64,000 nt of DNA from the NCBI RefSeq assembly GCF_029625215.1, contig NZ_CP121197.1, positions 3,720,001 through 3,784,000 on the forward strand, in the 5' to 3' direction. The stretch is from Aurantibacillus circumpalustris (GTDB lineage Bacteria; Bacteroidota; Bacteroidia; B-17B0; Aurantibacillaceae). Under the pieces are notes generated by a model. That model was given only the letters and a program-made list of their open reading frames with translations, ran no database searches and had not been told where the DNA came from. The translations under genes were made by a program, and so were the position numbers. Position 1 is the first letter of the stretch. Each line of letters begins with the position of its first letter. This document shows, in pieces, positions 1 to 64,000 of this stretch.

Positions 1-293
1 ATGCATTCATATTGTTTGTAATGTTCACATAATAAAAATAGTAGAGAATAAGAAAACCAGTGATAAAACAGGCAAACGAAGAGAGAAGAAGATATGCAAG
101 GTCAATTTTAAAATCACCAAAATAATTTAGAGATAAAAAGCTAGTTGTGCATATAACAACGTTAAGTGTAACTAACCTAAATATACTTGTAGAGATTTTT
201 ATTTTCTTTTGCAATTCGAATCCTTTTTCCAAAAGTAAATAATCCTAATGAATTATTTACGCATCAAGCAACTTTACTAATGAGCTTCTTGGA
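1..293. other. Intergenic, no gene seen
   Basis: AT-rich stretch at the window edge. I see no open reading frame of convincing composition, no RNA gene and no TGA-N6-TCA box followed by a -7 element. It may be the downstream region of a gene lying left of the window. Confidence 0.5.
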
Positions 294-323
294 ATAAAAA
301 AACGGCCACCATATAGGTGACCG
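294..323 (-). terminator. Intrinsic terminator of the T9SS gene at 349-2112
   Basis: On the minus strand an 8-bp stem (CGGTCACC with GGTGGCCG, one G-T wobble) closes a TATAT loop and is followed by a run of T (294-302 as A on the plus strand). It lies 25 nt after the stop codon of the gene. Confidence 0.85.
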
Positions 324-348
324 AAATAACTTATCTATCGCATTGAAT

Positions 349-2112
349 TTAGTGCGAATAAATAATTTTACGTTTGTGTGGGGTGCCGTCAACAACAGTA
401 GTTACAAAGTAAACACCATTTTTTAATCCGAGTGAGGAAAAGTCAATTTCCTCGGTATAATTACCAGCAAGTTTAACTTGTGGCTGAATGCGAATTATTT
501 CTTGGCCCAAAAGCGAGTGTAAATAAATGTTTACCTCACTATTATCAGAAATCGAATAATTAACCTGAGTTTTATTAGCCACAGGATTCGGATAAACACT
601 AAAATCTGCTTCTTGATTAGTTTGAATGTCAATACCCGAAGGCATTGTGCGTTGGTTACTGCCCTGAGTCATTAATCCCGAGCAAGGGTAGTTAACAGAG
701 CCCCCAGGAAACCAAGCTTGAATTTGAAAGTTAGAACAGGAAGAAAAAGAACCGTGTTTAACGGCGGCATCAAACCTTATTCGGTGACTACCATTGTCTT
801 CTCGTTGTAGAATTGCAAGAGTTCTATTGCAATTTGTTTCACCATTAAAATAAGCATTTGCCACATAACTACTAGAAAAACCAGAGAAATTATTTGCTGT
901 TCCAAATACCTGAATACCAAGATCAGCACCCGGAGTTTGTATATTCACATACGAAATACACTTAGCTCTTGATACCACAGTAGAAGGTACATCGTAAACA
1001 AATTCATTTTTGGCACTATTTGGCAAGGATATATGAAATTGGTTTCCTTTCTCATCAAGCTTTAACACATGCATGCCAACGCTAGAGTTAAGTAAAGCAT
1101 AATACTCAAGATTATTAAACGTGTTTAATCGTTCTATAATATCGATCACTCCTAAATTTGTCCCCATACTTGGTTCCAGTATTTTATTCCAAATAAAATT
1201 TCCAAATGGATCAAGCTTAACAGCCCACGCAGTAACTCCAGAAGCATTATTCAATCTCTGAGTGTATCCACCAATAACAAAACCTGCCGAATTAATTGAA
1301 CTTACGCTTGATCCTACGATTATCGAAGCAAATCCATCTTTCTCATCATCATTACCATAAACTTTTGTTGTGTTTACTACCCCACTACTTCCGTCAATAG
1401 CCATAAAAAAACCTTGATTGTCGATGGGTGATATCCTTGTTTCGCCAATTACAACTAGTTCTCCTTTGTGATAAGGACTCATAATAATATCCTTCGGCAT
1501 TGCATCTTTTCCAATAGAATAAAAACTCGACCAAATTATATTGCCATTAATATCCACATTGATAATGTATATATCTGATTCAAAATAACCACAGATGTAA
1601 TACTCCTCTTTATTGTCTGATTCAATGATGATAGGTTGTGTAGGTGTTCCGTTAATGGACATTGGTGGATAAGGAAACGGATAAGACATAGCTGAAATTA
1701 CGTTACCATACTTATCGAGGGTACAAAAATAACTAGCGTTATCATAAGATCCAGCAAGTGCGTAAGCCTCACCGCCAGACCCATTGGTTTCTATAGCCGA
1801 AACACCATATCCGTTTAATACTTGTGTCGAGGTTCCTGCACATCCACTCGTTTCAAAAATCTTGTAAGCTGACCAAATAGAAGAGGAGCCTGAACCCATG
1901 ATGCAAAAATTTTTGTTCACATGCCAAAAGGTCGAAATATTTTGAACCGTTGAAAGGTAACCAAACCAAAGTGTGCCAGGTGTGTTTTTGGTAGCAAAAC
2001 CAGCGCTCAATTCGTACGCGGTTGGATAGGCTGCTAAAATAGAAGAATATTGACTTTTAGTTTGGGTGCTGAAAAAACAAGCTAAGATTAAAACGAGTAA
2101 ACTTTTTTTCAT
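349..2112 (-). CDS. Secreted protein with T9SS type A sorting domain
   Basis: The 587-residue protein begins with a signal peptide (MKKSLLVLILACFF, then TKSQ). The middle resembles a repetitive beta-propeller-like exported protein: it contains motifs such as DKYGNVI, DINGNIIWSS and KLDPFGNFIWNKIL, recurring G-N hairpins like those of Bacteroidota SBBP or PQQ-like propellers. The last 80 residues start at FSVYPNPV and end in KRKIIYSH, the form of a T9SS type A C-terminal signal. Export across the outer membrane by T9SS is therefore expected; the substrate or partner is unknown. It is monocistronic, with its own -7 element and terminator. Confidence 0.85.
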   Translation of the reverse strand: MKKSLLVLILACFFSTQTKSQYSSILAAYPTAYELSAGFATKNTPGTLWFGYLSTVQNISTFWHVNKNFCIMGSGSSSIWSAYKIFETSGCAGTSTQVLNGYGVSAIETNGSGGEAYALAGSYDNASYFCTLDKYGNVISAMSYPFPYPPMSINGTPTQPIIIESDNKEEYYICGYFESDIYIINVDINGNIIWSSFYSIGKDAMPKDIIMSPYHKGELVVIGETRISPIDNQGFFMAIDGSSGVVNTTKVYGNDDEKDGFASIIVGSSVSSINSAGFVIGGYTQRLNNASGVTAWAVKLDPFGNFIWNKILEPSMGTNLGVIDIIERLNTFNNLEYYALLNSSVGMHVLKLDEKGNQFHISLPNSAKNEFVYDVPSTVVSRAKCISYVNIQTPGADLGIQVFGTANNFSGFSSSYVANAYFNGETNCNRTLAILQREDNGSHRIRFDAAVKHGSFSSCSNFQIQAWFPGGSVNYPCSGLMTQGSNQRTMPSGIDIQTNQEADFSVYPNPVANKTQVNYSISDNSEVNIYLHSLLGQEIIRIQPQVKLAGNYTEEIDFSSLGLKNGVYFVTTVVDGTPHKRKIIYSH

Positions 2113-2132
2113 GGTGCGTGTGTTTGTGGTTC

Positions 2133-2145
2133 GGTATCAAAAGTA
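2133..2145 (-). promoter_or_regulatory. -7 element of the gene at 349-2112
   Basis: The minus strand reads TACTTTTG at 2145-2138, a perfect TAnnTTTG element about 26 nt before the ATG. No TGA-N6-TCA box sits at the expected distance, so this looks like an ordinary housekeeping promoter and is a useful contrast to the promoters of the stress island. Confidence 0.55.
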
Positions 2146-2485
2146 CATTCTGAAAAATAAAAAAAGAAATGGTTTTATCTTGCTTTAACGGCTAACAAGT
2201 CCTCAAGGTAGATACTCTTGAAGCATTCGTCTACCAAAGGATGGCATTCAGCTAAAAAAAAACTGCGCTAAAAAAAGAAACTAAAAAAAGTAAATTTTTA
2301 AACTATAAAAAATGGGCATTTATCCATGTATTAATTTCCCTTATCAGTTCAAAAAGGATTTTGGTCGAACGATGTAGTTAACTTTTAAGCAATATTTTCA
2401 ACGGCAAATTATGAGGTTTGGTGCTTCTAAGTTCTCATTTGATCATGGGTTTTTGATCTTTAGTCTAATAGTTAACAAATCACAA
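2146..2485. other. Intergenic, no gene seen
   Basis: About 340 bases between the promoter of the T9SS gene and the terminator of atpC. Only short AT-rich frames occur. No repeat, RNA gene or regulatory box is recognised. Confidence 0.5.
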
Positions 2486-2522
2486 AAAAAGTCCCGGTTT
2501 ATTAAATAAACCGGGACTTTTT
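2486..2522. terminator. Bidirectional terminator after atpC
   Basis: Perfect 11-bp arms at 2491-2501 and 2507-2517 (GTCCCGGTTTA and its complement) are extended by A5 on one side and T5 on the other. It lies 26 nt after the atpC stop codon and can act in both directions. Confidence 0.9.
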
Positions 2523-2548
2523 AATCGAAATATGTCTTCTTTAATTTC

Positions 2549-2785
2549 TTATTCAGCTAAAACAATCACTTTATTTTTAAGCACTTCAACCACACCACCT
2601 TTTACAATAAACTCTTGCTTTGAATTGTTTTCGTTAATTAATTCTATTTTACCAGCTTTTAAAGTTGCTATCATTGGTGCGTGATTATCTAAAACACCAA
2701 AACTGCCTTCGTTGCCTGGGAAAATTGCCGATTTAATTTCACCTTCAAATAACTTTTTATCCGGTGTGATGATTTCTAATTTCAT
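2549..2785 (-). CDS. ATP synthase F1 epsilon subunit, short form
   Basis: This 78-residue protein is the N-terminal beta-sandwich domain of the F1 epsilon subunit (MKLEIITPDKKLFEGEI, then PGNEGSFGVLDNHAPM). The C-terminal helical hairpin, which in other phyla inhibits ATP hydrolysis, is absent; short epsilon subunits are common in Bacteroidota. It is the second gene after atpD, separated by 73 nt that hold a perfect hairpin. A strong terminator follows. The remaining F1Fo genes are not here, as expected in this phylum, where atpDC often stands apart. Confidence 0.95.
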   Translation of the reverse strand: MKLEIITPDKKLFEGEIKSAIFPGNEGSFGVLDNHAPMIATLKAGKIELINENNSKQEFIVKGGVVEVLKNKVIVLAE

Positions 2786-2809
2786 TTTTCTAAAGTTTAT
2801 AGTTTTTAA

Positions 2810-2851
2810 TCAATAGTCAATAGTTCAAGACTATCGACTATTGACTATTGA
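2810..2851. repeat. Perfect hairpin between atpD and atpC
   Basis: Arms at 2810-2824 and 2837-2851 are exact 15-base reverse complements, built from a repeated seven-base unit close to AGTCAAT. There is no T run, so it is not a classical terminator. It could stabilise the atpD 3' end or lower epsilon synthesis, or be a decayed iterated element. Confidence 0.85.
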
Positions 2852-2858
2852 CTTCTGA

Positions 2859-4388
<1,530 letters not shown>

Positions 4389-4508
4389 TTAACGGCGCAA
4401 AGGTAGTATATTAATCTTGATTTCTCAACAAAAAAGTGTGGGTTATTAAGAGGTTTTTAACAAGAATAGAAATTGATTATATTCGATGTAATCTAATTAA
4501 TTGATTCA

Positions 4509-6368
4509 ATGAAACCCCAAACAAAAACATTACTATTTTTTCTATTTAACTTGTTTGTCTGCCTTGCATTCTCTCAAAATGAAACGAATAAATGGTATTT
4601 TGGTAACCACGCTGGATTAGACTTTATGACCAGTCCGCCAACGATACTAACAAACGGAGCTATAAACACTATTGAAGGTTGCGCTAGCATGTCTGACACT
4701 TCAGGTAATTTGATGTTTTATACCGATGGTATAACCGTTTATAATAAAATGCATATAGCAATGGCAAATGGAACAGGCTTAACAGGAAACAGTTCCTCCA
4801 GTCAATCCGCGATCATTGCCAAGCAGCCTGGAAACAGTACAGTTTATTATGTGTTCACACAAAGTGGACCTCCTGGAGCTGGAAGCGCATTCTCTATCGT
4901 TGATATGAGTCTAGCTGCCGGAATGGGATCTGTCACGGTTAAAAACACAACCTTGTCTGCTATTTGTACCGAGAAGTTAACGTCGGTGAAACACTGCAAT
5001 GGTAGTGATATCTGGGTAATTATTCACGATTGGAATTCTGCAGATTTCAAATCATTTCTATTGAGTTCTACAGGAGTAAATACAACACCAGTTATTTCTA
5101 CCATCGGTACTACTCATAGTATTAATCCAAATTACGCCGGTTGTATGAAAACCTCGCCGAATGGTAAAAAGCTTGCTCTAGCTATCCACGGCCTTGGTGC
5201 TTTTGAATTATATGATCTTGATAATAGCACTGGCGTAATCTCTCATTCGCTTAGCTTAACTACAAACGCTGTTAACAAGGCTTATGGCGTTGAATTTTCT
5301 CCAGATGGCACCAAACTTTATGGCGGTACAGGCTACAGCAACGGATTTCTTTATCAATGGAACCTCTGCGCTGGCAATGATTCTTTAATTGTAGCAAGTA
5401 AGTATCCTGTTTACACGAGTACTGCAGGCATTGCGGCAATGCAAGCTGCTTCGGATGGAAAAATTTATGCCGCGCGATACAATCAATCCACGCTTGGGGT
5501 AATAAACAATCCTAATGTTTTAGGAGCAGGGTGCAATTACGTAGATCTTGGTCAATCCATCGCACCAAAATCAACTGTGTGGAGCATCCCTAATTTTATC
5601 ACCAGTTATTTTAAAACAGCCCCTACTCCGTTTACTTATAGTTCAAGTTGTACAAGCTATTCATTTGACTCTTCACCAACCTTTAGTTTGAGTGTTGCTT
5701 GTGGTGGTAATTTAAATACAGTTACAGGACTATTATGGAATTTTGGTGATGCAAATTCGGGTACTGCGAACACGTCCACATTAACAAATCCTGTCCATAA
5801 TTATTCAGCTATTGGAACTTACACAACACAGCTCGTAATCTATTACCAATGTTCTTCTGACACAATTCGCGCTATCATTACTCCTACGGCTGTACCTCCA
5901 GCTCTTAATGTTACAGGCACTTTTACACTCTGCAAAGGTGATAAACAAATCTTAACTGCTACTGGAGCAAATAACTATACCTGGAGTACTGGTATTCAAA
6001 CCTCAACAATTTTAATTTCGCCAACAATTACAACTGTTTATAGTGTTAGTAGTACTTATTCAAATACCTGCATGCAAAGCAAACAGTTTACTATAACAGT
6101 AAATAAATGTACCAGTCTACAAAATATTACGAAAGAAGAATCTTGGTTTAATATATATCCAAATCCTTCAAATGGCAGTGTGAGCTTTGAAACTTCTAAA
6201 GAATTAGAAATTAACCTTACAGATTTCACTGGTAAACCTATACGAACAATTCCAACAAAAATTGGTACAACTCAGGTTGATCTTGAAGATCTGCCAAGCG
6301 GTGTTTACCTTTTGAGATTAGCTACCTACCCAAATTCTAAACCAATTCGTTTTATAAAAACAGATTAA
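4509..6368 (+). CDS. Secreted propeller/PKD protein with T9SS type A sorting domain
   Basis: The 619-residue protein has a signal peptide (MKPQTKTLLFFLFNLFVCLAFSQ cut after FSQ). Residues about 25-370 form a propeller-like region starting with NKWYFGNHAGLDF, a motif frequent in Bacteroidota surface proteins. A PKD domain follows (LLWNFGDANSGTANTSTLTN, then PVHNYSAIGTYTTQL), then an Ig-like segment, and finally a type A sorting domain (FNIYPNPSNGSVSFET, ending in SKPIRFIKTD). It faces atpD divergently and the gene at 6572 convergently. Its ligand is unknown. Confidence 0.85.
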   Translation: MKPQTKTLLFFLFNLFVCLAFSQNETNKWYFGNHAGLDFMTSPPTILTNGAINTIEGCASMSDTSGNLMFYTDGITVYNKMHIAMANGTGLTGNSSSSQSAIIAKQPGNSTVYYVFTQSGPPGAGSAFSIVDMSLAAGMGSVTVKNTTLSAICTEKLTSVKHCNGSDIWVIIHDWNSADFKSFLLSSTGVNTTPVISTIGTTHSINPNYAGCMKTSPNGKKLALAIHGLGAFELYDLDNSTGVISHSLSLTTNAVNKAYGVEFSPDGTKLYGGTGYSNGFLYQWNLCAGNDSLIVASKYPVYTSTAGIAAMQAASDGKIYAARYNQSTLGVINNPNVLGAGCNYVDLGQSIAPKSTVWSIPNFITSYFKTAPTPFTYSSSCTSYSFDSSPTFSLSVACGGNLNTVTGLLWNFGDANSGTANTSTLTNPVHNYSAIGTYTTQLVIYYQCSSDTIRAIITPTAVPPALNVTGTFTLCKGDKQILTATGANNYTWSTGIQTSTILISPTITTVYSVSSTYSNTCMQSKQFTITVNKCTSLQNITKEESWFNIYPNPSNGSVSFETSKELEINLTDFTGKPIRTIPTKIGTTQVDLEDLPSGVYLLRLATYPNSKPIRFIKTD

Positions 6369-6571
6369 TAAACTTATTTTTGTTCGGTCCTATAATTAAA
6401 ACACTGAATGTTTCAAAATGGAATTGCTGACATTGTTACTTTCCAATGGGGTGCGTTTAGGTCATCAAATATCTTACCCTGACTATTTATGAAAACTAAT
6501 GAATCGCTGTATATGAAATAATCAAATACTCTTATGCATTAGAAAGAAAGTGCTTATGCAAAGAATTGAAA

Positions 6572-9500
6572 TTATCTATTAATACTCACGTGTCCACTAT
6601 AGGATTTTTCACTCCCTTTTCCATTTATGAAAAGCGTGATTTTCCAAACATAGGTACCATTTTCGCACACCTGTCCTTTATAGCTTCCGTCCCAGCCCTC
6701 ATTTGTATCAACACTTTCGAATAACATCTCTCCCCAACGATTAAAAACCATTAGATGGTACCAGTTAGCGCCGCGTACGATCGGTAAAAAAACTTCGTTT
6801 TTTCCATCCTCGTTTGGCGTGAAAATATTTGGTACATAGATACTAAAATTAGGTTCCACTGAAATCTCTTTTACAACTGTATCGGCACAACCCCACTTAT
6901 TTCTAATAACCATTGCCACCGGATATGTACCAGCATTTGAATAGGTGTACCGTACGTACTCGTCGGTAGTGCGATACCCCATATTGTCTGTAAAATACCA
7001 ATCTCTGTTTGTAAGTTCAACTCCGTCAGAAGTATTTGTAAAAAGAACCTCGTCTAACATTTCAATTGGGGTTTTAGGAGCAAAAACAAAATTAGCCGAA
7101 GGTTTTGGAAACACATTTACTATTAGTGTAAACTGATTTATGCAATTGTTTGTGTCTCTCAACATTCCTTTAATATAATGTTCTCCTTCTTCTTTAAAAC
7201 AATGTCTAAAATCGCTACCTGTAAAAGACGTTGTACTTACTTGCCAGTTCATTAAATTTACAGGAGTCGATGTTGAATTAACTGAAAATGAAAGTTGAGA
7301 ACAGTAAGGGGCGCATCCTTTAAGCTGATCTGCAGGGAAGTGACCAGTTGGCAGATTAAATAATGCCAGAGGTTGCGTGGCATCGGCTTTACACTTGTTT
7401 AAATCAATAACTGTAAGTGTATATATACCAGAATAATTCATTGAATTGACCTTAAAAGTCATATTCTGATCGTTACCGATATATCCTGCGGGTCCATTCC
7501 ATTGATAGTCGCCGCCTCCACTTCCTTGGAGAGTTATCATATTGTTCACACAAACTGTCTGCGCAATAGAAGTAATGATAGGTACAGGCAATGGCGCAAC
7601 CGATAAGGTAACCATGGCTGAATTAGTACAATTGTTTAAGCTTGCAACTACTGTATAATTATGACTTTGTAAAACGGTAGGATTAAACATAACGGTAGAG
7701 CCCGCCACTGAATTGAGCGCTGTTGAAGGGAACCAGATAAAGTTATCTCCTGTTCCCTTTGTTGATAATACAGCAGAACTTCCAAGACATACAACGGCCT
7801 GATTCGTTTCGACGACAAATTGCGGCAGCACATTAACCGTTAGTGTACTGCTATTAGTAGCGCTGTTACAACCTAAACTTGTACCAATCACTGAAAATGA
7901 AGAAGTGCTTGCAGGAGTTACTATCGCTACGTTATTACTTACGCTACTGATACTTCCAGGAAGCGCGGCCGACCACGTGTAAGCGTCAGCGCCGGAAGCA
8001 GTGTACGTATATGTCTGTCCAACACATATTGGAAATGGATTACTGATAATCACTGTTGGATTTGGAATAATAGTAAATTGGCTTGTGACACTTACAGTAC
8101 AAGCTCCGTTAGAACCGACGAGCGTAACGGTGACGGGTCCAGCTGGCTGATATGGCGCTGTCATGGTCAAAATCGATGCTGGTCCTGAAGGGTTGGAGCT
8201 ATTTATATAATTTGGAACGCTTAATGTGTAAAGACTTGCTCCTGTAAAATTTGCAGTAAGACCGTTAGGTGATCCATTAAACGCTTGTGCACAAATTGTC
8301 TGGTTGTTTAATGAAATATGGGGACTTGGCGGAGGGAGAACGCTTGCAGTGGCAGTGGCAGAAATTTTGCAACCGTTCACGCCCGTTGCTATAACCGTAT
8401 AGATGCCTGAGTGTTGAAGCGTAGAATTTGGAAATAACACATTTTGTAAGTTGGAATTAAAATTTAGGGGGCCTGTCCATGTATAAGTAGTTCCTGCCAA
8501 AGGATTGACACTAAGACTAAGTGTCTCGCCTGCACAAACTGTTCCTGCAACTACCACAAGCGCAGGCGCTGAATTAACGACAACCGTGGCATTTGCGGAA
8601 ACAGTACAGTTGTTTGCTCCTGTAACTACCAATGTGTAAACGCCTGAATTGTTTGGTCCGACGGGATTGATAAGCGGATTTTGAATGCCAGAAGTAAAAC
8701 TAAAAGGTCCTGACCATAAATAAGAGACTCCACCACCACCATTCAGCGACAAGCTCGCAGCATTACAAAGCGGGCTGTTAGAGGAAATCACTGGAACAGG
8801 AACAGGTTTTAAAATTACGCTGGCCGTGGTCATGGCTGTGCAGCCGGATACAGATCCGATCACGGTGTATTGCTTAGTAGTTAAAGGATTATGTGTATAG
8901 TTAGCGCCAGTTGCGAAGGGGCTGTTCCATGTATAAGTTACCGCGCCGCTTGCCGTTAAAGTGGCAACCTGACCTGGACAAATAGAAACGTTGCTGACAC
9001 TTAAAACAGGATAATTCACAACGGTCACAACAAAAGTCCCGCTTCCGCTGCAGTTACCTGTTCCACCGACTACCGAGTATACCGTTGTCGAGGTTGGAGT
9101 AACAACAATACTCGATGAATTAGCGGATGTATTCCAGGTATAAGTAGTGGAGCCAGTTGCTGTTAGCGTCGCAGAACTACCTACGCATACGGAAGTTGGT
9201 CCCGCTATAGCAACAGGAGCCCCAGAACTTACTACAATCGTAATAGAATCGGCATCTGTGCATGCATTAGAATGCCCATAAAGGTAGTAAGTGGTAGTTA
9301 TTGTAGGTGAAACTACAATGGTAGGATTAACTGAGATCGGGATCCAGGTATAAGAGAGGGCGCCTGAAGCCGTCAACGTAGTACTCCCTCCAGAGCAAAT
9401 AGTTGAAGAGGTTGCTCCAATAACTAGGTTCACGGGAGTACTCACATAAACTCCGTCCAGAAAATTTCCAATCGCCACGTTCCCACCGCTCCAGTATACT

Positions 9501-9967
9501 GGCGTAAACCTGACTTCATATAATCCGTTGGTAGGAGGTGTGTATGTGACTGTATAAGTTCCCCATGCCGTGTTACCATCTCCATATTTGCCAAGAGAGA
9601 TGTATGGTCCGCCAAAAGGGCCTATGGAAACTTGCACAGTATCAATACCTGCGCGGCCTCTGTGGGCAAAGCTAATACTGAATGGAGTACCGGCAACCGC
9701 CGTAACGGTTTGGAACATGGTTGCTGCCATGGTTGCGTTTAATTCCACAAATTGTATACCACTGTACGATGAAACTCCGTTAGCTCCATTCCCCCATACT
9801 TCCATTGTTCCGTTAGTAGCGGTTGTGCTCCAACACGGAATTGTTCCAACCAGCGCAACACCGGTAGTAATACTCGTATTATCGAAACTTCCATTACAGT
9901 TAACCGGACACGTTTGAGCGTTTATTTGCGTTAGAAATAAAAGTAAAAAAGGATATAACGTTTTCAT
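6572..9967 (-). CDS. Giant Ig-like repeat protein with gliding-motility (CHU_C) C-terminal domain
   Basis: The 1131-residue protein starts with a short signal peptide (MKTLYPFLLLFLTQINAQ). The N-terminal part resembles a carbohydrate-binding-like jelly roll (about 20-180). At least eight Ig-like or SprB-like repeats of about 75 residues follow, each with a core like LTASGALSYTW or LTATGSTTYTW. A PKD-like region and then a CHU_C domain (FSIYVPNIFTPNEDGKNEVF, ending in GHVSINR) close it. CHU_C marks T9SS type B cargo that may stay at the cell surface; adhesion is a plausible role. Confidence 0.88.
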   Translation of the reverse strand: MKTLYPFLLLFLTQINAQTCPVNCNGSFDNTSITTGVALVGTIPCWSTTATNGTMEVWGNGANGVSSYSGIQFVELNATMAATMFQTVTAVAGTPFSISFAHRGRAGIDTVQVSIGPFGGPYISLGKYGDGNTAWGTYTVTYTPPTNGLYEVRFTPVYWSGGNVAIGNFLDGVYVSTPVNLVIGATSSTICSGGSTTLTASGALSYTWIPISVNPTIVVSPTITTTYYLYGHSNACTDADSITIVVSSGAPVAIAGPTSVCVGSSATLTATGSTTYTWNTSANSSSIVVTPTSTTVYSVVGGTGNCSGSGTFVVTVVNYPVLSVSNVSICPGQVATLTASGAVTYTWNSPFATGANYTHNPLTTKQYTVIGSVSGCTAMTTASVILKPVPVPVISSNSPLCNAASLSLNGGGGVSYLWSGPFSFTSGIQNPLINPVGPNNSGVYTLVVTGANNCTVSANATVVVNSAPALVVVAGTVCAGETLSLSVNPLAGTTYTWTGPLNFNSNLQNVLFPNSTLQHSGIYTVIATGVNGCKISATATASVLPPPSPHISLNNQTICAQAFNGSPNGLTANFTGASLYTLSVPNYINSSNPSGPASILTMTAPYQPAGPVTVTLVGSNGACTVSVTSQFTIIPNPTVIISNPFPICVGQTYTYTASGADAYTWSAALPGSISSVSNNVAIVTPASTSSFSVIGTSLGCNSATNSSTLTVNVLPQFVVETNQAVVCLGSSAVLSTKGTGDNFIWFPSTALNSVAGSTVMFNPTVLQSHNYTVVASLNNCTNSAMVTLSVAPLPVPIITSIAQTVCVNNMITLQGSGGGDYQWNGPAGYIGNDQNMTFKVNSMNYSGIYTLTVIDLNKCKADATQPLALFNLPTGHFPADQLKGCAPYCSQLSFSVNSTSTPVNLMNWQVSTTSFTGSDFRHCFKEEGEHYIKGMLRDTNNCINQFTLIVNVFPKPSANFVFAPKTPIEMLDEVLFTNTSDGVELTNRDWYFTDNMGYRTTDEYVRYTYSNAGTYPVAMVIRNKWGCADTVVKEISVEPNFSIYVPNIFTPNEDGKNEVFLPIVRGANWYHLMVFNRWGEMLFESVDTNEGWDGSYKGQVCENGTYVWKITLFINGKGSEKSYSGHVSINR

Positions 9968-10248
9968 TGAAGCACACTTACGAAGATATAAAAAATACTA
10001 GTTTAATTCTTCAATTTTAACTTACAAAACCAGTTACTGCTGTTCGATCAGTAACTGATCATATTTTTAGATGTAAAATTTTGGTAGACTCACGCCTTTA
10101 AGACACTTGTATCAACCATCTGTTATATTATTTAATCATTTTTACATTAAATAACTATTAAATTTTTAATTTCATAAATTAGTTTTCTTCTCACCTTTCA
10201 AATCACTAAGATCTGCATAAGATTATTTTTATATCATTATTTGTTATT

Positions 10249-12087
10249 TTGTTTGTGAATACACGTGCTCAAAACGATGATTCGTTAGTTCTTGCTTTAA
10301 AGAAAATTCCGGAAACAAAAATAAGTGCGCCCGACGATACCCTTGCCCTTGGCTTATTATACACCTTAGCACTAAGAAACATTGTTCCAGAAAAATTGGA
10401 TCAATATTGTTTTCGATTAAGAAGAGAAACCGAAAAAAAAATAGTCCTTTTACCAAGAGACCATAAACTACAAACCACATTAAAAAAATATTTGGCTTTT
10501 GCCTATAATCACTATGGTCTCGTTAACAGGGATAAAGGTGACGTGGTAACGGCACTTGATTATTTTCACAAGAGCCTTAAAATTTATGAAGAACTCAAAC
10601 TTTTAAACTGGGTAGGCGTTGTGTATAACAACATGGCTAACACTTACAATGATATTGGTGATTTAAATAAAGCGATTGAATACATTCGAAAAGGACTTAC
10701 ACTTATTAATCAATATGGCGAATATGAAGAAATAGCGGTAAGTACAATAAACCTGGGTTATTTTCACTTTCTTAAAAACCGAATAGACACCGCTTTGTTT
10801 TATTACGAAATAGGTCTTAAAAAATGTATTGAAAATAATGATCTGTATACACAAACATTGGCACATGAACGTATAGGTCAAGTTTACGCTGCGAAACAGC
10901 AGTACGACGTTGCGATGCACTACTATCAAAAGAGTTTGAACCTTGGCGAAAAATTTGATCGCTACAAATTAGTAGCTTCTGTTTTAAATGACATTGGTGA
11001 TTGTTATTATTTTCAAAACAACTACAAAGAGGCCTTAAACTATTCCGAAAGATCGTTAAAACAAAGTCTTGAATTGGGCAATGCAGTAAAAATTAAAAAC
11101 GCAGCATTCAGCTTAAAAACTATTTACGAAAAACTTGGTAATGAAAAACAAGCCCTTAAAATGTATGAGTTGTATATTCAAATGAGGGATAGCACCAATA
11201 ATGAGATTACACAAAGACTGGCCCTTAAAAAACAAATGGAGTTTGAGTTAGAGAAAAAAGAAATTACTTTTAAAAGTGAAAAAGAGCGATTAGAAAAACT
11301 TTTTGATCAAAAACGAAAATTTTATTTTATACTCGCGTTGATTCTCTTAGTCCTTATCGGGATTCTTTTTTTATCCTTTTATCTCTGGTATAAATTTCGA
11401 AAAGAAAGACAAAGTAATGATTTGAATATAGAATTAAAGGAACAATTAAAACTTGAGATAAAAGAAAAGGAAAACATAGCAAACTCTATTATTGATATTC
11501 AAGAAATAGAACGCAAAAAACTGGCCGCAGAGCTGCACGACGGGGTCAATCAACTCTTGTTTGCAGCAAAATTACAATTAGGTGCGGCAAAAAGCACAGC
11601 TGAAGTTTTACATAAGGAAGGCATTAAATTAATTGAAATGGCCATACAGGAAATACGAGGAATTGCTGGTAACCAAGGATCCTTTTTATTAAAAGATAAG
11701 TCCTTGTCAGATGCACTCAGCGACTTAATTCAGCAAATGAATGGAACCAATAATATGGAAATTATTTTCTTAAACTATGGTATTAATGAAATTCTTTTAG
11801 ATGAAAGTCATAAAATAAATGTATTGCGGACCATACAAGAACTTTTGAATAACAGCATTAAGCATTCTAAAGGAATCAACTGTTACATCTCAGCTAAAAC
11901 AACAGATTCTAAGATTTTATTTTCGGTAAGTGATAATGGTATTGGAACAGATTTAAAAAATATAATTTACGGAAACGGACTTAAAAACATTAAAAATAAA
12001 ATATTATTACTAAAGGGAAAAATAAGGAGTTTTTCTCTGCCAAATAAGGGTTCAAAAACGTTTATTGTTTTACCGTTAAATAAATAA
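10249..12087 (+). CDS. TPR sensor histidine kinase (NarX/HisKA_3 type)
   Basis: An N-terminal signal-like segment is followed by about six tetratricopeptide repeats (about residues 70-310), a coiled coil, one transmembrane helix near 350-375, and a HisKA_3 kinase core with ERKKLAAELHDGVNQLLFA (His in LHDG) and an ATPase with ELLNNSIKHS and DNGIGTDL. It likely phosphorylates the NarL-type regulator two bases downstream. The start is uncertain: the listed start is a TTG that leaves only 8 residues before the AQ cleavage-like site, while the frame reads LHKIIFISLFVILFVNTRAQ from a CTG at 10213, a convincing signal peptide. No ATG exists there. Confidence 0.85.
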   Translation: MFVNTRAQNDDSLVLALKKIPETKISAPDDTLALGLLYTLALRNIVPEKLDQYCFRLRRETEKKIVLLPRDHKLQTTLKKYLAFAYNHYGLVNRDKGDVVTALDYFHKSLKIYEELKLLNWVGVVYNNMANTYNDIGDLNKAIEYIRKGLTLINQYGEYEEIAVSTINLGYFHFLKNRIDTALFYYEIGLKKCIENNDLYTQTLAHERIGQVYAAKQQYDVAMHYYQKSLNLGEKFDRYKLVASVLNDIGDCYYFQNNYKEALNYSERSLKQSLELGNAVKIKNAAFSLKTIYEKLGNEKQALKMYELYIQMRDSTNNEITQRLALKKQMEFELEKKEITFKSEKERLEKLFDQKRKFYFILALILLVLIGILFLSFYLWYKFRKERQSNDLNIELKEQLKLEIKEKENIANSIIDIQEIERKKLAAELHDGVNQLLFAAKLQLGAAKSTAEVLHKEGIKLIEMAIQEIRGIAGNQGSFLLKDKSLSDALSDLIQQMNGTNNMEIIFLNYGINEILLDESHKINVLRTIQELLNNSIKHSKGINCYISAKTTDSKILFSVSDNGIGTDLKNIIYGNGLKNIKNKILLLKGKIRSFSLPNKGSKTFIVLPLNK

Positions 12088-12089
12088 CA

Positions 12090-12710
12090 ATGATAAAAAT
12101 ACTACTTGTTGAAGATCATAAATTAGTACGTCAGGCATGGCGTAATCTTTTGCTAACAAATAATGAAATTGTAATAATTGGTGAGGCTGAAACAGGAGAG
12201 GAAGCACTTGCTTTTGTGCGTGGTTCTATACCAGACATAATTCTTCTCGATATTAATCTAAAGGGTGAAAATGGTAGTGTTATTATTCCAACATTATGCA
12301 ATATTTTACCACATCCTAAAATTATTGTTGTTTCAATGAATACAGAATATTCTTTTGTAAAAACTATGTTTAAACTCGGAGTGCTTGGTTATATTAGTAA
12401 AAATGCTTCGTTGGAAGATATGTTAACTGGCATTGCAGAAGTTGCTAAGGGGAACAAGTATTTGAGTCATGATCTTAAACAGGTGTTTATTGACACTTCT
12501 GTTGAAGAAACAGAGAAACCAGCGATCACACTTAAAGAAGTTGAAATTATTCGTTTAATTGCACAGGGATTTCAAAATAAAGAAATAGCTAGCAAATTAT
12601 TGATTTCAGAAAAAACGGTTGAAGGAAGGAAGACAAGTATTTATCGTAAACTTCAAATTAAAAATAATTTAGGCTTACTGAAATATGCAAATGATAATGG
12701 GTATGTATAA
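12090..12710 (+). CDS. NarL/FixJ-family response regulator
   Basis: The 206-residue protein has a receiver domain (residues 1-120: VEDHKLVRQ, phospho-Asp in IILLDINLKG, Lys in YISKNA) and a LuxR-type helix-turn-helix (LKEVEIIRLIAQGFQNKEIA, then SEKTVEGRKTSIYRKL). It follows its kinase after a 2-base gap, so the pair forms a two-component system. TPR kinases with LuxR-type regulators are common in Bacteroidota; the target genes are not visible here. Confidence 0.93.
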   Translation: MIKILLVEDHKLVRQAWRNLLLTNNEIVIIGEAETGEEALAFVRGSIPDIILLDINLKGENGSVIIPTLCNILPHPKIIVVSMNTEYSFVKTMFKLGVLGYISKNASLEDMLTGIAEVAKGNKYLSHDLKQVFIDTSVEETEKPAITLKEVEIIRLIAQGFQNKEIASKLLISEKTVEGRKTSIYRKLQIKNNLGLLKYANDNGYV

Positions 12711-12741
12711 AAAAAGGAACTGTCTCAACTGAAACAATTCC
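12708..12741 (-). terminator. Terminator of the T9SS gene at 12766
   Basis: On the minus strand GGAATTGT pairs with ACAGTTCC (one mismatch) and is followed by eight T residues (12708-12715 as A on plus). The T run overlaps the stop codon of the convergent response regulator. Confidence 0.7.
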
Positions 12742-12765
12742 TCTCTCACTTAACTATACTACAAC

Positions 12766-14388
12766 TTAAAACTTCATTATTTTTTTGCTTACTGTTCCGC
12801 TTTCATAAACGCCAACAAGGTAATAAATACCATTAGCTTGGTTAGAAAGATCAATCTGAGTTTCCTTTGTTTTGGTATTGATTGTTTCTATCAGCATTCC
12901 TACAGAATTATAAATATGAAAAGTCAAATTTCCTGAATTCGTTTTCACAACAAATAAATCATGCCCTGGATTTGGCATCACAAGAATTGAAAGTGGGTTT
13001 AACTCTTCATTTTCAATACCTGTGCAATCACCAACTGTTTGCGAAACATTCGCACTATTAACACAACCATTCCCATCCATTCCAGTTACCGTATAAGTTA
13101 CACTAGTTGTTGGACTATGCAAAAAGTTTGTACCCGTTGCGCCGGTATTCCATGAGCATGATGTAACACCAGTAACAGTTATGGTACCTTCTTGACCGGC
13201 ACATAAAATTGGGTCTGATAATGATACAGTGAGATTAGGCAATGCGTTTACTGTAATTGATTTTGTTACTGTAGATGAACATCCATTCGCATCTGTTCCT
13301 ACAACGCTTAAAATAGTGTTTGTAGAAGGAGATGTAACTACTGTGTTTGTTGTAGCACCTGTGTTCCAAGAATAAGTTGATGCACCAACTACCGTTTCAC
13401 TTATGGCTGATCCAACACAAGTTGAATTGTTCCCATTAATAACTAAAGTTGGCAGAGCATTAACTGCAATTGTTTTTGTAACACTTGAAGAACAACCATT
13501 TCCATCAGTTCCAGTAACTGCATATACAGAAGTTGCATTTGGAGAAAGCAGAACAGTGTTAGTGGTAGCTCCCGTTGTCCAAGAATAAGTAGACGCACCA
13601 CTAACAGTTTGACTCGCCGAAACTCCAACACAAACGGTATTAAGACCCGTTATAGCAACTGTTGGCAGAGGATTAACCGTGATGCTATGGATTGCATAAT
13701 TTATACAACCATATAAATTTATTCCGGCAACAGTGTAACTTGAATTACTGGTTGGAGCCACACTTATTGTATTAGCATTTGCTGTTGTGCTCCAGCTATA
13801 ACTGAGTGCACCGCCTGCGGTAAGTGTTACTGAAGATCCAGAACAACTGAGACTAGAACCACTAACGGTTACCATTGGTGAATTAATAACCGCCCAATAG
13901 TCAACTCTATAATTAGGTCCAGTTGACCAAGTTGAATTAGTAGCCGGTGGATTTGAAAGTGATCCAGGTTGAAAGCACATATTTGTAGCTGCACCCGAAC
14001 TAGAATAGGTCGCGGGGCCGACACCATTATAGTTTGCCATTATCCAATAATTACCAGCAGGTAAAACTGTATTACTTTGAACCGGAAGAATATTTGTTCC
14101 AAACGTAACAGTTCCTTGACTAGTAGATGATACCAAGGTACCGGGAAATCCAGCATTATCAGTATAAATAGCCATTCTATACTGAGCGTTATTACTAGCT
14201 CCTGAATTAAGTCCTAAACCAGTCAAAGTTGCAGTGCTTGACAAAGTGAATTGTTGAGCAAGCCATGAGCCATTGGTCCAGCCTGGATTAATAATATAAG
14301 CAGCCGGATAACTTCCAAATGTACATTGACCAAACACCGCAGGTGTGGTCATAATAGCTAAGAGAATTAAGAATAAATTTTTTTTCAT
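12766..14388 (-). CDS. Secreted Ig-like repeat protein with T9SS type A sorting domain
   Basis: The 540-residue protein has a signal peptide (MKKNLFLILLAIMTTPAVFGQ). It has an N-terminal jelly-roll-like region (about 25-170), then four Ig-like repeats with cores such as ASTYSWTTGATTNTV and ASTYSWNTGATTNTV, nearly identical to each other, suggesting recent duplication. The C-terminal sorting domain starts at LSILVMPNPGHDLF and ends in VSKKIMKF. It should be exported by T9SS to the surface or medium. Monocistronic with its own terminator. Confidence 0.85.
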   Translation of the reverse strand: MKKNLFLILLAIMTTPAVFGQCTFGSYPAAYIINPGWTNGSWLAQQFTLSSTATLTGLGLNSGASNNAQYRMAIYTDNAGFPGTLVSSTSQGTVTFGTNILPVQSNTVLPAGNYWIMANYNGVGPATYSSSGAATNMCFQPGSLSNPPATNSTWSTGPNYRVDYWAVINSPMVTVSGSSLSCSGSSVTLTAGGALSYSWSTTANANTISVAPTSNSSYTVAGINLYGCINYAIHSITVNPLPTVAITGLNTVCVGVSASQTVSGASTYSWTTGATTNTVLLSPNATSVYAVTGTDGNGCSSSVTKTIAVNALPTLVINGNNSTCVGSAISETVVGASTYSWNTGATTNTVVTSPSTNTILSVVGTDANGCSSTVTKSITVNALPNLTVSLSDPILCAGQEGTITVTGVTSCSWNTGATGTNFLHSPTTSVTYTVTGMDGNGCVNSANVSQTVGDCTGIENEELNPLSILVMPNPGHDLFVVKTNSGNLTFHIYNSVGMLIETINTKTKETQIDLSNQANGIYYLVGVYESGTVSKKIMKF

Positions 14389-14489
14389 TTTTTAGGGTTT
14401 AATATTTTTACGCGGCGAAAGTAGATATTCTATCTTGTTGCTAAGTGTATTTCATTAGAAGCTTTAAATAGTAAAGTGATTTTCCTTAA

Positions 14490-14517
14490 AATAGTTAAGG
14501 GTTTTCCCTTAACTATT
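14490..14517. repeat. Perfect 12-bp hairpin between divergent genes
   Basis: AATAGTTAAGGG at 14490-14501 and its exact complement at 14506-14517 flank a TTTT loop. It lies in the 260-bp region between the divergent genes at 12766 and 14649. No T run follows on either strand, so an operator or an RNA element is more likely than a terminator. Confidence 0.8.
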
Positions 14518-14648
14518 GAGGGTTCCGTTTAAATACATTTAAATAAAAATCCTGTTTATCTACTTTAGCGACCCATTCGTAATTATACAATTTTTACTAC
14601 GAATTAAAAAGGATGAGATTAGAAACTATACATAACGTAAATTAAGTA

Positions 14649-15056
14649 ATGAACGCAGGTCCTTCGCACCACTCTATCATAGAATTAGAAAATGTTATTA
14701 TAACCTTTAGAAAAGAAAATATTATTCAAGTTTACTTTAAAAATCATTTATTTTCATATTCTGAAAATGTCAAAATTTTTCACTTGATAAAAGATATGTC
14801 TCCTTGGTTGATTGCTCCCATTTTAATTTGTGGCGAAGATTATTACAATCATGACATGAAATCGAAACATTTTTTTGCAAGTGAAGAACTCAAAAAGAAA
14901 TTTACTGCCGTTGCTTTTTTCGCGAATAACTTTGCTCAAAAAATGGTTATTCAACATTTTATTCAGAAGCACAAACCTAAAACAAGCACGCGCTTTTTTT
15001 ATAGTGAGGAAGAAGCAATCGATTGGTTGGTAGGTTTTGATGCGAGTGAAACCTGA
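14649..15056 (+). CDS. Small conserved protein, STAS/SpoIIAA-like by appearance
   Basis: The function of this 135-residue cytoplasmic protein is not recognised. Its layout (short beta strands, then a helix with FFANNFAQKMVIQHFIQKHKP, then FFYSEEEAIDWLVGF at the end) resembles the small STAS/SEC14-like proteins of Bacteroidota, which share a C-terminal EEAIDWL-type helix. The protein at 62756 has the same plan (CEKKALQWLRKF). No signal peptide or membrane segment. It may be followed by the gene at 15105. Confidence 0.6.
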   Translation: MNAGPSHHSIIELENVIITFRKENIIQVYFKNHLFSYSENVKIFHLIKDMSPWLIAPILICGEDYYNHDMKSKHFFASEELKKKFTAVAFFANNFAQKMVIQHFIQKHKPKTSTRFFYSEEEAIDWLVGFDASET

Positions 15057-15104
15057 GTGCATTTTCGGAATGATAAATTCGTTTGATTCACAGTTGCCAC
15101 AGGA

Positions 15105-15413
15105 TTGCAAATCCTGCGGAGCGGAAAAGTTTCACAGGCTTTGAGCATAGATCTGATTCATAATAGCATCTCTTTAACTGGAAAAGAAATTTGGTTGCAG
15201 AATGATCACATAAAAATAAATGAGAAGGATCTGCTTGTCGGCCCACGCTTGGTGTCGCATATGCTAGCGAAGATACAAAACCGCCCTATCTTTTCTGGAC
15301 AGAGAATTACAATTTTTAAAGATGACTCATTTATCAGACTTTTAATTTTAGAAATTAAAATCTTCGACTATATTTTTTCAGCAATAGATTCAGCGACTCA
15401 TATTACTCTTTAA
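15105..15413 (+). CDS. Possible hypothetical protein, start uncertain
   Basis: The 102-codon frame opens with TTG and lies inside a possible repeat-like piece, so the real start may be later. From about residue 15 on, the sequence (HNSISLTGKEIWLQNDHIKI, later GPRLVSHMLAKIQNRPIF) looks like real protein with charged and hydrophobic alternation. No family is recognised. It may be a degraded gene or a partner of the gene upstream. Confidence 0.35.
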   Translation: MQILRSGKVSQALSIDLIHNSISLTGKEIWLQNDHIKINEKDLLVGPRLVSHMLAKIQNRPIFSGQRITIFKDDSFIRLLILEIKIFDYIFSAIDSATHITL

Positions 15414-15626
15414 GCTCTTTCTTTGCGACTTCCGGATTGCTTTAGTTACTTGCAAACCCTAATTAGACGGATAAGGTAAAACAATTCTCATTTGTATACC
15501 CCCCCTTCAAACAAAAGAATGATTTATATAACATATATAATTTCATATTGAATTCTATTATGGTACATTTATATGAGTAAATCATTCTGCGCATTTTTCT
15601 TTAATTAAAAATCTCGAACTAATTTA

Positions 15627-18173
15627 ATGTCCATAAACACGTTTGATATTAGCGGTCTTACAAATGAGCAAGTTCTTGATTCAAGAAATAAAAACGGGAC
15701 AAACAGTGCAAACTACAAAAAAGAAAATGGATTTGTAGATTCCTTAAAGAGTCTGGTGAAAGAACCTATGATACTCTTATTGCTGGCAGCATCTTCAATT
15801 TATTTTATTAGCGAAAAAACAGGCGATGGCATTTTTCTTTCTTTGGCTATAGTGTTAGTTGCCGCCATTTCCTTATATCAGGATTCACGGAGCCGCAACG
15901 CACTCGATAAATTAAAAAATTTCACTCAGCCGCGCTGCAAAGTTATCCGTAATGGAGAAACAGAAGAAATTTTAAGTGAAGATCTTGTTATTGGCGATGC
16001 CCTGATTCTGGAAGAAGGAGGCTCGGTTGCTGCTGATGGCTTTATTATTCATTCAAATGATTTTTCTGTAAACGAATCTATTTTAACGGGAGAGTCCTTT
16101 ACCGTATATAAAGACAAGACAAAAGAAGATAATGTTATTTATCAAGGTACAACCATTGTAAGTGGTTTAGCCATAGCCACTATCACTGCTATTGGCAATG
16201 AAACCAGACTGGGTAAAATTGGCAAAAGTCTCGAAAGTATAAAAGAAGAAGAAACACCCTTAGAATTACAAATCAGCAGTTTTGTGAAAAAAATGGTGAT
16301 TGTAGGAGCCATTGTTTTTCTAATTGTTTGGGCAGTTAACTATTTCCATTCTTACAATGTGCTGGACAGTTTACTAAAGGCACTTACATTGGCCATGAGT
16401 ATTTTGCCAGAAGAAATTCCAGTGGCCTTTACGACCTTTATGGCGCTCGGCGCATGGCGATTGATGAAGATGGGTATCATTGTGAAACAAATGAAAACTG
16501 TAGAAACACTTGGCAGCGCTACGGTTATCTGCACCGACAAAACTGGAACCATCACCGAAAATAAAATGAGCCTCGCAAAACTTTATACTCTTTCTTCACA
16601 AAAAATATCGGATCCAGTAGGGACTTTAAGTCCAGACGAACAAGCGCTTATTACATTGGCTATGTGGTCGAGTGAGCCCATACCTTTCGATCCCATGGAA
16701 GTAGCCTTACATGCAGCATATAAAAAAAATGTCGCTACAGATGAGCGTCTACATTATAAAATGGCGCATGAATATCCTCTTGGAGGTAAGCCACCAATGA
16801 TGACGCATATTTTTGAAAATGAAAAAGGAGACCGCATCATTGCCGCAAAAGGCGCACCCGAAGCTTTGATGAATGTATCGGATTTAAGTGCAGGTGAAAA
16901 ACTAAAAATTGAAGAAGCCATTGCAACCTGTGCTAGTGATGGTTACCGTGTTTTAGGTATTGGCGAAGCCCTTTTTGAGGGAAATGATTTTCCAACAGAA
17001 CAACAGCATTTCAAATTTACGTTTAAAGGCATTGTAGCATTTTACGATCCACCAAAGAAAAATATTCGGACCGTACTTGAAGATTTTTATACTGCCGGAA
17101 TTGCCGTAAAAATTGTTACCGGTGATAACGCAGCTACAACCAGTGCCATTGCCAAGCAGATTGGTTTTAGAGGTTATGATAAAAGTATAAGTGGAGATAC
17201 TCTAATGAAAATGGATGACGCAGAATTACAAAAAACGGTAATGGAAACGCAAGTCTTTACACGCATGTTCCCAGATGCGAAGTTGAAAATTATTAACGCA
17301 TTAAAATCAAATCAACAAATTGTAGCCATGACAGGAGACGGTGTAAACGATGGTCCCGCACTAAAAGCCGCTCATATTGGTATCGCCATGGGAAAGAAAG
17401 GAACTGAAATAGCGAAACAAGCAGCTTCTTTGATTCTGGTAGACGATGACCTTTCTAAGATGGTAGACGCGGTTGCTATGGGTCGTAAAATATATACCAA
17501 TCTTAAAAAAGCAATTCAGTATGTTATCTCTATTCACATTCCTATTATCCTTATCGTATTTATTCCATTAATTTTAGGTTGGATCTATCCGAATATACTT
17601 TCTCCGATTCATGTAATTTTTTTAGAATTAATTATGGGTCCTACCTGCTCTATTGTTTATGAAAATGAACCCATTGAAAAAAATACGATGCAACAAAAAC
17701 CAAGGCCTTTTACTAGCACTTTTTTTAGTTGGAAAGAACTCACTACAAGTATTATACAGGGTCTGGCAATTTCTTCAGGAACATTGATCACTTATCAATT
17801 TGCCGTTATGAATAGCTTTGATGAGCCGACTGCAAGAGCAATGGTCTTTACGCAATTAATTATTGCCAATTTAGTCTTAACACTTGTAAACCGATCTTTT
17901 CTTTATTCTATTTTCACAACATTGAAATATAAAAACAATTTGGTTCTGCTTGTGATCACTGCTACGTTGCTGATTTTAATTGCGCTGCTTTACATACCTA
18001 CGCTTAATAATTTCTTTCAATTTAAAAAACTGCATGCCTTGCAAATCGCCATTAGCGCAATCATTGGTGTTACAAGTGTGATTTGGTATGAATTTGTAAA
18101 ATGGAGAAAACGGATTGGTTGCAATTCTGCAAAGTGCACTTCCAAAATTGTTGTAGGTTTTGGTAAAGACTAA
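15627..18173 (+). CDS. Cation-transporting P-type ATPase (P2-like)
   Basis: The 848-residue membrane ATPase has a cation-ATPase N-terminal segment, an actuator domain with LTGES near 155, transmembrane motif PEEIPVAF near 260, the phosphorylation motif DKTGTITENK with its Asp near 303, and the hinge TGDGVNDGPALKAAH near 570. The overall form fits Ca2+ or Mg2+ type P2 pumps; the metal cannot be told. Related ATPases occur in anaerobic or dormancy loci. A loose half-site (TGAGTAAATCA, spacing 5) lies upstream, but the strict promoter pattern of this window is absent. It faces the DUF389 gene convergently. Confidence 0.9.
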   Translation: MSINTFDISGLTNEQVLDSRNKNGTNSANYKKENGFVDSLKSLVKEPMILLLLAASSIYFISEKTGDGIFLSLAIVLVAAISLYQDSRSRNALDKLKNFTQPRCKVIRNGETEEILSEDLVIGDALILEEGGSVAADGFIIHSNDFSVNESILTGESFTVYKDKTKEDNVIYQGTTIVSGLAIATITAIGNETRLGKIGKSLESIKEEETPLELQISSFVKKMVIVGAIVFLIVWAVNYFHSYNVLDSLLKALTLAMSILPEEIPVAFTTFMALGAWRLMKMGIIVKQMKTVETLGSATVICTDKTGTITENKMSLAKLYTLSSQKISDPVGTLSPDEQALITLAMWSSEPIPFDPMEVALHAAYKKNVATDERLHYKMAHEYPLGGKPPMMTHIFENEKGDRIIAAKGAPEALMNVSDLSAGEKLKIEEAIATCASDGYRVLGIGEALFEGNDFPTEQQHFKFTFKGIVAFYDPPKKNIRTVLEDFYTAGIAVKIVTGDNAATTSAIAKQIGFRGYDKSISGDTLMKMDDAELQKTVMETQVFTRMFPDAKLKIINALKSNQQIVAMTGDGVNDGPALKAAHIGIAMGKKGTEIAKQAASLILVDDDLSKMVDAVAMGRKIYTNLKKAIQYVISIHIPIILIVFIPLILGWIYPNILSPIHVIFLELIMGPTCSIVYENEPIEKNTMQQKPRPFTSTFFSWKELTTSIIQGLAISSGTLITYQFAVMNSFDEPTARAMVFTQLIIANLVLTLVNRSFLYSIFTTLKYKNNLVLLVITATLLILIALLYIPTLNNFFQFKKLHALQIAISAIIGVTSVIWYEFVKWRKRIGCNSAKCTSKIVVGFGKD

Positions 18174-18221
18174 AGGTTCTCTTTATTCTTTGCATGATTT
18201 AAGGCTGGCGTTGTCAATTTC

Positions 18222-19205
18222 TTATTGTCGGTTAGAATTTTGGAGAAAAACTTGTAGCCCAGTCGTACGTTCCAATTCGATTTTCAATCGTTGTTCTTCA
18301 ACTTTGTCACTCGGAAATGGTTCAATTGTTATGATAACTCCAGTCCCTTGTATTGACAAATGCTTAATTGCCGGTGAATTTTTTGATCGTTCAAAAACAA
18401 TTCTAGCTTTTTCATAAACAGAACTTTGGAATTGAGCACTTGAATTAAACTTCTTATAGTTCAATGCAAGTGGAACGATAATAGTTGAACCAAAAATAAC
18501 TATCAAGATTGTACCTGTGTAGAACCATTTACGGTTTCTTTTTTGTCGTAAACCTAAAAGAAAAAAAATTAGCAGTGATGAAAAAGTGATTCCTATAAAA
18601 TTAGTAATGAACAACAAGAAGCTTCCACCTGCCAAAATGAAATGTCCTTGTTCAAGCATTAATCCAATGGAACAAAGAGGTGGAACCAGGGCTACAGCAA
18701 TTGCAACACCAGCTAATACAGTGGAGTATTCACTTCGATAATAACCATAAGCGCCTCCGGCACCCGCTAATAAAGCTATTCCGAGATCACGTAAATCAGG
18801 TGACGTTCTAATTAAGATTTGCTGATTTGGAGTTATTTCCGGCAGTGTAAAACCAATTATATAAGCCATCAGAATAGAACTTATTGTTCCAAGAGTAATT
18901 ATCCCTAGCATTCTAAATGATTGTAGTTTCCAACCTAACGCAATAGCGCCGCCAAAGGCTACAATCGGTTGTCCCAATGGCGCTATTATCATTGCTCCTA
19001 TTATAGTTGCTGATGAATCTTCCGAAAGGCCTAATGAAGCTATGCCAACACTTAAAATAAGCATTAATGCAAATGAACTTTGCCAGTCCTTTTTGTAATG
19101 AAAAAATAGATTATTAAAAACCGAAGTTCTTTCTTCAATTGGAATATCTTGCGAAAAGAAATTCTTTTCTATAAATATATCTTTTGAGTTAGGGTCTATT
19201 TGCAC
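18222..19205 (-). CDS. DUF389 integral membrane protein
   Basis: The 327-residue protein is a member of the DUF389 (TIGR00341-like) family. After a soluble N-terminus (YKKDWQSSFALMLILSVGIA) it has about six transmembrane helices with the conserved GAMIIAPLGQPIVA and LVPPLCSIGL motifs. The C-terminal 80 residues are soluble. The function of the family is unknown; the conserved glycine- and proline-rich helices suggest a transporter or channel. It is monocistronic and convergent with the P-type ATPase. Confidence 0.88.
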   Translation of the reverse strand: MQIDPNSKDIFIEKNFFSQDIPIEERTSVFNNLFFHYKKDWQSSFALMLILSVGIASLGLSEDSSATIIGAMIIAPLGQPIVAFGGAIALGWKLQSFRMLGIITLGTISSILMAYIIGFTLPEITPNQQILIRTSPDLRDLGIALLAGAGGAYGYYRSEYSTVLAGVAIAVALVPPLCSIGLMLEQGHFILAGGSFLLFITNFIGITFSSLLIFFLLGLRQKRNRKWFYTGTILIVIFGSTIIVPLALNYKKFNSSAQFQSSVYEKARIVFERSKNSPAIKHLSIQGTGVIITIEPFPSDKVEEQRLKIELERTTGLQVFLQNSNRQ

Positions 19206-19364
19206 AATTTGGTTTTTAGTGCTAAAATTACGAATAATAATTTCTGGCTCCTCGTTAGGGCTTTTGAAATCGAAAACCGTCTACTAGTACCCATGTTTAT
19301 TAATTGCGTAAATGTTCATATTTGCATTGTATGTCCACTAACGAAAAAACCGTGTTAGCTGTAG

Positions 19365-20294
19365 TTATTTAATTTCAAAATGTTTCTTTATACGTAACAT
19401 TCTTAACGTGTTCCATTTACTAGGTTTTCCTGCTTTCTCCATCACAAAGTGTACTTGACCAACATGTGCAGCCTGCAAGTTCCATGTTCCATCTTTATTT
19501 TGTTTTTTATTCAAATAGTTCAAAGCTTCTGTCATTCTGTTGTCCCAATTAATTCCTGCATATTGAAAATAATCCATAGCTCGAAGAATGTCATACCGCC
19601 ATCTGCTGGGATACGTTAATTTTAAAAATTCTTTACTAATTATTTGACCTGTTCGGTCTGATAAAAATAAGTGGTGCATCAAGATAAACTCAACTCCTGT
19701 TTTTATGGCATCTACTATTTCTTTCTTTCTATAGGTGAAGCCTGCTTTCATAAATTCGGTAAACCCTTCGAGAACTGAAATAGAGGAATGCAATGAGCTG
19801 TGTTTAGCTCCACTTCTTATTGTTCGACAGTTAAAGCCGCCGTCGGGCATTATTTCAGTCAGAATACTGTCAACGACTGACTGCAGTTTAATTTCAGGCA
19901 TTTTGAAATAGGATGCATAATTCAAAAACATTCCATTAACACATACATCACTATGCTGAGTTGTGCTCGGTCCTAACTGAATTCCACCATCTTCTGCTTT
20001 ATCATTCTTTAAAACTAATTCAATGGTCTCTTTCACCATTTCATTGTTTGAGGGGAGATTTAAATTGCGTAGGTCAAGTAATGTGTAGTGAGTAGAAGTC
20101 CACTTTGGCTGGTAAAATCTATCGCCCCAACAACCATTTATATGGCGTTTTGCCAGAATTTTTTTGCCCCAGCCTTCACTCGCTATATTATCTTGCAGTT
20201 TCTTCTTATGTACTCCCAACAAATCGCGCCATACCTGATATTGAATAGAGACATCTCCTTCCAATAACCAATCTATAATTTGTTGATGATCCAT
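19365..20294 (-). CDS. Alpha/alpha-toroid (prenyltransferase-like) protein
   Basis: The 309-residue soluble protein has repeated helical segments with DGGFNCR, DGGIQLG and DGTWNLQ, the DG(G/T) signature of terpenoid-cyclase or prenyltransferase alpha/alpha barrels. The DxDD and zinc-site motifs of true enzymes of these families are not evident, so activity is doubtful. It is the last gene of a same-strand run that starts at ppsA and lies 48 bp after the zinc-ribbon gene. Confidence 0.6.
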   Translation of the reverse strand: MDHQQIIDWLLEGDVSIQYQVWRDLLGVHKKKLQDNIASEGWGKKILAKRHINGCWGDRFYQPKWTSTHYTLLDLRNLNLPSNNEMVKETIELVLKNDKAEDGGIQLGPSTTQHSDVCVNGMFLNYASYFKMPEIKLQSVVDSILTEIMPDGGFNCRTIRSGAKHSSLHSSISVLEGFTEFMKAGFTYRKKEIVDAIKTGVEFILMHHLFLSDRTGQIISKEFLKLTYPSRWRYDILRAMDYFQYAGINWDNRMTEALNYLNKKQNKDGTWNLQAAHVGQVHFVMEKAGKPSKWNTLRMLRIKKHFEIK

Positions 20295-20342
20295 TTACTT
20301 TAAAAATAAATGATTTCTATTTTTTTGGAATTGCTGCAACTA

Positions 20343-20609
20343 TTATTGTTTCCATCTCTCAAGTTTTGGAATTGACCTTGTAGCTAGCCATGCAAAGAAA
20401 CTGTTGATTCCGTCCTTCTTCATTTCCTGTATACAAAATTTCTGCATTTTTTCCGCAGTGTCAATTTCGGGTGGAGTGAGAAATTCACCATTTGCATAAC
20501 ACATCGAACAAAACTTTCTGCTTATTGTTCCGTCTTTTTCAGATCCTCCCCCTTTTTTGTCTTTCTTTAAAGGGAATCCGCAGCTCTGGCAAAATTTATA
20601 CTCTTTCAT
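20343..20609 (-). CDS. Zinc-ribbon protein
   Basis: This 88-residue cytoplasmic protein has four cysteines in two pairs (FCQSCGFPL and FCSMCYANGEF), separated by a flexible KKDKKGGGSEKDG segment. This is the putative zinc-ribbon family often annotated only by its metal site. The rest is helical (AEKMQKFCIQEMKKDG). It lies 11 bp after the peroxiredoxin gene, so cotranscription is likely. Exact role unknown. Confidence 0.75.
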   Translation of the reverse strand: MKEYKFCQSCGFPLKKDKKGGGSEKDGTISRKFCSMCYANGEFLTPPEIDTAEKMQKFCIQEMKKDGINSFFAWLATRSIPKLERWKQ

Positions 20610-20620
20610 TGTTATGTTTG

Positions 20621-21346
20621 TTATTTTTTAATAATCGTATTCAGAACGGTTTCTTTATCGATTTTCTTTGTGCAAAAGAACCAGTCATAACAGTGTGTAT
20701 TTTCATCTTGATTTTCCATTCTTTCTTTTGCAACTCCACATGAACCAGCTGTTGGTACAATTACTTCGTCTCCCGGTCTCCAGTCAGCTGGAGTAGCAAC
20801 ATTAAATTCATCAGCCGTTTGCAGCGCAATTACAACTCTGTATAATTCATCAAAATTGCGACCTAAGCTTAATGGATAATAAATTATTGTTCTGATAATT
20901 CCTTTAGGGTCAATCACAAATACAGCACGAACAGCTTTAGTACTGCTTTCACCTGGCATTATCATTCCATATTTTTTTGCAACGTTCATGGTAATGTCTT
21001 CTATCAAAGGGAAGTTAACTTCAATATCTTTCATTCCTTTGTATTCAATCTTTTCTTTGATAGTTCTTAACCAAGCAATGTGACTATACAAACCATCAAC
21101 AGATAGTCCAACTAACTTACAATTCGCTTGATTAAATTGTTTTTCCAAGGATGCAAAAGTCATAAACTCAGAAGTGCATACAGGGGTGAAATCGGCAGGG
21201 TGACTAAAAAGGATTACCCAATTTCCTTTATAATCTGCCGGAAAATTTATATCGCCTTGGGTGGTTACCGCTTTAAATTCAGGCGCCTTGTCGCCAATTC
21301 TTGGCATTGAAACAACTTGCTGTGTTAAATTTTCTTGATTTTCCAT
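20621..21346 (-). CDS. Peroxiredoxin, Prx6/archaeal type
   Basis: The 241-residue thioredoxin-fold peroxidase reduces H2O2 and organic peroxides. The peroxidatic Cys sits in FTPVCTSEF near residue 56. The C-terminal arm has three further cysteines (GSCGVAKERM, then HCYDWFFC), as in archaeal Prx6-type enzymes, which can form an intramolecular or intersubunit disulfide. The length and C-terminal extension fit this subfamily better than the short AhpC type. It lies in the ppsA-SDR run, 75 bp after the SDR gene. Confidence 0.92.
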   Translation of the reverse strand: MENQENLTQQVVSMPRIGDKAPEFKAVTTQGDINFPADYKGNWVILFSHPADFTPVCTSEFMTFASLEKQFNQANCKLVGLSVDGLYSHIAWLRTIKEKIEYKGMKDIEVNFPLIEDITMNVAKKYGMIMPGESSTKAVRAVFVIDPKGIIRTIIYYPLSLGRNFDELYRVVIALQTADEFNVATPADWRPGDEVIVPTAGSCGVAKERMENQDENTHCYDWFFCTKKIDKETVLNTIIKK

Positions 21347-21421
21347 TTTGTTATTTTTTGTTTATTTCTTAAATAAGATACACTGACTACTGCTATTTTT
21401 TTTAATACGGTAAAAGATCAA

Positions 21422-22180
21422 TTAATAGGCTGTCCAGCCGCCATCTGCTGTGAGAACAGTTCCATTCACAAAACTCGAATCTGCAGAAGCCAGGAATAAT
21501 GCGGTTTTGGCGATCTCATCCGCTTCACCCATCCGTGGCATTGTCGCAACTCCTGCCATACCGCGCTCCATTCCGAATGGATTTGGATTCATATTTTTCC
21601 CGATATTAGTATTTACTCCACCCGGCGCAATGGCGTTACAGCGAATTCCTTTTTGAGCATACATAAACCCAATATTTTTGGTTAATCCAACTACCGCGTG
21701 TTTTGACGCGGTGTAAGCCACTCCGGCTCTTGCTCCATATAATCCTCCCACCGAAGCAATGTTCACAATAACTCCACTTTCTTGTTTAAGCATAATTGGG
21801 ACAGCAAAACGACAAGCGTACATCGGTCCATTTACATTAACTGCCATAATACGATTCCATAGATCGTTGGAGACTTGATCTATTGGCATAAAATCATCCA
21901 TAATCCCGGCGTTGTTAATCAATACATCTACTGTTTTAAAATGCGCCACCGCGGCATTAAACATTTTTTTGATATCCTTTTCATTCGATACATCGCAAAG
22001 AACGCCTAGTGCTTTGCCACCATCGATTGTTATGGTATTTACAACTTCATCAATTTCATTCTGGTGAAGGTCGGCAACAATTACATTGGCACCTTCTTTT
22101 GCAAACAGTTGCGCTATGGCCTTTCCCATGCCTGATGCTGCACCAGTTACCAGAGCTGTTTTATTGTTAAGTTTTCCCAT
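21422..22180 (-). CDS. SDR-family oxidoreductase
   Basis: This 252-residue classical short-chain dehydrogenase has the cofactor motif TGAASGMGKAIA near residue 12, NNAGIMDDF near 90, the catalytic Ser near 142 and the YTASK pair (Tyr and Lys) near 155, and the C-terminal NGTVLTADGGWTAY typical of FabG-like and glucose-1-dehydrogenase-like enzymes. The substrate cannot be told. It begins 17 bp after the ppsA stop codon, so it is very probably cotranscribed and under the ppsA promoter. Confidence 0.9.
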   Translation of the reverse strand: MGKLNNKTALVTGAASGMGKAIAQLFAKEGANVIVADLHQNEIDEVVNTITIDGGKALGVLCDVSNEKDIKKMFNAAVAHFKTVDVLINNAGIMDDFMPIDQVSNDLWNRIMAVNVNGPMYACRFAVPIMLKQESGVIVNIASVGGLYGARAGVAYTASKHAVVGLTKNIGFMYAQKGIRCNAIAPGGVNTNIGKNMNPNPFGMERGMAGVATMPRMGEADEIAKTALFLASADSSFVNGTVLTADGGWTAY

Positions 22181-22197
22181 GATTTGTATTTTTAAGT

Positions 22198-24570
22198 TTA
22201 TAATGTTTCTGCTTTATTTATATTTTCTATTCCTTTTAAAAGTGCGTCAGGATTAAAGGATATGCTGTCGATACCATGCGCTACCAGAAATTCAGTAAAT
22301 TCAGGGTAATCGCTAGGAGCTTGGCCGCACAAGCCTATTTTAGATCCACATAGTTTAGCTGAATTAATTACATGAGAGATCATATATTTAACAGCTTCGT
22401 TGTTTTCGTCAAAAAGATCACTAATTATGTCAGAATCCCTGTCGATACCCAGTGTTAATTGTGTGAGATCGTTTGAGCCAATTGAAAAGCCATCAAATAT
22501 TTTTGCAAACTCCCCGGCTAAAATTACGTTGCTTGGAATTTCAGCCATCACATATATTTCCAGACCATTTTCTCCACGCTTCAAACCGTATTCAGCCATT
22601 AGAGAAACTACTTTTTTTCCTTCTTCTACTGTTCTGCAAAACGGGATCATTAATTTTACATTCGTTAGTCCCATTTCATTTCTCACAACTTTCATCGCTT
22701 CACACTCCAGTTTAAATCCTTCCTTGTATCTGTCGTTATAATACCGCGAAGCACCCCTAAATCCAATCATAGGATTTTCCTCTTTCATTTCAAATTGTTT
22801 ACCACCGAGCAGGTTGGCATATTCGTTGGTTTTAAAATCACTCATTCTCACAATAACATCTTTTGGATAAAAGGCCGCTGCAATCGTTCCTATCGCCTGA
22901 GAGAGTTTATCAATGAAATAGCCTTTTTTATCGGCATAGTGTTCTGTCAGTTCACGGATTTCTTTTTTAACCGTTGGGTCAGTTAATTCATCAAATTTCA
23001 CAAGTGCCATTGGATGAACACGAATACTGTTCGTGATCACAAACTCCATGCGCATTAAACCAACTCCTTTGTTGGGATAAAAAGATAATTTGTATGCTTT
23101 ATCAGGATCGGCCAAGATCAGCATGGCTTGTGTTACAGGCATTTTAATATTTCTGAAATCAAGGTCTTTCACGGTCCAATTTAATTTGCCTGAATAAACA
23201 GAACCATATTTACCCTGCGATGTATCAACGGTAATAATATCGCCATCTTTTATTTTTTCAGTTGCACCGTTAGCGCCAACTATCGCTATTGCTCCCACTT
23301 CACGTGCAACAATAGCGGCATGACTCGTGCGGCCACCTTTATTAGTTACTATTGCGGCGGCTTTTTTTAGAATAGGATCCCAATCTGGATTAGTAACATC
23401 CGTAATAAGAATTTCACCAGTATTTAATTTATCTGAATCCGCCGAAGAATTAATAACACGTGCCATGCCTGAAACAATGCCTAAACCAATAGCGTTTCCT
23501 GTAACTATAAGGTTTCCTTTTTGTTTCAGACTATATTCTTTTACAACTAATGGATCTTTTGTAGAATGAACCGTTTCGGGTCTTGCCTGTACTACAAAGA
23601 GTTGATTTGTTAAACCATCCTTTGCCCATTCAACGTCCATTGGCATTTTATAATGTTGTTCGATTTGCAAACACCATTTGGCAACGGTTTCTATTTCAGA
23701 ATTAGTTAGAGTCCAGCATTTTTGTTTTTCAAGCGGGGTATGCGTATTAACAGTGCCATTACCATCTTCGTTATAAATAAGAGTCTCTGCTTTTGATCCC
23801 AGTTTTTTCGAAATAACAGGTCTTTTAAACTTACCGATGTGCGGTTTAAAAACGTGAAATTCATCGGGTGTAACAGTGCCTTGTACAATATTTTCACCAA
23901 GTCCCCAACAGCCTGTTATAACAATAGCATTTTTAAATCCTGAGTCAGGTTCAATAGTGAAACAAACGCCTGAGCTGGCCTTATCGGAACGCACCATTAA
24001 TTGTATACCTACAGACAAGGCAACTTTGCTATGATCAAAACCATTGTCAATTCGGTATTTGATTGCCCTTGCATTGTACAAAGAAGCGAAACAATTTTGC
24101 ACCGAATTAAGTACAGCATTGATGCCTTTGATGTTAAGAAAAGAGTCGTGTTGCCCCGCAAAACTGGCTGTTGGCAGATCTTCTGCCGTAGCGCTACTTC
24201 TCACAGCTACCCCGACCTCAGAATTAAATTTTTCGCAAAGTTTTTTGTAATGATCTGTTATTTCATGTATCAATTGTACAGGTAATTTAGCAGAGTTAAT
24301 AAGTGCTTTGGCATCCTTAGAAACCTTATTAAGATTGACAAATTCTTTTTTGTCAAGGGTATTAACCAGCAGAGCAAGTTTATCTGTTAATTTATTTTCA
24401 TTCAGGAACAAACGAAAGGCATCGGCTGTTGTTGCAAAACCATCGGGTATATTTATTCCGAGAGGTTTAAGGTTCTTTAGCAGTTCTCCGAGGGAAGCAT
24501 TTTTTCCTCCAACAAATGAAACATCTTTAATACCTACTTCATTAAAAGGCAGAATTAGTTTGGTTTCCAT
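22198..24570 (-). CDS. Phosphoenolpyruvate synthase
   Basis: The 790-residue enzyme converts pyruvate and ATP to PEP, AMP and phosphate. In order it has the ATP-grasp domain (GGKNASLGEL at 21, SSATAEDLPTASFAGQHDS near 125), the swivelling domain with the phospho-His motif GGRTSHAAIVAREVG near 415, and the PEP-binding barrel (LMRMEF, then GIDRDSD and the catalytic-site sequence IGLCGQAPSDYPE near the C-terminus). It serves gluconeogenesis or PEP regeneration. It heads a run with SDR and peroxiredoxin. Its promoter is the leftmost of the TGA-N6-TCA regulon. Produced AMP could feed the phosphorylase at 32120. Confidence 0.95.
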   Translation of the reverse strand: METKLILPFNEVGIKDVSFVGGKNASLGELLKNLKPLGINIPDGFATTADAFRLFLNENKLTDKLALLVNTLDKKEFVNLNKVSKDAKALINSAKLPVQLIHEITDHYKKLCEKFNSEVGVAVRSSATAEDLPTASFAGQHDSFLNIKGINAVLNSVQNCFASLYNARAIKYRIDNGFDHSKVALSVGIQLMVRSDKASSGVCFTIEPDSGFKNAIVITGCWGLGENIVQGTVTPDEFHVFKPHIGKFKRPVISKKLGSKAETLIYNEDGNGTVNTHTPLEKQKCWTLTNSEIETVAKWCLQIEQHYKMPMDVEWAKDGLTNQLFVVQARPETVHSTKDPLVVKEYSLKQKGNLIVTGNAIGLGIVSGMARVINSSADSDKLNTGEILITDVTNPDWDPILKKAAAIVTNKGGRTSHAAIVAREVGAIAIVGANGATEKIKDGDIITVDTSQGKYGSVYSGKLNWTVKDLDFRNIKMPVTQAMLILADPDKAYKLSFYPNKGVGLMRMEFVITNSIRVHPMALVKFDELTDPTVKKEIRELTEHYADKKGYFIDKLSQAIGTIAAAFYPKDVIVRMSDFKTNEYANLLGGKQFEMKEENPMIGFRGASRYYNDRYKEGFKLECEAMKVVRNEMGLTNVKLMIPFCRTVEEGKKVVSLMAEYGLKRGENGLEIYVMAEIPSNVILAGEFAKIFDGFSIGSNDLTQLTLGIDRDSDIISDLFDENNEAVKYMISHVINSAKLCGSKIGLCGQAPSDYPEFTEFLVAHGIDSISFNPDALLKGIENINKAETL

Positions 24571-24582
24571 TTTAAAGTTTTA

Positions 24583-24652
24583 GAATACATAATTACATCA
24601 TTTAACTCTCAACCAAAATGATAAATACCCGATCGAATTATGAGTTTTGTCA
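24583..24652 (-). promoter_or_regulatory. Regulon promoter of ppsA
   Basis: Minus strand: distal box TGACAAAACTCA (24652-24641), degenerate proximal box GGGTATTTATCA (24630-24619), 23 nt, then -7 element TAATTATG (24595-24588, one mismatch). The inferred start at about 24583 gives a 13-nt leader. Confidence 0.7.
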
Positions 24653-24701
24653 TTAAGTCTGCTCTTAACACTGAAAGACAGCTGCCTGCATTTGTGCTTA
24701 G

Positions 24702-24771
24702 TGATTTAAATCATTTAGTAAAGTGAGAATGCTCATTCTACTATTTCAGGATTAAGAACAAATTTGATCTT
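24702..24771 (+). promoter_or_regulatory. Regulon promoter of the BON gene at 24782
   Basis: Distal box TGATTTAAATCA (24702-24713, perfect palindrome), proximal box TGAGAATGCTCA (24724-24735), 23 nt, -7 element CAAATTTG (24759-24766). Inferred start 24771. It is back to back with the ppsA promoter. Confidence 0.82.
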
Positions 24772-24781
24772 AAAAAATAGT

Positions 24782-25468
24782 ATGAAAACAGATAGAGAAA
24801 TACAAGCAGACGTAATGTCTGAAATCCAGTGGGAACCAGCCTTGCTTGGGAACGAGATCGGAGTTTCTGTAAATGAAGGTGTGGTGATGCTTTCAGGTAT
24901 AGTTGATACCTACTACAAAAAAAGACTTGCCGAAAAGGTAAGTAAAAAAGTTAATGGCGTTAAGGCCGTTGCTGAAGAGATTCTGGTTAAGGTTCCTGGA
25001 AGCAATATTTACACAGATGTAGATATCGCAAAAGCTGCTCTCAGCGCTCTCAAATGGAATAGCGCAGTTAATGAAAATACAATTACCGTTCAGGTAGAAA
25101 ATGCGCAAGTAACACTCGAAGGAGATGCAGAATGGGCCTTCCAAAAACTTTCCGCACAAAAGGCAATCGAAAATTTGAACGGCGTTTGTTGTATTATTAA
25201 TAACATACATGTTAAAAATAAAATTGCGGCAGAGGGTGTATTAGATAACATTATGCGTGCCTTTGAACGTAATGCAATCATAGACTCAGCTGGCATTACA
25301 GTAAACGTGATCGGTGATAAGCTTATTTTAACTGGTACAGTACGATCTTATGCGGAAAAAAAAGATGCTGAAAATGTTGCATGGTCTTCCCCTGGGGTAA
25401 TGCATGTTGATAACCAACTGATGATCGATTCCAGTGTTAACATATCCTCAACATTTATTGAATCTTGA
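24782..25468 (+). CDS. Triple BON-domain protein
   Basis: The 228-residue protein has three BON domains in a row (about residues 1-70, 78-145, 155-225), each with the V..G.V.L.G.V pattern (GVVMLSGIVD, AQVTLEGDAEW, DKLILTGTVRSY). BON domains bind membranes or act in osmotic and envelope stress (OsmY-like). There is no signal peptide, so it is likely cytoplasmic. The ATG at 24782 is chosen because it aligns with the MKTD..IQ start of three paralogs in the window, and because an upstream TTG at 24764 lies inside the -7 element. Confidence 0.92.
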   Translation: MKTDREIQADVMSEIQWEPALLGNEIGVSVNEGVVMLSGIVDTYYKKRLAEKVSKKVNGVKAVAEEILVKVPGSNIYTDVDIAKAALSALKWNSAVNENTITVQVENAQVTLEGDAEWAFQKLSAQKAIENLNGVCCIINNIHVKNKIAAEGVLDNIMRAFERNAIIDSAGITVNVIGDKLILTGTVRSYAEKKDAENVAWSSPGVMHVDNQLMIDSSVNISSTFIES

Positions 25469-25703
25469 AAATAAAAAAGGATTGGTATCAAAAATTACTG
25501 AAAGTTCATACTTATCAAGTGGTACCAAAGCAATTGAAGATATTTTACATTCTTTCTATGTAATTATTACTTTACAGGGACAGATTCTGCTCTTATCTGC
25601 TGATACAGAAGATGAGGGGCAAATGCTTTGATGAGCGATTATATAAGAGTTCAGGAAAAACTTGCGTGAATGTACTCTGCTTTTTTAAAAAAGTAACGGT
25701 TTA

Positions 25704-26435
25704 TTAAAGAAAAAGCTTTTTAAATTGTTTTTTTTCCTTTTCTTTTAAGTCCGAAAGTATGTTCTTTATTTGCTTTGAGAAACTCTGTTTCGAGAGAAAA
25801 ATAAATGCTGTCCACGTATCGTGCCAGAGCCCTATCTTTTCTTGCAACCTATCGGTTTTTGTTTTATTCAAACCAATCTCTTTTTTTAGTTTTTTCGGCA
25901 ACATTTCATAAACATACATCATCTTTTTTATATCTCTTCTATAGTAATGCAAGGTTGTCCTGTTTCGATTATGTAGTTTTTTGTCAGCCCTCTTTTCGCG
26001 CTTTTTAAAATAGCTGAGTATTACTTTTTTACTCGGCAGTTTTTCTGGCAAACTTAATTCTTTGCGAAACAACCGCACCTCTTTTATGTAGCGAGGAATT
26101 TTTTCCAGAAATTGTTGTTCTAAAAGAGTTCTTTTCTTCATAAGGGGAAGAGTTAACTTTTCGGATACAGGAAGGCTTTTTTGCATGAGAAGAATAATAA
26201 TATAAAGCTCACGTAGCGTTCCTGCTTTATGAAACAAATTATCTAGTTTTTTTTTGCCAAAAGGTTTCTTAAACAGAGTTTCCGAAAAATAAAGTATGGC
26301 TTTTGTTTTTTTAATACACACTCTTAATGCGTGAAGACTTTCAGGTTTCCTGTTCTGACTGAATGTGTTTAGCCAAGTCTCAATCAATCCTAGCTGTTCA
26401 TCAAGGTAATTATTTACTACATTTTTTTTACCCAT
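25704..26435 (-). CDS. CHAD-domain protein
   Basis: The 243-residue lysine-rich protein is an all-helical CHAD domain, with the conserved basic signatures LHALRVCIKKTKA near 34 and LHYYRRDIKKMMY near 160 and the closing KIGLWHDTW near 205. CHAD domains bind inorganic polyphosphate through their basic face and localise to polyphosphate granules. This fits the energy-stress theme of the region. It has its own regulon promoter 13 nt before the ATG and stands divergently to the secreted protein at 26752. Confidence 0.87.
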   Translation of the reverse strand: MGKKNVVNNYLDEQLGLIETWLNTFSQNRKPESLHALRVCIKKTKAILYFSETLFKKPFGKKKLDNLFHKAGTLRELYIIILLMQKSLPVSEKLTLPLMKKRTLLEQQFLEKIPRYIKEVRLFRKELSLPEKLPSKKVILSYFKKREKRADKKLHNRNRTTLHYYRRDIKKMMYVYEMLPKKLKKEIGLNKTKTDRLQEKIGLWHDTWTAFIFLSKQSFSKQIKNILSDLKEKEKKQFKKLFL

Positions 26436-26447
26436 TTGCCATTTGTT

Positions 26448-26495
26448 TTTAGCAAATATGCGAAAATGCCAGAACAGGAACCATGATCCTTATCA
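26448..26495 (-). promoter_or_regulatory. Regulon promoter of the CHAD gene
   Basis: Minus strand: proximal box TGATAAGGATCA (26495-26484), 23 nt, -7 element CATATTTG (26460-26453). Only a half-site (TCA) marks the distal position. Inferred start 26448. Confidence 0.78.
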
Positions 26496-26664
26496 CATAA
26501 CTTATTGATGAATTTTGTGAAAATGAATGGAACCAGAAGTTTTTTTTGCAAAAAAAAAATCTGGAACAATTTAGTTTTTTGATGGGCGGTGTGTGAAAAT
26601 ATGAATACCGGCACTTGATTACAAGTCTGGTCTATTTAGTGCTATATGCTACTACGCTTACAAA

Positions 26665-26734
26665 TGATAAGGATCATATTTTTGAATGATCGAGGTTAAC
26701 GCTTTGTTATTTTTTCGTTCTGAACTTTGCGGGT
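26665..26734 (+). promoter_or_regulatory. Regulon promoter of the secreted protein at 26752
   Basis: Distal box TGATAAGGATCA (26665-26676), proximal box TGATCGAGGTTA (26687-26698), 23 nt, -7 element GAACTTTG (26722-26729). Inferred start 26734, leader 18 nt. The distal box equals the CHAD box in sequence. Confidence 0.8.
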
Positions 26735-26751
26735 ATATTTAAGATTGAATT

Positions 26752-27156
26752 ATGAAGAAAATAATTTTGGCATTTTGTCTTTTTGCGTTTACACTTTTAC
26801 ACGCGCAGCAAATTACTTGTGATACTAACTCATGCACCAAACAAAAAACAGCTAGATATGAGATAGAACTCGTAAAGAAATGTAGTAATCGCCTGAATGT
26901 ATATGTAAACGATCGAATGGGGAAACCATTGATACATACGGATGTTATCGGGTATATTGCCTTCTTTTACAAAGGAGGTGATATGGTGACTGAAGAATTA
27001 TTTCAGTATCCACAAAGCAACTACCTGGAAGCAGAAATCCCACGCACTGGTTTTTATAAATTTAAAGTGTCGCTGGTTATTAACGGAGAAACTATATCTA
27101 CTTTTTTTGACAATGAGTGTACACTAAGAACACTGATGGATACAAGAAACTGGTAA
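26752..27156 (+). CDS. Small secreted beta-rich protein, family copy 1 of 3
   Basis: The 134-residue protein has a signal peptide (MKKIILAFCLFAFTLLHAQ). The mature part is predicted beta-rich and ends with a shared block: EIPRTGFYKFKVSLVINGET, then an ISTFFDNEC segment. Two paralogs in the window (34588 and 46678) share the plan. Three or more Cys residues suggest disulfides. Unlike the other two, this copy is not followed by a thioredoxin gene. The family is not recognised; an envelope role is likely. It has its own regulon promoter. Confidence 0.8.
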   Translation: MKKIILAFCLFAFTLLHAQQITCDTNSCTKQKTARYEIELVKKCSNRLNVYVNDRMGKPLIHTDVIGYIAFFYKGGDMVTEELFQYPQSNYLEAEIPRTGFYKFKVSLVINGETISTFFDNECTLRTLMDTRNW

Positions 27157-27204
27157 GTGTTTTCTGCAAAGACCCGTGATGATCTGATTATAGCGCACCA
27201 AAGC

Positions 27205-27274
27205 TGATAAATATCATCACGGCTACTGACCAACTTCATAACAACTTTTTGATAAACAAAGTACTTTTGACACA
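27205..27274 (+). promoter_or_regulatory. Regulon promoter of the exporter operon
   Basis: Distal box TGATAAATATCA (27205-27216), proximal box TGACCAACTTCA (27227-27238), 23 nt, -7 element TACTTTTG (27262-27269, perfect). Inferred start 27274, leader 34 nt. A 10-bp inverted repeat (27174-27183 with 27213-27222) overlaps the distal box and may end the upstream transcript. Confidence 0.85.
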
Positions 27275-27307
27275 GAACAACATTATGTTTACTAAAGTTC
27301 GAAATCT

Positions 27308-27619
27308 ATGAAATCAACACTCAGTACCTATTCTCTTTATGACCTCTCTAACCCACATTTCAGTCGAGTAACGCTGTTCACCTCAGACAATAAGAAGCTC
27401 AGAGGGCAATTTGTACAATTCAAAGTAGTTAAAGATTCCAACTTTGAATACTTGTACCCAGCCGAAAAATATTGCTTTTTGCTGGAAGAGAATCGGGAAG
27501 CATTTTGGTCAGTGCACAATAGCAGCAACGGCGAATTTAACGACTTCCCGAAGTATGTGCTGCAGCTGGGTTTAGATGATATAAAACAAATTCTTATTGA
27601 GCCTTTACTTGTTGCATAA
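27308..27619 (+). CDS. Small hypothetical protein heading the exporter operon
   Basis: This 103-residue soluble protein has no recognisable family, no signal peptide and no membrane segment. It has alternating strands (RVTLFTSDNKKLRGQFVQFK, later KYCFLLEENREAFW) and ends in ILIEPLLVA. The first gene after a strong regulon promoter, it lies 5 bp before the HlyD-type gene, so it is cotranscribed with the exporter and may adjust it or provide a separate stress function. Confidence 0.65.
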   Translation: MKSTLSTYSLYDLSNPHFSRVTLFTSDNKKLRGQFVQFKVVKDSNFEYLYPAEKYCFLLEENREAFWSVHNSSNGEFNDFPKYVLQLGLDDIKQILIEPLLVA

Positions 27620-27624
27620 AAATT

Positions 27625-28722
27625 ATGAGAGATAAACGTGTATTGGCTTTTTGTCTGTTAGTTGCATTTAATCTGCTGTATTTCACCGCCTGCAAGGATA
27701 GCAAGGAAAAACTCAGGCCGGTGTACGGTACCGTCACAGAATCCATCTATGCATCAGGCACCATAAAAAGCAAAGACCAATATCAGGTATTTGCGCAAGC
27801 CAATGGTATAATTGAGCAGGTTTTTGTGAAAGAAGGGGATACTGTACAAAAAGGACAGCCACTTTTATTCATTTCAAACAATATACAACGTCTTACTAAA
27901 GAAAATGCGGAGCTGGCTGCAAAGTTCTCAGATCTTGATGCTAATAAAAGCAAATTGATGGACGCCCGGGCATTTTCAGACCTCGCCAAAGAAAAAATGC
28001 AAAACGATTCTTTGTTGCATGCACGGCAACAAGCACTTTGGCAACAAAATATTGGTACGCGGGTGGAGCTGGAACAACGCGAACTTGCATTTAAAAATTC
28101 AAGAAACTCATACTATTCATCGCTGCTGAAACTCGAGGATCTTAAACGGCAACTGGAATTTACATCTTCGCAGGCAAAAAAAAATCTTTTGATTTCCGGA
28201 ACCTCAGAAGATGATTATACTGTGCGAAGTGAATTAAACGGAAGAGTTTACAGCCTAAGTAAAGTAAAGGGAGAAATGGTGAGTATGCAAACCCCTTTAG
28301 CAGTGGTAGGTGATGCAAGGATCTTTATTCTTGAAATGCAGGTAGACGAATACGATATCATAAAAATAAAAAATGATCAACTTGTTCTTATTACTCTTGA
28401 TAGCTATCGCGGACAGGTATTTGAAGGAAAGGTGACACGCATTTTTCCGCTTATGAATGAGCGAAGCAAAACCTTTCTTGTTGAAGCCGAATTCACAAAA
28501 GCCCCGCCAATAGTTTATCCTAACACCAGCTTTGAGGCTAATATTGTGATCAACAGAAAAGAAAACACCTTGCTCATTCCTCGAAACTATCTGCTAAATG
28601 ACAGTACGGTTATTAAAAGTAATGGTGAAAAAACACAAGTGAAAACAGGATTAAAGGATTACCAGATGATCGAAATTCTAGATGGTATTTCTAAAAATGA
28701 AGAACTTACTAAACCCGACTGA
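27625..28722 (+). CDS. HlyD/MacA-type periplasmic adaptor lipoprotein
   Basis: The 365-residue membrane-fusion protein has a lipobox (LLYFTAC, Cys about 23), a biotinyl-lipoyl-like half (GTIKSKDQYQVFAQANGIIE), a long coiled-coil hairpin (about 90-185), a second lipoyl half (YTVRSELNGRVYSLSKVKGE) and a beta-barrel domain. It links an inner-membrane ABC exporter to an outer-membrane channel. Its stop codon overlaps the start of the permease gene, so the two are translationally coupled. No TolC homolog is next to it. Confidence 0.9.
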   Translation: MRDKRVLAFCLLVAFNLLYFTACKDSKEKLRPVYGTVTESIYASGTIKSKDQYQVFAQANGIIEQVFVKEGDTVQKGQPLLFISNNIQRLTKENAELAAKFSDLDANKSKLMDARAFSDLAKEKMQNDSLLHARQQALWQQNIGTRVELEQRELAFKNSRNSYYSSLLKLEDLKRQLEFTSSQAKKNLLISGTSEDDYTVRSELNGRVYSLSKVKGEMVSMQTPLAVVGDARIFILEMQVDEYDIIKIKNDQLVLITLDSYRGQVFEGKVTRIFPLMNERSKTFLVEAEFTKAPPIVYPNTSFEANIVINRKENTLLIPRNYLLNDSTVIKSNGEKTQVKTGLKDYQMIEILDGISKNEELTKPD

Positions 28723-29981
28723 TGAACCTAAAACTAAGCTTCGATATTTCCCGTTCATTGTTATTAGCCCGGTGGCGTCAAACTTTGGTGGCCGCTATTG
28801 GCGTAACATTCAGCATCGCAATGTTTATTACACTTCTGAGTTTTATGACTGGATTAAATCAGTTACTGGATGGACTTATACTGAACCGGACACCACACAT
28901 CCGACTATACAAGGAAGTAAAGCCGTCAGCAAAGCAACCGGTTGAATTATCCGAGTCCTTTTCAGGTACTCATAATTTTATCCGTTCTGTAAAACCTAAA
29001 GACGAACAACTTCAGATAAGGAATAGCGCTATCATTCTGAAAACACTGCGCGAAGATAAACGTGTGTTGGGAATTGCCCCAAAAATTAGCTGTCAACTAT
29101 TCTACAACCTTGGCGCTGTTGACTTACCAGGCACTGTAAGCGGTATTGACCCAGAGGCCGAGAACCGACTTTTTAAATTCAGTGAGTACGTTACCGAAGG
29201 CAGGTACATTGATTTGAAAAACATCCCCAACAGTATTATTCTTGGGAAAGCTGCCGCCGAAAAAATGCTCGCGCAGATGGGAGATATCGTTCAGGTGACG
29301 ACTTCACGCGGTGAACGTTTTCAATTAAAAGTGGTTGGCTATTTTCAATCGGGACTACAAGAGCTAGATAAAATACAGAGTTATGTATCTGTTACCACTG
29401 CACAAAAACTATTAGGCGAACCAAACAGTTATATCACCGACATACAGGTGAAGCTGAAGGATATTTTAAACGCGCGGGCAATGGCTCTAGAATACAGTCA
29501 GCTGTTTGATGTGGAAGCGCTTGATATTAATACGGCGAACTCACAATTTGAAACTGGCACATTTATCCGCACATTGATTTCTTATGTGGTAGGCATTACC
29601 TTACTGGTTGTCGCTGGCTTTGGCATTTATAATATTCTTAATATGATGATCTATGAAAAGATGGATACTATTGCTATTTTAAAAGCAACTGGTTTCTCTG
29701 GTAAAAACGTAAAAGCAATTTTTATTAGCATTGCTTTGACTATTGGTATTTTTGGTGGTGTGCTGGGATTGTTGCTGGGACTTGGTGCGTCGGCATTAAT
29801 TGATCTTGTGCCATTTAATACAGAAGCACTTCCTACAATAAAAACATATCCTGTTAATTATAATCCTGCGTTTTATATTATTGGTGGAATTTTTTCAGTG
29901 GTCACAACTTATTTCGCGGGTTACTTTCCATCGCGCAAGGCAAGTAAGGTAGATCCCGTTGTTATTATCAGAGGAAAATAA
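28722..29981 (+). CDS. ABC transporter permease, FtsX/MacB type
   Basis: The 419-residue protein has an N-terminal transmembrane helix (about 18-40), a large extracytoplasmic domain (about 45-280) and three C-terminal helices (about 285-400), the FtsX domain layout. It starts at the ATG overlapping the adaptor stop. Together with the adaptor and the ATPase it forms a MacAB- or DevBCA-like exporter of an unknown substrate, possibly a lipid, siderophore or signal. Confidence 0.9.
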   Translation: MNLKLSFDISRSLLLARWRQTLVAAIGVTFSIAMFITLLSFMTGLNQLLDGLILNRTPHIRLYKEVKPSAKQPVELSESFSGTHNFIRSVKPKDEQLQIRNSAIILKTLREDKRVLGIAPKISCQLFYNLGAVDLPGTVSGIDPEAENRLFKFSEYVTEGRYIDLKNIPNSIILGKAAAEKMLAQMGDIVQVTTSRGERFQLKVVGYFQSGLQELDKIQSYVSVTTAQKLLGEPNSYITDIQVKLKDILNARAMALEYSQLFDVEALDINTANSQFETGTFIRTLISYVVGITLLVVAGFGIYNILNMMIYEKMDTIAILKATGFSGKNVKAIFISIALTIGIFGGVLGLLLGLGASALIDLVPFNTEALPTIKTYPVNYNPAFYIIGGIFSVVTTYFAGYFPSRKASKVDPVVIIRGK

Positions 29982-29982
29982 G

Positions 29983-30663
29983 ATGGACAACAGAGTACTT
30001 GAGGCAGTTAATATCAGTAAGGAGTTTCACGACCCGGTAACCGTGTCAGTTTTAAAGGATATTAATTTTTCAATTGATAAAGGTGAATTTGCATCTGTGA
30101 TTGGAAAATCCGGATGTGGAAAATCGACCTTGCTTTATATTCTTTCAACAATGGATACAGATTTTAAAGGCGACTTGAAAATAGACGGCGTGAGTATGGT
30201 GAATAAAAAAGAAGAAGAGCTGGCAAGAGTGCGGAATGAAAAAATTGGTTTTGTTTTTCAATTCCATTATTTACTGAACGAATTCAGTGTTCTTAAGAAT
30301 GTAATGTTGCCGGGTTTAAAACTTGCTATTTACTCAGAAAAAGAAATAGAACACAGGGCTTACGAAAAGTTAAAAGTACTTGGCATTGAAAGCGAAGCGT
30401 TGAAATTCCCGAACCAACTTTCGGGTGGACAAAAACAGCGGGTTGCCATTGCCAGAGCCCTCATTAACAACCCACTTATTATTATGGGTGATGAGCCAAC
30501 TGGTAACCTCGACAAAAAGAACAGTGAAATTGTGTTTCACATTTTTGAAGAACTGACTGTCGAATACAAACAATCGCTTTTAATTGTAACGCATGACACC
30601 GATTTTGCAAACCGCACTAAGCGCATCATTGAAATGGAGGACGGAAAAATTATAAAACAATAA
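29983..30663 (+). CDS. ABC transporter ATPase, LolD/MacB type
   Basis: The 226-residue ATPase has Walker [10 protein letters not shown] near 42, signature [15 protein letters not shown] near 140 and Walker [11 protein letters not shown] near 160. It powers the permease encoded upstream. The ATG at 29983, one base after the permease stop, is chosen over an upstream in-frame TTG because homologs begin close to the [15 protein letters not shown] segment. It is the last gene of the operon. Confidence 0.93.
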
Positions 30664-30695
30664 TTTATCGAGCATAAAAATTCAGTAAAACTAAG

Positions 30696-31157
30696 CTAAC
30701 TTTCGGCAGGCCAGTTACTATTAAGTATTTGGTTGGCCATGTACCAGAACAGTTTTGCAGTTTCTGTTGGTTTATTAGCTAAATCGGAAAACACCATCAT
30801 GTTTTCAATAAATAGAGTTTTGACGATGGGAGAATATTCCGCAGAAGTTAAATCATAAAAGGCCATGTTCCAGTTTTCAAAAGCGCGCCCCACAACATGT
30901 TCTTCGTTTACTAACCGAACATGTGTATGGCGTTTATCCCTACGAATATTTGAAAACAAATCCTGTACACTATTTTTTTCGCCTTCCAGTAATTGAATAA
31001 ACTCACCTTCGTGATAAAGGAGGCACCCCGTAATGTTATTGTTTTTGTTAAAGGATCGGGAAGTATTGAGAATAGAAGAAATGTCTTCCATCGTTATTTC
31101 TGGTTTTGCAACAGAACAATATATTAATTCAAACATGTTTATTTTGTTAAAGTGCAT
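30696..31157 (-). CDS. BLUF-domain blue-light sensor
   Basis: The 153-residue protein is a BLUF domain (residues about 8-100) with the flavin-contact Tyr in ELIYCS, the Asn in NNITGCLLY and the Gln in FIQLLEGE. These bind FAD and sense blue light. No output domain follows, so it should act by protein contact. ATG at 31157 or at 31136 (MFELIYCS) are both possible starts. It sits beside a dual box (31207-31240), at a helical-phase position but without the strict -7 spacing on this strand. Confidence 0.92.
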   Translation of the reverse strand: MHFNKINMFELIYCSVAKPEITMEDISSILNTSRSFNKNNNITGCLLYHEGEFIQLLEGEKNSVQDLFSNIRRDKRHTHVRLVNEEHVVGRAFENWNMAFYDLTSAEYSPIVKTLFIENMMVFSDLANKPTETAKLFWYMANQILNSNWPAES

Positions 31158-31206
31158 GGTTCAGCGAATTTACCAGAGTTTATCACATTGCACAATTCTT
31201 ATTGTA

Positions 31207-31276
31207 TGATCTTTTTCACTAAAACTAATGATGCGTATCATATCCATAGCGCATGTGCAGGCCTACCTTAGATCAA
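31207..31276 (+). promoter_or_regulatory. Regulon promoter of the DUF6629 gene
   Basis: Distal box TGATCTTTTTCA (31207-31218), proximal box TGATGCGTATCA (31229-31240), 23 nt, -7 element TACCTTAG (31264-31271). Inferred start 31276, leader 73 nt. The same boxes might also serve the divergent BLUF gene. Confidence 0.7.
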
Positions 31277-31348
31277 TTTAAGAGCAGAAATAAAATTGCG
31301 GAATATTCGTAACTTGTTATTTGTAAGCAATAATTTAATTATACGCCC

Positions 31349-32020
31349 ATGTGTTTTTCAGCAAGTGCAAGTTTTGGAGCAGGTATTGTTCTTGTGGCGA
31401 TTGGAGCTGCCTCCATTAAAAAAAAACAGAACTCTTCTCATGTAATGTTTGCGGCTATTCCTTTAATTTTTGGAATACAACAGATCTCTGAAGGATTCCT
31501 TTGGTTATCCTTAACTCATTCTGGCTGGAATTTTTTGCAAAGGCCAATGACCTATGTGTTTCTGTTTTTTGCTCAAATCGTTTGGCCTTTTTGGGTGCCT
31601 TACTCAATACTGAAATTAGAAAAGGATAAGAAAAGAAAGAAAATAGAAAGGGTACTTACCATTCTTGGCGCCACAATCTCTGTATATCTGGCGTACTGCC
31701 TGATCTCTTATCACGTGGAAGCTAAAATTCTCGGGCTTCACATTACTTACCTTCAGAACTATCCCACAAGCCTGAGTCTCTTCGGAGGTGCACTCTACAT
31801 GATTGTAACTATTATTCCTCCTTTTTTTTCGGGTATTAAGCATATGTGGAGTCTGGGAACTGCGATTCTTATTTCGTATGTGATGACCGCGATTTTTTAT
31901 GAAGGTTATATTGTTTCCGTTTGGTGCTTTTTTGCATCCGTTATCAGTATTGCCGTAGTGGTAATTATGCACGAAATAAAAAAATCATACGTTCGTTCTT
32001 TGTCGTTTCAATCACTTTAA
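31349..32020 (+). CDS. DUF6629-type membrane protein
   Basis: This 223-residue integral membrane protein has seven probable transmembrane helices. It begins with MCFSASASFGAG, the typical N-terminus of the DUF6629 family, and includes QQISEGFLWL and PFWVPYSI segments. The family function is unknown; fixed Trp, Glu and His residues within helices suggest a cofactor or ion site. It is monocistronic and under a regulon promoter. Confidence 0.85.
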   Translation: MCFSASASFGAGIVLVAIGAASIKKKQNSSHVMFAAIPLIFGIQQISEGFLWLSLTHSGWNFLQRPMTYVFLFFAQIVWPFWVPYSILKLEKDKKRKKIERVLTILGATISVYLAYCLISYHVEAKILGLHITYLQNYPTSLSLFGGALYMIVTIIPPFFSGIKHMWSLGTAILISYVMTAIFYEGYIVSVWCFFASVISIAVVVIMHEIKKSYVRSLSFQSL

Positions 32021-32043
32021 ATTTGTTCTTTTGATAAGAAAAC

Positions 32044-32113
32044 TGATTATGATCATTTCTGAGTTTGATTCCAATCATACCAGACCCCCGTATTATTGGT
32101 TAGTATTGTTAAC
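32044..32113 (+). promoter_or_regulatory. Regulon promoter of the phosphorylase-PRPP synthetase operon
   Basis: Distal box TGATTATGATCA (32044-32055), proximal box TGATTCCAATCA (32066-32077), 23 nt, -7 element TAGTATTG (32101-32108). Inferred start 32113, only 7 nt before the ATG. Confidence 0.8.
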
Positions 32114-32119
32114 TCAGGT

Positions 32120-33622
32120 ATGAAACAAAATTCCAATTCTTTAAAACTAAAACGTCTGCATATTGATGCGCAAATAGAGCATATTGTGTTTATGCCGAAA
32201 GATTGCGCTATTCATAAATCGGAAGGATTTTCGTCACTTAACCGTGTACAAGTGCAGGTTAATAAAAAAACGCTGATTGCTTCATTGAACATTATAGATG
32301 ATGGCATTTTAAAACAGGATGAAGCAGGTTTGTCGGAAAGCGCCTGGAAAGCGTTGAATGCAAAAGAGGGCAACCTGATCAGGTTTTCGCACTGCGCTCC
32401 TGTAGATTCTATGAAATATGTGCGCGGAAAAATGTATGGTAAACGGCTTTCTGAAAATAACTTCAGAGAAATACTGGATGATGTAGTAGCAGGCCGTTAT
32501 TCAAATGTAGAACTTTCCGCATTTATTACAGCCTGCGCTGGTGATAACCTTAGTCTGAAAGAAATTACCTTTTTAACAAGAGCGATGGTGAGTTCAGGGC
32601 GTCGCTTGCGCTGGAACAGTAAAATTGTAGCTGACAAACACTGTGTTGGTGGATTGCCGGGTAACCGTACCAGTCCTATTGTTGTTGCGATTGTGGCTGC
32701 TGTCGGAATTAAAATCCCGAAAACATCTTCCCGTGCAATCACCTCGCCGGCGGGAACCGCAGACACTATGGAAACACTTACTGAGGTTGAACTGGATACT
32801 AGCAAAATCAGAAAAGTAATCGCAATGGAAAATGGTTGCCTGAGTTGGGGAGGCTCTGTGAAACTAAGCCCTGCCGATGAAGTCCTCATCCGGATAGAAC
32901 GCGCTTTGGACATTGACAGTTACGGACAGATGATTGCTTCTGTACTATCAAAAAAAAGTGCAGCGGGATCTACCCATGTAGTAATAGATATTCCAGTTGG
33001 TAAATCAGCAAAAGTGCGAACAAAAGAAGATGCCGAAAAATTAGAATATTATTTTAAAGTAGTAGCCGCTTCATTAAATTTAAAAATAAAAATACTGATT
33101 ACCGATGGTTCTCAACCTGTTGGCAGGGGCATAGGACCCGTTCTTGAAGCCCTTGACGTACTGAGTGTATTAAAAAATGAAGCTACCGCGCCTCAGGATC
33201 TTAAACAAAGATCATTAATGCTTGCAGGAGAGATTTTGGAACTTGTTGGCAAAGTTAAAGAAGGTAAAGGCTTTGAGGCTGCTCGATTGATTCTGGAAAA
33301 TGGATTTGCTTATAAAAAGTTTAAGGCTATTTGTATCGCACAGGGTGGAATGAAGAAACCAAGACCGGCCCGTTACAAAAAAGCAGTTAGGGCTGAAAGA
33401 AAAGGTGTGGTAAAGGAAATAGATAACAGATTACTTGCAAAAGTTGCTAAACTTGCGGGAGCCCCTAGAGAGCCAGGAGCAGGGGTTTTACTGCTTAGTC
33501 CTTTAGGTACTCATGTTAAAAAAGGAGATATATTGTTTTATGTTTATGCGCATGCTTCAGGGGAATTGCGCTATACTCTGGATTATTTGAAACAACAACC
33601 TGATATTATTTATATCCGTTAA
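32120..33622 (+). CDS. AMP/thymidine phosphorylase family enzyme
   Basis: The 500-residue protein has the N-terminal extra domain (about 1-85) of archaeal AMP phosphorylases, then the thymidine phosphorylase fold: MVSSGRRL near 165, DKHCVGGLPGNRTSP near 182, TSSRAITSPAGTADTMETLT near 215. The C-terminal domain ends near GAGVLLLSPLGTHVKKGD. It likely cleaves a nucleoside monophosphate or nucleoside with phosphate. The product ribose phosphate fits the adjacent PRPP synthetase-like gene. ATG 32120 is used; an upstream TTG at 32096 lies before the inferred transcription start. Confidence 0.88.
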   Translation: MKQNSNSLKLKRLHIDAQIEHIVFMPKDCAIHKSEGFSSLNRVQVQVNKKTLIASLNIIDDGILKQDEAGLSESAWKALNAKEGNLIRFSHCAPVDSMKYVRGKMYGKRLSENNFREILDDVVAGRYSNVELSAFITACAGDNLSLKEITFLTRAMVSSGRRLRWNSKIVADKHCVGGLPGNRTSPIVVAIVAAVGIKIPKTSSRAITSPAGTADTMETLTEVELDTSKIRKVIAMENGCLSWGGSVKLSPADEVLIRIERALDIDSYGQMIASVLSKKSAAGSTHVVIDIPVGKSAKVRTKEDAEKLEYYFKVVAASLNLKIKILITDGSQPVGRGIGPVLEALDVLSVLKNEATAPQDLKQRSLMLAGEILELVGKVKEGKGFEAARLILENGFAYKKFKAICIAQGGMKKPRPARYKKAVRAERKGVVKEIDNRLLAKVAKLAGAPREPGAGVLLLSPLGTHVKKGDILFYVYAHASGELRYTLDYLKQQPDIIYIR

Positions 33623-33623
33623 T

Positions 33624-34490
33624 ATGGAACACATTTATTTCTCTTTTCCCGGTAACGAAGTATTAACAACAACGTTGGCGCTTAATGATAATGCCAGTAT
33701 TGGACTGGCTGAAATCCGGCGGTTTCCTGATGGAGAAAGTTATATCCGTATAAAGTCAGATGTTTGTGGCAAACACGTAGTCTTAGTTTGTACACTTGAT
33801 AAGCCAGATGAAAAAATAATGCAAATCTATTTTTTTTCAAAAATTGTAAGAACAATGAAAGCTTCTACGCTCACTCTAGTGAGTCCTTACCTGTCCTATA
33901 TGCGACAGGATAAACTATTTCATGAAGGAGAGGGTGTTACTTCAATAGAGTTTGCTAAACTATTATCATCAATGGTAGATCAACTTATAACGGTAGATCC
34001 GCATCTCCACCGCTTTCATTCCCTAAAAGAATTATATTCCATAAACACTAAAGTTGTTAGTGCTGCTAAACCGATTGCAGAATGGATAAAGTCTCATGTA
34101 AAAAAACCATTTATCATTGGGCCTGATAGTGAAAGTGAACAGTGGGTAAAAAGCGTGGCAATGCACTACTATGTCCCTTACACTTTTCTAAACAAAATCA
34201 GGTTGGGCGACAAACAAGTTGAAATAAGTATTCCCGAAGATTTGGATCTGAGCGAAAGAACCCCGGTATTAGTTGACGATATCATTTCCAGTGGGAGAAC
34301 GATGACCGAGATCTTAAAACAATTAAAAAAATCAGGCGCTCAGGCTCCTGTATGTATTGGTGTTCATGGCATCTTTGCAGGAAATGCTTACGTGGAGTTA
34401 AAAAATGCGGGAGCGTCTGTAATTGTTACCACCAATACAATTCCGCACCCAAGCAACCAGATTGATATTAGCGACCTTTTAAAATTCTAA
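33624..34490 (+). CDS. Ribose-phosphate pyrophosphokinase-like protein
   Basis: The 288-residue PRPP synthetase-type enzyme has the flexible catalytic stretch (RRFPDGESYIRI), the VDPHLHRFHSL segment and the PRPP-binding motif VLVDDIISSGRTM near 215. It makes PRPP from ribose 5-phosphate and ATP. It begins one base after the phosphorylase stop. The pairing suggests ribose salvage from nucleotides; whether it acts on ribose 5-phosphate or ribose 1,5-bisphosphate is open. It is shorter than the 310-320 residue housekeeping enzyme and resembles archaeal-type forms. Confidence 0.88.
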   Translation: MEHIYFSFPGNEVLTTTLALNDNASIGLAEIRRFPDGESYIRIKSDVCGKHVVLVCTLDKPDEKIMQIYFFSKIVRTMKASTLTLVSPYLSYMRQDKLFHEGEGVTSIEFAKLLSSMVDQLITVDPHLHRFHSLKELYSINTKVVSAAKPIAEWIKSHVKKPFIIGPDSESEQWVKSVAMHYYVPYTFLNKIRLGDKQVEISIPEDLDLSERTPVLVDDIISSGRTMTEILKQLKKSGAQAPVCIGVHGIFAGNAYVELKNAGASVIVTTNTIPHPSNQIDISDLLKF

Positions 34491-34499
34491 ACTGAAAAG

Positions 34500-34569
34500 T
34501 GACAAGGATCATGTCTTTGTATGAGCTAGATTATTCACATACGGTAAAACAAGCTCTACTTTTGATTCT
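34500..34569 (+). promoter_or_regulatory. Regulon promoter of secreted protein 2
   Basis: Distal box TGACAAGGATCA (34500-34511), proximal box TGAGCTAGATTA (34522-34533), 23 nt, -7 element TACTTTTG (34557-34564, perfect). Inferred start 34569, leader 19 nt. Confidence 0.85.
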
Positions 34570-34587
34570 AAACAAATCTACAGAATC

Positions 34588-34980
34588 ATGAAACAAATTT
34601 TATCGGTACTGATGCTCTTATTTTTTTTGACTGACACAGCGCAGATCATTCACAGCGAAACGCCGGTGTGCACTACCAAAAAAGCAGGAAATTTTCTCAT
34701 AGAATTGGCGGGGTGCAATAATTATATCGATATTTATCTCTATGACTTAAAAGAGAAACCAGTACGTGGTATTGAATTGAATGGAAAAGCAGAGTTCCAT
34801 TATTTGGATGAAACATTTTCTAAGGCTGATTTTGTACAATACGGGCGAACGAATTCACTGCGAGCAGAAATACCTGGACCTGGTTTCTATAATTTTAAAG
34901 TGACATTGGTTATTAAGAATGATACAATTACAACGTATTTTGATAACACCTGCGATCTTCGCGCACAAGCAAAAAAATGA
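34588..34980 (+). CDS. Small secreted beta-rich protein, family copy 2 of 3
   Basis: The 130-residue protein has a signal peptide (MKQILSVLMLLFFLTDTAQ). The mature part shares with the copies at 26752 and 46678 the NFLIELAGC / IDIYLYD strand pair and the closing block EIPGPGFYNFKVTLVIKNDT then a TTYFDNTC segment. The overlap of its stop codon with the ATG of the thioredoxin gene shows tight coupling. A secreted substrate or partner of that thioredoxin-fold protein is a fair guess: the Cys residues here could be its targets. Confidence 0.82.
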   Translation: MKQILSVLMLLFFLTDTAQIIHSETPVCTTKKAGNFLIELAGCNNYIDIYLYDLKEKPVRGIELNGKAEFHYLDETFSKADFVQYGRTNSLRAEIPGPGFYNFKVTLVIKNDTITTYFDNTCDLRAQAKK

Positions 34981-35393
34981 ATATGAAATTTATATGGAGT
35001 TTACTATTTTTCTTGTTCTACTTTTCCTCTTATAGTCAGGATACGCAACAAGATAGCGCCGTATCTGAAGGACCTATTGGTATGACTGTTGAGCAATTCA
35101 ACAGACGTATCAAAACAACAAACAAACTACTCCTGGTTTATTTTAGTGCTGATTGGTGTGTGGTATGTAAAAGACAAAAACCTGTTCTCCATCAGGTGTT
35201 TTCTGAGATATGGAAGGATGCTGAACTTCTTTCCATTAATCTTGAGAACAATCCTCTTATTGCAGAATACTTTGAAATTGACGCCTTACCAGCTCTCATT
35301 TTGTATAAAGATGGTTACATGGTGTGGAATCGTGTAGGTTTTCAGGAAAAAGAAAAAATATTAGATCTGTTGAAGGGTTATATAAAAAGATAG
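34977..35393 (+). CDS. Secreted thioredoxin-family protein
   Basis: The 138-residue protein has a signal peptide (MNMKFIWSLLFFLFYFSSYSQ) and a thioredoxin fold with an intact CxxC in SADWCVVCKRQKP (Cys pair near residues 59 and 62) and the cis-Pro loop EIDALPALILYKDG. It should act as a periplasmic reductase or isomerase. It overlaps the secreted-protein gene by four bases (ATGA). The homolog at 47066 sits in the same arrangement but has lost one Cys. Confidence 0.88.
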   Translation: MNMKFIWSLLFFLFYFSSYSQDTQQDSAVSEGPIGMTVEQFNRRIKTTNKLLLVYFSADWCVVCKRQKPVLHQVFSEIWKDAELLSINLENNPLIAEYFEIDALPALILYKDGYMVWNRVGFQEKEKILDLLKGYIKR

Positions 35394-35661
35394 TATTGAA
35401 AGGATAATCCAAATGAAAATTAATCTCAGTTTCTACATCATATTTTTTTATTAAATAATTTCAATAGATACCTGAATACTCAAATATTTACACGGATTCA
35501 AATTCTCACAATATATATTATGAGAATTTAAATGGCTTCTTGCTTAAGAAATTGTTTACTGAAAAACAAATATTGGTTGAAATTAGCTTTTTCCGAAACG
35601 ATATATCAAAAATGAATCTATTAACTAGCTGCATTCGAATCGTTATAAATTAAAGAGAATA

Positions 35662-36234
35662 ATGTTGCAATTGGAAAAAATACAGGAGTTGGAAGATGAA
35701 GAACAAATTCAGGAACAGGCGCCGGGATCAAATATTAGTGTTTGGGTGGATTGCTATGATGATATTTTTTCAGACTTTGATCTTCGTCCTTTTATCTCCC
35801 GCAATATTTCAGATGACTTTCTGCGTGAGGTGAGAAAACTTTCGCATGAAACTCAATCACATATCGATGAACTCAGGTTATTGCTTCCGGAAAAAGTGAG
35901 GGACAAATCTACAGAAAGAGTAATTACCAAACGACTACATGGACACTTTGTTAAAAATCTTCACTATTTTCAAAAGAAAAAGAAAACTGAACGAAAAAAA
36001 GATGTGTTGTTGAATTTGCTGGGAATTTTTATGATGATTTGCGCCGGATATATTTCTTCTTTAAAATCACAAAGTGTTTTATTGCATATTCTGCTTGTTA
36101 GCTTTGAGCCCGCGGGCTGGTTTCTATTGTGGATCAGTATGGAACATCTCATTATCAGCTCCCGTAAAGAAAAGCCGGAATTTGAGTTTTACTCAAAAAT
36201 GACTAAATGTAAAATCGTATTACTGAACAGGTGA
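35662..36234 (+). CDS. Hypothetical protein with two transmembrane helices
   Basis: The 190-residue protein has an acidic N-terminus (LEKIQELEDEEQIQEQ), a helical cytoplasmic part (about 30-110) and two transmembrane helices (about 115-135 and 140-160, with FEPAGWFLLWISMEHLI). I recognise no family. The 268 bp upstream hold a 9-bp inverted repeat (35500-35508 with 35521-35529) but no regulon box at the strict spacing. Confidence 0.7.
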   Translation: MLQLEKIQELEDEEQIQEQAPGSNISVWVDCYDDIFSDFDLRPFISRNISDDFLREVRKLSHETQSHIDELRLLLPEKVRDKSTERVITKRLHGHFVKNLHYFQKKKKTERKKDVLLNLLGIFMMICAGYISSLKSQSVLLHILLVSFEPAGWFLLWISMEHLIISSRKEKPEFEFYSKMTKCKIVLLNR

Positions 36235-36242
36235 TTTATTTG

Positions 36243-36312
36243 TGCTGAACATCATGGCTGTTAATGATCAGCGTCATTCTTTTGACTTAGCATTTCCGGT
36301 AATTTTGTATGC
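36243..36312 (+). promoter_or_regulatory. Regulon promoter of hsp20
   Basis: Degenerate distal box TGCTGAACATCA (36243-36254), proximal box TGATCAGCGTCA (36265-36276), 23 nt, -7 element TAATTTTG (36300-36307, perfect). Inferred start 36312, leader 37 nt. Confidence 0.85.
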
Positions 36313-36348
36313 AATTAATTCTATGTTTAACTAATAACCAAATTTATT

Positions 36349-36813
36349 ATGACACTTGTAAAATCAAAACCAAACGGAAACGGAAACCTATTCCCAAGAC
36401 TTGTAAATGATTTTTTTGAAAATGATCTTTTCAATTACGGACTTACAGACTTTAATAATGGTTTCTTCAGAAACAGAGAAGCTTTTGTGCCCTCTGTAAA
36501 CATTTCTGAAAACAATAAAGATTTCACTATTGAAATGGCTGCACCCGGACTTGAAAAAAAAGACTTTAAAATTGAATTGGAGAACGGTTATCTTGTTGTT
36601 AGTGCGGAGAAGAAAAATGAGGAAAAGGAAGAAAAAAACAATTATTGCAGGAGAGAATTTTCCTATCAAAGTTTCTCTCGTTCATTCGTAATTCCTGATA
36701 ATTCGTTGCCCGATAAAATTAACGCACACTATCAGGACGGGATCTTAAAACTAACGCTTCCAAAAAAAGAGGCAACTATAAGCAGTCCTAAAAAGGAAAT
36801 TAAGGTTGCTTAA
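36349..36813 (+). CDS. Small heat-shock protein Hsp20
   Basis: The 154-residue ATP-independent holdase chaperone has the alpha-crystallin domain at residues about 45-140, with FTIEMAAPGLEKKDFKIELE, the ENGYLVVSAEKK strand and the closing YQDGILKLTLPKKE motif with GILKLTLP. It binds unfolding proteins in the cytoplasm. It is under a regulon promoter and is followed by an intrinsic terminator and then a BON gene without its own box, suggesting read-through. Hsp20 under a hypoxia-type regulator recalls mycobacterial Acr. Confidence 0.95.
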   Translation: MTLVKSKPNGNGNLFPRLVNDFFENDLFNYGLTDFNNGFFRNREAFVPSVNISENNKDFTIEMAAPGLEKKDFKIELENGYLVVSAEKKNEEKEEKNNYCRREFSYQSFSRSFVIPDNSLPDKINAHYQDGILKLTLPKKEATISSPKKEIKVA

Positions 36814-36822
36814 AAATTCTTC

Positions 36823-36849
36823 AAAGCCTGCTTCTAAAGCAGGCTTTTT
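36823..36849 (+). terminator. Terminator between hsp20 and BON gene
   Basis: Perfect arms AAAGCCTGCTT (36823-36833) and AAGCAGGCTTT (36837-36847) around a CTA loop, with T5 at the end. The following gene begins 29 nt later with no visible promoter box, so partial read-through is likely. Confidence 0.88.
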
Positions 36850-36877
36850 CATATTTACTAACTAAAACTAATGTGCA

Positions 36878-37546
36878 ATGAAAACAGATGCTGAGATTCA
36901 AAAAGATGTGATGGATGAATTAAACTGGGAGCCATTTTTTAAAGCTTCAGAAATAGGAGTAGCTGTAAAAAATGGTGTGGTTACTTTATCAGGAACAGTT
37001 GATAACTATCTTAAAAAAGCGACAGCAGAAAAAGTTACCAAACGCGTGGTTGGTGTGAGAGCTGTAGCGGAAGATATTCAAGTGAAATTTTCAGGCGACA
37101 GCATTAAAAACGATACAGAAATTGCGCAAGCTATTCTGGATGCTCTTAAATGGAACAGTGCTATTACAGAAGATATGGTAAAAGTTAAAGTGGAAGACGG
37201 TATTGTAACGCTTGACGGACAAGCAGAGTGGGAGTTTCAGAGAGGCGTTATTGTAAGTGAGATCGAAAGCCTGTGGGGCGTAAAAAAGATTATTAATAAT
37301 ATCACTTTAAAAAATATTTCTCCAATAACAGATTTGAAACAAAAAATTAAATCTGCATTTAAACGCAGTGCCGATATTGATGCAGATAAAATTGATGTTG
37401 AAACCCTTGGAAATAAAGTTACTCTGAAAGGGGAAGTACGCTCATGGAAAGAACGTGCAGATGCCGAAATGGCTGTATGGAGCGCGCCTGGCGTTTATCA
37501 TGTAGATAATCAACTTACAGTAACGAATAAGGTTTTCGCTTTATAG
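36878..37546 (+). CDS. Triple BON-domain protein
   Basis: This 222-residue protein is a paralog of the genes at 24782, 53818 and 54544. It carries three BON domains (GVVTLSGTVDNY, GIVTLDGQAEWEF, NKVTLKGEVRSW). It starts MKTDAEIQKDVMDELNWEPF, nearly the same as its paralogs. It is likely transcribed from the hsp20 promoter through the terminator between them. Confidence 0.92.
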   Translation: MKTDAEIQKDVMDELNWEPFFKASEIGVAVKNGVVTLSGTVDNYLKKATAEKVTKRVVGVRAVAEDIQVKFSGDSIKNDTEIAQAILDALKWNSAITEDMVKVKVEDGIVTLDGQAEWEFQRGVIVSEIESLWGVKKIINNITLKNISPITDLKQKIKSAFKRSADIDADKIDVETLGNKVTLKGEVRSWKERADAEMAVWSAPGVYHVDNQLTVTNKVFAL

Positions 37547-37596
37547 GATGAAGGAAGTTTTTAGCCTTAAACAAACAACTTAAAAACAAAAGTGAG

Positions 37597-37666
37597 TGAT
37601 AGATATCATGTCATACAATGATAAAACCCTGCTATTTGCGGTAGGTCATTCCTTAATTTTGTTCGT
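37597..37666 (+). promoter_or_regulatory. Regulon promoter of the L,D-transpeptidase gene
   Basis: Distal box TGATAGATATCA (37597-37608), degenerate proximal box TGATAAAACCCT (37619-37630), 23 nt, -7 element TAATTTTG (37654-37661, perfect). Inferred start 37666, leader 24 nt. Confidence 0.78.
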
Positions 37667-37689
37667 CAGTTGGCTGATATTGAGCAAAT

Positions 37690-39387
37690 ATGATATTTAC
37701 AAAACAACAAATAGATATATTTTTTTCTTTACGCTCAATTAAAATAGTTGTTTTATTGGTTATTTCACAAGTACTTTTTTTCTCGTGCAACCGGGTTACA
37801 AAAACGCGAACGGAACATGTTCCTCAAGTTCCAGAAACCCTGCGCATTGTATGCAGGAATGATTCTTTGCAACTGGTTACTTTTTTGAACAAGTTGTTAC
37901 ATGATACAATTCAACGCGAAAGAATACTCTCTTTTTATAGGAGCAGAAATTATTCTCCCGTCTGGATCAACGCTTCGGGAGTTAATGAAAACGCTGGCAA
38001 TTTGATCAATTTCCTTTATAATGAAAAGGCTTGTTGTTTCCAGGAGTCGGTGCCCTCGCTTGATAATCTTCAGCAATTACATCAGGCCGTTGTTGGGAAT
38101 ATCTCAGGACGTTTGTATTGTGAAGACAGCCTTGCTTTACAACTCGAAGTTCTATTAACAAAAAGTTTTTTTGAATTTGCTGAATGCAACTGGGGAGGAG
38201 TGGACAGCAAAATATTAAAACAGGCAAACTGGTTCATTGCGCGCAAACAACTCAATTATGATCAGCTGCTGAATGATTATTTACATGCCGGTAAAGACAT
38301 ATCCCCCATAGAGCCTATGTATGGTCAATACGAACTACTGAAAAGTTATCTGCGCAAATATAACGCAGCAGCCCTTAAAAAAGAGTGGCCCTTATTATCT
38401 GCCGGGAACATGACACTAAAGCGTGCTGATACTTCGGCTATTGTTATCAGCATAAAACAACTACTCTTTATTACAGGAGATATGGCAGGGGCTGACAGCT
38501 CTGCGATTTTTGACTCTATACTGGAAAGCGCTGTAAAAGTTTTTCAAAAGAGACATGGTTTGAAAGAAGACGGCATTGTAAACAAAAGAACTCTACAGAC
38601 CATGTGCATTCCCATTCAGGAAAGGATCCGGACGATCCTAATAAACATGGAGCGCTGCAGATGGGTTCCTGTTCAGTTATCAGGTGATTATCTTGTTGTA
38701 AATATTCCAGAGTTTCGACTTCATGTTTACAGAAACGAACGGCACGTGTGGAGCTGCAAAGTGATTGTTGGAAAATCAGATCCGCTTAACCATACGGTAA
38801 TATTTAATGATTCTCTTGAATTTATCGTGTTCAATCCTAACTGGAATATTCCCAAAAATATTCTGAAAAAAGAAATACTTCCGGCTATAATAAAAGATGC
38901 GGGGTATATTCTAAAAAATAATCTGGAAGTGACCGATATGGCTGGTCAGGTAATGAATGCCTCAACCATTAAATGGACCAGCTACACAGACCATTTTCCA
39001 TATCTTATCAGGCAAAAACCTGGTGCAGACAATCCCCTGGGAAATATGAAATTCCTGTTCCCGAACCCTTATGATATTTATATACATGATACACCCTCAA
39101 AAAATCTTTTCAACGAAACTGATCGTGGTTTCAGTCATGGTTGTATTCGTCTTGAACAGCCTTTGAGACTTGCGGAATTTCTTTTAGAAACAGATACGAT
39201 CTGGACACCCGAGGCTATAAGCAGTGTGATGGAAGGAGGCAAGGAAACCTTTGTAAAGCTTAAACAAAGAACCCCGATCTTCATTGCTTATTTTACTTGT
39301 TGGGTAGATGGAGCAGGAAGACTTAATTTCAGAAATGATATTTACGGACATGATGAGAAAATGGAAAAGCTGCTATTTGTTAATTAA
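37690..39387 (+). CDS. L,D-transpeptidase lipoprotein, YcbB-like
   Basis: This 565-residue protein carries a lipobox-like segment (VLFFSC) after the N-terminal hydrophobic stretch, a scaffold domain, a peptidoglycan-binding segment (ESAVKVFQKRHGLKEDGIV) and a YkuD-type catalytic domain with IYIHDTPSKNLF and the nucleophile motif SHGCIRLEQP. It makes 3-3 cross-links in peptidoglycan, typical of stationary or stressed envelopes. The next gene at 39457 encodes a second transpeptidase-like protein, 69 bp downstream with no own regulon box. Confidence 0.9.
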   Translation: MIFTKQQIDIFFSLRSIKIVVLLVISQVLFFSCNRVTKTRTEHVPQVPETLRIVCRNDSLQLVTFLNKLLHDTIQRERILSFYRSRNYSPVWINASGVNENAGNLINFLYNEKACCFQESVPSLDNLQQLHQAVVGNISGRLYCEDSLALQLEVLLTKSFFEFAECNWGGVDSKILKQANWFIARKQLNYDQLLNDYLHAGKDISPIEPMYGQYELLKSYLRKYNAAALKKEWPLLSAGNMTLKRADTSAIVISIKQLLFITGDMAGADSSAIFDSILESAVKVFQKRHGLKEDGIVNKRTLQTMCIPIQERIRTILINMERCRWVPVQLSGDYLVVNIPEFRLHVYRNERHVWSCKVIVGKSDPLNHTVIFNDSLEFIVFNPNWNIPKNILKKEILPAIIKDAGYILKNNLEVTDMAGQVMNASTIKWTSYTDHFPYLIRQKPGADNPLGNMKFLFPNPYDIYIHDTPSKNLFNETDRGFSHGCIRLEQPLRLAEFLLETDTIWTPEAISSVMEGGKETFVKLKQRTPIFIAYFTCWVDGAGRLNFRNDIYGHDEKMEKLLFVN

Positions 39388-39456
39388 CTAAAAAGATGCT
39401 TATCTGACTTTCGATTATATTTATGTTTTCTGATCTTCGTACTAACCCGAACCAAT

Positions 39457-40161
39457 ATGTTTTATCAATTTCATAAAAGACTAATTACACTCCTTCTGCT
39501 ATCAGTATTATCTCTGGGTAATTTTGGATTTGTCAGATCAAGTCCTGTCGTTTTAAATGATTGGCCGGATTATTCGAATCCGGGTCTGTACGATGTTTTG
39601 GAGCTTTCGCAAAAGGGATTGGATAAAGAGGTATTTAAAAAAGCTATAGCCGGCTGGAATCAGCTAAAGAAGTACGATCAACTGGAAAACTCCGCCTTAC
39701 TTTCTATAGTGGATCTTTCTCAATCCTGCAACTCAAAACGGTTGTATGTAATTGACATGAACAAAAAAACGGTTTGCTTCACTACTTATGTTTCACATGG
39801 CCGTGGATCAGGCGAAGAGTTTGCTTATACATTCGGCAATGCGCCTGACAGCTATAAATCTAGCCTGGGATTTTATGTAACCGGCTCATCTTATATAGGT
39901 TCTCACGGCCTGTCGATGAAATTGAAGGGACTCGAAACGGGCACCAACAATCTTGCTGAACTGCGGGGGATTGTAATGCACGGGGCATCTTATGTAAGTG
40001 AAGATTTTATTCAAAAGAACGGACGCCTTGGCAGAAGTCTCGGTTGTCCCGCCGTACCTGAAAAAGAGTGTGCGGCTATTGTCAACAAAATAAAAGAGGG
40101 ATCCTGTTTTTTTATTTTTTATCCAGACAGCGCTTATCTGAGGAACTCTGCTTTTTTGTAA
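39457..40161 (+). CDS. Murein L,D-transpeptidase catalytic domain family protein
   Basis: This 234-residue secreted protein (hydrophobic N-terminus about 7-25) has the YkuD_2-like layout: YVIDMNKKTVCFTTYVSHGR, LRGIVMHGASY, and the catalytic Cys in RLGRSLGCPAVPE. It likely trims or cross-links peptidoglycan in the envelope. It follows the YcbB-like gene and is probably cotranscribed from its regulon promoter, so envelope remodelling would be co-induced. Confidence 0.88.
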   Translation: MFYQFHKRLITLLLLSVLSLGNFGFVRSSPVVLNDWPDYSNPGLYDVLELSQKGLDKEVFKKAIAGWNQLKKYDQLENSALLSIVDLSQSCNSKRLYVIDMNKKTVCFTTYVSHGRGSGEEFAYTFGNAPDSYKSSLGFYVTGSSYIGSHGLSMKLKGLETGTNNLAELRGIVMHGASYVSEDFIQKNGRLGRSLGCPAVPEKECAAIVNKIKEGSCFFIFYPDSAYLRNSAFL

Positions 40162-40228
40162 AAGCGCCAATCCAAACACACCTTGATATTGTTTCTAATC
40201 CTTGGTTTTTTCATGTATAAAACACTCT

Positions 40229-40298
40229 TGATTTCAATCATAAAATCAACTGACTCAGGTCATTGATGTGAGAAGGAATCGCCAATATATTTGTATTG
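40229..40298 (+). promoter_or_regulatory. Regulon promoter of the repeat RNA
   Basis: Distal box TGATTTCAATCA (40229-40240), proximal box TGACTCAGGTCA (40251-40262), 23 nt, -7 element TATATTTG (40286-40293, perfect). All three elements match fully, yet no coding sequence follows. Inferred start 40298. Confidence 0.88.
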
Positions 40299-40349
40299 TC
40301 AAAGGAACTGAACGACTGGAAGATTTAGTACAAAAATAACAATAAAGAA

Positions 40350-40494
40350 GACCCTGTAAGGTCTCCTGAGCCAGAGAGTTGACCCCGTAAGGTCTCTCAA
40401 AAAACACAAGGCTGACCCCGTAAGGTCTCCTGAACTACGAGAGTTGACCCCGTAAGGTCTCTCAAATAACACAAAGCTGACCCCGTAAGGTCTC
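40350..40494 (+). repeat. Five-copy hairpin repeat GACCCCGTAAGGTCTC
   Basis: Copies at 40350-40365 (one base changed), 40381-40396, 40414-40429, 40446-40461 and 40479-40494, period 31 to 33. Copies 1, 3 and 5 continue with CTGA(A/G)C; copies 2 and 4 are preceded by GAGAGTT and continue with TCAAA. Confidence 0.95.
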
Positions 40495-40522
40495 CTGAAC
40501 TGTTTATCCGATATGCCAATTT

Positions 40523-40568
40523 AAACCAGCCGCGCTGTGCAAAGTCGAAGCGAGGCTGGTTTTTTTCT
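40523..40568 (+). terminator. Terminator of the repeat RNA
   Basis: AAACCAGCC (40523-40531) pairs with GGCTGGTTT (40554-40562), followed by more T. The loop of 22 nt has further pairing potential. It ends the non-coding transcript. Confidence 0.88.
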
Positions 40569-40824
40569 TTGAAGTGAGTCTGTTAAGTGCCATTGAGAAA
40601 ATGCTAGTTCGCGGTAGCCATCCCATTTAATTTCATACAATCAGCCTTCTGCGTCGAACGGCTCGTCTATTAATTTAGCCAACATGGGAGCTGCGCGAGT
40701 GGGAAATTTTGCCGTTGGGGTGCGTGATAACAGAACTCGAATAGAATGAACACATCAGATCTGTTTATCACAAGGTTTCTTTTAATTTCCTGCTCCACCC
40801 TCATTATCTATTCAAAAAGTGATT
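40569..40824. other. GC-richer intergenic remnant
   Basis: The 256 bases between the RNA terminator and the end of the Usp gene are less AT-rich than neighbouring spacers. One short frame reads MGAARVGNFAVGVRDNRTRI. It could be a fragment of a lost element. No promoter box, repeat or intact gene is visible. Confidence 0.4.
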
Positions 40825-41691
40825 CTATACCTTGAAGGCTGGCTTCTCTTTGTGGTGGTGGAATGCGATCAGTGGCACGGACGCAAGCCGCGCGAGATTC
40901 TGTGTCAGGCTTGTGTTTAACAATCGGCCAAAATAATTACGATGCTTGGTTGAAAGCAAAAGTATATCGGTTTTGCTGGAGTTTGTATATTCAAGCAGCC
41001 GTGATTCGACGTCATCTCCAGTGAGCAACTCGAAGGACATCCTTTCATAGTTGATCTTTTGAGTAGCAAGCTTAATAAACTTACCAAGCTTTTCAACGTC
41101 CTGTTCGGGCTCAACAACTGATACGCCTTCTTCGTATACGTGCACAATATTCAGAGAAGCGTTCCAGGCAGTCGCCAATACAACCGCTGTTTTAATCGCG
41201 CCAAGATCGCTTTGTAAAAAATCAGTCGCATATGTCATTTTTTTTATCGGTCTATCCAGACGTGTACCCTCCGGTACAGCCAAAACCGGACATTGCGCAT
41301 CTTCAATCACACCCGAAGTAATGGTGCCAAACACAAAATCCGCGGCACCTTTTTCTCCTTTTGTTCCCATCACTATCAGATCTGCTTCAGTTTTCTTTGA
41401 AATATTCGCAATACCTTTCACAGCGTTTTCCTCAAGCTCTACAAGACACTCGTATTTTATATCGCCAGCATAATCAATTTGCTGGCTGAGTAACTTTAGG
41501 CGTTCGCCAGCAGCAAATTTTTCAATTTTTACTTCATTGAGTATTTCCTCCGACGGATCATCATAAGATGGTGTTTCAATAACATTCAGCAAAATAAGCA
41601 TACTGCCGTGCTGTTTTGCCATCCCCATAGCAAAGTAAAGAGCCGTTTCGGCATTCGGCGAAAAATCTGTAGGTACCAAAATTTTTTTCAT
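40825..41691 (-). CDS. Double universal stress protein
   Basis: This 288-residue protein carries two UspA domains (about 1-143 and 148-280). The first holds the ATP-binding pattern GTKGEKGAADFVFGTITSG; the second lacks a complete one. Tandem Usps of this sort mark dormancy and hypoxia responses. The ATG at 41691 (MKKILVPTDFS) matches the start of the paralogs; an earlier in-frame TTG at 41703 is possible but less likely. It is downstream of a strong regulon promoter. Confidence 0.93.
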   Translation of the reverse strand: MKKILVPTDFSPNAETALYFAMGMAKQHGSMLILLNVIETPSYDDPSEEILNEVKIEKFAAGERLKLLSQQIDYAGDIKYECLVELEENAVKGIANISKKTEADLIVMGTKGEKGAADFVFGTITSGVIEDAQCPVLAVPEGTRLDRPIKKMTYATDFLQSDLGAIKTAVVLATAWNASLNIVHVYEEGVSVVEPEQDVEKLGKFIKLATQKINYERMSFELLTGDDVESRLLEYTNSSKTDILLLSTKHRNYFGRLLNTSLTQNLARLASVPLIAFHHHKEKPAFKV

Positions 41692-41709
41692 TTTATAGAT
41701 CAAAATACT

Positions 41710-41779
41710 TTAAACAAAAATAGCTTAGAATTCATTCTGAACATATGTGCCACGTCACTCATGCATATGATTTTGATCA
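41710..41779 (-). promoter_or_regulatory. Regulon promoter of the Usp gene at 41691
   Basis: Minus strand: distal box TGATCAAAATCA (41779-41768), proximal box TGACGTGGCACA (41757-41746, last half changed), 23 nt, -7 element TATTTTTG (41722-41715, perfect). Inferred start 41710. Confidence 0.8.
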
Positions 41780-41800
41780 CGAATGCACCAAGATGCATGA

Positions 41801-43375
41801 TCACTCCGGCATATCTTCAATAAATAATTGCCTGCCGCCGTGGTTTGAATGAAGGGTGATTAAAAATGTAGTTCCTTCACCTTCGGTACTGTCAAACCCG
41901 ATCGTACCTCCCAGCAAATCGACGTAGTTTTTAACTATATTTAATCCTAACCCTGTACCCTGTATGTAGGCAGCATTGCGTGCCCTGTAAAATTTCCCGA
42001 AGATGTTTTTCTGATCGTTTATTGGAATACCGATTCCTCTGTCTCTTACTTGAATACAGATTTGATCTTTGTCTACTTCAACTTTCAGGTCAATTGCGGT
42101 ATCAGAATATTTTATCGCATTTGATATGAGGTTGTGCATGATGTTACGAAGAATCTTTTTATCGAGTAACACCTGTGTTTCGCCAGTATAACTATAATCG
42201 ATCGTTTGCCCCTTCTTAAGAATTTCGCTAAACTCATCAACAAGACTCTGCATGAGCTCTGTTAGATTAATGATGAGTTTTTCTGCTTTTATTTTGCCTT
42301 GATCTAATTTTTCGAGAGAAAGAAAGTCATCGAGAATATCTACCAGATGCATAACAGAGGACTTGATCCTTAAAAAGTGTTTTTCGCATTTTTCTTTTTG
42401 TCCTGTTTCAACATACTTTTCAGCAATAGTGGCACTTGAAAGTATGGCGCTGAGGGGAGTACGAAACTCATGCGAGGCCATGGAGACAAATGCGCTTTTC
42501 ATGTCATTGTTCTCGTTTGCCTTGTCCAGTGCATCTGCCAATAGCAAGGTGCGCTCCTGCACTTTCTGTTCAAGATTTTCGTTGAGTTTACGAAGCTCTT
42601 CTTCGGCCTCCTTACGCGCGGTAATTACCTCTGAAAAGAGAATGATGCCGCCAATAGCCCCGTTAGTGGTATACCAAGGACAGAGCTCCCAGCTAACCCA
42701 TTCAATTTTGCCATCAGCTCTCACAAAAGTGTCCTCGTCACAATGTTGCGTTTCTCCTGCCAAACCCCTCGCGTGAATTTCTCTCCAGCGCTGTGGCACG
42801 TCGGGAAATACATCATAGTGCGAAAGCCCTATTATATTTTTTGTACCTAACTGGTTGTCGTCGATCCATCGTCTGCTCACGAGTATATAGCGCATCTCAT
42901 TATCAAATACAGCCACCCCTGAAGGGGTATGTTCTACAAACAAACGGATGCTTTGTTCCTTCATCATTAGTTGTTTCTGCTCACGAAGCTGGCTGGTAAC
43001 TTTGCTTACAAAGACAGCCATCATCCCCAATCCATCATGATTATAATGGGTTACCGTAATCTGAACAGGAAAGACAGAACCGTTTTTATGAAGTGCCTGG
43101 TGATGTATACTTTCTTTGTTGATGCTGGATTTCGGTCGTTTAAATAATATTTCCCTATACCGGATATTTTTATTTTGCAATTGTTCCACAACTAATTTCT
43201 CTACCTTATAACCAATCAATTCACCGGTACTATAACCAAATAACTTTTCGGTATAGGGGTTTAATAACTGAATTTGTCCTGATTCATTTACAAGAATAAT
43301 ACCTAAAGAGGCATTACGAAAAATCTCGGAGAAACCATTTTCACCAAACGGTAAAACCTGTGTTATGTTTGTCAT
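41801..43375 (-). CDS. PAS-PAS sensor histidine kinase
   Basis: The 524-residue cytoplasmic kinase has two PAS domains (about 12-130 and 145-265), a coiled coil (ARKEAEEELRKLNENLEQKV), a HisKA domain with SMASHEFRTPLSA (phospho-His near 307) and a catalytic ATPase (NLISNAIKYSD, DRGIGIP, GTGLGLNIVKN). No transmembrane segment. Its paralog at 50658 has a single PAS. It lies in the regulon by its own promoter, which suggests positive feedback. Probable partners are the receivers at 51826, 53129 and 58270. Confidence 0.93.
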   Translation of the reverse strand: MTNITQVLPFGENGFSEIFRNASLGIILVNESGQIQLLNPYTEKLFGYSTGELIGYKVEKLVVEQLQNKNIRYREILFKRPKSSINKESIHHQALHKNGSVFPVQITVTHYNHDGLGMMAVFVSKVTSQLREQKQLMMKEQSIRLFVEHTPSGVAVFDNEMRYILVSRRWIDDNQLGTKNIIGLSHYDVFPDVPQRWREIHARGLAGETQHCDEDTFVRADGKIEWVSWELCPWYTTNGAIGGIILFSEVITARKEAEEELRKLNENLEQKVQERTLLLADALDKANENNDMKSAFVSMASHEFRTPLSAILSSATIAEKYVETGQKEKCEKHFLRIKSSVMHLVDILDDFLSLEKLDQGKIKAEKLIINLTELMQSLVDEFSEILKKGQTIDYSYTGETQVLLDKKILRNIMHNLISNAIKYSDTAIDLKVEVDKDQICIQVRDRGIGIPINDQKNIFGKFYRARNAAYIQGTGLGLNIVKNYVDLLGGTIGFDSTEGEGTTFLITLHSNHGGRQLFIEDMPE

Positions 43376-43416
43376 TTTATTTTCGTTCTGATTCAGTTAA
43401 CTGAAAACAAAACACG

Positions 43417-43464
43417 GAAATTAAAATTATGGATTAAATAATTTCTTCACTATGATCTAAGTCA
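43417..43464 (-). promoter_or_regulatory. Regulon promoter of the PAS histidine kinase
   Basis: Minus strand: proximal box TGACTTAGATCA (43464-43453), 23 nt, -7 element TAATTTTA (43429-43422). No distal box. Inferred start 43417, leader 42 nt. Confidence 0.75.
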
Positions 43465-43486
43465 GTTTTGGCTCAAGTATTTATAA

Positions 43487-44299
43487 TTACTCGCTTTCCG
43501 GAAAAATAAGCATTGGAAGAAAGGGTTGTTTAGTAATTGACCTTACAATATCTTTTTTACAAATTTTCAAAAAAGTTTTTCTGTGGTAACAAATAATCAG
43601 CAGACTGATCTTTCCCCTGAAAGCGCGTTCTAAAATCTTTTCGGCAATATTTTCGGCTGTTGTTGAGTCAATGGTAATATGCGTTTCCTCCGGCACCCTT
43701 TTTCTGAAGTCTTCTTTTAACCTGGCAATATCAATGTTGGTTAAAACGCTTTTTCCGATTTTTAAAAATGTAAGATCCGAGCGGAATATTTCGAGAAAAG
43801 GTCTTGCATTTTTTAACTCATCATTAATGCCATCATTAGAAAAAATAAAAAGCAAATTATCAGGAGTTCCATACTCCCATTTTTCAGGAACCAGCCACAC
43901 AGGGCATTTAGCACGCTTTACGATTCTATACGTGTTACTCCCAAAGATATCCTGACTGATTGTATCGGCGCCATTTGAGCCTATTACTATCAGTGTGTCT
44001 TCTCCTGCCGTATCACCTATCACCTCGTTAAAGTCTTGCATAGTCAGCTTAACTTCTCTGGTGCAGGAAATACGGTAGGCCTTGTTGACTTCTTTTACCA
44101 GCGCGTTGAGTGTCTCCTCCGATTTCTGCAAGGTGTCGGCATAATCTTTCGAAGAACCCGGACCACCAACCCTGGCGGTAGCACGAACGTTCAGTAAAAT
44201 AAGTTCCGCCTTGAAGGTTTGTGCCACTTTAGCGGCATAACTAACGGCATTAATCGCGGCATCAGAGAAGTCGATAGGACAAAGTATTTTTTTTATCAT
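43487..44299 (-). CDS. Double universal stress protein
   Basis: The 270-residue protein has two Usp domains (about 1-140, 145-268). The first has GSNGADTISQDIFGSNTYR, the ATP-binding loop; the second lacks it. It begins MIKKILCPIDFSDAA. It is transcribed away from the DUF3300-like gene at 44536 from back-to-back regulon promoters. Confidence 0.92.
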   Translation of the reverse strand: MIKKILCPIDFSDAAINAVSYAAKVAQTFKAELILLNVRATARVGGPGSSKDYADTLQKSEETLNALVKEVNKAYRISCTREVKLTMQDFNEVIGDTAGEDTLIVIGSNGADTISQDIFGSNTYRIVKRAKCPVWLVPEKWEYGTPDNLLFIFSNDGINDELKNARPFLEIFRSDLTFLKIGKSVLTNIDIARLKEDFRKRVPEETHITIDSTTAENIAEKILERAFRGKISLLIICYHRKTFLKICKKDIVRSITKQPFLPMLIFPESE

Positions 44300-44328
44300 G
44301 GGTTATTTGTTTACGTTTTAATATCTAA

Positions 44329-44398
44329 GTCCATAAAGATATCTCAGGCGTTGCTGAGGTTAAATGATCCAAATCATTAATTCACATGATTTTTGTAC
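44329..44398 (-). promoter_or_regulatory. Regulon promoter of the Usp gene at 44299
   Basis: Minus strand: degenerate distal box GTACAAAAATCA (44398-44387), proximal box TGATTTGGATCA (44376-44365), 23 nt, -7 element TATCTTTA (44341-44334). Inferred start 44329, leader 30 nt. Confidence 0.8.
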
Positions 44399-44445
44399 TC
44401 AACAAATAATTTTTTTGTGTAAGAAGATCTTGCATGTTCAACTCA

Positions 44446-44515
44446 TGCGCATTGTCACATTGCTTTATGACCATAATCATTTCCAGATCTTTCATTCGTA
44501 ACGAACTTTGAAAAA
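44446..44515 (+). promoter_or_regulatory. Regulon promoter of the gene at 44536
   Basis: Degenerate distal box TGCGCATTGTCA (44446-44457), proximal box TGACCATAATCA (44468-44479), 23 nt, -7 element GAACTTTG (44503-44510). Inferred start 44515, leader 21 nt. Confidence 0.78.
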
Positions 44516-44535
44516 CATTTTTAGGTTACTTCACT

Positions 44536-45672
44536 ATGAAACGATTCATCATTTTAGTAATATCCTTATTTTTTCGAAGCGTCTATGGACAAGGAGATGT
44601 GCAAGACATAAACAAACTGCTTTTAAACGACAGTTCTTCTTTACGTTTGTTGTTCACTTATCCGGATTCAAGCCGGCAGGTTATTTTTTCAGCCTGTACA
44701 TACCCTAGTGGTTTTACACAGCTAAGCGATGTTCAAAAAACAACAACTTCTGCTTTTCAGAAACTAGCTCTTAAATACAGTCAGAAAAGGCAAGAACAAC
44801 TTTGGGAAATATCGCGTTATCCGGAATTGGCTGGAATATTATTGGATAATAAAGATAAAAACAAAAAGGAGTTAAAGCTGCTGTTAAAAATGTATTCTAA
44901 AGATGCGCAAAATGCTTCTTTTTATTTTGTGAAACACTCCGAAGCACTTATTGAAATGGAAAGGATACGCCAGGATTTTGAATTGCGTCGTAACGCATTA
45001 ATAAAAGAGTTTCCACTTAATGTAAGGGAGGCGTTTACTTTGTTGCTCAATGATCCGGAAGTGTTCTCCTTGCTGTTGGATGATATGAATACAACAGCCA
45101 TGCTGGGTGATTTTTTCGTAAGTAACCAAAAGTTGTTGAACCATTTAGCGGATTCAGTTTATGTTCAAACTGCAAAAGAAAACGGATTAGAATATGAAGA
45201 CTGGAAAAAAGGTATCGGCAAAGACACTGTAATGCAAAAAGAGCTAAAAGCGGTTTCAAAAAAATACGCCACAGGCGAAGATCAAGCTGACGATGTTTAC
45301 GGAAGTAGCCAAAAGCAAAATGTTACTGTTATTCTGAATACGCCACCATATCCTTATTGGGCCGGATACCCCCACTGGTACAGTTATCCATATTGGCGTC
45401 CATATCCCTGGTGGTATGATGCGGGTTTTTATTTAGATCCGTTTGGATCTATTATTTTTATTGGAATGCCAAGCTATCGCTTTGGTTGGTGGTACTATGG
45501 GCATCCTCATTATTATAAGCGCTACGTGCGAACATCGCATTATTTTGACTGGCATTATCAGAGTCATCCGCGCTCCCGTGGCGACTTCAATCGTAGTGTC
45601 CGGGAATACAATCATGGCGCTCCACGGAATGCTCCCAGAGGCGCTTCTAGTGGAGGTGGAAGAAGACGTTAA
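44536..45672 (+). CDS. Secreted DUF3300-like protein with Tyr/Trp/Pro-rich tail
   Basis: The 378-residue protein has a signal peptide (MKRFIILVISLFFRSVYGQ), a helical region with two similar segments about evaluating structural stretches near 100-200 (PELAGILLDN and PEVFSLLLDD), and an unusual tail rich in Tyr, Trp, Pro and His (PYPYWAGYPHWYSYPYW) that ends in a Gly/Arg cluster (SGGGRRR). The plan recalls DUF3300 proteins. It is presumably envelope-associated; function unknown. It is under a regulon promoter. Confidence 0.72.
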   Translation: MKRFIILVISLFFRSVYGQGDVQDINKLLLNDSSSLRLLFTYPDSSRQVIFSACTYPSGFTQLSDVQKTTTSAFQKLALKYSQKRQEQLWEISRYPELAGILLDNKDKNKKELKLLLKMYSKDAQNASFYFVKHSEALIEMERIRQDFELRRNALIKEFPLNVREAFTLLLNDPEVFSLLLDDMNTTAMLGDFFVSNQKLLNHLADSVYVQTAKENGLEYEDWKKGIGKDTVMQKELKAVSKKYATGEDQADDVYGSSQKQNVTVILNTPPYPYWAGYPHWYSYPYWRPYPWWYDAGFYLDPFGSIIFIGMPSYRFGWWYYGHPHYYKRYVRTSHYFDWHYQSHPRSRGDFNRSVREYNHGAPRNAPRGASSGGGRRR

Positions 45673-45713
45673 GCGACAGACAATATGATTTTTTTAAACA
45701 AGTACTAAAGCTT

Positions 45714-45899
45714 ATGGCTATCAACAAAGAATGGCATCTGAAAAACAAAATGCCTAAAAATCCTTCAATGGACCAACGAATACAATGGCATACAGAGCAC
45801 CAGGAACACTGTTCTTGCAGAAAGATTAGCGGAAAGCTGCTGCAGGAAATGAAAAAGCGGGGATTAAATACCAGAAAAAAAGCAACCAAAATTTTATAA
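45714..45899 (+). CDS. Small conserved protein, MPKNP family
   Basis: The 61-residue protein (MAINKEWHLKNKMPKNPSMD, later EHCSCRK) belongs to a small conserved family of unknown role with the invariant WH, MPKNP and H...C.C motif, which could hold a metal. It follows the DUF3300-like gene by 41 bp and is probably cotranscribed with it. Its short length and basic tail (KKRGLNTRKKATKIL) would allow it to be missed by gene callers. Confidence 0.75.
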   Translation: MAINKEWHLKNKMPKNPSMDQRIQWHTEHQEHCSCRKISGKLLQEMKKRGLNTRKKATKIL

Positions 45900-45956
45900 G
45901 AGTTTAATTGACATTGAATTTTTGACGGTGATAAATACATTCAAATCTTTCAGAAG

Positions 45957-46026
45957 TGACGAAGATCATTTTGCAGGATGATCAAGATTATGTGGGTAAA
46001 ATTCAAATCGCAGTACTTTTAACTTA
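45957..46026 (+). promoter_or_regulatory. Regulon promoter of the coiled-coil/secreted/Trx/Usp operon
   Basis: Distal box TGACGAAGATCA (45957-45968), proximal box TGATCAAGATTA (45979-45990), 23 nt, -7 element TACTTTTA (46014-46021). Inferred start 46026, leader 13 nt. Confidence 0.82.
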
Positions 46027-46038
46027 TAAATTTTTAAT

Positions 46039-46653
46039 ATGACTACAACAACACAAAAAAGCCCGATTGAATATATCATTAAAGGTTTGCAAACTGCTGC
46101 CTCGGAGCTTGAAGAATTGCAGGTGCAGATAGCTCTTGGCAAAGCAGAAGCAAGCGATGTTTTTGAAAACATAAAAAAATCGCTCCACAAGCGTATTCAA
46201 CAATTGAAATCAAAGATCGTGCTTACCAAAACAAATGTTGACTTGCTTCCTGTTGTGAATGCTCTGGAACATCTTCAGGTGCAACTTGCGCTAGGAATAG
46301 CTGAAACAAAAGAAGTTTTTGAAGAACAGCGAAAAAAAATCGAGCACAGTTTGTCTGAACTTGAAAGTAAACTGAAGTCTGGTGCACCGGGAAAACAGGT
46401 GGCTAAGATGCAACTGGAAATTGAAAAATTTAAAGCGAAACTTCTATTACTTTCTCTGAGTTATAAACTCAAAAAAATTTATTTTGAGTACGACATGAAA
46501 CAAAAAAAACAAGACTTTGAACAAAAACTGAAGGTATTAAAAACTAAGCTTGAGTTCAGGGAGGAGAAGGCGAAAAATAAATGGCAACATTTTAAAGATG
46601 AGATTACAGAAGCTTTTGATGACATGAAATCCACTTTTTTGCCAATCGATTAG
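46039..46653 (+). CDS. Coiled-coil protein with internal duplication
   Basis: The 204-residue, highly charged, helical protein has two similar copies of about 60 residues: LEELQVQIALGKAEASDVFE (about 24-43) and LEHLQVQLALGIAETKEVFE (about 76-95). A long basic coiled coil follows (MKQKKQDFEQKLKVLKTKLE). No signal peptide. I recognise no family. First gene of a four-gene operon with a secreted protein, a thioredoxin-like protein and a Usp. Confidence 0.75.
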   Translation: MTTTTQKSPIEYIIKGLQTAASELEELQVQIALGKAEASDVFENIKKSLHKRIQQLKSKIVLTKTNVDLLPVVNALEHLQVQLALGIAETKEVFEEQRKKIEHSLSELESKLKSGAPGKQVAKMQLEIEKFKAKLLLLSLSYKLKKIYFEYDMKQKKQDFEQKLKVLKTKLEFREEKAKNKWQHFKDEITEAFDDMKSTFLPID

Positions 46654-46677
46654 TGAGTTTTCTTTTATAAATACTTT

Positions 46678-47082
46678 ATGAAACACTTGCTTTTTGTGCT
46701 GTGCATGTTGATGTTTATTACATTGCAAGCTCAGAACCCATCCTGCGAAATAATCCACAGTGAACGAAAGTCTGCCGGAAATTACCAGATAGAAACAACC
46801 ACATCGGCATATCACATAGATGTAACGATATACGATAAAAAGAACAAGGCTCTATCCGCCAGCGAACTGACCGACTATGCCGGCTTTTATTATCCTGATG
46901 GAAGCTACCTGAAAAAAAGGTTTATCCGGATACCGGGCACAAACACTTTCTCAGTGAAAATACCGTATCCGGGTTTTCGTGTATATACGATAACGCTCAT
47001 AGTAAATGGAGAAATTATTTCAGCCGAATTTGAAAATGTTCGGATCTTAAAAATGCAATCCGCACATGATCAAGGTCAATAA
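46678..47082 (+). CDS. Small secreted beta-rich protein, family copy 3 of 3
   Basis: The 134-residue protein has a signal peptide (MKHLLFVLCMLMFITLQAQ). It shares with copies at 26752 and 34588 the SAGNYQIE / YHIDVTIYDKKNKAL strands and the final KIPYPGFRVYTITLIVNGE block. Where the others have a conserved FDN(E/T)C element it reads FENVRI, so the last Cys is lost, in parallel with the loss of a Cys in its thioredoxin partner, which overlaps its 3' end by 17 bases. Confidence 0.8.
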   Translation: MKHLLFVLCMLMFITLQAQNPSCEIIHSERKSAGNYQIETTTSAYHIDVTIYDKKNKALSASELTDYAGFYYPDGSYLKKRFIRIPGTNTFSVKIPYPGFRVYTITLIVNGEIISAEFENVRILKMQSAHDQGQ

Positions 47083-47479
47083 ACGCATAACTACTTTTCT
47101 TTTTGTGCTTTTAGCTTGGGGTGTATTTAGTCAGAAAAGCGACAGTTTAACTAAACCGAAAAATTTGACACTGCGTCAATTCAGCAGGCTGGCGGACAAT
47201 TCGAAGAAGCCGGTTCTGCTTTGCTTCTGTGCCGATACCTTTCGCGTATGCAAAATACAAGAAGAAGCGCTTGAGCAAATTGCTCTTGAGCGGCATCAGG
47301 ATATGGACGTCATATGGATAAATCTGCCCGATAACCCTAAAATAGCCAGATACTTTGAAATAACCAGTGTACCAGTACTTATATTATACGTGAAAGGTTA
47401 TCCGGTCTGGCTTCTATACCAGGTTTATGAAAAAGAAAAAATAATAAAATACGTTGATCCTTATATTGTAAATCAATGA
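47066..47479 (+). CDS. Thioredoxin-like protein with degenerate active site
   Basis: The 137-residue secreted protein (signal segment ITTFLFVLLAWGVFSQ) aligns along its whole length with the thioredoxin at 34977: ADTFRVCKIQEEALEQIALE against ADWCVVCKRQKPVLHQVFSE. The first Cys of CxxC is Phe here, so only the resolving Cys remains, while the cis-Pro region (EITSVPVLILYVKGY) is kept. It probably has lost oxidoreductase activity and acts as a binding protein, or uses the nearby Cys in LCFCAD. Confidence 0.82.
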   Translation: MIKVNKRITTFLFVLLAWGVFSQKSDSLTKPKNLTLRQFSRLADNSKKPVLLCFCADTFRVCKIQEEALEQIALERHQDMDVIWINLPDNPKIARYFEITSVPVLILYVKGYPVWLLYQVYEKEKIIKYVDPYIVNQ

Positions 47480-48315
47480 AAATAATCTTAGTACCAACGG
47501 ACTTTTCACCTGAGGCCGAAGCCGGTCTGGAATACGCTGTAGCGCTTGCAGGTAGAGAGGATTACAGACTCATATTACTGCATGCGTTTCACCTCGACAC
47601 AGCAGATATCTTATACAGTCAAATTGTTTCAACTGTACAATCGTTCAAAGATGTTGCGCTTGAACAACTCCAGCTTACAAGAGACCTGATAAGCAGCAAA
47701 GTAAAAATACAACCCGAGTGCATTTTTGAAGAAGGCGCCTTGGGAGATGTAGTAAATAAAATTATAAAGAAAAGAAAAATTGATTTTATAATTATGGGAA
47801 CCCATGGTGCAAAAGGGCTTAAGAAACTCTTTTTTGGAAGCAATACTTCCGGTATTATCCATAACGCCAGATGCCCTGTAATTTCTGTTCCTCAGGATCT
47901 CCGGTTTAAAAATTTCAGTAAAATTGTCTTTGCTACCAACTATCATCGCGAGGATATTGAGGAGCTACGTTTAGTGGTTGATCTGGTAAAACCCAATAAT
48001 GCTTACATAAACGTTATACACGCCACGCGAACACCTGATAATCGTCTTAGTCCAATCATGCAGGCTTTTGAAGGGAATGTGAGAAAGCATATCCATTATC
48101 CTTACTTTTCTTTCCAGATGCTGAAGGGGAATCAGACCCAAGAAACACTGAGTAAATACCTTGAAACAGAAAAACCAGATCTGTTTGCCATTTCAACCCG
48201 TAAGCGCCAATTTATCGAACGTCTTGCAGGTCCTGGTATTAGTGAAACCTTTTCGCTTGAATGCCATTTTCCGCTTCTGATTTTTCATCAGGCTACACCG
48301 CCTCTTGTTTTCTGA
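47476..48315 (+). CDS. Double universal stress protein
   Basis: The 279-residue protein has two Usp domains. The first has GTHGAKGLKKLFFGSNTSG (about 115-133), an intact ATP-binding loop; the second is degenerate. It starts MKIILVPTDFSPEAEAGLEY and overlaps the upstream gene by four bases (ATGA). It ends the operon. Its stop codon TGA at 48313 is also the first half of the distal box of the next promoter. Confidence 0.93.
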   Translation: MKIILVPTDFSPEAEAGLEYAVALAGREDYRLILLHAFHLDTADILYSQIVSTVQSFKDVALEQLQLTRDLISSKVKIQPECIFEEGALGDVVNKIIKKRKIDFIIMGTHGAKGLKKLFFGSNTSGIIHNARCPVISVPQDLRFKNFSKIVFATNYHREDIEELRLVVDLVKPNNAYINVIHATRTPDNRLSPIMQAFEGNVRKHIHYPYFSFQMLKGNQTQETLSKYLETEKPDLFAISTRKRQFIERLAGPGISETFSLECHFPLLIFHQATPPLVF

Positions 48316-48382
48316 CAAAGGTCAACATTGGTAGTGACCAAAATCATTCCCTTTCGTATGAATGTTCTGTTACTTTGTATAA
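48313..48382 (+). promoter_or_regulatory. Regulon promoter of the YtxH/holin-like operon
   Basis: Distal box TGACAAAGGTCA (48313-48324), proximal box TGACCAAAATCA (48335-48346), 23 nt, -7 element TTACTTTG (48370-48377). Inferred start 48382, only 4 nt before the ATG. Confidence 0.82.
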
Positions 48383-48385
48383 AAA

Positions 48386-48595
48386 ATGAACCAACCAGAA
48401 AATACTAAAACTAAAACACTGATTACTGGAATCCTACTTGGACTCGCTATAGGTGGTCTGCTTGGATTTGCATTTGCTCCGGCCAAAGGCAGTGATGCAA
48501 GACGTAAATTATTCACTTTGTTTGAAGATGAAAACAATAATAATACAGAAAATATGGAGGATGATTTCGATCCTGAAAGCGACAGACCGGTATAA
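48386..48595 (+). CDS. YtxH-like small membrane protein
   Basis: The 69-residue protein has one N-terminal transmembrane helix (TLITGILLGLAIGGLLGFAFAP) followed by KGSDARRKLF and an acidic tail, the YtxH pattern (helix, AP..G...R). YtxH proteins are general stress proteins of the envelope. It is the first of four genes. Confidence 0.82.
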   Translation: MNQPENTKTKTLITGILLGLAIGGLLGFAFAPAKGSDARRKLFTLFEDENNNNTENMEDDFDPESDRPV

Positions 48596-48611
48596 ATAAA
48601 TTTAAAACGTA

Positions 48612-48968
48612 ATGCGACTAATAGAAGAAAAAAAAATAGAGGACTTGTTGATGCAATTGAAAACCTATTCAAACATGCGGATCGAGCTTATTAAGTTAAA
48701 GACTATTGAAAAGGCAGCTGTAACCAGCTCTTACCTGCTTTCAAATCTTTTACCAATTTTAGCGTTTGTGATCTCCGTTGTTTTTCTGAGTACAGCCATG
48801 GCTTTTTATTTATCGCAACAACTCGGAAACATCATCTGGGGTTTTACCTTGGTGGGTCTGTTTTATATACTGCTCGCTGTGATCTTATTTTTGTTGAAAA
48901 AGAAACTGGTTGGGACACCCGTAAAAAACAAAATCATTTCAACACTCACTAAAACTTCCTTTAATTAA
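48612..48968 (+). CDS. Holin-like/DUF1469-type membrane protein
   Basis: The 118-residue protein has an amphipathic N-terminus (EEKKIEDLLMQLKTYSNMRI) and two transmembrane helices (about 45-68 and 75-98), then a KKKL-rich C-terminus. This is the YqjE/phage-holin-superfamily layout often encoded with YtxH proteins. Likely envelope stabilisation; no lytic role is implied. Confidence 0.75.
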   Translation: MRLIEEKKIEDLLMQLKTYSNMRIELIKLKTIEKAAVTSSYLLSNLLPILAFVISVVFLSTAMAFYLSQQLGNIIWGFTLVGLFYILLAVILFLLKKKLVGTPVKNKIISTLTKTSFN

Positions 48969-48977
48969 AATTTTAAG

Positions 48978-49358
48978 ATGCTTAAGCATATAAACAACCA
49001 TACAGAATTAATAGAGGAGATTCGAGCTTTGGAGAAGTCGAAACGGGAATATGAAAATCAACTTCATGCTGAGGCAAAACAAATTCTTGAACTTGTTTCT
49101 GACCCGACACCTTTTATTAAGGAATTGGTGCATGAATTTTCCCGGGACAAAGATTTTAGAAAAGATTTACTCAAGATCGGTCTTAGTGCCGGAGCGAATT
49201 ACCTTGGTAAGTTGATGCAATCGCCAACTGCCAGCGACGTTGTTTTTTCTTTTCTTTCCAAGAAAATAAACACTATTAATCCGGATGGCGATGGTATATG
49301 GAACCGTCTTGCAAAATTGTTAACAAAAATAAAACCTACAAAACACGAACAAGTATGA
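48978..49358 (+). CDS. Hypothetical helical protein of the YtxH operon
   Basis: The 126-residue protein is helical with a charged first half (LIEEIRALEKSKREYENQLH) and a hydrophobic second half (IGLSAGANYLGKLMQSPTAS). No family recognised with certainty; it resembles the third gene of YtxH/DUF1469 clusters in Bacteroidota. It overlaps the next gene by four bases. Confidence 0.65.
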   Translation: MLKHINNHTELIEEIRALEKSKREYENQLHAEAKQILELVSDPTPFIKELVHEFSRDKDFRKDLLKIGLSAGANYLGKLMQSPTASDVVFSFLSKKINTINPDGDGIWNRLAKLLTKIKPTKHEQV

Positions 49359-49765
49359 AAAATCAAACTGGTATCTGGATCGACGGAACAATGGCACGCG
49401 TAATTACTTTTTACGATGACAAAGAAACTATCAGAGAAATTGTTTCCGATATAGAAAACAAACAACATCATCCGCACCATGAAGGTGATAAGGGAACATT
49501 TATGGGCAAGCGCCATCTTAATCACGAATCAACTTTCGCACACCGTAAAAGGCGTCAAGAGTTTCAGTTTCTAGACGAAGTAATAGAAGAGGTAAAAGAT
49601 ACCAATGAGGTTTTTATTATGGGACCTTCTGGTATGAAAAAGAAATTGCAGACAAGAATGCAAGCTGATAAAAAACTACAGCCGAAACTAAAGGACATCC
49701 TCACAACGGATCATCTGACCCTTAACCAATGCGTGGAAAAAGTAAGAGAATATTATAAATTATAA
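49355..49765 (+). CDS. Hypothetical protein, possible host-attachment/eRF1-like fold
   Basis: The 136-residue protein starts MKNQTGIWIDGTMARVITF, has a His-rich segment (QHHPHHEGDKGTFMGKRHLN) and ends in a helical part (KDTNEVFIMGPSGMKKKLQT, later VEKVREYYKL). The IWIDG...A start and the late FIMGPSG..K motif resemble small eRF1-domain-like stress proteins. The ATG at 49355 overlaps the upstream stop (ATGA); an upstream in-frame start is unlikely. Confidence 0.6.
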   Translation: MKNQTGIWIDGTMARVITFYDDKETIREIVSDIENKQHHPHHEGDKGTFMGKRHLNHESTFAHRKRRQEFQFLDEVIEEVKDTNEVFIMGPSGMKKKLQTRMQADKKLQPKLKDILTTDHLTLNQCVEKVREYYKL

Positions 49766-49913
49766 GTTCATTAAACCGTTGGTAAGTTACTGATACGTTA
49801 TATAAATCAGGATCGTTATCAGAAACAAGGTCCGCAAGTCTAACTGCAAAAGTTGAAGAAAACAGTCCCTCAAATCTGCACGGTCTGAAGGATTCTTTAG
49901 GCATATAGAAGGA

Positions 49914-50330
49914 TCAATGTGCAATCTTGATCTTAATTAATTCTTTTATATCCCTAGATTTTGATGCGTCTTTAATTTCAATTCTTATTCCACGTCCTTC
50001 AGTATACGCTTTCGCATTTCGAAGATCGGTTTTAATATCTTCAGAAATTTCGCTTAACAAAATTTGTTCTGTCGCTTTTTGACTGAAAACAAATGCTGCT
50101 TTAAAAAAATTATCTCTTGGAAGCAAATAAAGCAAAACCCGCTTGTTATCTTTAATCCTGTAGCTCCAACCGTATTTGGTACTTGAAAAATGCCAAACAG
50201 CCGTTGCGTCCGGCTTTGCTTTCAGTAAAAAATCTTCAACGTTTTTCCATATTAAAAATGTTTTACCCAATGCTTTTTTTAAATCCTGAATGGTTGGTTC
50301 TGTATTTTTGTCTGCGAATATGCTTTTCAT
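49914..50330 (-). CDS. DUF3788-family protein
   Basis: The 138-residue protein has the W.FSSTKYGWSYRIKDNKR core and the LPRDNFFKAAFVFSQKA segment of the DUF3788 family, small cytoplasmic proteins of the YdhG/DUF1801-like fold with no known activity. It stands alone, without regulon boxes, convergent with the YtxH operon. Confidence 0.75.
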   Translation of the reverse strand: MKSIFADKNTEPTIQDLKKALGKTFLIWKNVEDFLLKAKPDATAVWHFSSTKYGWSYRIKDNKRVLLYLLPRDNFFKAAFVFSQKATEQILLSEISEDIKTDLRNAKAYTEGRGIRIEIKDASKSRDIKELIKIKIAH

Positions 50331-50657
50331 AATAGTTAGTCTGAATGCTGTTCAAAAGTATAACTATTTAGGAGTCCGCCCTCAAAAAGCCATTCCCAGC
50401 TATATTTTTTTACACCACTTTTTTTTTGACAACTGAAATGCCAATTATTACGGGTCTTTCGGCGTTTCGATAACAATCGTTTGTTAAATATATTATTAAA
50501 GAAATGTTTTTGTCGCCCGAAAAAAGACATTGGTCGTTTAATTACGGAAGATTACAGAATGGTTGCGGCAGGCTGAATTGCATCGCAAAAAGATAATTAG
50601 GTCCCTCACGAATTATGTCCTACTTTTATTTAGCATTGTTTCACCACCCGACCGCCG

Positions 50658-51833
50658 ATGGAAGATTTTTACACGCAAACACTCAGCAGCGATACGGCCT
50701 TTAGGGTTCTGTTCCAGTACGCCACGATTGGCATCCTGGTGATCGACAAATCGGGCAAGATCGCGCTGGTTAATCCCAGCGCAGAAAAGCTCTTCGGTTA
50801 CGCTCCTTCGGAATTGCTCAACCAACCTTTAGAAACGCTGCTACCCGAAAACCTGAAACACAAACATGCAAGCCACAGGGAAGGTTATTTTAATAATCCA
50901 AAAGCCCGCGCGATGGGCAGTGGGCTTGACCTCTTTGCACAGAAAAAAAATGGTAAAGTGTTTCCTGTAGAGATCAGCCTTGGTCATTATGAACTCTCAG
51001 GAGAAAGACTGGCGGTTGCATTTATTACTGATATCACCGCGCGTAAGCAGGCAGAACAGGAACTCAAACAACTCAACGAGAAACTGGAGCAGCGTGTCAG
51101 TGAACGTACCGCAGAGTTGGAAGCTGCGCTGGATCGTGAAAAAGAGCTCAACGAAATGAAATCGCGTTTTGTATCTATGGCCTCACATGAGTTTCGTACG
51201 CCATTAAGCGCAGTGCTTTCAAGTGTTTCGCTGATTGATCAATACACGCACGCCGAACACGAAGAAAAACGTAAAAAACATGTTGAGCGTATCAAATCGT
51301 CTGTAAAAAATCTGACAGATATTCTGAATGATTTTTTATCGCTTGACAAGCTCGAGCAAGGTAAAGTGGATATTGACTTTCAGCACTTCAACCTTGAAGA
51401 ATTTGGTGCTGATGCCATCGACGAGGTAAACAACATGCTTAAGAAGGGTCAGGAGATACACTATCATTACACCGGGCAAAAAGAAATCAGACAGGATAAG
51501 CGTATCCTGCGCAATGTATTGCTTAACCTCCTTTCCAATGCATGCAAGTATTCTGAAGAAGACAAACGCATCGAACTGAAAATTATCTGCGTTCCTGAAA
51601 CAATTTCTATCGTAGTGACCGATCAGGGCATAGGTATTCCTGAACAAGAGCAGAAAAACCTTTTTGAAAAATTTTACCGGGCAAAAAACGCAGTACATAT
51701 TCAGGGCACAGGTTTGGGATTAAATATTGTGAAACGTTATCTGGAACTTATTCAAGGGAACATTTCTTTTACCAGCATAAAAAATCAAGGTACTACTTTT
51801 ACCGTAACTTTACCCGGATACAAGAATGCATAA
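50658..51833 (+). CDS. PAS sensor histidine kinase
   Basis: The 391-residue cytoplasmic kinase has one PAS domain (about 12-130), a coiled coil (AEQELKQLNEKLEQRV), HisKA with SMASHEFRTPLSA near 178 and an ATPase domain (NLLSNACKYSE, DQGIGIP, GTGLGLNIVKR). It is paralogous to the kinase at 41801 with one PAS less. It overlaps its receiver partner at 51826 by 8 bases. No regulon box upstream; it may be the constitutive sensor. Confidence 0.93.
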   Translation: MEDFYTQTLSSDTAFRVLFQYATIGILVIDKSGKIALVNPSAEKLFGYAPSELLNQPLETLLPENLKHKHASHREGYFNNPKARAMGSGLDLFAQKKNGKVFPVEISLGHYELSGERLAVAFITDITARKQAEQELKQLNEKLEQRVSERTAELEAALDREKELNEMKSRFVSMASHEFRTPLSAVLSSVSLIDQYTHAEHEEKRKKHVERIKSSVKNLTDILNDFLSLDKLEQGKVDIDFQHFNLEEFGADAIDEVNNMLKKGQEIHYHYTGQKEIRQDKRILRNVLLNLLSNACKYSEEDKRIELKIICVPETISIVVTDQGIGIPEQEQKNLFEKFYRAKNAVHIQGTGLGLNIVKRYLELIQGNISFTSIKNQGTTFTVTLPGYKNA

Positions 51834-52185
51834 AATATTGGTGATAGAAGATAACCGGGAGATTCGTGAAAATATTTGCGAACTGCTGGAGCTTGATGGC
51901 TATCAGGTTATTGAGGCTGAGAATGGAAAAATCGGTCTGCAATTAGCGTTTGAAATGCTCCCAGACCTTGTTCTCTGTGACATTATGATGCCATTGATGG
52001 ATGGTTACAAAGTACTCGAGCAACTCAAACTACAACCATTTACGACTTCCATTCCATTTATATTTCTCACCGCCAACGTTGAGAAAAAGGAAGTTTTGGC
52101 AGGGCTAGCCCTGGGGGCAAAAAGTTATATTTCAAAACCCTTCGAAACCGATAAACTCCTTCAGGAGATCAGGCGCTGGCTTTAA
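51826..52185 (+). CDS. Single-domain response regulator
   Basis: This 119-residue protein is a receiver domain only: VIEDNREIREN at the start, phospho-Asp in LVLCDIMMPLMDG near 53, Thr in FIFLTANVE and Lys in SYISKPFET. With no output domain it should act as a phosphate shuttle or by protein contact. Its start overlaps the kinase end, so the two form a pair. It is convergent with the lipoprotein gene, overlapping it by four bases. Confidence 0.93.
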   Translation: MHKILVIEDNREIRENICELLELDGYQVIEAENGKIGLQLAFEMLPDLVLCDIMMPLMDGYKVLEQLKLQPFTTSIPFIFLTANVEKKEVLAGLALGAKSYISKPFETDKLLQEIRRWL

Positions 52186-53018
52186 TCTGTTTTAATAACA
52201 AGAAATTTTGAGATTCTCCAAAATTCAGCTGGGTCAGTAATGATCAGACGTTTGATATTTTTTTTATCTTTTTCAAATTTGTAAGAATTGGTTGAATGAA
52301 GCGTGAGTAATTTTGCATGTTTACGATTGATTACGAAATCTTTTTTTTCGCGAATATCAATCCTATTGAATACGGACGGATCAAGATCGTTATTTATAGA
52401 ATTGTTTTTCTTTGTCAGTATATTTTTTTGCTCCAATTCTTTAGTTGTACCTATCGTGTAATTTGCTGCATTCGCTTCGTGTATATCTTTCACTATTGTA
52501 GTATTTTGAAATGCGTTTTGTACATATAAGGTGTAAAGAGCTGCCTGTAATTCGAAAACATCTTCATCAAGTCCTGAAAGCAATTGATACATATCCATGA
52601 GTTCCGCCTGCTTTTCAATTAACCGTGTATTCAAATGTAAAATTGAATCTTCAAGAATTTTATTCAAAATGCTGGCATCTGTAAGTTTTATATTAAGCGC
52701 TTTAATTGCGATTTCATTTTTCTTTAGAAGATTATTTATTTTTATTATCTCAGTATTAATATCTGCTACAAGCAAAGGAGGAAATTCGGTTCTGTTTTTA
52801 GTTTTTAAAAAAACCGACTGATTTTTATTGTGAATAGAATCGAGTGTTTTACTGATATCACTGATAGAGGAGAGCCATTCGTTGTGCACGGACACTCTTG
52901 TAGTTGTGGTAGCCAAAAGAGAATCATTTGAATTTTCAAAACCTTTGTCGGAAGTTTTATGCCCGCTGCAATTCCAGAACATCAATGAAAGAGCTGCGAA
53001 TTTTAAATATATTTTCAC
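52182..53018 (-). CDS. Lipoprotein with helical domain
   Basis: The 278-residue protein begins at GTG 53018 with a lipobox (LSLMFWNCSG, Cys near 17). The mature part is mostly helical (about 60-165, with KNEIAIKALNIKLTDASILN) and acts in the envelope; family unknown. GTG is used because no ATG is available and because it lies 6 nt after the inferred start. It shares the dual box with the divergent receiver gene at 53129. Confidence 0.7.
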   Translation of the reverse strand: MKIYLKFAALSLMFWNCSGHKTSDKGFENSNDSLLATTTTRVSVHNEWLSSISDISKTLDSIHNKNQSVFLKTKNRTEFPPLLVADINTEIIKINNLLKKNEIAIKALNIKLTDASILNKILEDSILHLNTRLIEKQAELMDMYQLLSGLDEDVFELQAALYTLYVQNAFQNTTIVKDIHEANAANYTIGTTKELEQKNILTKKNNSINNDLDPSVFNRIDIREKKDFVINRKHAKLLTLHSTNSYKFEKDKKNIKRLIITDPAEFWRISKFLVIKTD

Positions 53019-53023
53019 TTTTT

Positions 53024-53093
53024 TTTGACAAAGTTATGGTAATAGATACGAGGTAACTATGAAATGTATCATATCTCAGCGTGACTCATATCA
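53024..53093 (-). promoter_or_regulatory. Regulon promoter of the lipoprotein gene
   Basis: Minus strand: distal box TGATATGAGTCA (53093-53082), proximal box TGATACATTTCA (53071-53060), 23 nt, -7 element TAACTTTG (53036-53029, perfect). Inferred start 53024. The same two boxes serve the opposite strand in swapped roles. Confidence 0.85.
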
Positions 53094-53129
53094 TAACTCC
53101 AGCAGGGTATAAACTTTACCTTTGGGGGA
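53060..53129 (+). promoter_or_regulatory. Regulon promoter of the receiver gene, leaderless
   Basis: Distal box TGAAATGTATCA (53060-53071), proximal box TGACTCATATCA (53082-53093), 23 nt, -7 element TACCTTTG (53117-53124, perfect). The inferred start 53129 is the A of the ATG, so the mRNA should be leaderless. Confidence 0.87.
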
Positions 53130-53491
53130 TGCAGACTATTTTAGTTGTAGAAGATAATAAAGAGTTACGTGAAAACACAGCAGAGCTGCTTCAATTGGCC
53201 GGATTCAACGTAATAACCAGTACCAATGGCGAAGAAGGTTTGCAACTAACCATCGAACAACATCCAGATCTAATACTTTGCGATCTGATTATGCCCAAAG
53301 CAGGAGGAATGGAGTTGCTTCAGAACAAAAAGAATAATAATACAATCAGTGATATCCCCCTTGTGTTTCTTTCTGCCGGCTCAGCATCCTTTCACCACCA
53401 CAATGGGTTTAGAGCTGACGGATACCTGAGCAAACCTTTTACTTACGAGCAATTACTTAAAACCATTAAACAAATTCTTAAAAAGAATTGA
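53129..53491 (+). CDS. Single-domain response regulator
   Basis: The 120-residue receiver domain has VVEDNKELRENTAELLQLAG at the start, phospho-Asp in LILCDLIMPK near 53, Ser in FLSAGSA and Lys in YLSKPFTYE. Similarity to the receiver of the CRP fusion at 58270 (both RENT.ELL.LAG, GLQ, PDLILCD) suggests both take phosphate from the same kinases. ATG 53129 is chosen over an upstream frame start because the latter lies inside the promoter. Probably translated from a leaderless mRNA. Confidence 0.92.
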   Translation: MQTILVVEDNKELRENTAELLQLAGFNVITSTNGEEGLQLTIEQHPDLILCDLIMPKAGGMELLQNKKNNNTISDIPLVFLSAGSASFHHHNGFRADGYLSKPFTYEQLLKTIKQILKKN

Positions 53492-53561
53492 ATGTGTCAA
53501 TTTGATTTAAACCACATAAATCCTAAACAGACAGTTCAAAAAAAGAACCGCCTGCGATTAA

Positions 53562-53707
53562 GTGTTTGTAGGGATTTCAAATTCTTTAGTTTATAAGAAA
53601 TCCTCACAAACACAATAAAGTTCATCATGAGCTTGCCGAATGAGGATTAACCGCATTAAGTCAGGTAGCACACCTTTTTCAAAGGTTTCTACTGACTAAT
53701 TGCGGTT
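53562..53707. repeat. Two long imperfect hairpins in the intergenic region
   Basis: First hairpin: 53562-53578 with 53597-53613, 15 of 17 pairs. Second: 53649-53664 with 53692-53707, 14 of 16 pairs, with an inner ACCTTT/AAAGGT stem. They lie between the receiver gene and the BON promoter in a 326-bp spacer; no coding frame. They may form an RNA structure or be a decayed element. Confidence 0.7.
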
Positions 53708-53723
53708 ATATAAGTTATTTGCG

Positions 53724-53793
53724 TTAACTAGATCACCTGTAAGTGTGACAAGGATCATTTAATTAAATAGGTATGCCGTTTAATTTTGTTGAA
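53724..53793 (+). promoter_or_regulatory. Regulon promoter of the BON genes at 53818 and 54544
   Basis: Degenerate distal box TTAACTAGATCA (53724-53735), proximal box TGACAAGGATCA (53746-53757), 23 nt, -7 element TAATTTTG (53781-53788, perfect). Inferred start 53793, leader 25 nt. Confidence 0.84.
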
Positions 53794-53817
53794 CAATTAA
53801 ATAAAAATATAAGCAAC

Positions 53818-54486
53818 ATGAAAACAGATGCAGAAATTCAAAAAGACGTGATGGAAGAACTCCGCTGGGAGCCATTGTTGAACGCAGCGGAAATAGGGGT
53901 TTCCGTAAAAAATGGTGTAACTACTTTATCCGGTATTGTAAACAGCTACTATAAAAAAACAACTGCAGAAAAGGCGGCGCGCCGTGTAAACGGAGTTAAA
54001 GCTGTAGCGGAAGACATTGAGGTGAAGTTTACTGAAAGTCTGATTAAGAACGACACGGAGATTGCTGAGATCATCCTTCATAACCTGAAATGGAACAGCG
54101 CGATTAAAGAGGAAAAAGTTAAGGTGAAAGTAGATAACGGTGTAGTAACCCTTGATGGTGAAGTGGGTTGGAAATACGAAAGGGATTTAATTGAATCGGA
54201 ATTGGAAGGTTTGAATGGTGTTAAATTTGTGGTAAATAACATCAACATCAAGCCAGGGATCCTGCCAAAAGATATTAACCAGAAGATCAAGTCGGCTTTT
54301 CAGCGTAACGCTTGCTGCGATGCAGATAAGATCAAGGTGTCGGTTTCCGGTCACACGGTTACGCTTAGTGGCAAGGTGCGTTCCTGGGCTGAAAAAAACG
54401 ATGCGGAAAATGTGGCATGGGCTGCCAACGGCGTTACAAAGGTAGAGAATTTGTTAGAGGTGGATAGTCCCGTGCTGGCACTTTAA
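53818..54486 (+). CDS. Triple BON-domain protein
   Basis: The 222-residue protein has three BON domains (GVTTLSGIVNSY, GVVTLDGEVGW, HTVTLSGKVRSW). Start ATG at 53818 gives MKTDAEIQKDVMEELRWEPL as in the paralogs; an earlier in-frame ATG at 53773 lies upstream of the inferred transcription start and is rejected. The next BON gene follows 57 bp later and has no box of its own. Confidence 0.93.
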   Translation: MKTDAEIQKDVMEELRWEPLLNAAEIGVSVKNGVTTLSGIVNSYYKKTTAEKAARRVNGVKAVAEDIEVKFTESLIKNDTEIAEIILHNLKWNSAIKEEKVKVKVDNGVVTLDGEVGWKYERDLIESELEGLNGVKFVVNNINIKPGILPKDINQKIKSAFQRNACCDADKIKVSVSGHTVTLSGKVRSWAEKNDAENVAWAANGVTKVENLLEVDSPVLAL

Positions 54487-54543
54487 AATTATTCTGACAA
54501 AGCTTTTTTAAAAAAATAGTTACACAAAATAAAAAAAACGAAT

Positions 54544-55209
54544 ATGAAAACAGATTCAGAAATTCAAAAAGACGTGATTGAAGAGATTAGTTGGGAACCG
54601 TTTCTCAAAAAAAGTGAAATCGGTGTTTCGGTAAAAGGCGGCATCGTCACGCTATCTGGAACAGTAGACGCTTACTCGAAAAAAGTAGCGGCAGAAAAAG
54701 CAGCGAAACGCGTGGCTGGTGTTAAGGCAGTTGCCGAAGACATTGAGATAGAATATACGATAGAAGGCAAACGTACGGACTCCGCAATTGCAGCAGCCGT
54801 AGTAAATGCCCTCAAATGGCACAGCGCCATGCAGGAAAATAAAATCAAGGTGAAAGTAGAGGATGGTTTTGTAACTCTTGAGGGCGATGTGGATTGGGAA
54901 TTCCAGAAAAACTCAGCACGCTACATGGTAGAAAATCTTCAGGGAGTAAATGGAATTATCAACCTGATCAAAATTAAACCAGGTGCAAGTCCTGTTGAGA
55001 TTTCTAAAAAAATTAACGCGGCATTTCACAGAAGCGCGACCATTGATTCAGGAAAAATACAAGTGAATGTAAGTGGTAGTAAAGTAATGCTAAGCGGGAA
55101 GGTACGCTCTTATTCAGAAAAAAAGGACGCTGAGAAAGCCGCTTGGCTGGCACCGGGTGTTACAGAGATTGAAAATAAAATAGAGATCGAAAGCCCAGTT
55201 TACAGTTAA
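54544..55209 (+). CDS. Triple BON-domain protein
   Basis: The 221-residue protein is the closest in layout to the gene before it: GIVTLSGTVDAY, GFVTLEGDVDWEF, SKVMLSGKVRSY. It starts MKTDSEIQKDVIEEISWEPF. The pair appears to be a tandem duplication with divergence. It is probably cotranscribed and ends at the terminator at 55245. Confidence 0.93.
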   Translation: MKTDSEIQKDVIEEISWEPFLKKSEIGVSVKGGIVTLSGTVDAYSKKVAAEKAAKRVAGVKAVAEDIEIEYTIEGKRTDSAIAAAVVNALKWHSAMQENKIKVKVEDGFVTLEGDVDWEFQKNSARYMVENLQGVNGIINLIKIKPGASPVEISKKINAAFHRSATIDSGKIQVNVSGSKVMLSGKVRSYSEKKDAEKAAWLAPGVTEIENKIEIESPVYS

Positions 55210-55244
55210 TAACTACCAGCTGATCTCAAGAACCAATATTAAAT

Positions 55245-55275
55245 GAGCCCTCTGCTTGAAGCTAGGCTCTTTTTA
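55245..55275 (+). terminator. Terminator of the BON pair
   Basis: GAGCC (55245-55249) pairs with GGCTC (55265-55269); the loop has further pairing, and T follows. It lies 35 nt after the BON stop codon and separates the pair from the convergent transporter gene. Confidence 0.7.
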
Positions 55276-55298
55276 TTGGCTTAACTATACGTTTTGGT

Positions 55299-56975
55299 TC
55301 ATATCATTCTTTTTTCATTAAACGACAGGCTTTGTTCTTCGTTTAGTAAAAAATCTTTTATTGCCAAAACCATTGCTCTATTAGAAGATAAAAGTTCTCT
55401 GTTAAAATTGATGATCGTGGTTAGATCAATATCTTCAAGGGATACACTTTGCGCCTCATTGTAAAAATTATTAAGGGTAAGGTTGTAATTGGTCTCCATA
55501 TTATTATAAGCCTGCAGCAATTTTTCCAAATCAATTTGCTCTAAAGATATTAAACATGCACCCAAATCATGGTATAATTTTTCAGTTTTATTTTTTTGGT
55601 CTAAAAAAAAGTTGAACTTAAGATTTTTTGAAGAATGATTCAAATTTGAAATATTGCTTTTAATGTCCTTCATACTTTTGGCTGCATACTGTGAATTACG
55701 GATAGCCGACGTCAGCTGGTTTAACTCTGTTAATTGCTCGTCAGAAAGTTTTATTCGCAGCATTAAATAAAAAGCCTGTAACTCACCTTGCAGCATTTTA
55801 AGGAAGTCATATTTCTCGTCGGTGCTTTTTTGCATGATTTTTTTTCTTTTGTTTATGGGAAGAAAAGCGGAATCTTTCTGTAAGAACGCTGCATCGCAGC
55901 CAAGTTGCTCCATGTTCAGCAGCATGGTGTTATAAATAAAATAATTTGTTTCTCTTTTGAATAGATCCAGAGCTGTTTGTGGTTCAGATACTGTTGCATT
56001 GCCAATAAATGCAGCAGTTGAAGCATCAATGTTTTTGAAAAATTTTTCGAGAAACTTCGTAAACGCATTAAGAAAAGGTAGAAATATTAGTAAGGCCGCA
56101 AAATTTGTTATGCTTGAAAAAGCAACCAGACCTATTAGTGGGTCGCTGATTTTGAGACCATCTGTTATCATCATCAGCATTGGTCGGATAAAAATGAAAG
56201 CAAGTACAGTGAGAAAAATATTAAACAGTAAGTTGCCAAGCACCACACGTTTTTTAGCTGCTGTTCCACCTATGCCACTTAACAATAATTTAATAGTTGT
56301 GCCTGTTTCAGATCCAAGGACAATTGCTGCAGAAGAAGGAAAATCCAGAACTCCTACATGCAGGGCAGTGAGAGTAAGAGCCATTGTCACAGAACTGGAT
56401 TGAACCAACAACGTGATAAAAAATCCTGTCATTAAAAAAAACGCCAAAGGCATTCCTGCATAAATTGAAAAATCATACATTTGGATATATTCTACCATTG
56501 CTGTTTTCATAAACGACAGACTTATAAATAGCAGGCCAAAACCCAGTAAAAAATAGGAAAGGTATTGTATGAACTCCCGTTTGCCAAAAAGTATAAGCAA
56601 CAAACCACCTGAAAACACGGCTGGATAGGCAATAACTTCGATGTTTGTATTAAAGCCTAAAGTGGCTACCAACCAACTATCCAGCGTCGTTCCCAGATTA
56701 GCTCCCAGGATAATGGCCAGTGCGTTTTTCATGGTAAAAACACCAGCTCCCACAAAGGCCAGTACCATCAGCGAAACCATAGAACTACTTTGCAAGATTC
56801 CTGTAACAATAGCGCCACCGGCAACCGCACCCACTGTGTTTTTAGTAGTGCGCTGAAGAAAAATTTTGAAGTTACGGCCCGACAGTTTTTTTAAGGATTG
56901 TTCAATAAGATACATTGCAAAAAGGAACAAACCTATCCCAGCACACAATTTTAATATATGAACGTAAAGATCCAT
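55299..56975 (-). CDS. Na/Pi cotransporter family protein
   Basis: The 558-residue protein has about eight to nine transmembrane helices with two QSSS signatures (GILQSSSMVSLMV near 60 and LVQSSSVTMALTL near 190), the core of the NptA/PhoU-linked Na+/phosphate family, and a C-terminal helical cytoplasmic region of PhoU-like form (about 335-545). Probably exports or imports phosphate; the PhoU-like part may link it to phosphate or polyphosphate control. It is the last gene of the operon of the CRP-type regulator, 2 bp after the AI-2E gene. Confidence 0.9.
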   Translation of the reverse strand: MDLYVHILKLCAGIGLFLFAMYLIEQSLKKLSGRNFKIFLQRTTKNTVGAVAGGAIVTGILQSSSMVSLMVLAFVGAGVFTMKNALAIILGANLGTTLDSWLVATLGFNTNIEVIAYPAVFSGGLLLILFGKREFIQYLSYFLLGFGLLFISLSFMKTAMVEYIQMYDFSIYAGMPLAFFLMTGFFITLLVQSSSVTMALTLTALHVGVLDFPSSAAIVLGSETGTTIKLLLSGIGGTAAKKRVVLGNLLFNIFLTVLAFIFIRPMLMMITDGLKISDPLIGLVAFSSITNFAALLIFLPFLNAFTKFLEKFFKNIDASTAAFIGNATVSEPQTALDLFKRETNYFIYNTMLLNMEQLGCDAAFLQKDSAFLPINKRKKIMQKSTDEKYDFLKMLQGELQAFYLMLRIKLSDEQLTELNQLTSAIRNSQYAAKSMKDIKSNISNLNHSSKNLKFNFFLDQKNKTEKLYHDLGACLISLEQIDLEKLLQAYNNMETNYNLTLNNFYNEAQSVSLEDIDLTTIINFNRELLSSNRAMVLAIKDFLLNEEQSLSFNEKRMI

Positions 56976-56977
56976 TG

Positions 56978-58054
56978 TTACCTGAATATACCTCTCAACT
57001 TTTCAATTAGACTTTGCCCGTTTTTTTTGCTTTCAATTTCTCCAATTAAAAACCCAAAAGGTTTTAAAGATTCAATATGATCGCATACTATTTTAAACAT
57101 GGCGGTAATTGGTATCGCAAGAATGATGCCCGGGATACCCCACACAATTTCACCAAGAACCAGTGCAATAATGGTAAAAAGCGGATTAATTTTAACCTGC
57201 GGACCTAGTACTAAAGGTTCGAATAACCAGGTCTGAACAAATTGAACAAGCGCATATACAATTACAATTCCAAATAACAATGTTGTATCGGCGCCATTAA
57301 CTGCGGCTACTGAAATGGTAAGAATGGTGCCTGTAATATTTCCTATAAATGGAATAATTTCAAGAAAACCACACACTATAGCAAAAAATATAAAATTCCG
57401 GACACCAATAATTCCAAATCCAATACTATACATTATCCAAAGGAGGACAATCATTTTTGCTAATCCTAAAAGATATTTTTGAGCGACTTGTGTGATGTTG
57501 TGAATGATCTGGCTCATTTCGTCACTTTTGTCCGCAGGCGTTAGCCTGACAATAAAAAGCATAATGTGGTTGCGGTAATATAATAACAAACAGATGTATG
57601 CCAGTATCAAAACAAAATTTATAAATATATACCTCACAGAGCCAGCAATTACCTGCATAATGCTTGTTAACGATGGTTGTTCTGTTTTTAAGATTTGCGA
57701 TTGTTTTTCTAGTGCTATTCCAAGGTGATCTAATATATAGATCTGGATGTAAGTTCCCTTTTCAATGGCTTTTTCTTTAATTAAATCAAAGTCGCGTACA
57801 AACGAAGATATCTGCCAAACCAACAAATAATTTACAAGAGCAAAAATTAGCAAAATAATTAATAAACAAATTAAAACAGCAAGACTCCTGGAAATTTTTT
57901 TGCTTTCCATCCACCTGCTAAGTGGAAGAAAAAGCATTGCTACAACAGCACCAACCGAAAGAGGCATCAAAAATTCTTTTGCATAAAATAACCCTGCAAA
58001 AACAAGGAAAAGCAAAAAGATTTTTTTTATGGATGAACTTATTGTAATTCTCAT
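56978..58054 (-). CDS. AI-2E family transporter
   Basis: The 358-residue protein has about eight transmembrane helices in the AI-2E (YdiK/PerM) layout, with the soluble loop (about 85-140) and the PFIGNITG and GIILAIPITAMFKI motifs near the C-terminus. The family includes Na+/H+ antiporters and possible small-molecule exporters. It lies between a small proline-rich gene and the Na/Pi gene in the regulator operon. Confidence 0.88.
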   Translation of the reverse strand: MRITISSSIKKIFLLFLVFAGLFYAKEFLMPLSVGAVVAMLFLPLSRWMESKKISRSLAVLICLLIILLIFALVNYLLVWQISSFVRDFDLIKEKAIEKGTYIQIYILDHLGIALEKQSQILKTEQPSLTSIMQVIAGSVRYIFINFVLILAYICLLLYYRNHIMLFIVRLTPADKSDEMSQIIHNITQVAQKYLLGLAKMIVLLWIMYSIGFGIIGVRNFIFFAIVCGFLEIIPFIGNITGTILTISVAAVNGADTTLLFGIVIVYALVQFVQTWLFEPLVLGPQVKINPLFTIIALVLGEIVWGIPGIILAIPITAMFKIVCDHIESLKPFGFLIGEIESKKNGQSLIEKLRGIFR

Positions 58055-58079
58055 AAGAAAAATTTAATCAACTGCTACA

Positions 58080-58265
58080 TTAATTCCTGAATGTATTTTC
58101 TTTTTGTGGAACAATCTCCGGCGGTGATAGCGGAGTTTCCGGATCTTTAACCGGGTCGCTATCGGGCACAGGGGGAAGGTCTATTTCGGGAAGCGTTGAA
58201 GGCACTACTGGCTGGGCCGGTGGTTGTATTTCCGGTTTTATTTTTGAATTATAAATTAATTTCAT
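58080..58265 (-). CDS. Small proline-rich protein
   Basis: This 61-residue protein is rich in Pro, Glu and Asp (PPAQPVVPSTLPEIDLPP and following) with MKLIYNSKIKPE at the start and no membrane segment. It looks disordered. It lies 4 bp after the regulator gene and 25 bp before the AI-2E gene, so it is cotranscribed. A real gene is likely from its position, but no function can be given. Confidence 0.55.
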   Translation of the reverse strand: MKLIYNSKIKPEIQPPAQPVVPSTLPEIDLPPVPDSDPVKDPETPLSPPEIVPQKENTFRN

Positions 58266-58269
58266 GTTG

Positions 58270-59328
58270 CTAGTTTTTTATTTTTTCAAGTTTCTTAATA
58301 TCACAAATTTTTATGGTTCCGCCATTGCTTTCCAGCAGTCCCTCGTCTTTAAAATCTGTAAGGTGTCTGCTCACCGATTCAGGTGAGATGCCAGCCAGGG
58401 AAGAAAGGTTTTCCCGGTTAAGTTCAAAGGTGATCTCATGTTTATCGTCGGTCATGAATTTTCCTGCAACAAAAAGCAAAGCCTCAGCAACACGTTTTCG
58501 CGCTGAGTTGTAAGCCAGTTTGATCAATTTATCTTCCGCAACAATTAAATTTTTTGACAGAAGTTTAATGAATTTTATAGATAAATTATTGTCACCATTC
58601 AGGTAATGCAGAAAATCTTGTTTAGGTACCATCACCACTTCCGAAGTTTCAATTGCCATCACCGATTCTTTGTGTACTGAATCTTCCAGCAATGCTGTAT
58701 AACCAAAAAAATCACCCTCCATTAAAAGATCTATAATATAATCTTTACCTGATTCATTCGATTTGTAAATTTTTAATTTTCCACATTTTAAAAAGTAAAG
58801 CGAGTTGGCTGAATCGCCTTCAGAATAAACAAATCCTTTTTTACGGATTTTTTTAATAGGTTTATTTTCAAGTAGAGTAAGATAATTATCTTGTTCGTTC
58901 GGTAAAACACTTGGTTCTTTAAATTCATGACTTTCCTCCATCGCCTTTTTGAGCAGAGTGCTTTTTTTAATGCGTGCCGATACAATTTTCAGCAAACTGT
59001 CACCGGTATAAGGTTTTGTTAGATAATCGTCTGCGCCAAGATCCATAGCTTTGCGCATGTCAGACATTTCGGCCTTGGAAGTTAGAAATATAAAAGGAAT
59101 AGTGGCCGCACCGGGAATGTTCTGAAGGGCCTGCAATACACCAAAGCCGTCCAGCACAGGCATACTGATGTCACAAAGTATCAGGTCAGGTTTATTTGTT
59201 CTCATCATTTGCAGTCCTTGTTTCCCATCACTACTGGTGATGGTTTCATATCCTGCCAGCTCTAAAAGCTCAGAGGTATTTTCACGAACTGCGACGTTAT
59301 CATCAATTATAAGAATTTTTTGCACCAT
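58270..59328 (-). CDS. Receiver-CNMP-HTH fusion regulator, likely master regulator
   Basis: The 352-residue protein joins a receiver domain (1-120: IIDDNVAVREN, phospho-Asp in LILCDISMPVLDG, Lys in YLTKPYTG), a cyclic-nucleotide-binding-like domain (about 150-265) and a CRP-type helix-turn-helix (about 280-340). The recognition helix reads SPESVSRHL; E317, S320 and R321 match the E..SR pattern of FNR, which reads TTGAT. No Fe-S cysteine cluster is present, so oxygen sensing would come from elsewhere. A strong Shine-Dalgarno (AAGGAGGG) precedes the ATG. Its promoter carries the same box, pointing to autoregulation. Confidence 0.93.
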   Translation of the reverse strand: MVQKILIIDDNVAVRENTSELLELAGYETITSSDGKQGLQMMRTNKPDLILCDISMPVLDGFGVLQALQNIPGAATIPFIFLTSKAEMSDMRKAMDLGADDYLTKPYTGDSLLKIVSARIKKSTLLKKAMEESHEFKEPSVLPNEQDNYLTLLENKPIKKIRKKGFVYSEGDSANSLYFLKCGKLKIYKSNESGKDYIIDLLMEGDFFGYTALLEDSVHKESVMAIETSEVVMVPKQDFLHYLNGDNNLSIKFIKLLSKNLIVAEDKLIKLAYNSARKRVAEALLFVAGKFMTDDKHEITFELNRENLSSLAGISPESVSRHLTDFKDEGLLESNGGTIKICDIKKLEKIKN

Positions 59329-59332
59329 GCAT

Positions 59333-59340
59333 CCCTCCTT
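59333..59340 (-). promoter_or_regulatory. Strong Shine-Dalgarno of the regulator gene
   Basis: AAGGAGGG, four bases before the ATG at 59328. No comparable Shine-Dalgarno was noticed before the other genes examined here, so this one is exceptional and decides the start. Confidence 0.75.
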
Positions 59341-59349
59341 GGGTTATTA

Positions 59350-59419
59350 TACTACAATAATAATCAACTCAACAATGAAAGTTGCTGATTTAGATCATAA
59401 GGATATATGATTGATGTTG
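59350..59419 (-). promoter_or_regulatory. Regulon promoter of the master regulator operon
   Basis: Minus strand: degenerate distal box CAACATCAATCA (59419-59408), proximal box TGATCTAAATCA (59397-59386), 23 nt, -7 element TATTATTG (59362-59355). Inferred start 59350, leader 22 nt. Confidence 0.78.
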
Positions 59420-59569
59420 TTTATGATGCTTATTGGTGCCTGATCAAGGTTGGTCTTTAAAGTGTTGTTAGTGTGCGGTTTTTTGGGCCAAATGAGCTCT
59501 GTTGTATGTTGTGCAACTAATGGTAGTTTTCAATTTTCTATAACCTATTATTAAAAAGCCTGAGTCAAT

Positions 59570-59586
59570 AAAAGCCGAAGCCTTTT
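59570..59586 (-). terminator. Probable terminator of the PolX gene
   Basis: Minus strand: AAAAGGC, TTCG tetraloop and GCTTTT form a short stem with one G-T pair, followed by TTATT. It lies 26 bases after the PolX stop codon. Weak but well placed. Confidence 0.55.
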
Positions 59587-59612
59587 AAGCACTGAGTTTT
59601 GCGATTTGCTTG

Positions 59613-61418
59613 TTATTTTTCGTGGAAAGTATAGTTTTCCTTTTTTACGGAAACACTAGCATTCTTCACATCTTTGTTTTTTTGTTTTTGTAGTTTAAAT
59701 GTTTCTATTTCGTCCCACGAAAGAGAATTTAGAATATTACCGGGTTTACACCAGGCACGTCTGGCAATAGAAACACCCAACTCCATAAAATTAAAATCCT
59801 GTAACGTATGGCTGTCTGTTCCGATAACCAGCATTACACCTTTTCTTCGGGCCTCCATGGCGAAGTCGTCTTTCAAATCCATTCGGGTAGGCTGCGCATT
59901 TATTTCCAGTGCAGTTCCGGTTCTTTTCGCAGCATTGATCAGCTCAGTGATGTCGAGCTTGTATGCGTCGCGGTGACCAATTAAACGGCCAGTAGGATGA
60001 CTAATACAACATACAAACGGATTTTCACAGGCACGGATGATCCGATCAGTATTATCTTTATCGAAATGGCTATGTACCGCAGCGTTTACCCAGTCGAGTT
60101 GAGATAAAATCTCGTTGCTGATATCAAGTTGTCCATCTTGCAGGATATCAACTTCGATCCCTGTTTTAATAAAATTGACACCCATTTTTTTGTTTAGTGC
60201 TTTTATAATTTTTACCTGTTGAAGGATTTGTTTTTCATCCATGCCCCTGGCAATGCGTGACGATTTGGAATGATCTGTAATCACAATGTAGTTGTAGTTG
60301 AAACGCCGTTGAAGATGCAGGAGTATTTCCTCCGGTGTGCACAAGCCGTCAGACCAATTACTATGAACATGCAGATCTCCTTTGATGTCAGTCAGATTTA
60401 TCAAAGAAGGAACAGTGTGATTTTGTGAGTGTAGGATCTCGCCTTTGTCCTCGCGCATTTCAGGTGGCATAATCTGGAATCCCAACGTTGTGTATAGATC
60501 CGCTTCGGTAGCACCACCAAGCCTTTTTCCATTAGAAAGACTGAATATACCGTACTCGGAAATTTTGAATCCTTTTGAGCGCGCAATTGTTCGCAGATGA
60601 ATGTTATGTTCGCGTGAACCTGTAAAATATTGCAACGCAGAGCCCCAATTATTCTCAGTAATAAGTCGCAGGTCAACTTGTTTTTTCGGATCACTCAGAA
60701 CTATGCTTGCCCTTTGATCGCCCTTTAAGATCACACGCCCAACAAAATCGCCGCTGGTAAAATATTTTATTATCTGCGCTCTGTGCTCTTCCTTGCAGGC
60801 AACAAGCATATCAATATCACCAATGGTTTCTTTTCTCCTCCTTAAACTTCCTGCTGCTTCTACTTTTATCACCCCCGGACAAGCCTTTAACCAGGCTTTT
60901 ACTTTTTCGCCAAGAGCAAGAGCATCCCAGAGTAACATACGATCTTCAACCTCCTTATATAATTTAAATCCACGCAACATGGCTTCTACTTTTCCGGCAC
61001 CAAAACCTGGTAGTTTATTTATCTTTCCACTTTGCAGCGCTTCAACAAATTCCTGCCTTGTTCTTACTTTTAAACTTGAAACAATTTTTTTAAGAGTTTC
61101 CGGTCCAAATCCTTTCACTTCCATAATTTCAAGAAGCTGGTAAGGTGTTTTTTTTCTGAGATGCTCGAAACGTTTGATTGTGCCCGACACAAGATACTCT
61201 TTAATAGTCCTGGTAATACTTTCGCCAATACCCGGCAGCGCTTTGATTTGTTCAGGTGAATAGTTACAGATGCTTTGCGGTAATGTTTTGATAACACGCG
61301 ATGCTTTTTGAAAAGCAAGAAACCTAAAACGCTCCTGAACGCCAATGTATTTGTACATTAAAGACATTTCTCGGAACAAGTCGGCCAGCTTGTTATTTTC
61401 GTCGAGCGATAAACTCAT
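59613..61418 (-). CDS. DNA polymerase/3'-5' exonuclease PolX
   Basis: The 601-residue repair polymerase has an N-terminal helix-hairpin-helix domain (LPGIGESITRTIKEYL, GFGPETLKKIV, LPGFGAGKVEAML), the nucleotidyltransferase core with SLRRRKETIGDIDMLVA near 200, and a C-terminal PHP domain (DLHVHSNWSDG near 340, VITDHSKSSRIARGM) acting as 3'-5' exonuclease. ATG 61418 is used: an upstream GTG at 61433 lies inside the -7 element. It serves base-excision-type repair and is under a two-box regulon promoter, which suggests repair of DNA in the stressed state. Confidence 0.93.
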   Translation of the reverse strand: MSLSLDENNKLADLFREMSLMYKYIGVQERFRFLAFQKASRVIKTLPQSICNYSPEQIKALPGIGESITRTIKEYLVSGTIKRFEHLRKKTPYQLLEIMEVKGFGPETLKKIVSSLKVRTRQEFVEALQSGKINKLPGFGAGKVEAMLRGFKLYKEVEDRMLLWDALALGEKVKAWLKACPGVIKVEAAGSLRRRKETIGDIDMLVACKEEHRAQIIKYFTSGDFVGRVILKGDQRASIVLSDPKKQVDLRLITENNWGSALQYFTGSREHNIHLRTIARSKGFKISEYGIFSLSNGKRLGGATEADLYTTLGFQIMPPEMREDKGEILHSQNHTVPSLINLTDIKGDLHVHSNWSDGLCTPEEILLHLQRRFNYNYIVITDHSKSSRIARGMDEKQILQQVKIIKALNKKMGVNFIKTGIEVDILQDGQLDISNEILSQLDWVNAAVHSHFDKDNTDRIIRACENPFVCCISHPTGRLIGHRDAYKLDITELINAAKRTGTALEINAQPTRMDLKDDFAMEARRKGVMLVIGTDSHTLQDFNFMELGVSIARRAWCKPGNILNSLSWDEIETFKLQKQKNKDVKNASVSVKKENYTFHEK

Positions 61419-61427
61419 AATTTTAGT

Positions 61428-61497
61428 TATCACAAAGCAACATTTAATCGGAATTAAACGCCGTGACCTTAATCATTATAATCTATGATTGGTGTCA
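61428..61497 (-). promoter_or_regulatory. Regulon promoter of PolX
   Basis: Minus strand: distal box TGACACCAATCA (61497-61486), proximal box TGATTAAGGTCA (61475-61464), 23 nt, -7 element TTGCTTTG (61440-61433). Inferred start 61428, leader 10 nt. Confidence 0.82.
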
Positions 61498-61760
61498 CAC
61501 TTGTGTCAATTAACTATAACAATGCCTACATAAATTAATGTGCAACTGAGAGGCAAAAGACGCTATGATTTAGGAATAACAGAACTTGTTACACAAGCAA
61601 AAAGAATAGGGTGAATTCCTTGAATAAAATAGTATCATCATCTGGTTGCAGGTATAATAATAACAGGCTGAGTTTTGCCTTTTTTCTAAGCGTTGTACTG
61701 GATAGAAAAAAGTTAAAAAATTATCCGTGAGCATTATTAAAACCCTTCATTTGCTCTGAA
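61498..61760. other. Intergenic spacer, no gene seen
   Basis: Between the PolX and Usp promoters. No coding frame of good composition, no terminator-like hairpin and no RNA gene is recognised. Confidence 0.45.
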
Positions 61761-61830
61761 TGAGCAGAATCATTTTTTTTTATGACCATGCTCACCCTGT
61801 TTTGTTAGAGACCTCAGTAGATTTGATTTC
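61761..61830 (+). promoter_or_regulatory. Regulon promoter of the Usp gene at 61846
   Basis: Distal box TGAGCAGAATCA (61761-61772), proximal box TGACCATGCTCA (61783-61794), 23 nt, -7 element TAGATTTG (61818-61825, perfect). Inferred start 61830, leader 16 nt. Confidence 0.87.
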
Positions 61831-61845
61831 ATAAATATTTTAATT

Positions 61846-62706
61846 ATGAAAACCATTTTGGTACCAACTGACTTTTCAAAAAACGCAGAAAACGCGTTGC
61901 TTTTTGCGGTGTTATTAGCACAAAAGGAAAATACAAAATTGATCCTGCATCATAGTTTTCAGGTTCCTGTTGTAATAACCGAAATACCGTATGATATACT
62001 AAGGGAAGAAAAAGAGGAACTTTATAAAGCTTCGGAGCAAAAACTAAAAACACAGGCAGTTGTTATTGAACATGCAGGGTTAAAGAGTTACCGTTTCAAT
62101 ATCTGTGAAGGTAGTCCCGGCGAAACTATTGTAGAGGCTGCGAAAGAGAATCAAGCAGATATGATAATAATGGGTACAAAAGGCGCTGACAGCGTTGGGG
62201 ATTCTTTTTTCGGAACTACTGCTACCTATGTGATGGAACATGCGGATTGTCCGGTAATGGCCATTCCTGAAGGTTATCGTTTCGATACACCAGTAAAAAC
62301 AATTACCTATGCCACAAATTATCATGAGAGTGATTTGGAAGATCTTATGAAACTGGTGGATTTCGCTGGTTTGTTCAAGGCACAGGTAAATGTTTTACAT
62401 ATTAGCACCAGCAAATTGAAACCATCTGAAGAACATGACCTGATGGATAATTTTAAAGACAGGGTGAATAAAAAAATTACTTATCCTTTTCTTTCTTTTC
62501 AATTGATGCATGGTGATGATGTTGAAGAAAAACTTGAAACATTTATTGCAGAGGGTGGTACAAATATTTTGGTGATGTCAACACACAAACGTAATTTTTT
62601 TGAACGGCTGTTTGGAATAGGTACTACCCACGAAATGGGGCTTGAAATACAAGTGCCCATTATTGCCTTCCATTATAATAAAAAATTAATTTCAAAACCT
62701 TCCTGA
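61846..62706 (+). CDS. Double universal stress protein
   Basis: The 286-residue protein has two Usp domains (about 1-143, 150-278). The first holds GTKGADSVGDSFFGTTATY and the second GTTHEMGL, a degenerate site. Starts MKTILVPTDFSKNAENALLF. It is the fourth double Usp in the window. The last strict regulon promoter in the window drives it. Confidence 0.93.
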   Translation: MKTILVPTDFSKNAENALLFAVLLAQKENTKLILHHSFQVPVVITEIPYDILREEKEELYKASEQKLKTQAVVIEHAGLKSYRFNICEGSPGETIVEAAKENQADMIIMGTKGADSVGDSFFGTTATYVMEHADCPVMAIPEGYRFDTPVKTITYATNYHESDLEDLMKLVDFAGLFKAQVNVLHISTSKLKPSEEHDLMDNFKDRVNKKITYPFLSFQLMHGDDVEEKLETFIAEGGTNILVMSTHKRNFFERLFGIGTTHEMGLEIQVPIIAFHYNKKLISKPS

Positions 62707-62755
62707 TACAATTTCATTAAGAATCCTGAAATATAAGATAGTAATACCGACCTTA

Positions 62756-63148
62756 TCACTTTTTTTGAAACTTCCTTAACCATTGCAGAGCCTTCTTTTC
62801 GCAGGTAAACATTTTCATTGGCGTTGATGGTTTGTTGAATCTGATAAAAAAATTAACGAGTAAGGTAGTAGCAAGTTTATCAGTAAGAACAGCTGTTGCA
62901 ATTCGTGTTGGATCTGTAATTCCTGATTTTACATAATCTCTAGCCTCCTGGTCGATGGTAAAAAAAGCACGCGAATCATACAAAGCAAGCGCTTTTTGGT
63001 TATTGGTAAGTGTCATATTAACCGCAGCATCTTCTTTCAGGGCAGGGAGATCGATGTGTACACCATCAATTACTTTTATCCTGAGAAAACCTTCCTTGTC
63101 TACATATTTTTTATTGATTTTAGTCTTAACAATTTTGATGTTTTGCAT
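62756..63148 (-). CDS. Small STAS/SEC14-like protein by appearance
   Basis: The 130-residue soluble protein has alternating strands and helices (GFLRIKVIDGVHIDLPALKE, KALALYDSRAFFTIDQEAR) and a closing CEKKALQWLRKF helix. The layout is like small SpoIIAA/STAS-like proteins of Bacteroidota, as for the gene at 14649. No regulon box upstream. Function unknown. Confidence 0.65.
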   Translation of the reverse strand: MQNIKIVKTKINKKYVDKEGFLRIKVIDGVHIDLPALKEDAAVNMTLTNNQKALALYDSRAFFTIDQEARDYVKSGITDPTRIATAVLTDKLATTLLVNFFIRFNKPSTPMKMFTCEKKALQWLRKFQKK

Positions 63149-63335
63149 AGACGGTAAATATAACTTTTTCCAAAAGTTTGTTTACCATTACCGCCAAATT
63201 TAATTCTAATTTAACTCAAAGGGTAAATTGTATTTGGGCAGGCAAACAATGTGTAGGCATTTGGTAAATACCGATCTTGAAAACGAACAGTTAGGTAAAC
63301 TTTAAAGAAATTGAACTACATTGCTTTTGGAATTG

Positions 63336-64000
63336 TTATAAGTTATTTTTTAACGGAATAGTTTTGTTCGATAGCATTTCGCAAAGTTTACTACCTTCTG
63401 CCGTAACCTGAGATATCCTTTGTAGCGTAATACCTGCCTGAGATAATAATAATTCGTTTTTATAAATTTCGTTTACGAGAACATAGTTTCTAGACATAAG
63501 CCATTGCTTTTCTTGTTTAGTGAGGCTTGTTAAACAAGTTAATGGATATAAGCCCATATTATCAATAATATCTTTAAGTCCATTTTGAATGGGATAGTCC
63601 CAACTCAACAAATTCATATTTTGGCACCTTCCATAAGCAATGGCGTCCGTAGTAAATTTAGCATTGGTAGCAACCCATCCGTTTACTTTTTCGAATTGTT
63701 TTTTAAAATCTGAATTTGCCAGCACATCTTCGAAACGCGCATGAATATAAAGTGGTGTTTTTATATCCACAGCAATGCCGGCGGTATTTCTATATTTACA
63801 TTCTACTAACACTACTTCTTTTTGTTTGCGGGCAACCACATCAATTTCGTGACTTACACATTTTCCCTGAAGGATTTGATCTGTAAATGTTGTGTAATTT
63901 TGATGTTCAAAAATCTTAGCTACAAATTTTTCAAAAGGAAAACCCGAAGGTCCTAGTTCCATAATCCCCTTTTTTAAATGATAACGAGCTGCGCTTGGCC
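63336..64000 (-). CDS. ATP-cone/restriction-endonuclease-like protein, 5' end outside the window
   Basis: The visible 221 codons continue in frame past an ATG at 63962 to the window edge (SAARYHLKKGIMELGPSG), so the gene starts outside. The PSG(F)PFEKFVAKIF segment and the endonuclease-like core (EIDVVARKQKEVVLVECKYR) with the D...E.K pattern match ATP-cone proteins that carry a nuclease-like domain in Bacteroidota. Nuclease activity is unproven. Confidence 0.75.
   Translation of the reverse strand, partial: PSAARYHLKKGIMELGPSGFPFEKFVAKIFEHQNYTTFTDQILQGKCVSHEIDVVARKQKEVVLVECKYRNTAGIAVDIKTPLYIHARFEDVLANSDFKKQFEKVNGWVATNAKFTTDAIAYGRCQNMNLLSWDYPIQNGLKDIIDNMGLYPLTCLTSLTKQEKQWLMSRNYVLVNEIYKNELLLSQAGITLQRISQVTAEGSKLCEMLSNKTIPLKNNL

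Follow-up and report, generated by a model that had tools for sequence, protein, structure and literature searches.

The 64,000-nt stretch of DNA analysed here (the window) raises the question of which protein reads a promoter design repeated on both of its strands, and in answer to what signal. An initial annotation had described 23 promoters with a fixed spacing between box and promoter element, which the rebuilt site list bears out with identical counts: ten promoters with two exact boxes, ten with a perfect element, and thirteen with one element mismatch. In this code, a TGA-N6-TCA box is followed 23 nt on by TAnnTTTG, with a distal box 22 bp upstream, in the register 12-N10-12-N23-8. Both boxes have two mismatches or fewer each in 22 of the 23 promoters; the distal box of 43422-43486(-) has four, and that site is effectively single-box. 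The promoters and the genes behind them, named from Pfam unless stated otherwise, are as follows.

24588..24652, minus strand: promoter of the PEP-synthase-like gene 22198-24570 (PPDK_N/PEP-utilizers)
24702..24766, plus strand: promoter with two exact boxes, BON gene 24764-25468
26453..26517, minus strand: promoter of the CHAD gene 25704-26435
26665..26729, plus strand: promoter of the gene 26752-27156 for a small, probably secreted protein (no Pfam match; secretion by eye from the N-terminus)
27205..27269, plus strand: promoter with all elements exact, followed by 27308-27619 and then HlyD/FtsX/ABC exporter genes 27625-30663 (ABC by eye)
31207..31271, plus strand: promoter with two exact boxes, DUF6629 gene 31349-32020
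32044..32108, plus strand: promoter with two exact boxes, thymidine-phosphorylase-like gene (start 32120) and PRPP-synthetase-like gene 33624-34490
34500..34564, plus strand: promoter of the gene 34588-34980 for a small, probably secreted protein (no Pfam match) and the thioredoxin-like gene 34977-35393 (by eye)
36243..36307, plus strand: promoter of the Hsp20 gene 36349-36813, then BON-like 36878-37546 (named by similarity to other BON genes)
37597..37661, plus strand: promoter of the L,D-transpeptidase gene 37690-39387
40229..40293, plus strand: promoter with all elements exact; no ORF of at least 60 aa starts within 300 bp, and a hairpin array comes next
41715..41779, minus strand: promoter of the Usp gene 40825-41703
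43422..43486, minus strand: single-box promoter, distal box unrecognisable, PAS histidine kinase gene 41801-43375
44334..44398, minus strand: promoter of the Usp gene 43487-44299
44446..44510, plus strand: promoter of the gene 44536-45672 (no Pfam match)
45957..46021, plus strand: promoter of the gene 46039-46653 (no Pfam match), then small secreted, thioredoxin-like and Usp-like genes (by eye)
48313..48377, plus strand: promoter with two exact boxes, 69-aa ORF 48386-48595 (YtxH-like by eye) and 48612-48968
53029..53093, minus strand: promoter with all elements exact, gene 52182-53018; its two boxes are common to the divergent promoter 53060..53124
53060..53124, plus strand: promoter with all elements exact, single-domain receiver gene 53129-53491
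53724..53788, plus strand: promoter of the BON genes 53818-54486 and 54544-55209 (54544 named by similarity to BON genes)
59355..59419, minus strand: promoter of the REC-CRP gene itself (distal box two mismatches, element one)
61433..61497, minus strand: promoter with two exact boxes, PolX-type polymerase gene 59613-61433
61761..61825, plus strand: promoter with all elements exact, Usp gene 61846-62706

Single boxes are common: the window has 44 exact copies, not all of which fit the promoter register, and this speaks for a chance or compositional origin of the spacing. The spacing controls, made in the window, in the genome, at loci of the REC-CRP regulator and in 198 genomes, refute that reading, whose probability we regard as negligible; that the promoter code is real is close to certain. 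In the window, an exact box stands 23 nt from an element with at most one mismatch 18 times, and 45 nt away, the distance from the distal box, 20 times; averaged over all gaps but 23, with gap 45 among them, the count is 1.0. The tandem spacing (22,23) gave 23 matches, which include 26484(+), an overlapping opposite reading not counted as a promoter, and exclude the 43422 site; 1768 other spacing combinations gave a mean of 0.14 and a maximum of 4, and 300 dinucleotide shuffles a mean of 0.04 and a maximum of 1. Sites at 26484(+), 27227(+), 36212(-), 36265(+), 61708(-) and, inside polX, 60361(+) were dropped from the promoter count as register artefacts. A genome-wide scan for box and element over gaps 8-38 placed 21 of 76 matches at gap 23 and spread the other 55 over 30 gaps (Poisson p ~1e-15 for the excess). 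No tandem site lies in the initial 24 kb of the window or in eight control stretches of 20 kb taken from the genome; one of these controls has two single-box matches. In 80 REC-CRP loci (1.47 Mb), an exact box and an exact element were separated by gap 23 in 58 cases and by gap 45 in 44, other gaps averaging 1.0, and the box-box step of 22 occurred 63 times against a mean of 0.62.

According to a transcription start site map of Flavobacterium psychrophilum (PMC9723704), TAnnTTTG lies at -12 to -5 in sigma-A promoters; because the element was placed likewise here, the box centres fall at -41.5 and -63.5. Judged by sequence, this is the class II arrangement, in which an activator centred at -41.5 replaces the -35/-33 element, and it supports the earlier proposal of a CRP/FNR-type regulon with apparent class II geometry on both strands. 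Among 101 aligned promoters from REC-CRP loci, no position between proximal box and element exceeds 0.25 bits, except a T directly 3' of the proximal box. We infer that the boxes activate. CRP/FNR proteins can also repress, and a dimer on the boxes might block RNA polymerase, yet repression does not call for a set distance to the -7 element, and the fixed -41.5 position, the phased tandem box at -63.5 and the lack of a conserved -33 element are features of class II activation, which makes repression very improbable. In the activation that we favour, phosphorylated REC-CRP dimers would bind one or two boxes; the proximal dimer at -41.5 would stand in for the missing -33 element and contact sigma-A RNA polymerase, and the distal dimer, on the same helix face two turns farther upstream at -63.5, would give a second contact. 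One box pair could serve divergent promoters because the pair is symmetric, and this would be the case for 53029..53093(-) and 53060..53124(+), where the same two boxes exchange proximal and distal roles.

The candidate reader of the boxes is encoded in the window.

58270..59328, minus strand: REC-CRP gene, candidate activator, with a receiver domain, a cNMP-binding fold and a Crp-type HTH (Pfam, model and residues)

This protein, named as candidate regulator in the initial annotation, matches Pfam PF00027 (cNMP_binding) and PF13545 (HTH_Crp_2) over the cut-off, which supports its CRP-like character, and a Foldseek comparison aligned it to CRP structures with E 2.5e-19. The equivalents of CRP Glu181 and Arg185 are found in 57/57 and 56/57 aligned REC-CRP proteins, so that the family combines the fold and Crp-type HTH of the CRP/FNR superfamily with its TGA-reading Glu/Arg. 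It also has the acidic pair, phospho-Asp, Thr/Ser and Lys of response regulators: Asp10, Asp53 and Lys105 are kept in all 57 proteins, position 9 is Glu or Asp in 57/57, and position 83 is Thr in 55 and Ser in 2. Several known identities were rejected. Glu72 and Arg82 belong to the cAMP pocket of CRP; the Glu72 position (210) holds Glu in 0/57 proteins and the Arg82 position (219 when aligned to M. tuberculosis/T. thermophilus CRP, 220 by E. coli CRP) holds Arg in 3/57, so cAMP is unlikely as a ligand and the protein is not cAMP-CRP. The iron-sulphur cluster of FNR requires four conserved cysteines, a set absent from REC-CRP, where a single cysteine column, C52 of the receiver, is invariant across the 57 proteins and the next reaches 11/57. 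FixJ is a receiver fused to a NarL/LuxR-type HTH and DosR is a NarL-type regulator; Pfam shows HTH_Crp_2 in the 58270 protein, which is thereby neither. REC-CRP is the likely reader of the boxes, to which it would bind directly, and is apparently autoregulated, to judge from the box at its own promoter. The CRP/FNR-type, class II part of the first interpretation thus stands, with amendments: the regulator is a response-regulator fusion, and the regulon exceeds the window and recurs across the phylum. Its sites form two clusters, at 3.675-3.698 and 3.745-3.800 Mb of the genome, and outside the window one FixS gene and three Usp genes lie behind such promoters.

To ask how far code and regulator travel together, we turn to the phylum Bacteroidota, where the tandem promoter (at most one mismatch) is present in 31/198 genomes; the reversed-pattern control gave 1 site across all 198. 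Full-length REC-CRP is encoded in 32/198 genomes, with only partial matches in 28 more, and both occur together in 21 (odds ratio 30, p 3e-13; restricted to the class, odds ratio 4.6, p 0.02). REC-CRP occurs in the absence of a tandem site in eleven genomes, single boxes being outside that count, and five Flavobacteriaceae REC-CRP loci carry a single box only. A different reader is suggested by five genomes of the class in which tandem sites are present and a full-length REC-CRP match was not found; their HTH_Crp_2 genes are open frames of at most 255 aa, so that another CRP probably reads the boxes there, or the receiver was lost. Five more HTH_Crp_2 genes that lack a receiver are present in the genome studied here. 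The boxes might accordingly be read mainly by a plain, receiver-less CRP/FNR regulator, e.g., the 234-aa protein at 3.812 Mb, with REC-CRP a passenger or secondary. We consider this unlikely. Proximity favours REC-CRP: 13/21 REC-CRP genes have a tandem site no more than 10 kb away, against 5/52 other HTH_Crp_2 genes (p 1e-5; 52 of 53, one 53-aa fragment being left out), and no such architecture occurs in a 20-kb stretch around the gene at 3.812 Mb.

The outermost base of the box also bears on its reader. Outer T occurs in 5/104 half-sites of the island in this genome versus 53/122 in background boxes, a departure from the FNR/FixK anaerobox TTGA-N6-TCAA at that base; the avoidance is weaker in relatives (76/436 half-sites). 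The plain CRP gene at 1.749 Mb is preceded by a perfect TTGAT-N4-ATCAA box (by eye), whose outer T is the base avoided in the island, and the outer base tracks REC-CRP recognition residue 320: C/G counts are 73/34 where the local REC-CRP has Ile and 12/31 where it has Ser, a contrast reached in 8 of 5000 label permutations, with the same direction within this genome (12/4 vs 8/14, p 0.025), the half-sites not being independent and lineage a possible confounder. T versus non-T gave no separation between the Ile and Ser groups (p 0.19), and the C/G link is post hoc, since it was noticed after the T test had failed.

With REC-CRP as the preferred reader, its signal may be sought in the neighbouring kinases. 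A kinase lies immediately upstream of REC-CRP in 52/80 loci, and in a further 8 it is 60-300 bp upstream; by a looser rule, a histidine kinase adjoins REC-CRP in 62/80. The haem-PAS signature H..Y...IIG..R, which covers FixL His200 and Arg220 (BjFixL numbering), is present in 34/62 adjacent kinases, Arg206 not being part of the count. Many kinases beside REC-CRP in relatives thus have a FixL-like PAS domain, for which haem binding is predicted. The window holds these kinase and receiver genes.

50658..51833, plus strand: PAS histidine kinase of the same type as those that adjoin REC-CRP genes; its PAS matches FixL
51826..52185, plus strand: single-domain receiver that follows kinase 50658 (by eye)
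41801..43375, minus strand: second PAS histidine kinase, with two PAS regions, whose own gene is preceded by a regulon box

Kinase 50658 has retained the haem-histidine position and lacks Arg206 and Arg220; it lies 6 kb from REC-CRP, and none of the 23 promoters is directly ahead of it. A histidine kinase, in many relatives one with a FixL-like PAS, would phosphorylate REC-CRP, which we infer to be under phosphorylation control.

Promoter-served genes in REC-CRP loci include cbb3 oxidase, CcoI-like metal ATPase, Usp, Hsp20 and BON. Among 142 genes scanned of 168 downstream in relatives (the other 26 belonged to near-duplicate loci or were among the kinase and REC-CRP genes), the families were COX1 (11), FixO (11), CBS (10), Usp (9), P-type ATPase (8) and Hsp20 (7). 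The cbb3 oxidase (CcoNO) and CcoI-like metal ATPase targets indicate a FixL/FixK-type low-oxygen regulon, and the likeness to DosR- or Anr-type regulons first proposed holds as an analogy in gene content. Genes of the window are mostly for stress and maintenance (Usp, BON, Hsp20, PEP synthase, CHAD, PolX), and this, together with the missing arginines of its kinase, would fit another redox, nitric-oxide, starvation or stationary-phase cue and a general dormancy regulon like that of DosR. Such a cue is possible, if rather improbable, given that the commonest target families in relatives are those of the CcoNO oxidase, that over half of the adjacent kinases bear the FixL signature and that a FixS gene is among the targets in this genome. 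Oxygen would then be the signal here too, and we think a low-oxygen/stress-survival regulon, running from a FixL-like kinase through REC-CRP to class II promoters, a good deal more probable than its absence; a regulator of a type not described before probably switches dozens of stress and respiration genes when oxygen is low.

The nearest known system is FixL-FixJ-FixK/FnrN of alphaproteobacteria, which shares the FixL-type PAS kinase, a TGA-N6-TCA-type box and cbb3 oxidase and maturation targets. Here, in contrast, the receiver is fused directly to a CRP-type activator, so that FixJ and FixK are one protein; the boxes of this genome avoid the outer T of TTGA-N6-TCAA; and the class II promoters are tandem, with a 22-bp step, and built on the TAnnTTTG element of Bacteroidota. 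The mycobacterial DosR/DevR regulon is dense and has a haem kinase and Usp and Hsp20 targets; density and these targets are shared, whereas the DosR box differs and its output is NarL-type, not CRP-type. FNR/Anr regulators share the CRP fold, class II position, TGA-N6-TCA core and targets in Usp and low-oxygen respiration; REC-CRP differs in its extra receiver, its lack of the Fe-S cysteine set and the outer box base. With CRP it shares the fold and recognition residues, but not the cAMP-pocket residues given above. According to a Rhizobium study (PMC11784457), an Hsp20 gene under an FnrN anaerobox is induced ~50-fold microaerobically.

In the open-licence PMC literature, we found no description of such a regulon in Bacteroidota, in agreement with the initial annotation, and nothing relevant on tandem DosR boxes or receiver-CRP fusions; oxygen control in the phylum is little described there. 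We would put at about an even chance the full proposal of an undescribed two-component circuit for low-oxygen/dormancy physiology in many Bacteroidota. In it, FixJ and FixK would be one phosphorylation-gated CRP, two adjacent dimers of which act on a symmetric tandem module that works in both directions and takes the place of the -33 element; and in this genome two REC-CRP paralogues would have come to differ in their recognition helices and in the edges of their boxes, dividing the regulon into one arm for respiration and one for survival. If the low-oxygen reading is right, promoters of this kind could be recognised from sequence alone, their regulator and kinase would have names, and target genes could be predicted in many genomes. 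The circuit would do the work of the FixL-FixJ-FixK cascade in fewer steps, and REC-CRP would be a natural example of a CRP fold controlled by phosphorylation in place of a small ligand. The tandem module, with its rigid spacing, might also be put to use as an inducible promoter part for Bacteroidota.

One exact promoter, 40229..40293, precedes a feature of another kind.

40300..40565, plus strand: putative non-coding RNA

A tRNA scan and an Rfam search of the window gave nothing useful, Rfam had no match to this putative RNA, and a free-energy test of its hairpins was weak (z -1.75). The predicted transcript carries five GACC-CNGTAA-GGTC hairpins, at 40350, 40381, 40414, 40446 and 40479, and is closed by a terminator-like hairpin with a T run.

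A pattern scan of the window recovered 23 sites, between 24588 and 61825, in which a box (TGA-N6-TCA) is followed after 23 bases by the element TAnnTTTG. At 22 of the 23 sites a second box lies ten bases further upstream, and the sole single-box site (43422) is upstream of the second of the two kinase genes listed here with the candidate activator.

58270-59328 (-), REC-CRP, a fusion of a receiver domain with a cNMP-binding fold and a Crp-type HTH
50658-51833 (+), PAS histidine kinase (kinase 50658)
41801-43375 (-), second PAS kinase

The initial annotation had assigned two exact boxes to ten promoters, a perfect element to ten and a one-mismatch element to thirteen, and recounting gave the same figures (10/23, and 10 + 13 of 23). 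Its claim that the fixed spacing exceeds chance was borne out by randomised gaps and dinucleotide shuffles. With exact boxes and at most one mismatch in the element, a gap of 23 scored 18 in the window and a gap of 45 (distal box to element) scored 20, against a mean of 1.0 over every gap except 23 (the mean thus takes in gap 45). The tandem spacing (22,23) gave 23 matches, a figure that includes an overlapping reading at 26484(+) not counted as a promoter and excludes the single-box site 43422; the 1768 other spacing combinations gave a mean of 0.14 and a maximum of 4, and 300 dinucleotide shuffles a mean of 0.04. Genome-wide, 21 of the 76 matches with gaps of 8-38 have a gap of 23. Neither the window's first 24 kb nor any of eight control stretches of the genome contains a tandem site.

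In the 4.6 Mb single-contig genome of A. circumpalustris, tandem sites fall into two clusters, one at 3.675-3.698 Mb and the other at 3.745-3.800 Mb, and the intervening 46 kb are free of them; single sites or pairs occur at about 1.87, 2.06-2.07, and 3.98 Mb. Genes behind the tandem sites outside the window encode FixS (cbb3 assembly), thioredoxins, HMA-domain, pyridoxamine-phosphate-oxidase-like and DoxX proteins, a PAS kinase, three Usp proteins, NadA, and a cytochrome c. The first cluster also contains an ORF that, read by eye, resembles oxygen-independent coproporphyrinogen oxidase.

Mapped transcription starts in Flavobacterium psychrophilum place TAnnTTTG, the sigma-A element, at -12 to -5 (PMC9723704), which puts the centre of the proximal box at -41.5 and that of the distal box at -63.5. 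In the interval from proximal box to element, all positions in 101 aligned promoters of relatives carry at most 0.25 bits, except a T after the box, and in 28 promoters of A. circumpalustris a few positions reach 0.25-0.45 bits. Because information in this interval is so low, a -33 element is not apparent in the promoter sequences; its place is probably taken by the activator. The two boxes form a symmetric pair: the single pair at 53029-53124 serves a promoter in each direction, and the box proximal to one is distal to the other. The same genome repeats this 31-bp divergent offset at 3675772/3675803 and at 3689135/3689166, and it is also present elsewhere (genomes G025, G064, G072, G099, and G146).

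REC-CRP relatives number at least 470 in species genomes, and the best 80 of these, all taken from their titles to be Bacteroidota (Dyadobacter, Mucilaginibacter and Pedobacter are among the cultured carriers), were analyzed. Across their 80 loci (1.47 Mb), gap 23 scored 58, gap 45 scored 44 and the box-box step of 22 scored 63, where the corresponding means are 1.0, 1.0, and 0.62. A lesser peak at gap 46 (13, same best 80 of at least 470 loci) suggests a 23-bp box-box step in some of them. Five loci placed in Flavobacteriaceae (L081, L082, L092, L095, and L105) show gap 23 only, a single-box version; the kinases adjacent to REC-CRP in these loci are large (722-1083 aa) and lack the FixL signature.

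Allowing up to one mismatch, the tandem pattern was found in 31 of 198 genomes from the phylum, comprising 26 of the 49 genomes in the class of the window (A. circumpalustris included) and 5 of the 149 outside it, the latter with one site each; a reversed-pattern control gave one match in all 198. Full-length REC-CRP is present in at least 32 of the 198 genomes, every one in the class, a count that may miss some copies since no more than ten candidates were scored in each genome. At E 1e-30, 60 genomes have a match, 28 of which cover part of the protein only. Tandem site and full-length REC-CRP occur together in 21 genomes, with an odds ratio of 30 across the 198 and of 4.6 (p 0.02) within the class only. 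In 20 co-carrying genomes, 13 of 21 REC-CRP genes lie within 10 kb of a tandem site, compared with 5 of 52 other HTH_Crp_2 genes. Eleven genomes with REC-CRP have no tandem site. Five class genomes with tandem sites gave no full-length REC-CRP match, so the boxes may also be read by plain CRP proteins.

The outer base of the box may bear on which protein reads it. An outer T (TTGA, the FNR/FixK form) occurs in 5 of 104 half-sites of the two A. circumpalustris clusters versus 53 of 122 in background boxes, an avoidance that is weaker in relatives (76/436 half-sites). In the best 80 of at least 470 loci, outer C/G counts are 73/34 when residue 320 of REC-CRP is Ile, as against 12/31 when it is Ser, and 8 of 5000 label permutations reached this contrast. 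The link emerged post hoc, its half-sites are non-independent, and it may be confounded by lineage. Within A. circumpalustris, C/G is 12/4 in the first cluster, which has the Ile paralogue, and 8/14 in the window, which has the Ser paralogue (p 0.025). This link between residue and base points to REC-CRP as the direct reader of the boxes. A plain CRP gene at 1.749 Mb and a divergent chloride-channel gene have upstream, as judged by eye, perfect TTGAT-N4-ATCAA boxes; these are single FNR-type boxes in the gap-23 register (1748679-1749122), which suggests two box dialects in this genome.

The structure model of REC-CRP (mean pLDDT 87.9, pTM 0.55, residues 134-146 poor) matches CRP structures. 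A second copy, at 3.677 Mb within the first cluster, lies directly behind a PAS kinase. In an alignment of 57 proteins (2 from A. circumpalustris, 55 from the best 80 of at least 470 relatives), the receiver residues and the two residues that read DNA are conserved. None of the 57 has Glu at the position of CRP Glu72, 3 have Arg at that of Arg82, and the one conserved cysteine column is in the receiver. Because the receiver residues are retained and the Glu72 and Arg82 residues and other cysteines are not, the input of REC-CRP is likely to be phosphorylation. The regulator was compared with FixJ, FNR, CRP, and DosR, and by these comparisons belongs to none of them. The system would act like FixL-FixJ-FixK but be wired differently.

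Kinase 50658 has a homologue in 70 of the best 80 of at least 470 loci; in 52 it directly precedes REC-CRP, and in 8 it lies 60-300 bp ahead of that gene. Under a looser adjacency rule 62 of these 80 loci qualify, and their kinases carry the signature H..Y...IIG..R (34, for example in L074 and L089), an H...R.MG form (21) or neither (7). In the alignment, H..Y...IIG..R includes two FixL positions as named in PMC10765370: His200, which ligates the haem, and Arg220, which contacts oxygen. Kinase 50658 has the H...R.MG form, with only the histidine kept, as does, by eye, the 3.678-Mb kinase. Since both keep the histidine only, we infer oxygen sensing in A. circumpalustris from the relatives and the targets.

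For the relatives, 142 of 168 downstream genes were scanned. Among the 25 of 74 families listed, these include COX1 (11), FixO (11), CBS (10), histidine kinase (10), Usp (9), P-type ATPase (8), Hsp20 (7), 2-hydroxyacid dehydrogenase (7), BON (4), and REC-CRP (4). Judged by gene content, these targets are those of a low-oxygen regulon. A known parallel is the FnrN system of Rhizobium, which has Hsp20 and cbb3 genes under FnrN (PMC11784457). In F. psychrophilum the cbb3 oxidase goes up when oxygen is limited (PMC9723704); the main text of that paper does not use the words Crp and FNR. In open-licence PMC text we found no receiver-CRP regulator, FixL-type system or promoter code of this kind in Bacteroidota.

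Other features were seen in or near the regulon.

40300-40565 (+), five hairpins with loop CNGUAA, behind an all-exact promoter
30696-31157 (-), BLUF blue-light sensor gene within the stress-gene cluster of the window
32096-34490, thymidine-phosphorylase-like and PRPP-synthetase-like genes, a pair under one tandem promoter

The hairpin array has no match in Rfam and may be a putative sponge RNA for a protein. A same-genus genome (G373, L112:1462-1691) has eight hairpins whose stems covary and whose loop is nearly identical; the alignment took in 12 of the 13 hairpins, 8 of them distinct, and 5 of 6 pairs show compensatory changes. No tandem box was found in the DNA examined around the G373 array, and one of 198 class genomes contains the exact double hairpin. 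Another locus (L029:5587-5850) carries an unrelated-looking array of about nine hairpins, read by eye as CGAGYGT-AAGACCWTA-ACRCTCG, which immediately precedes a promoter of the regulon and a kinase gene. For the 32096-34490 pair, a nucleotide-salvage role in dormancy would be our guess.
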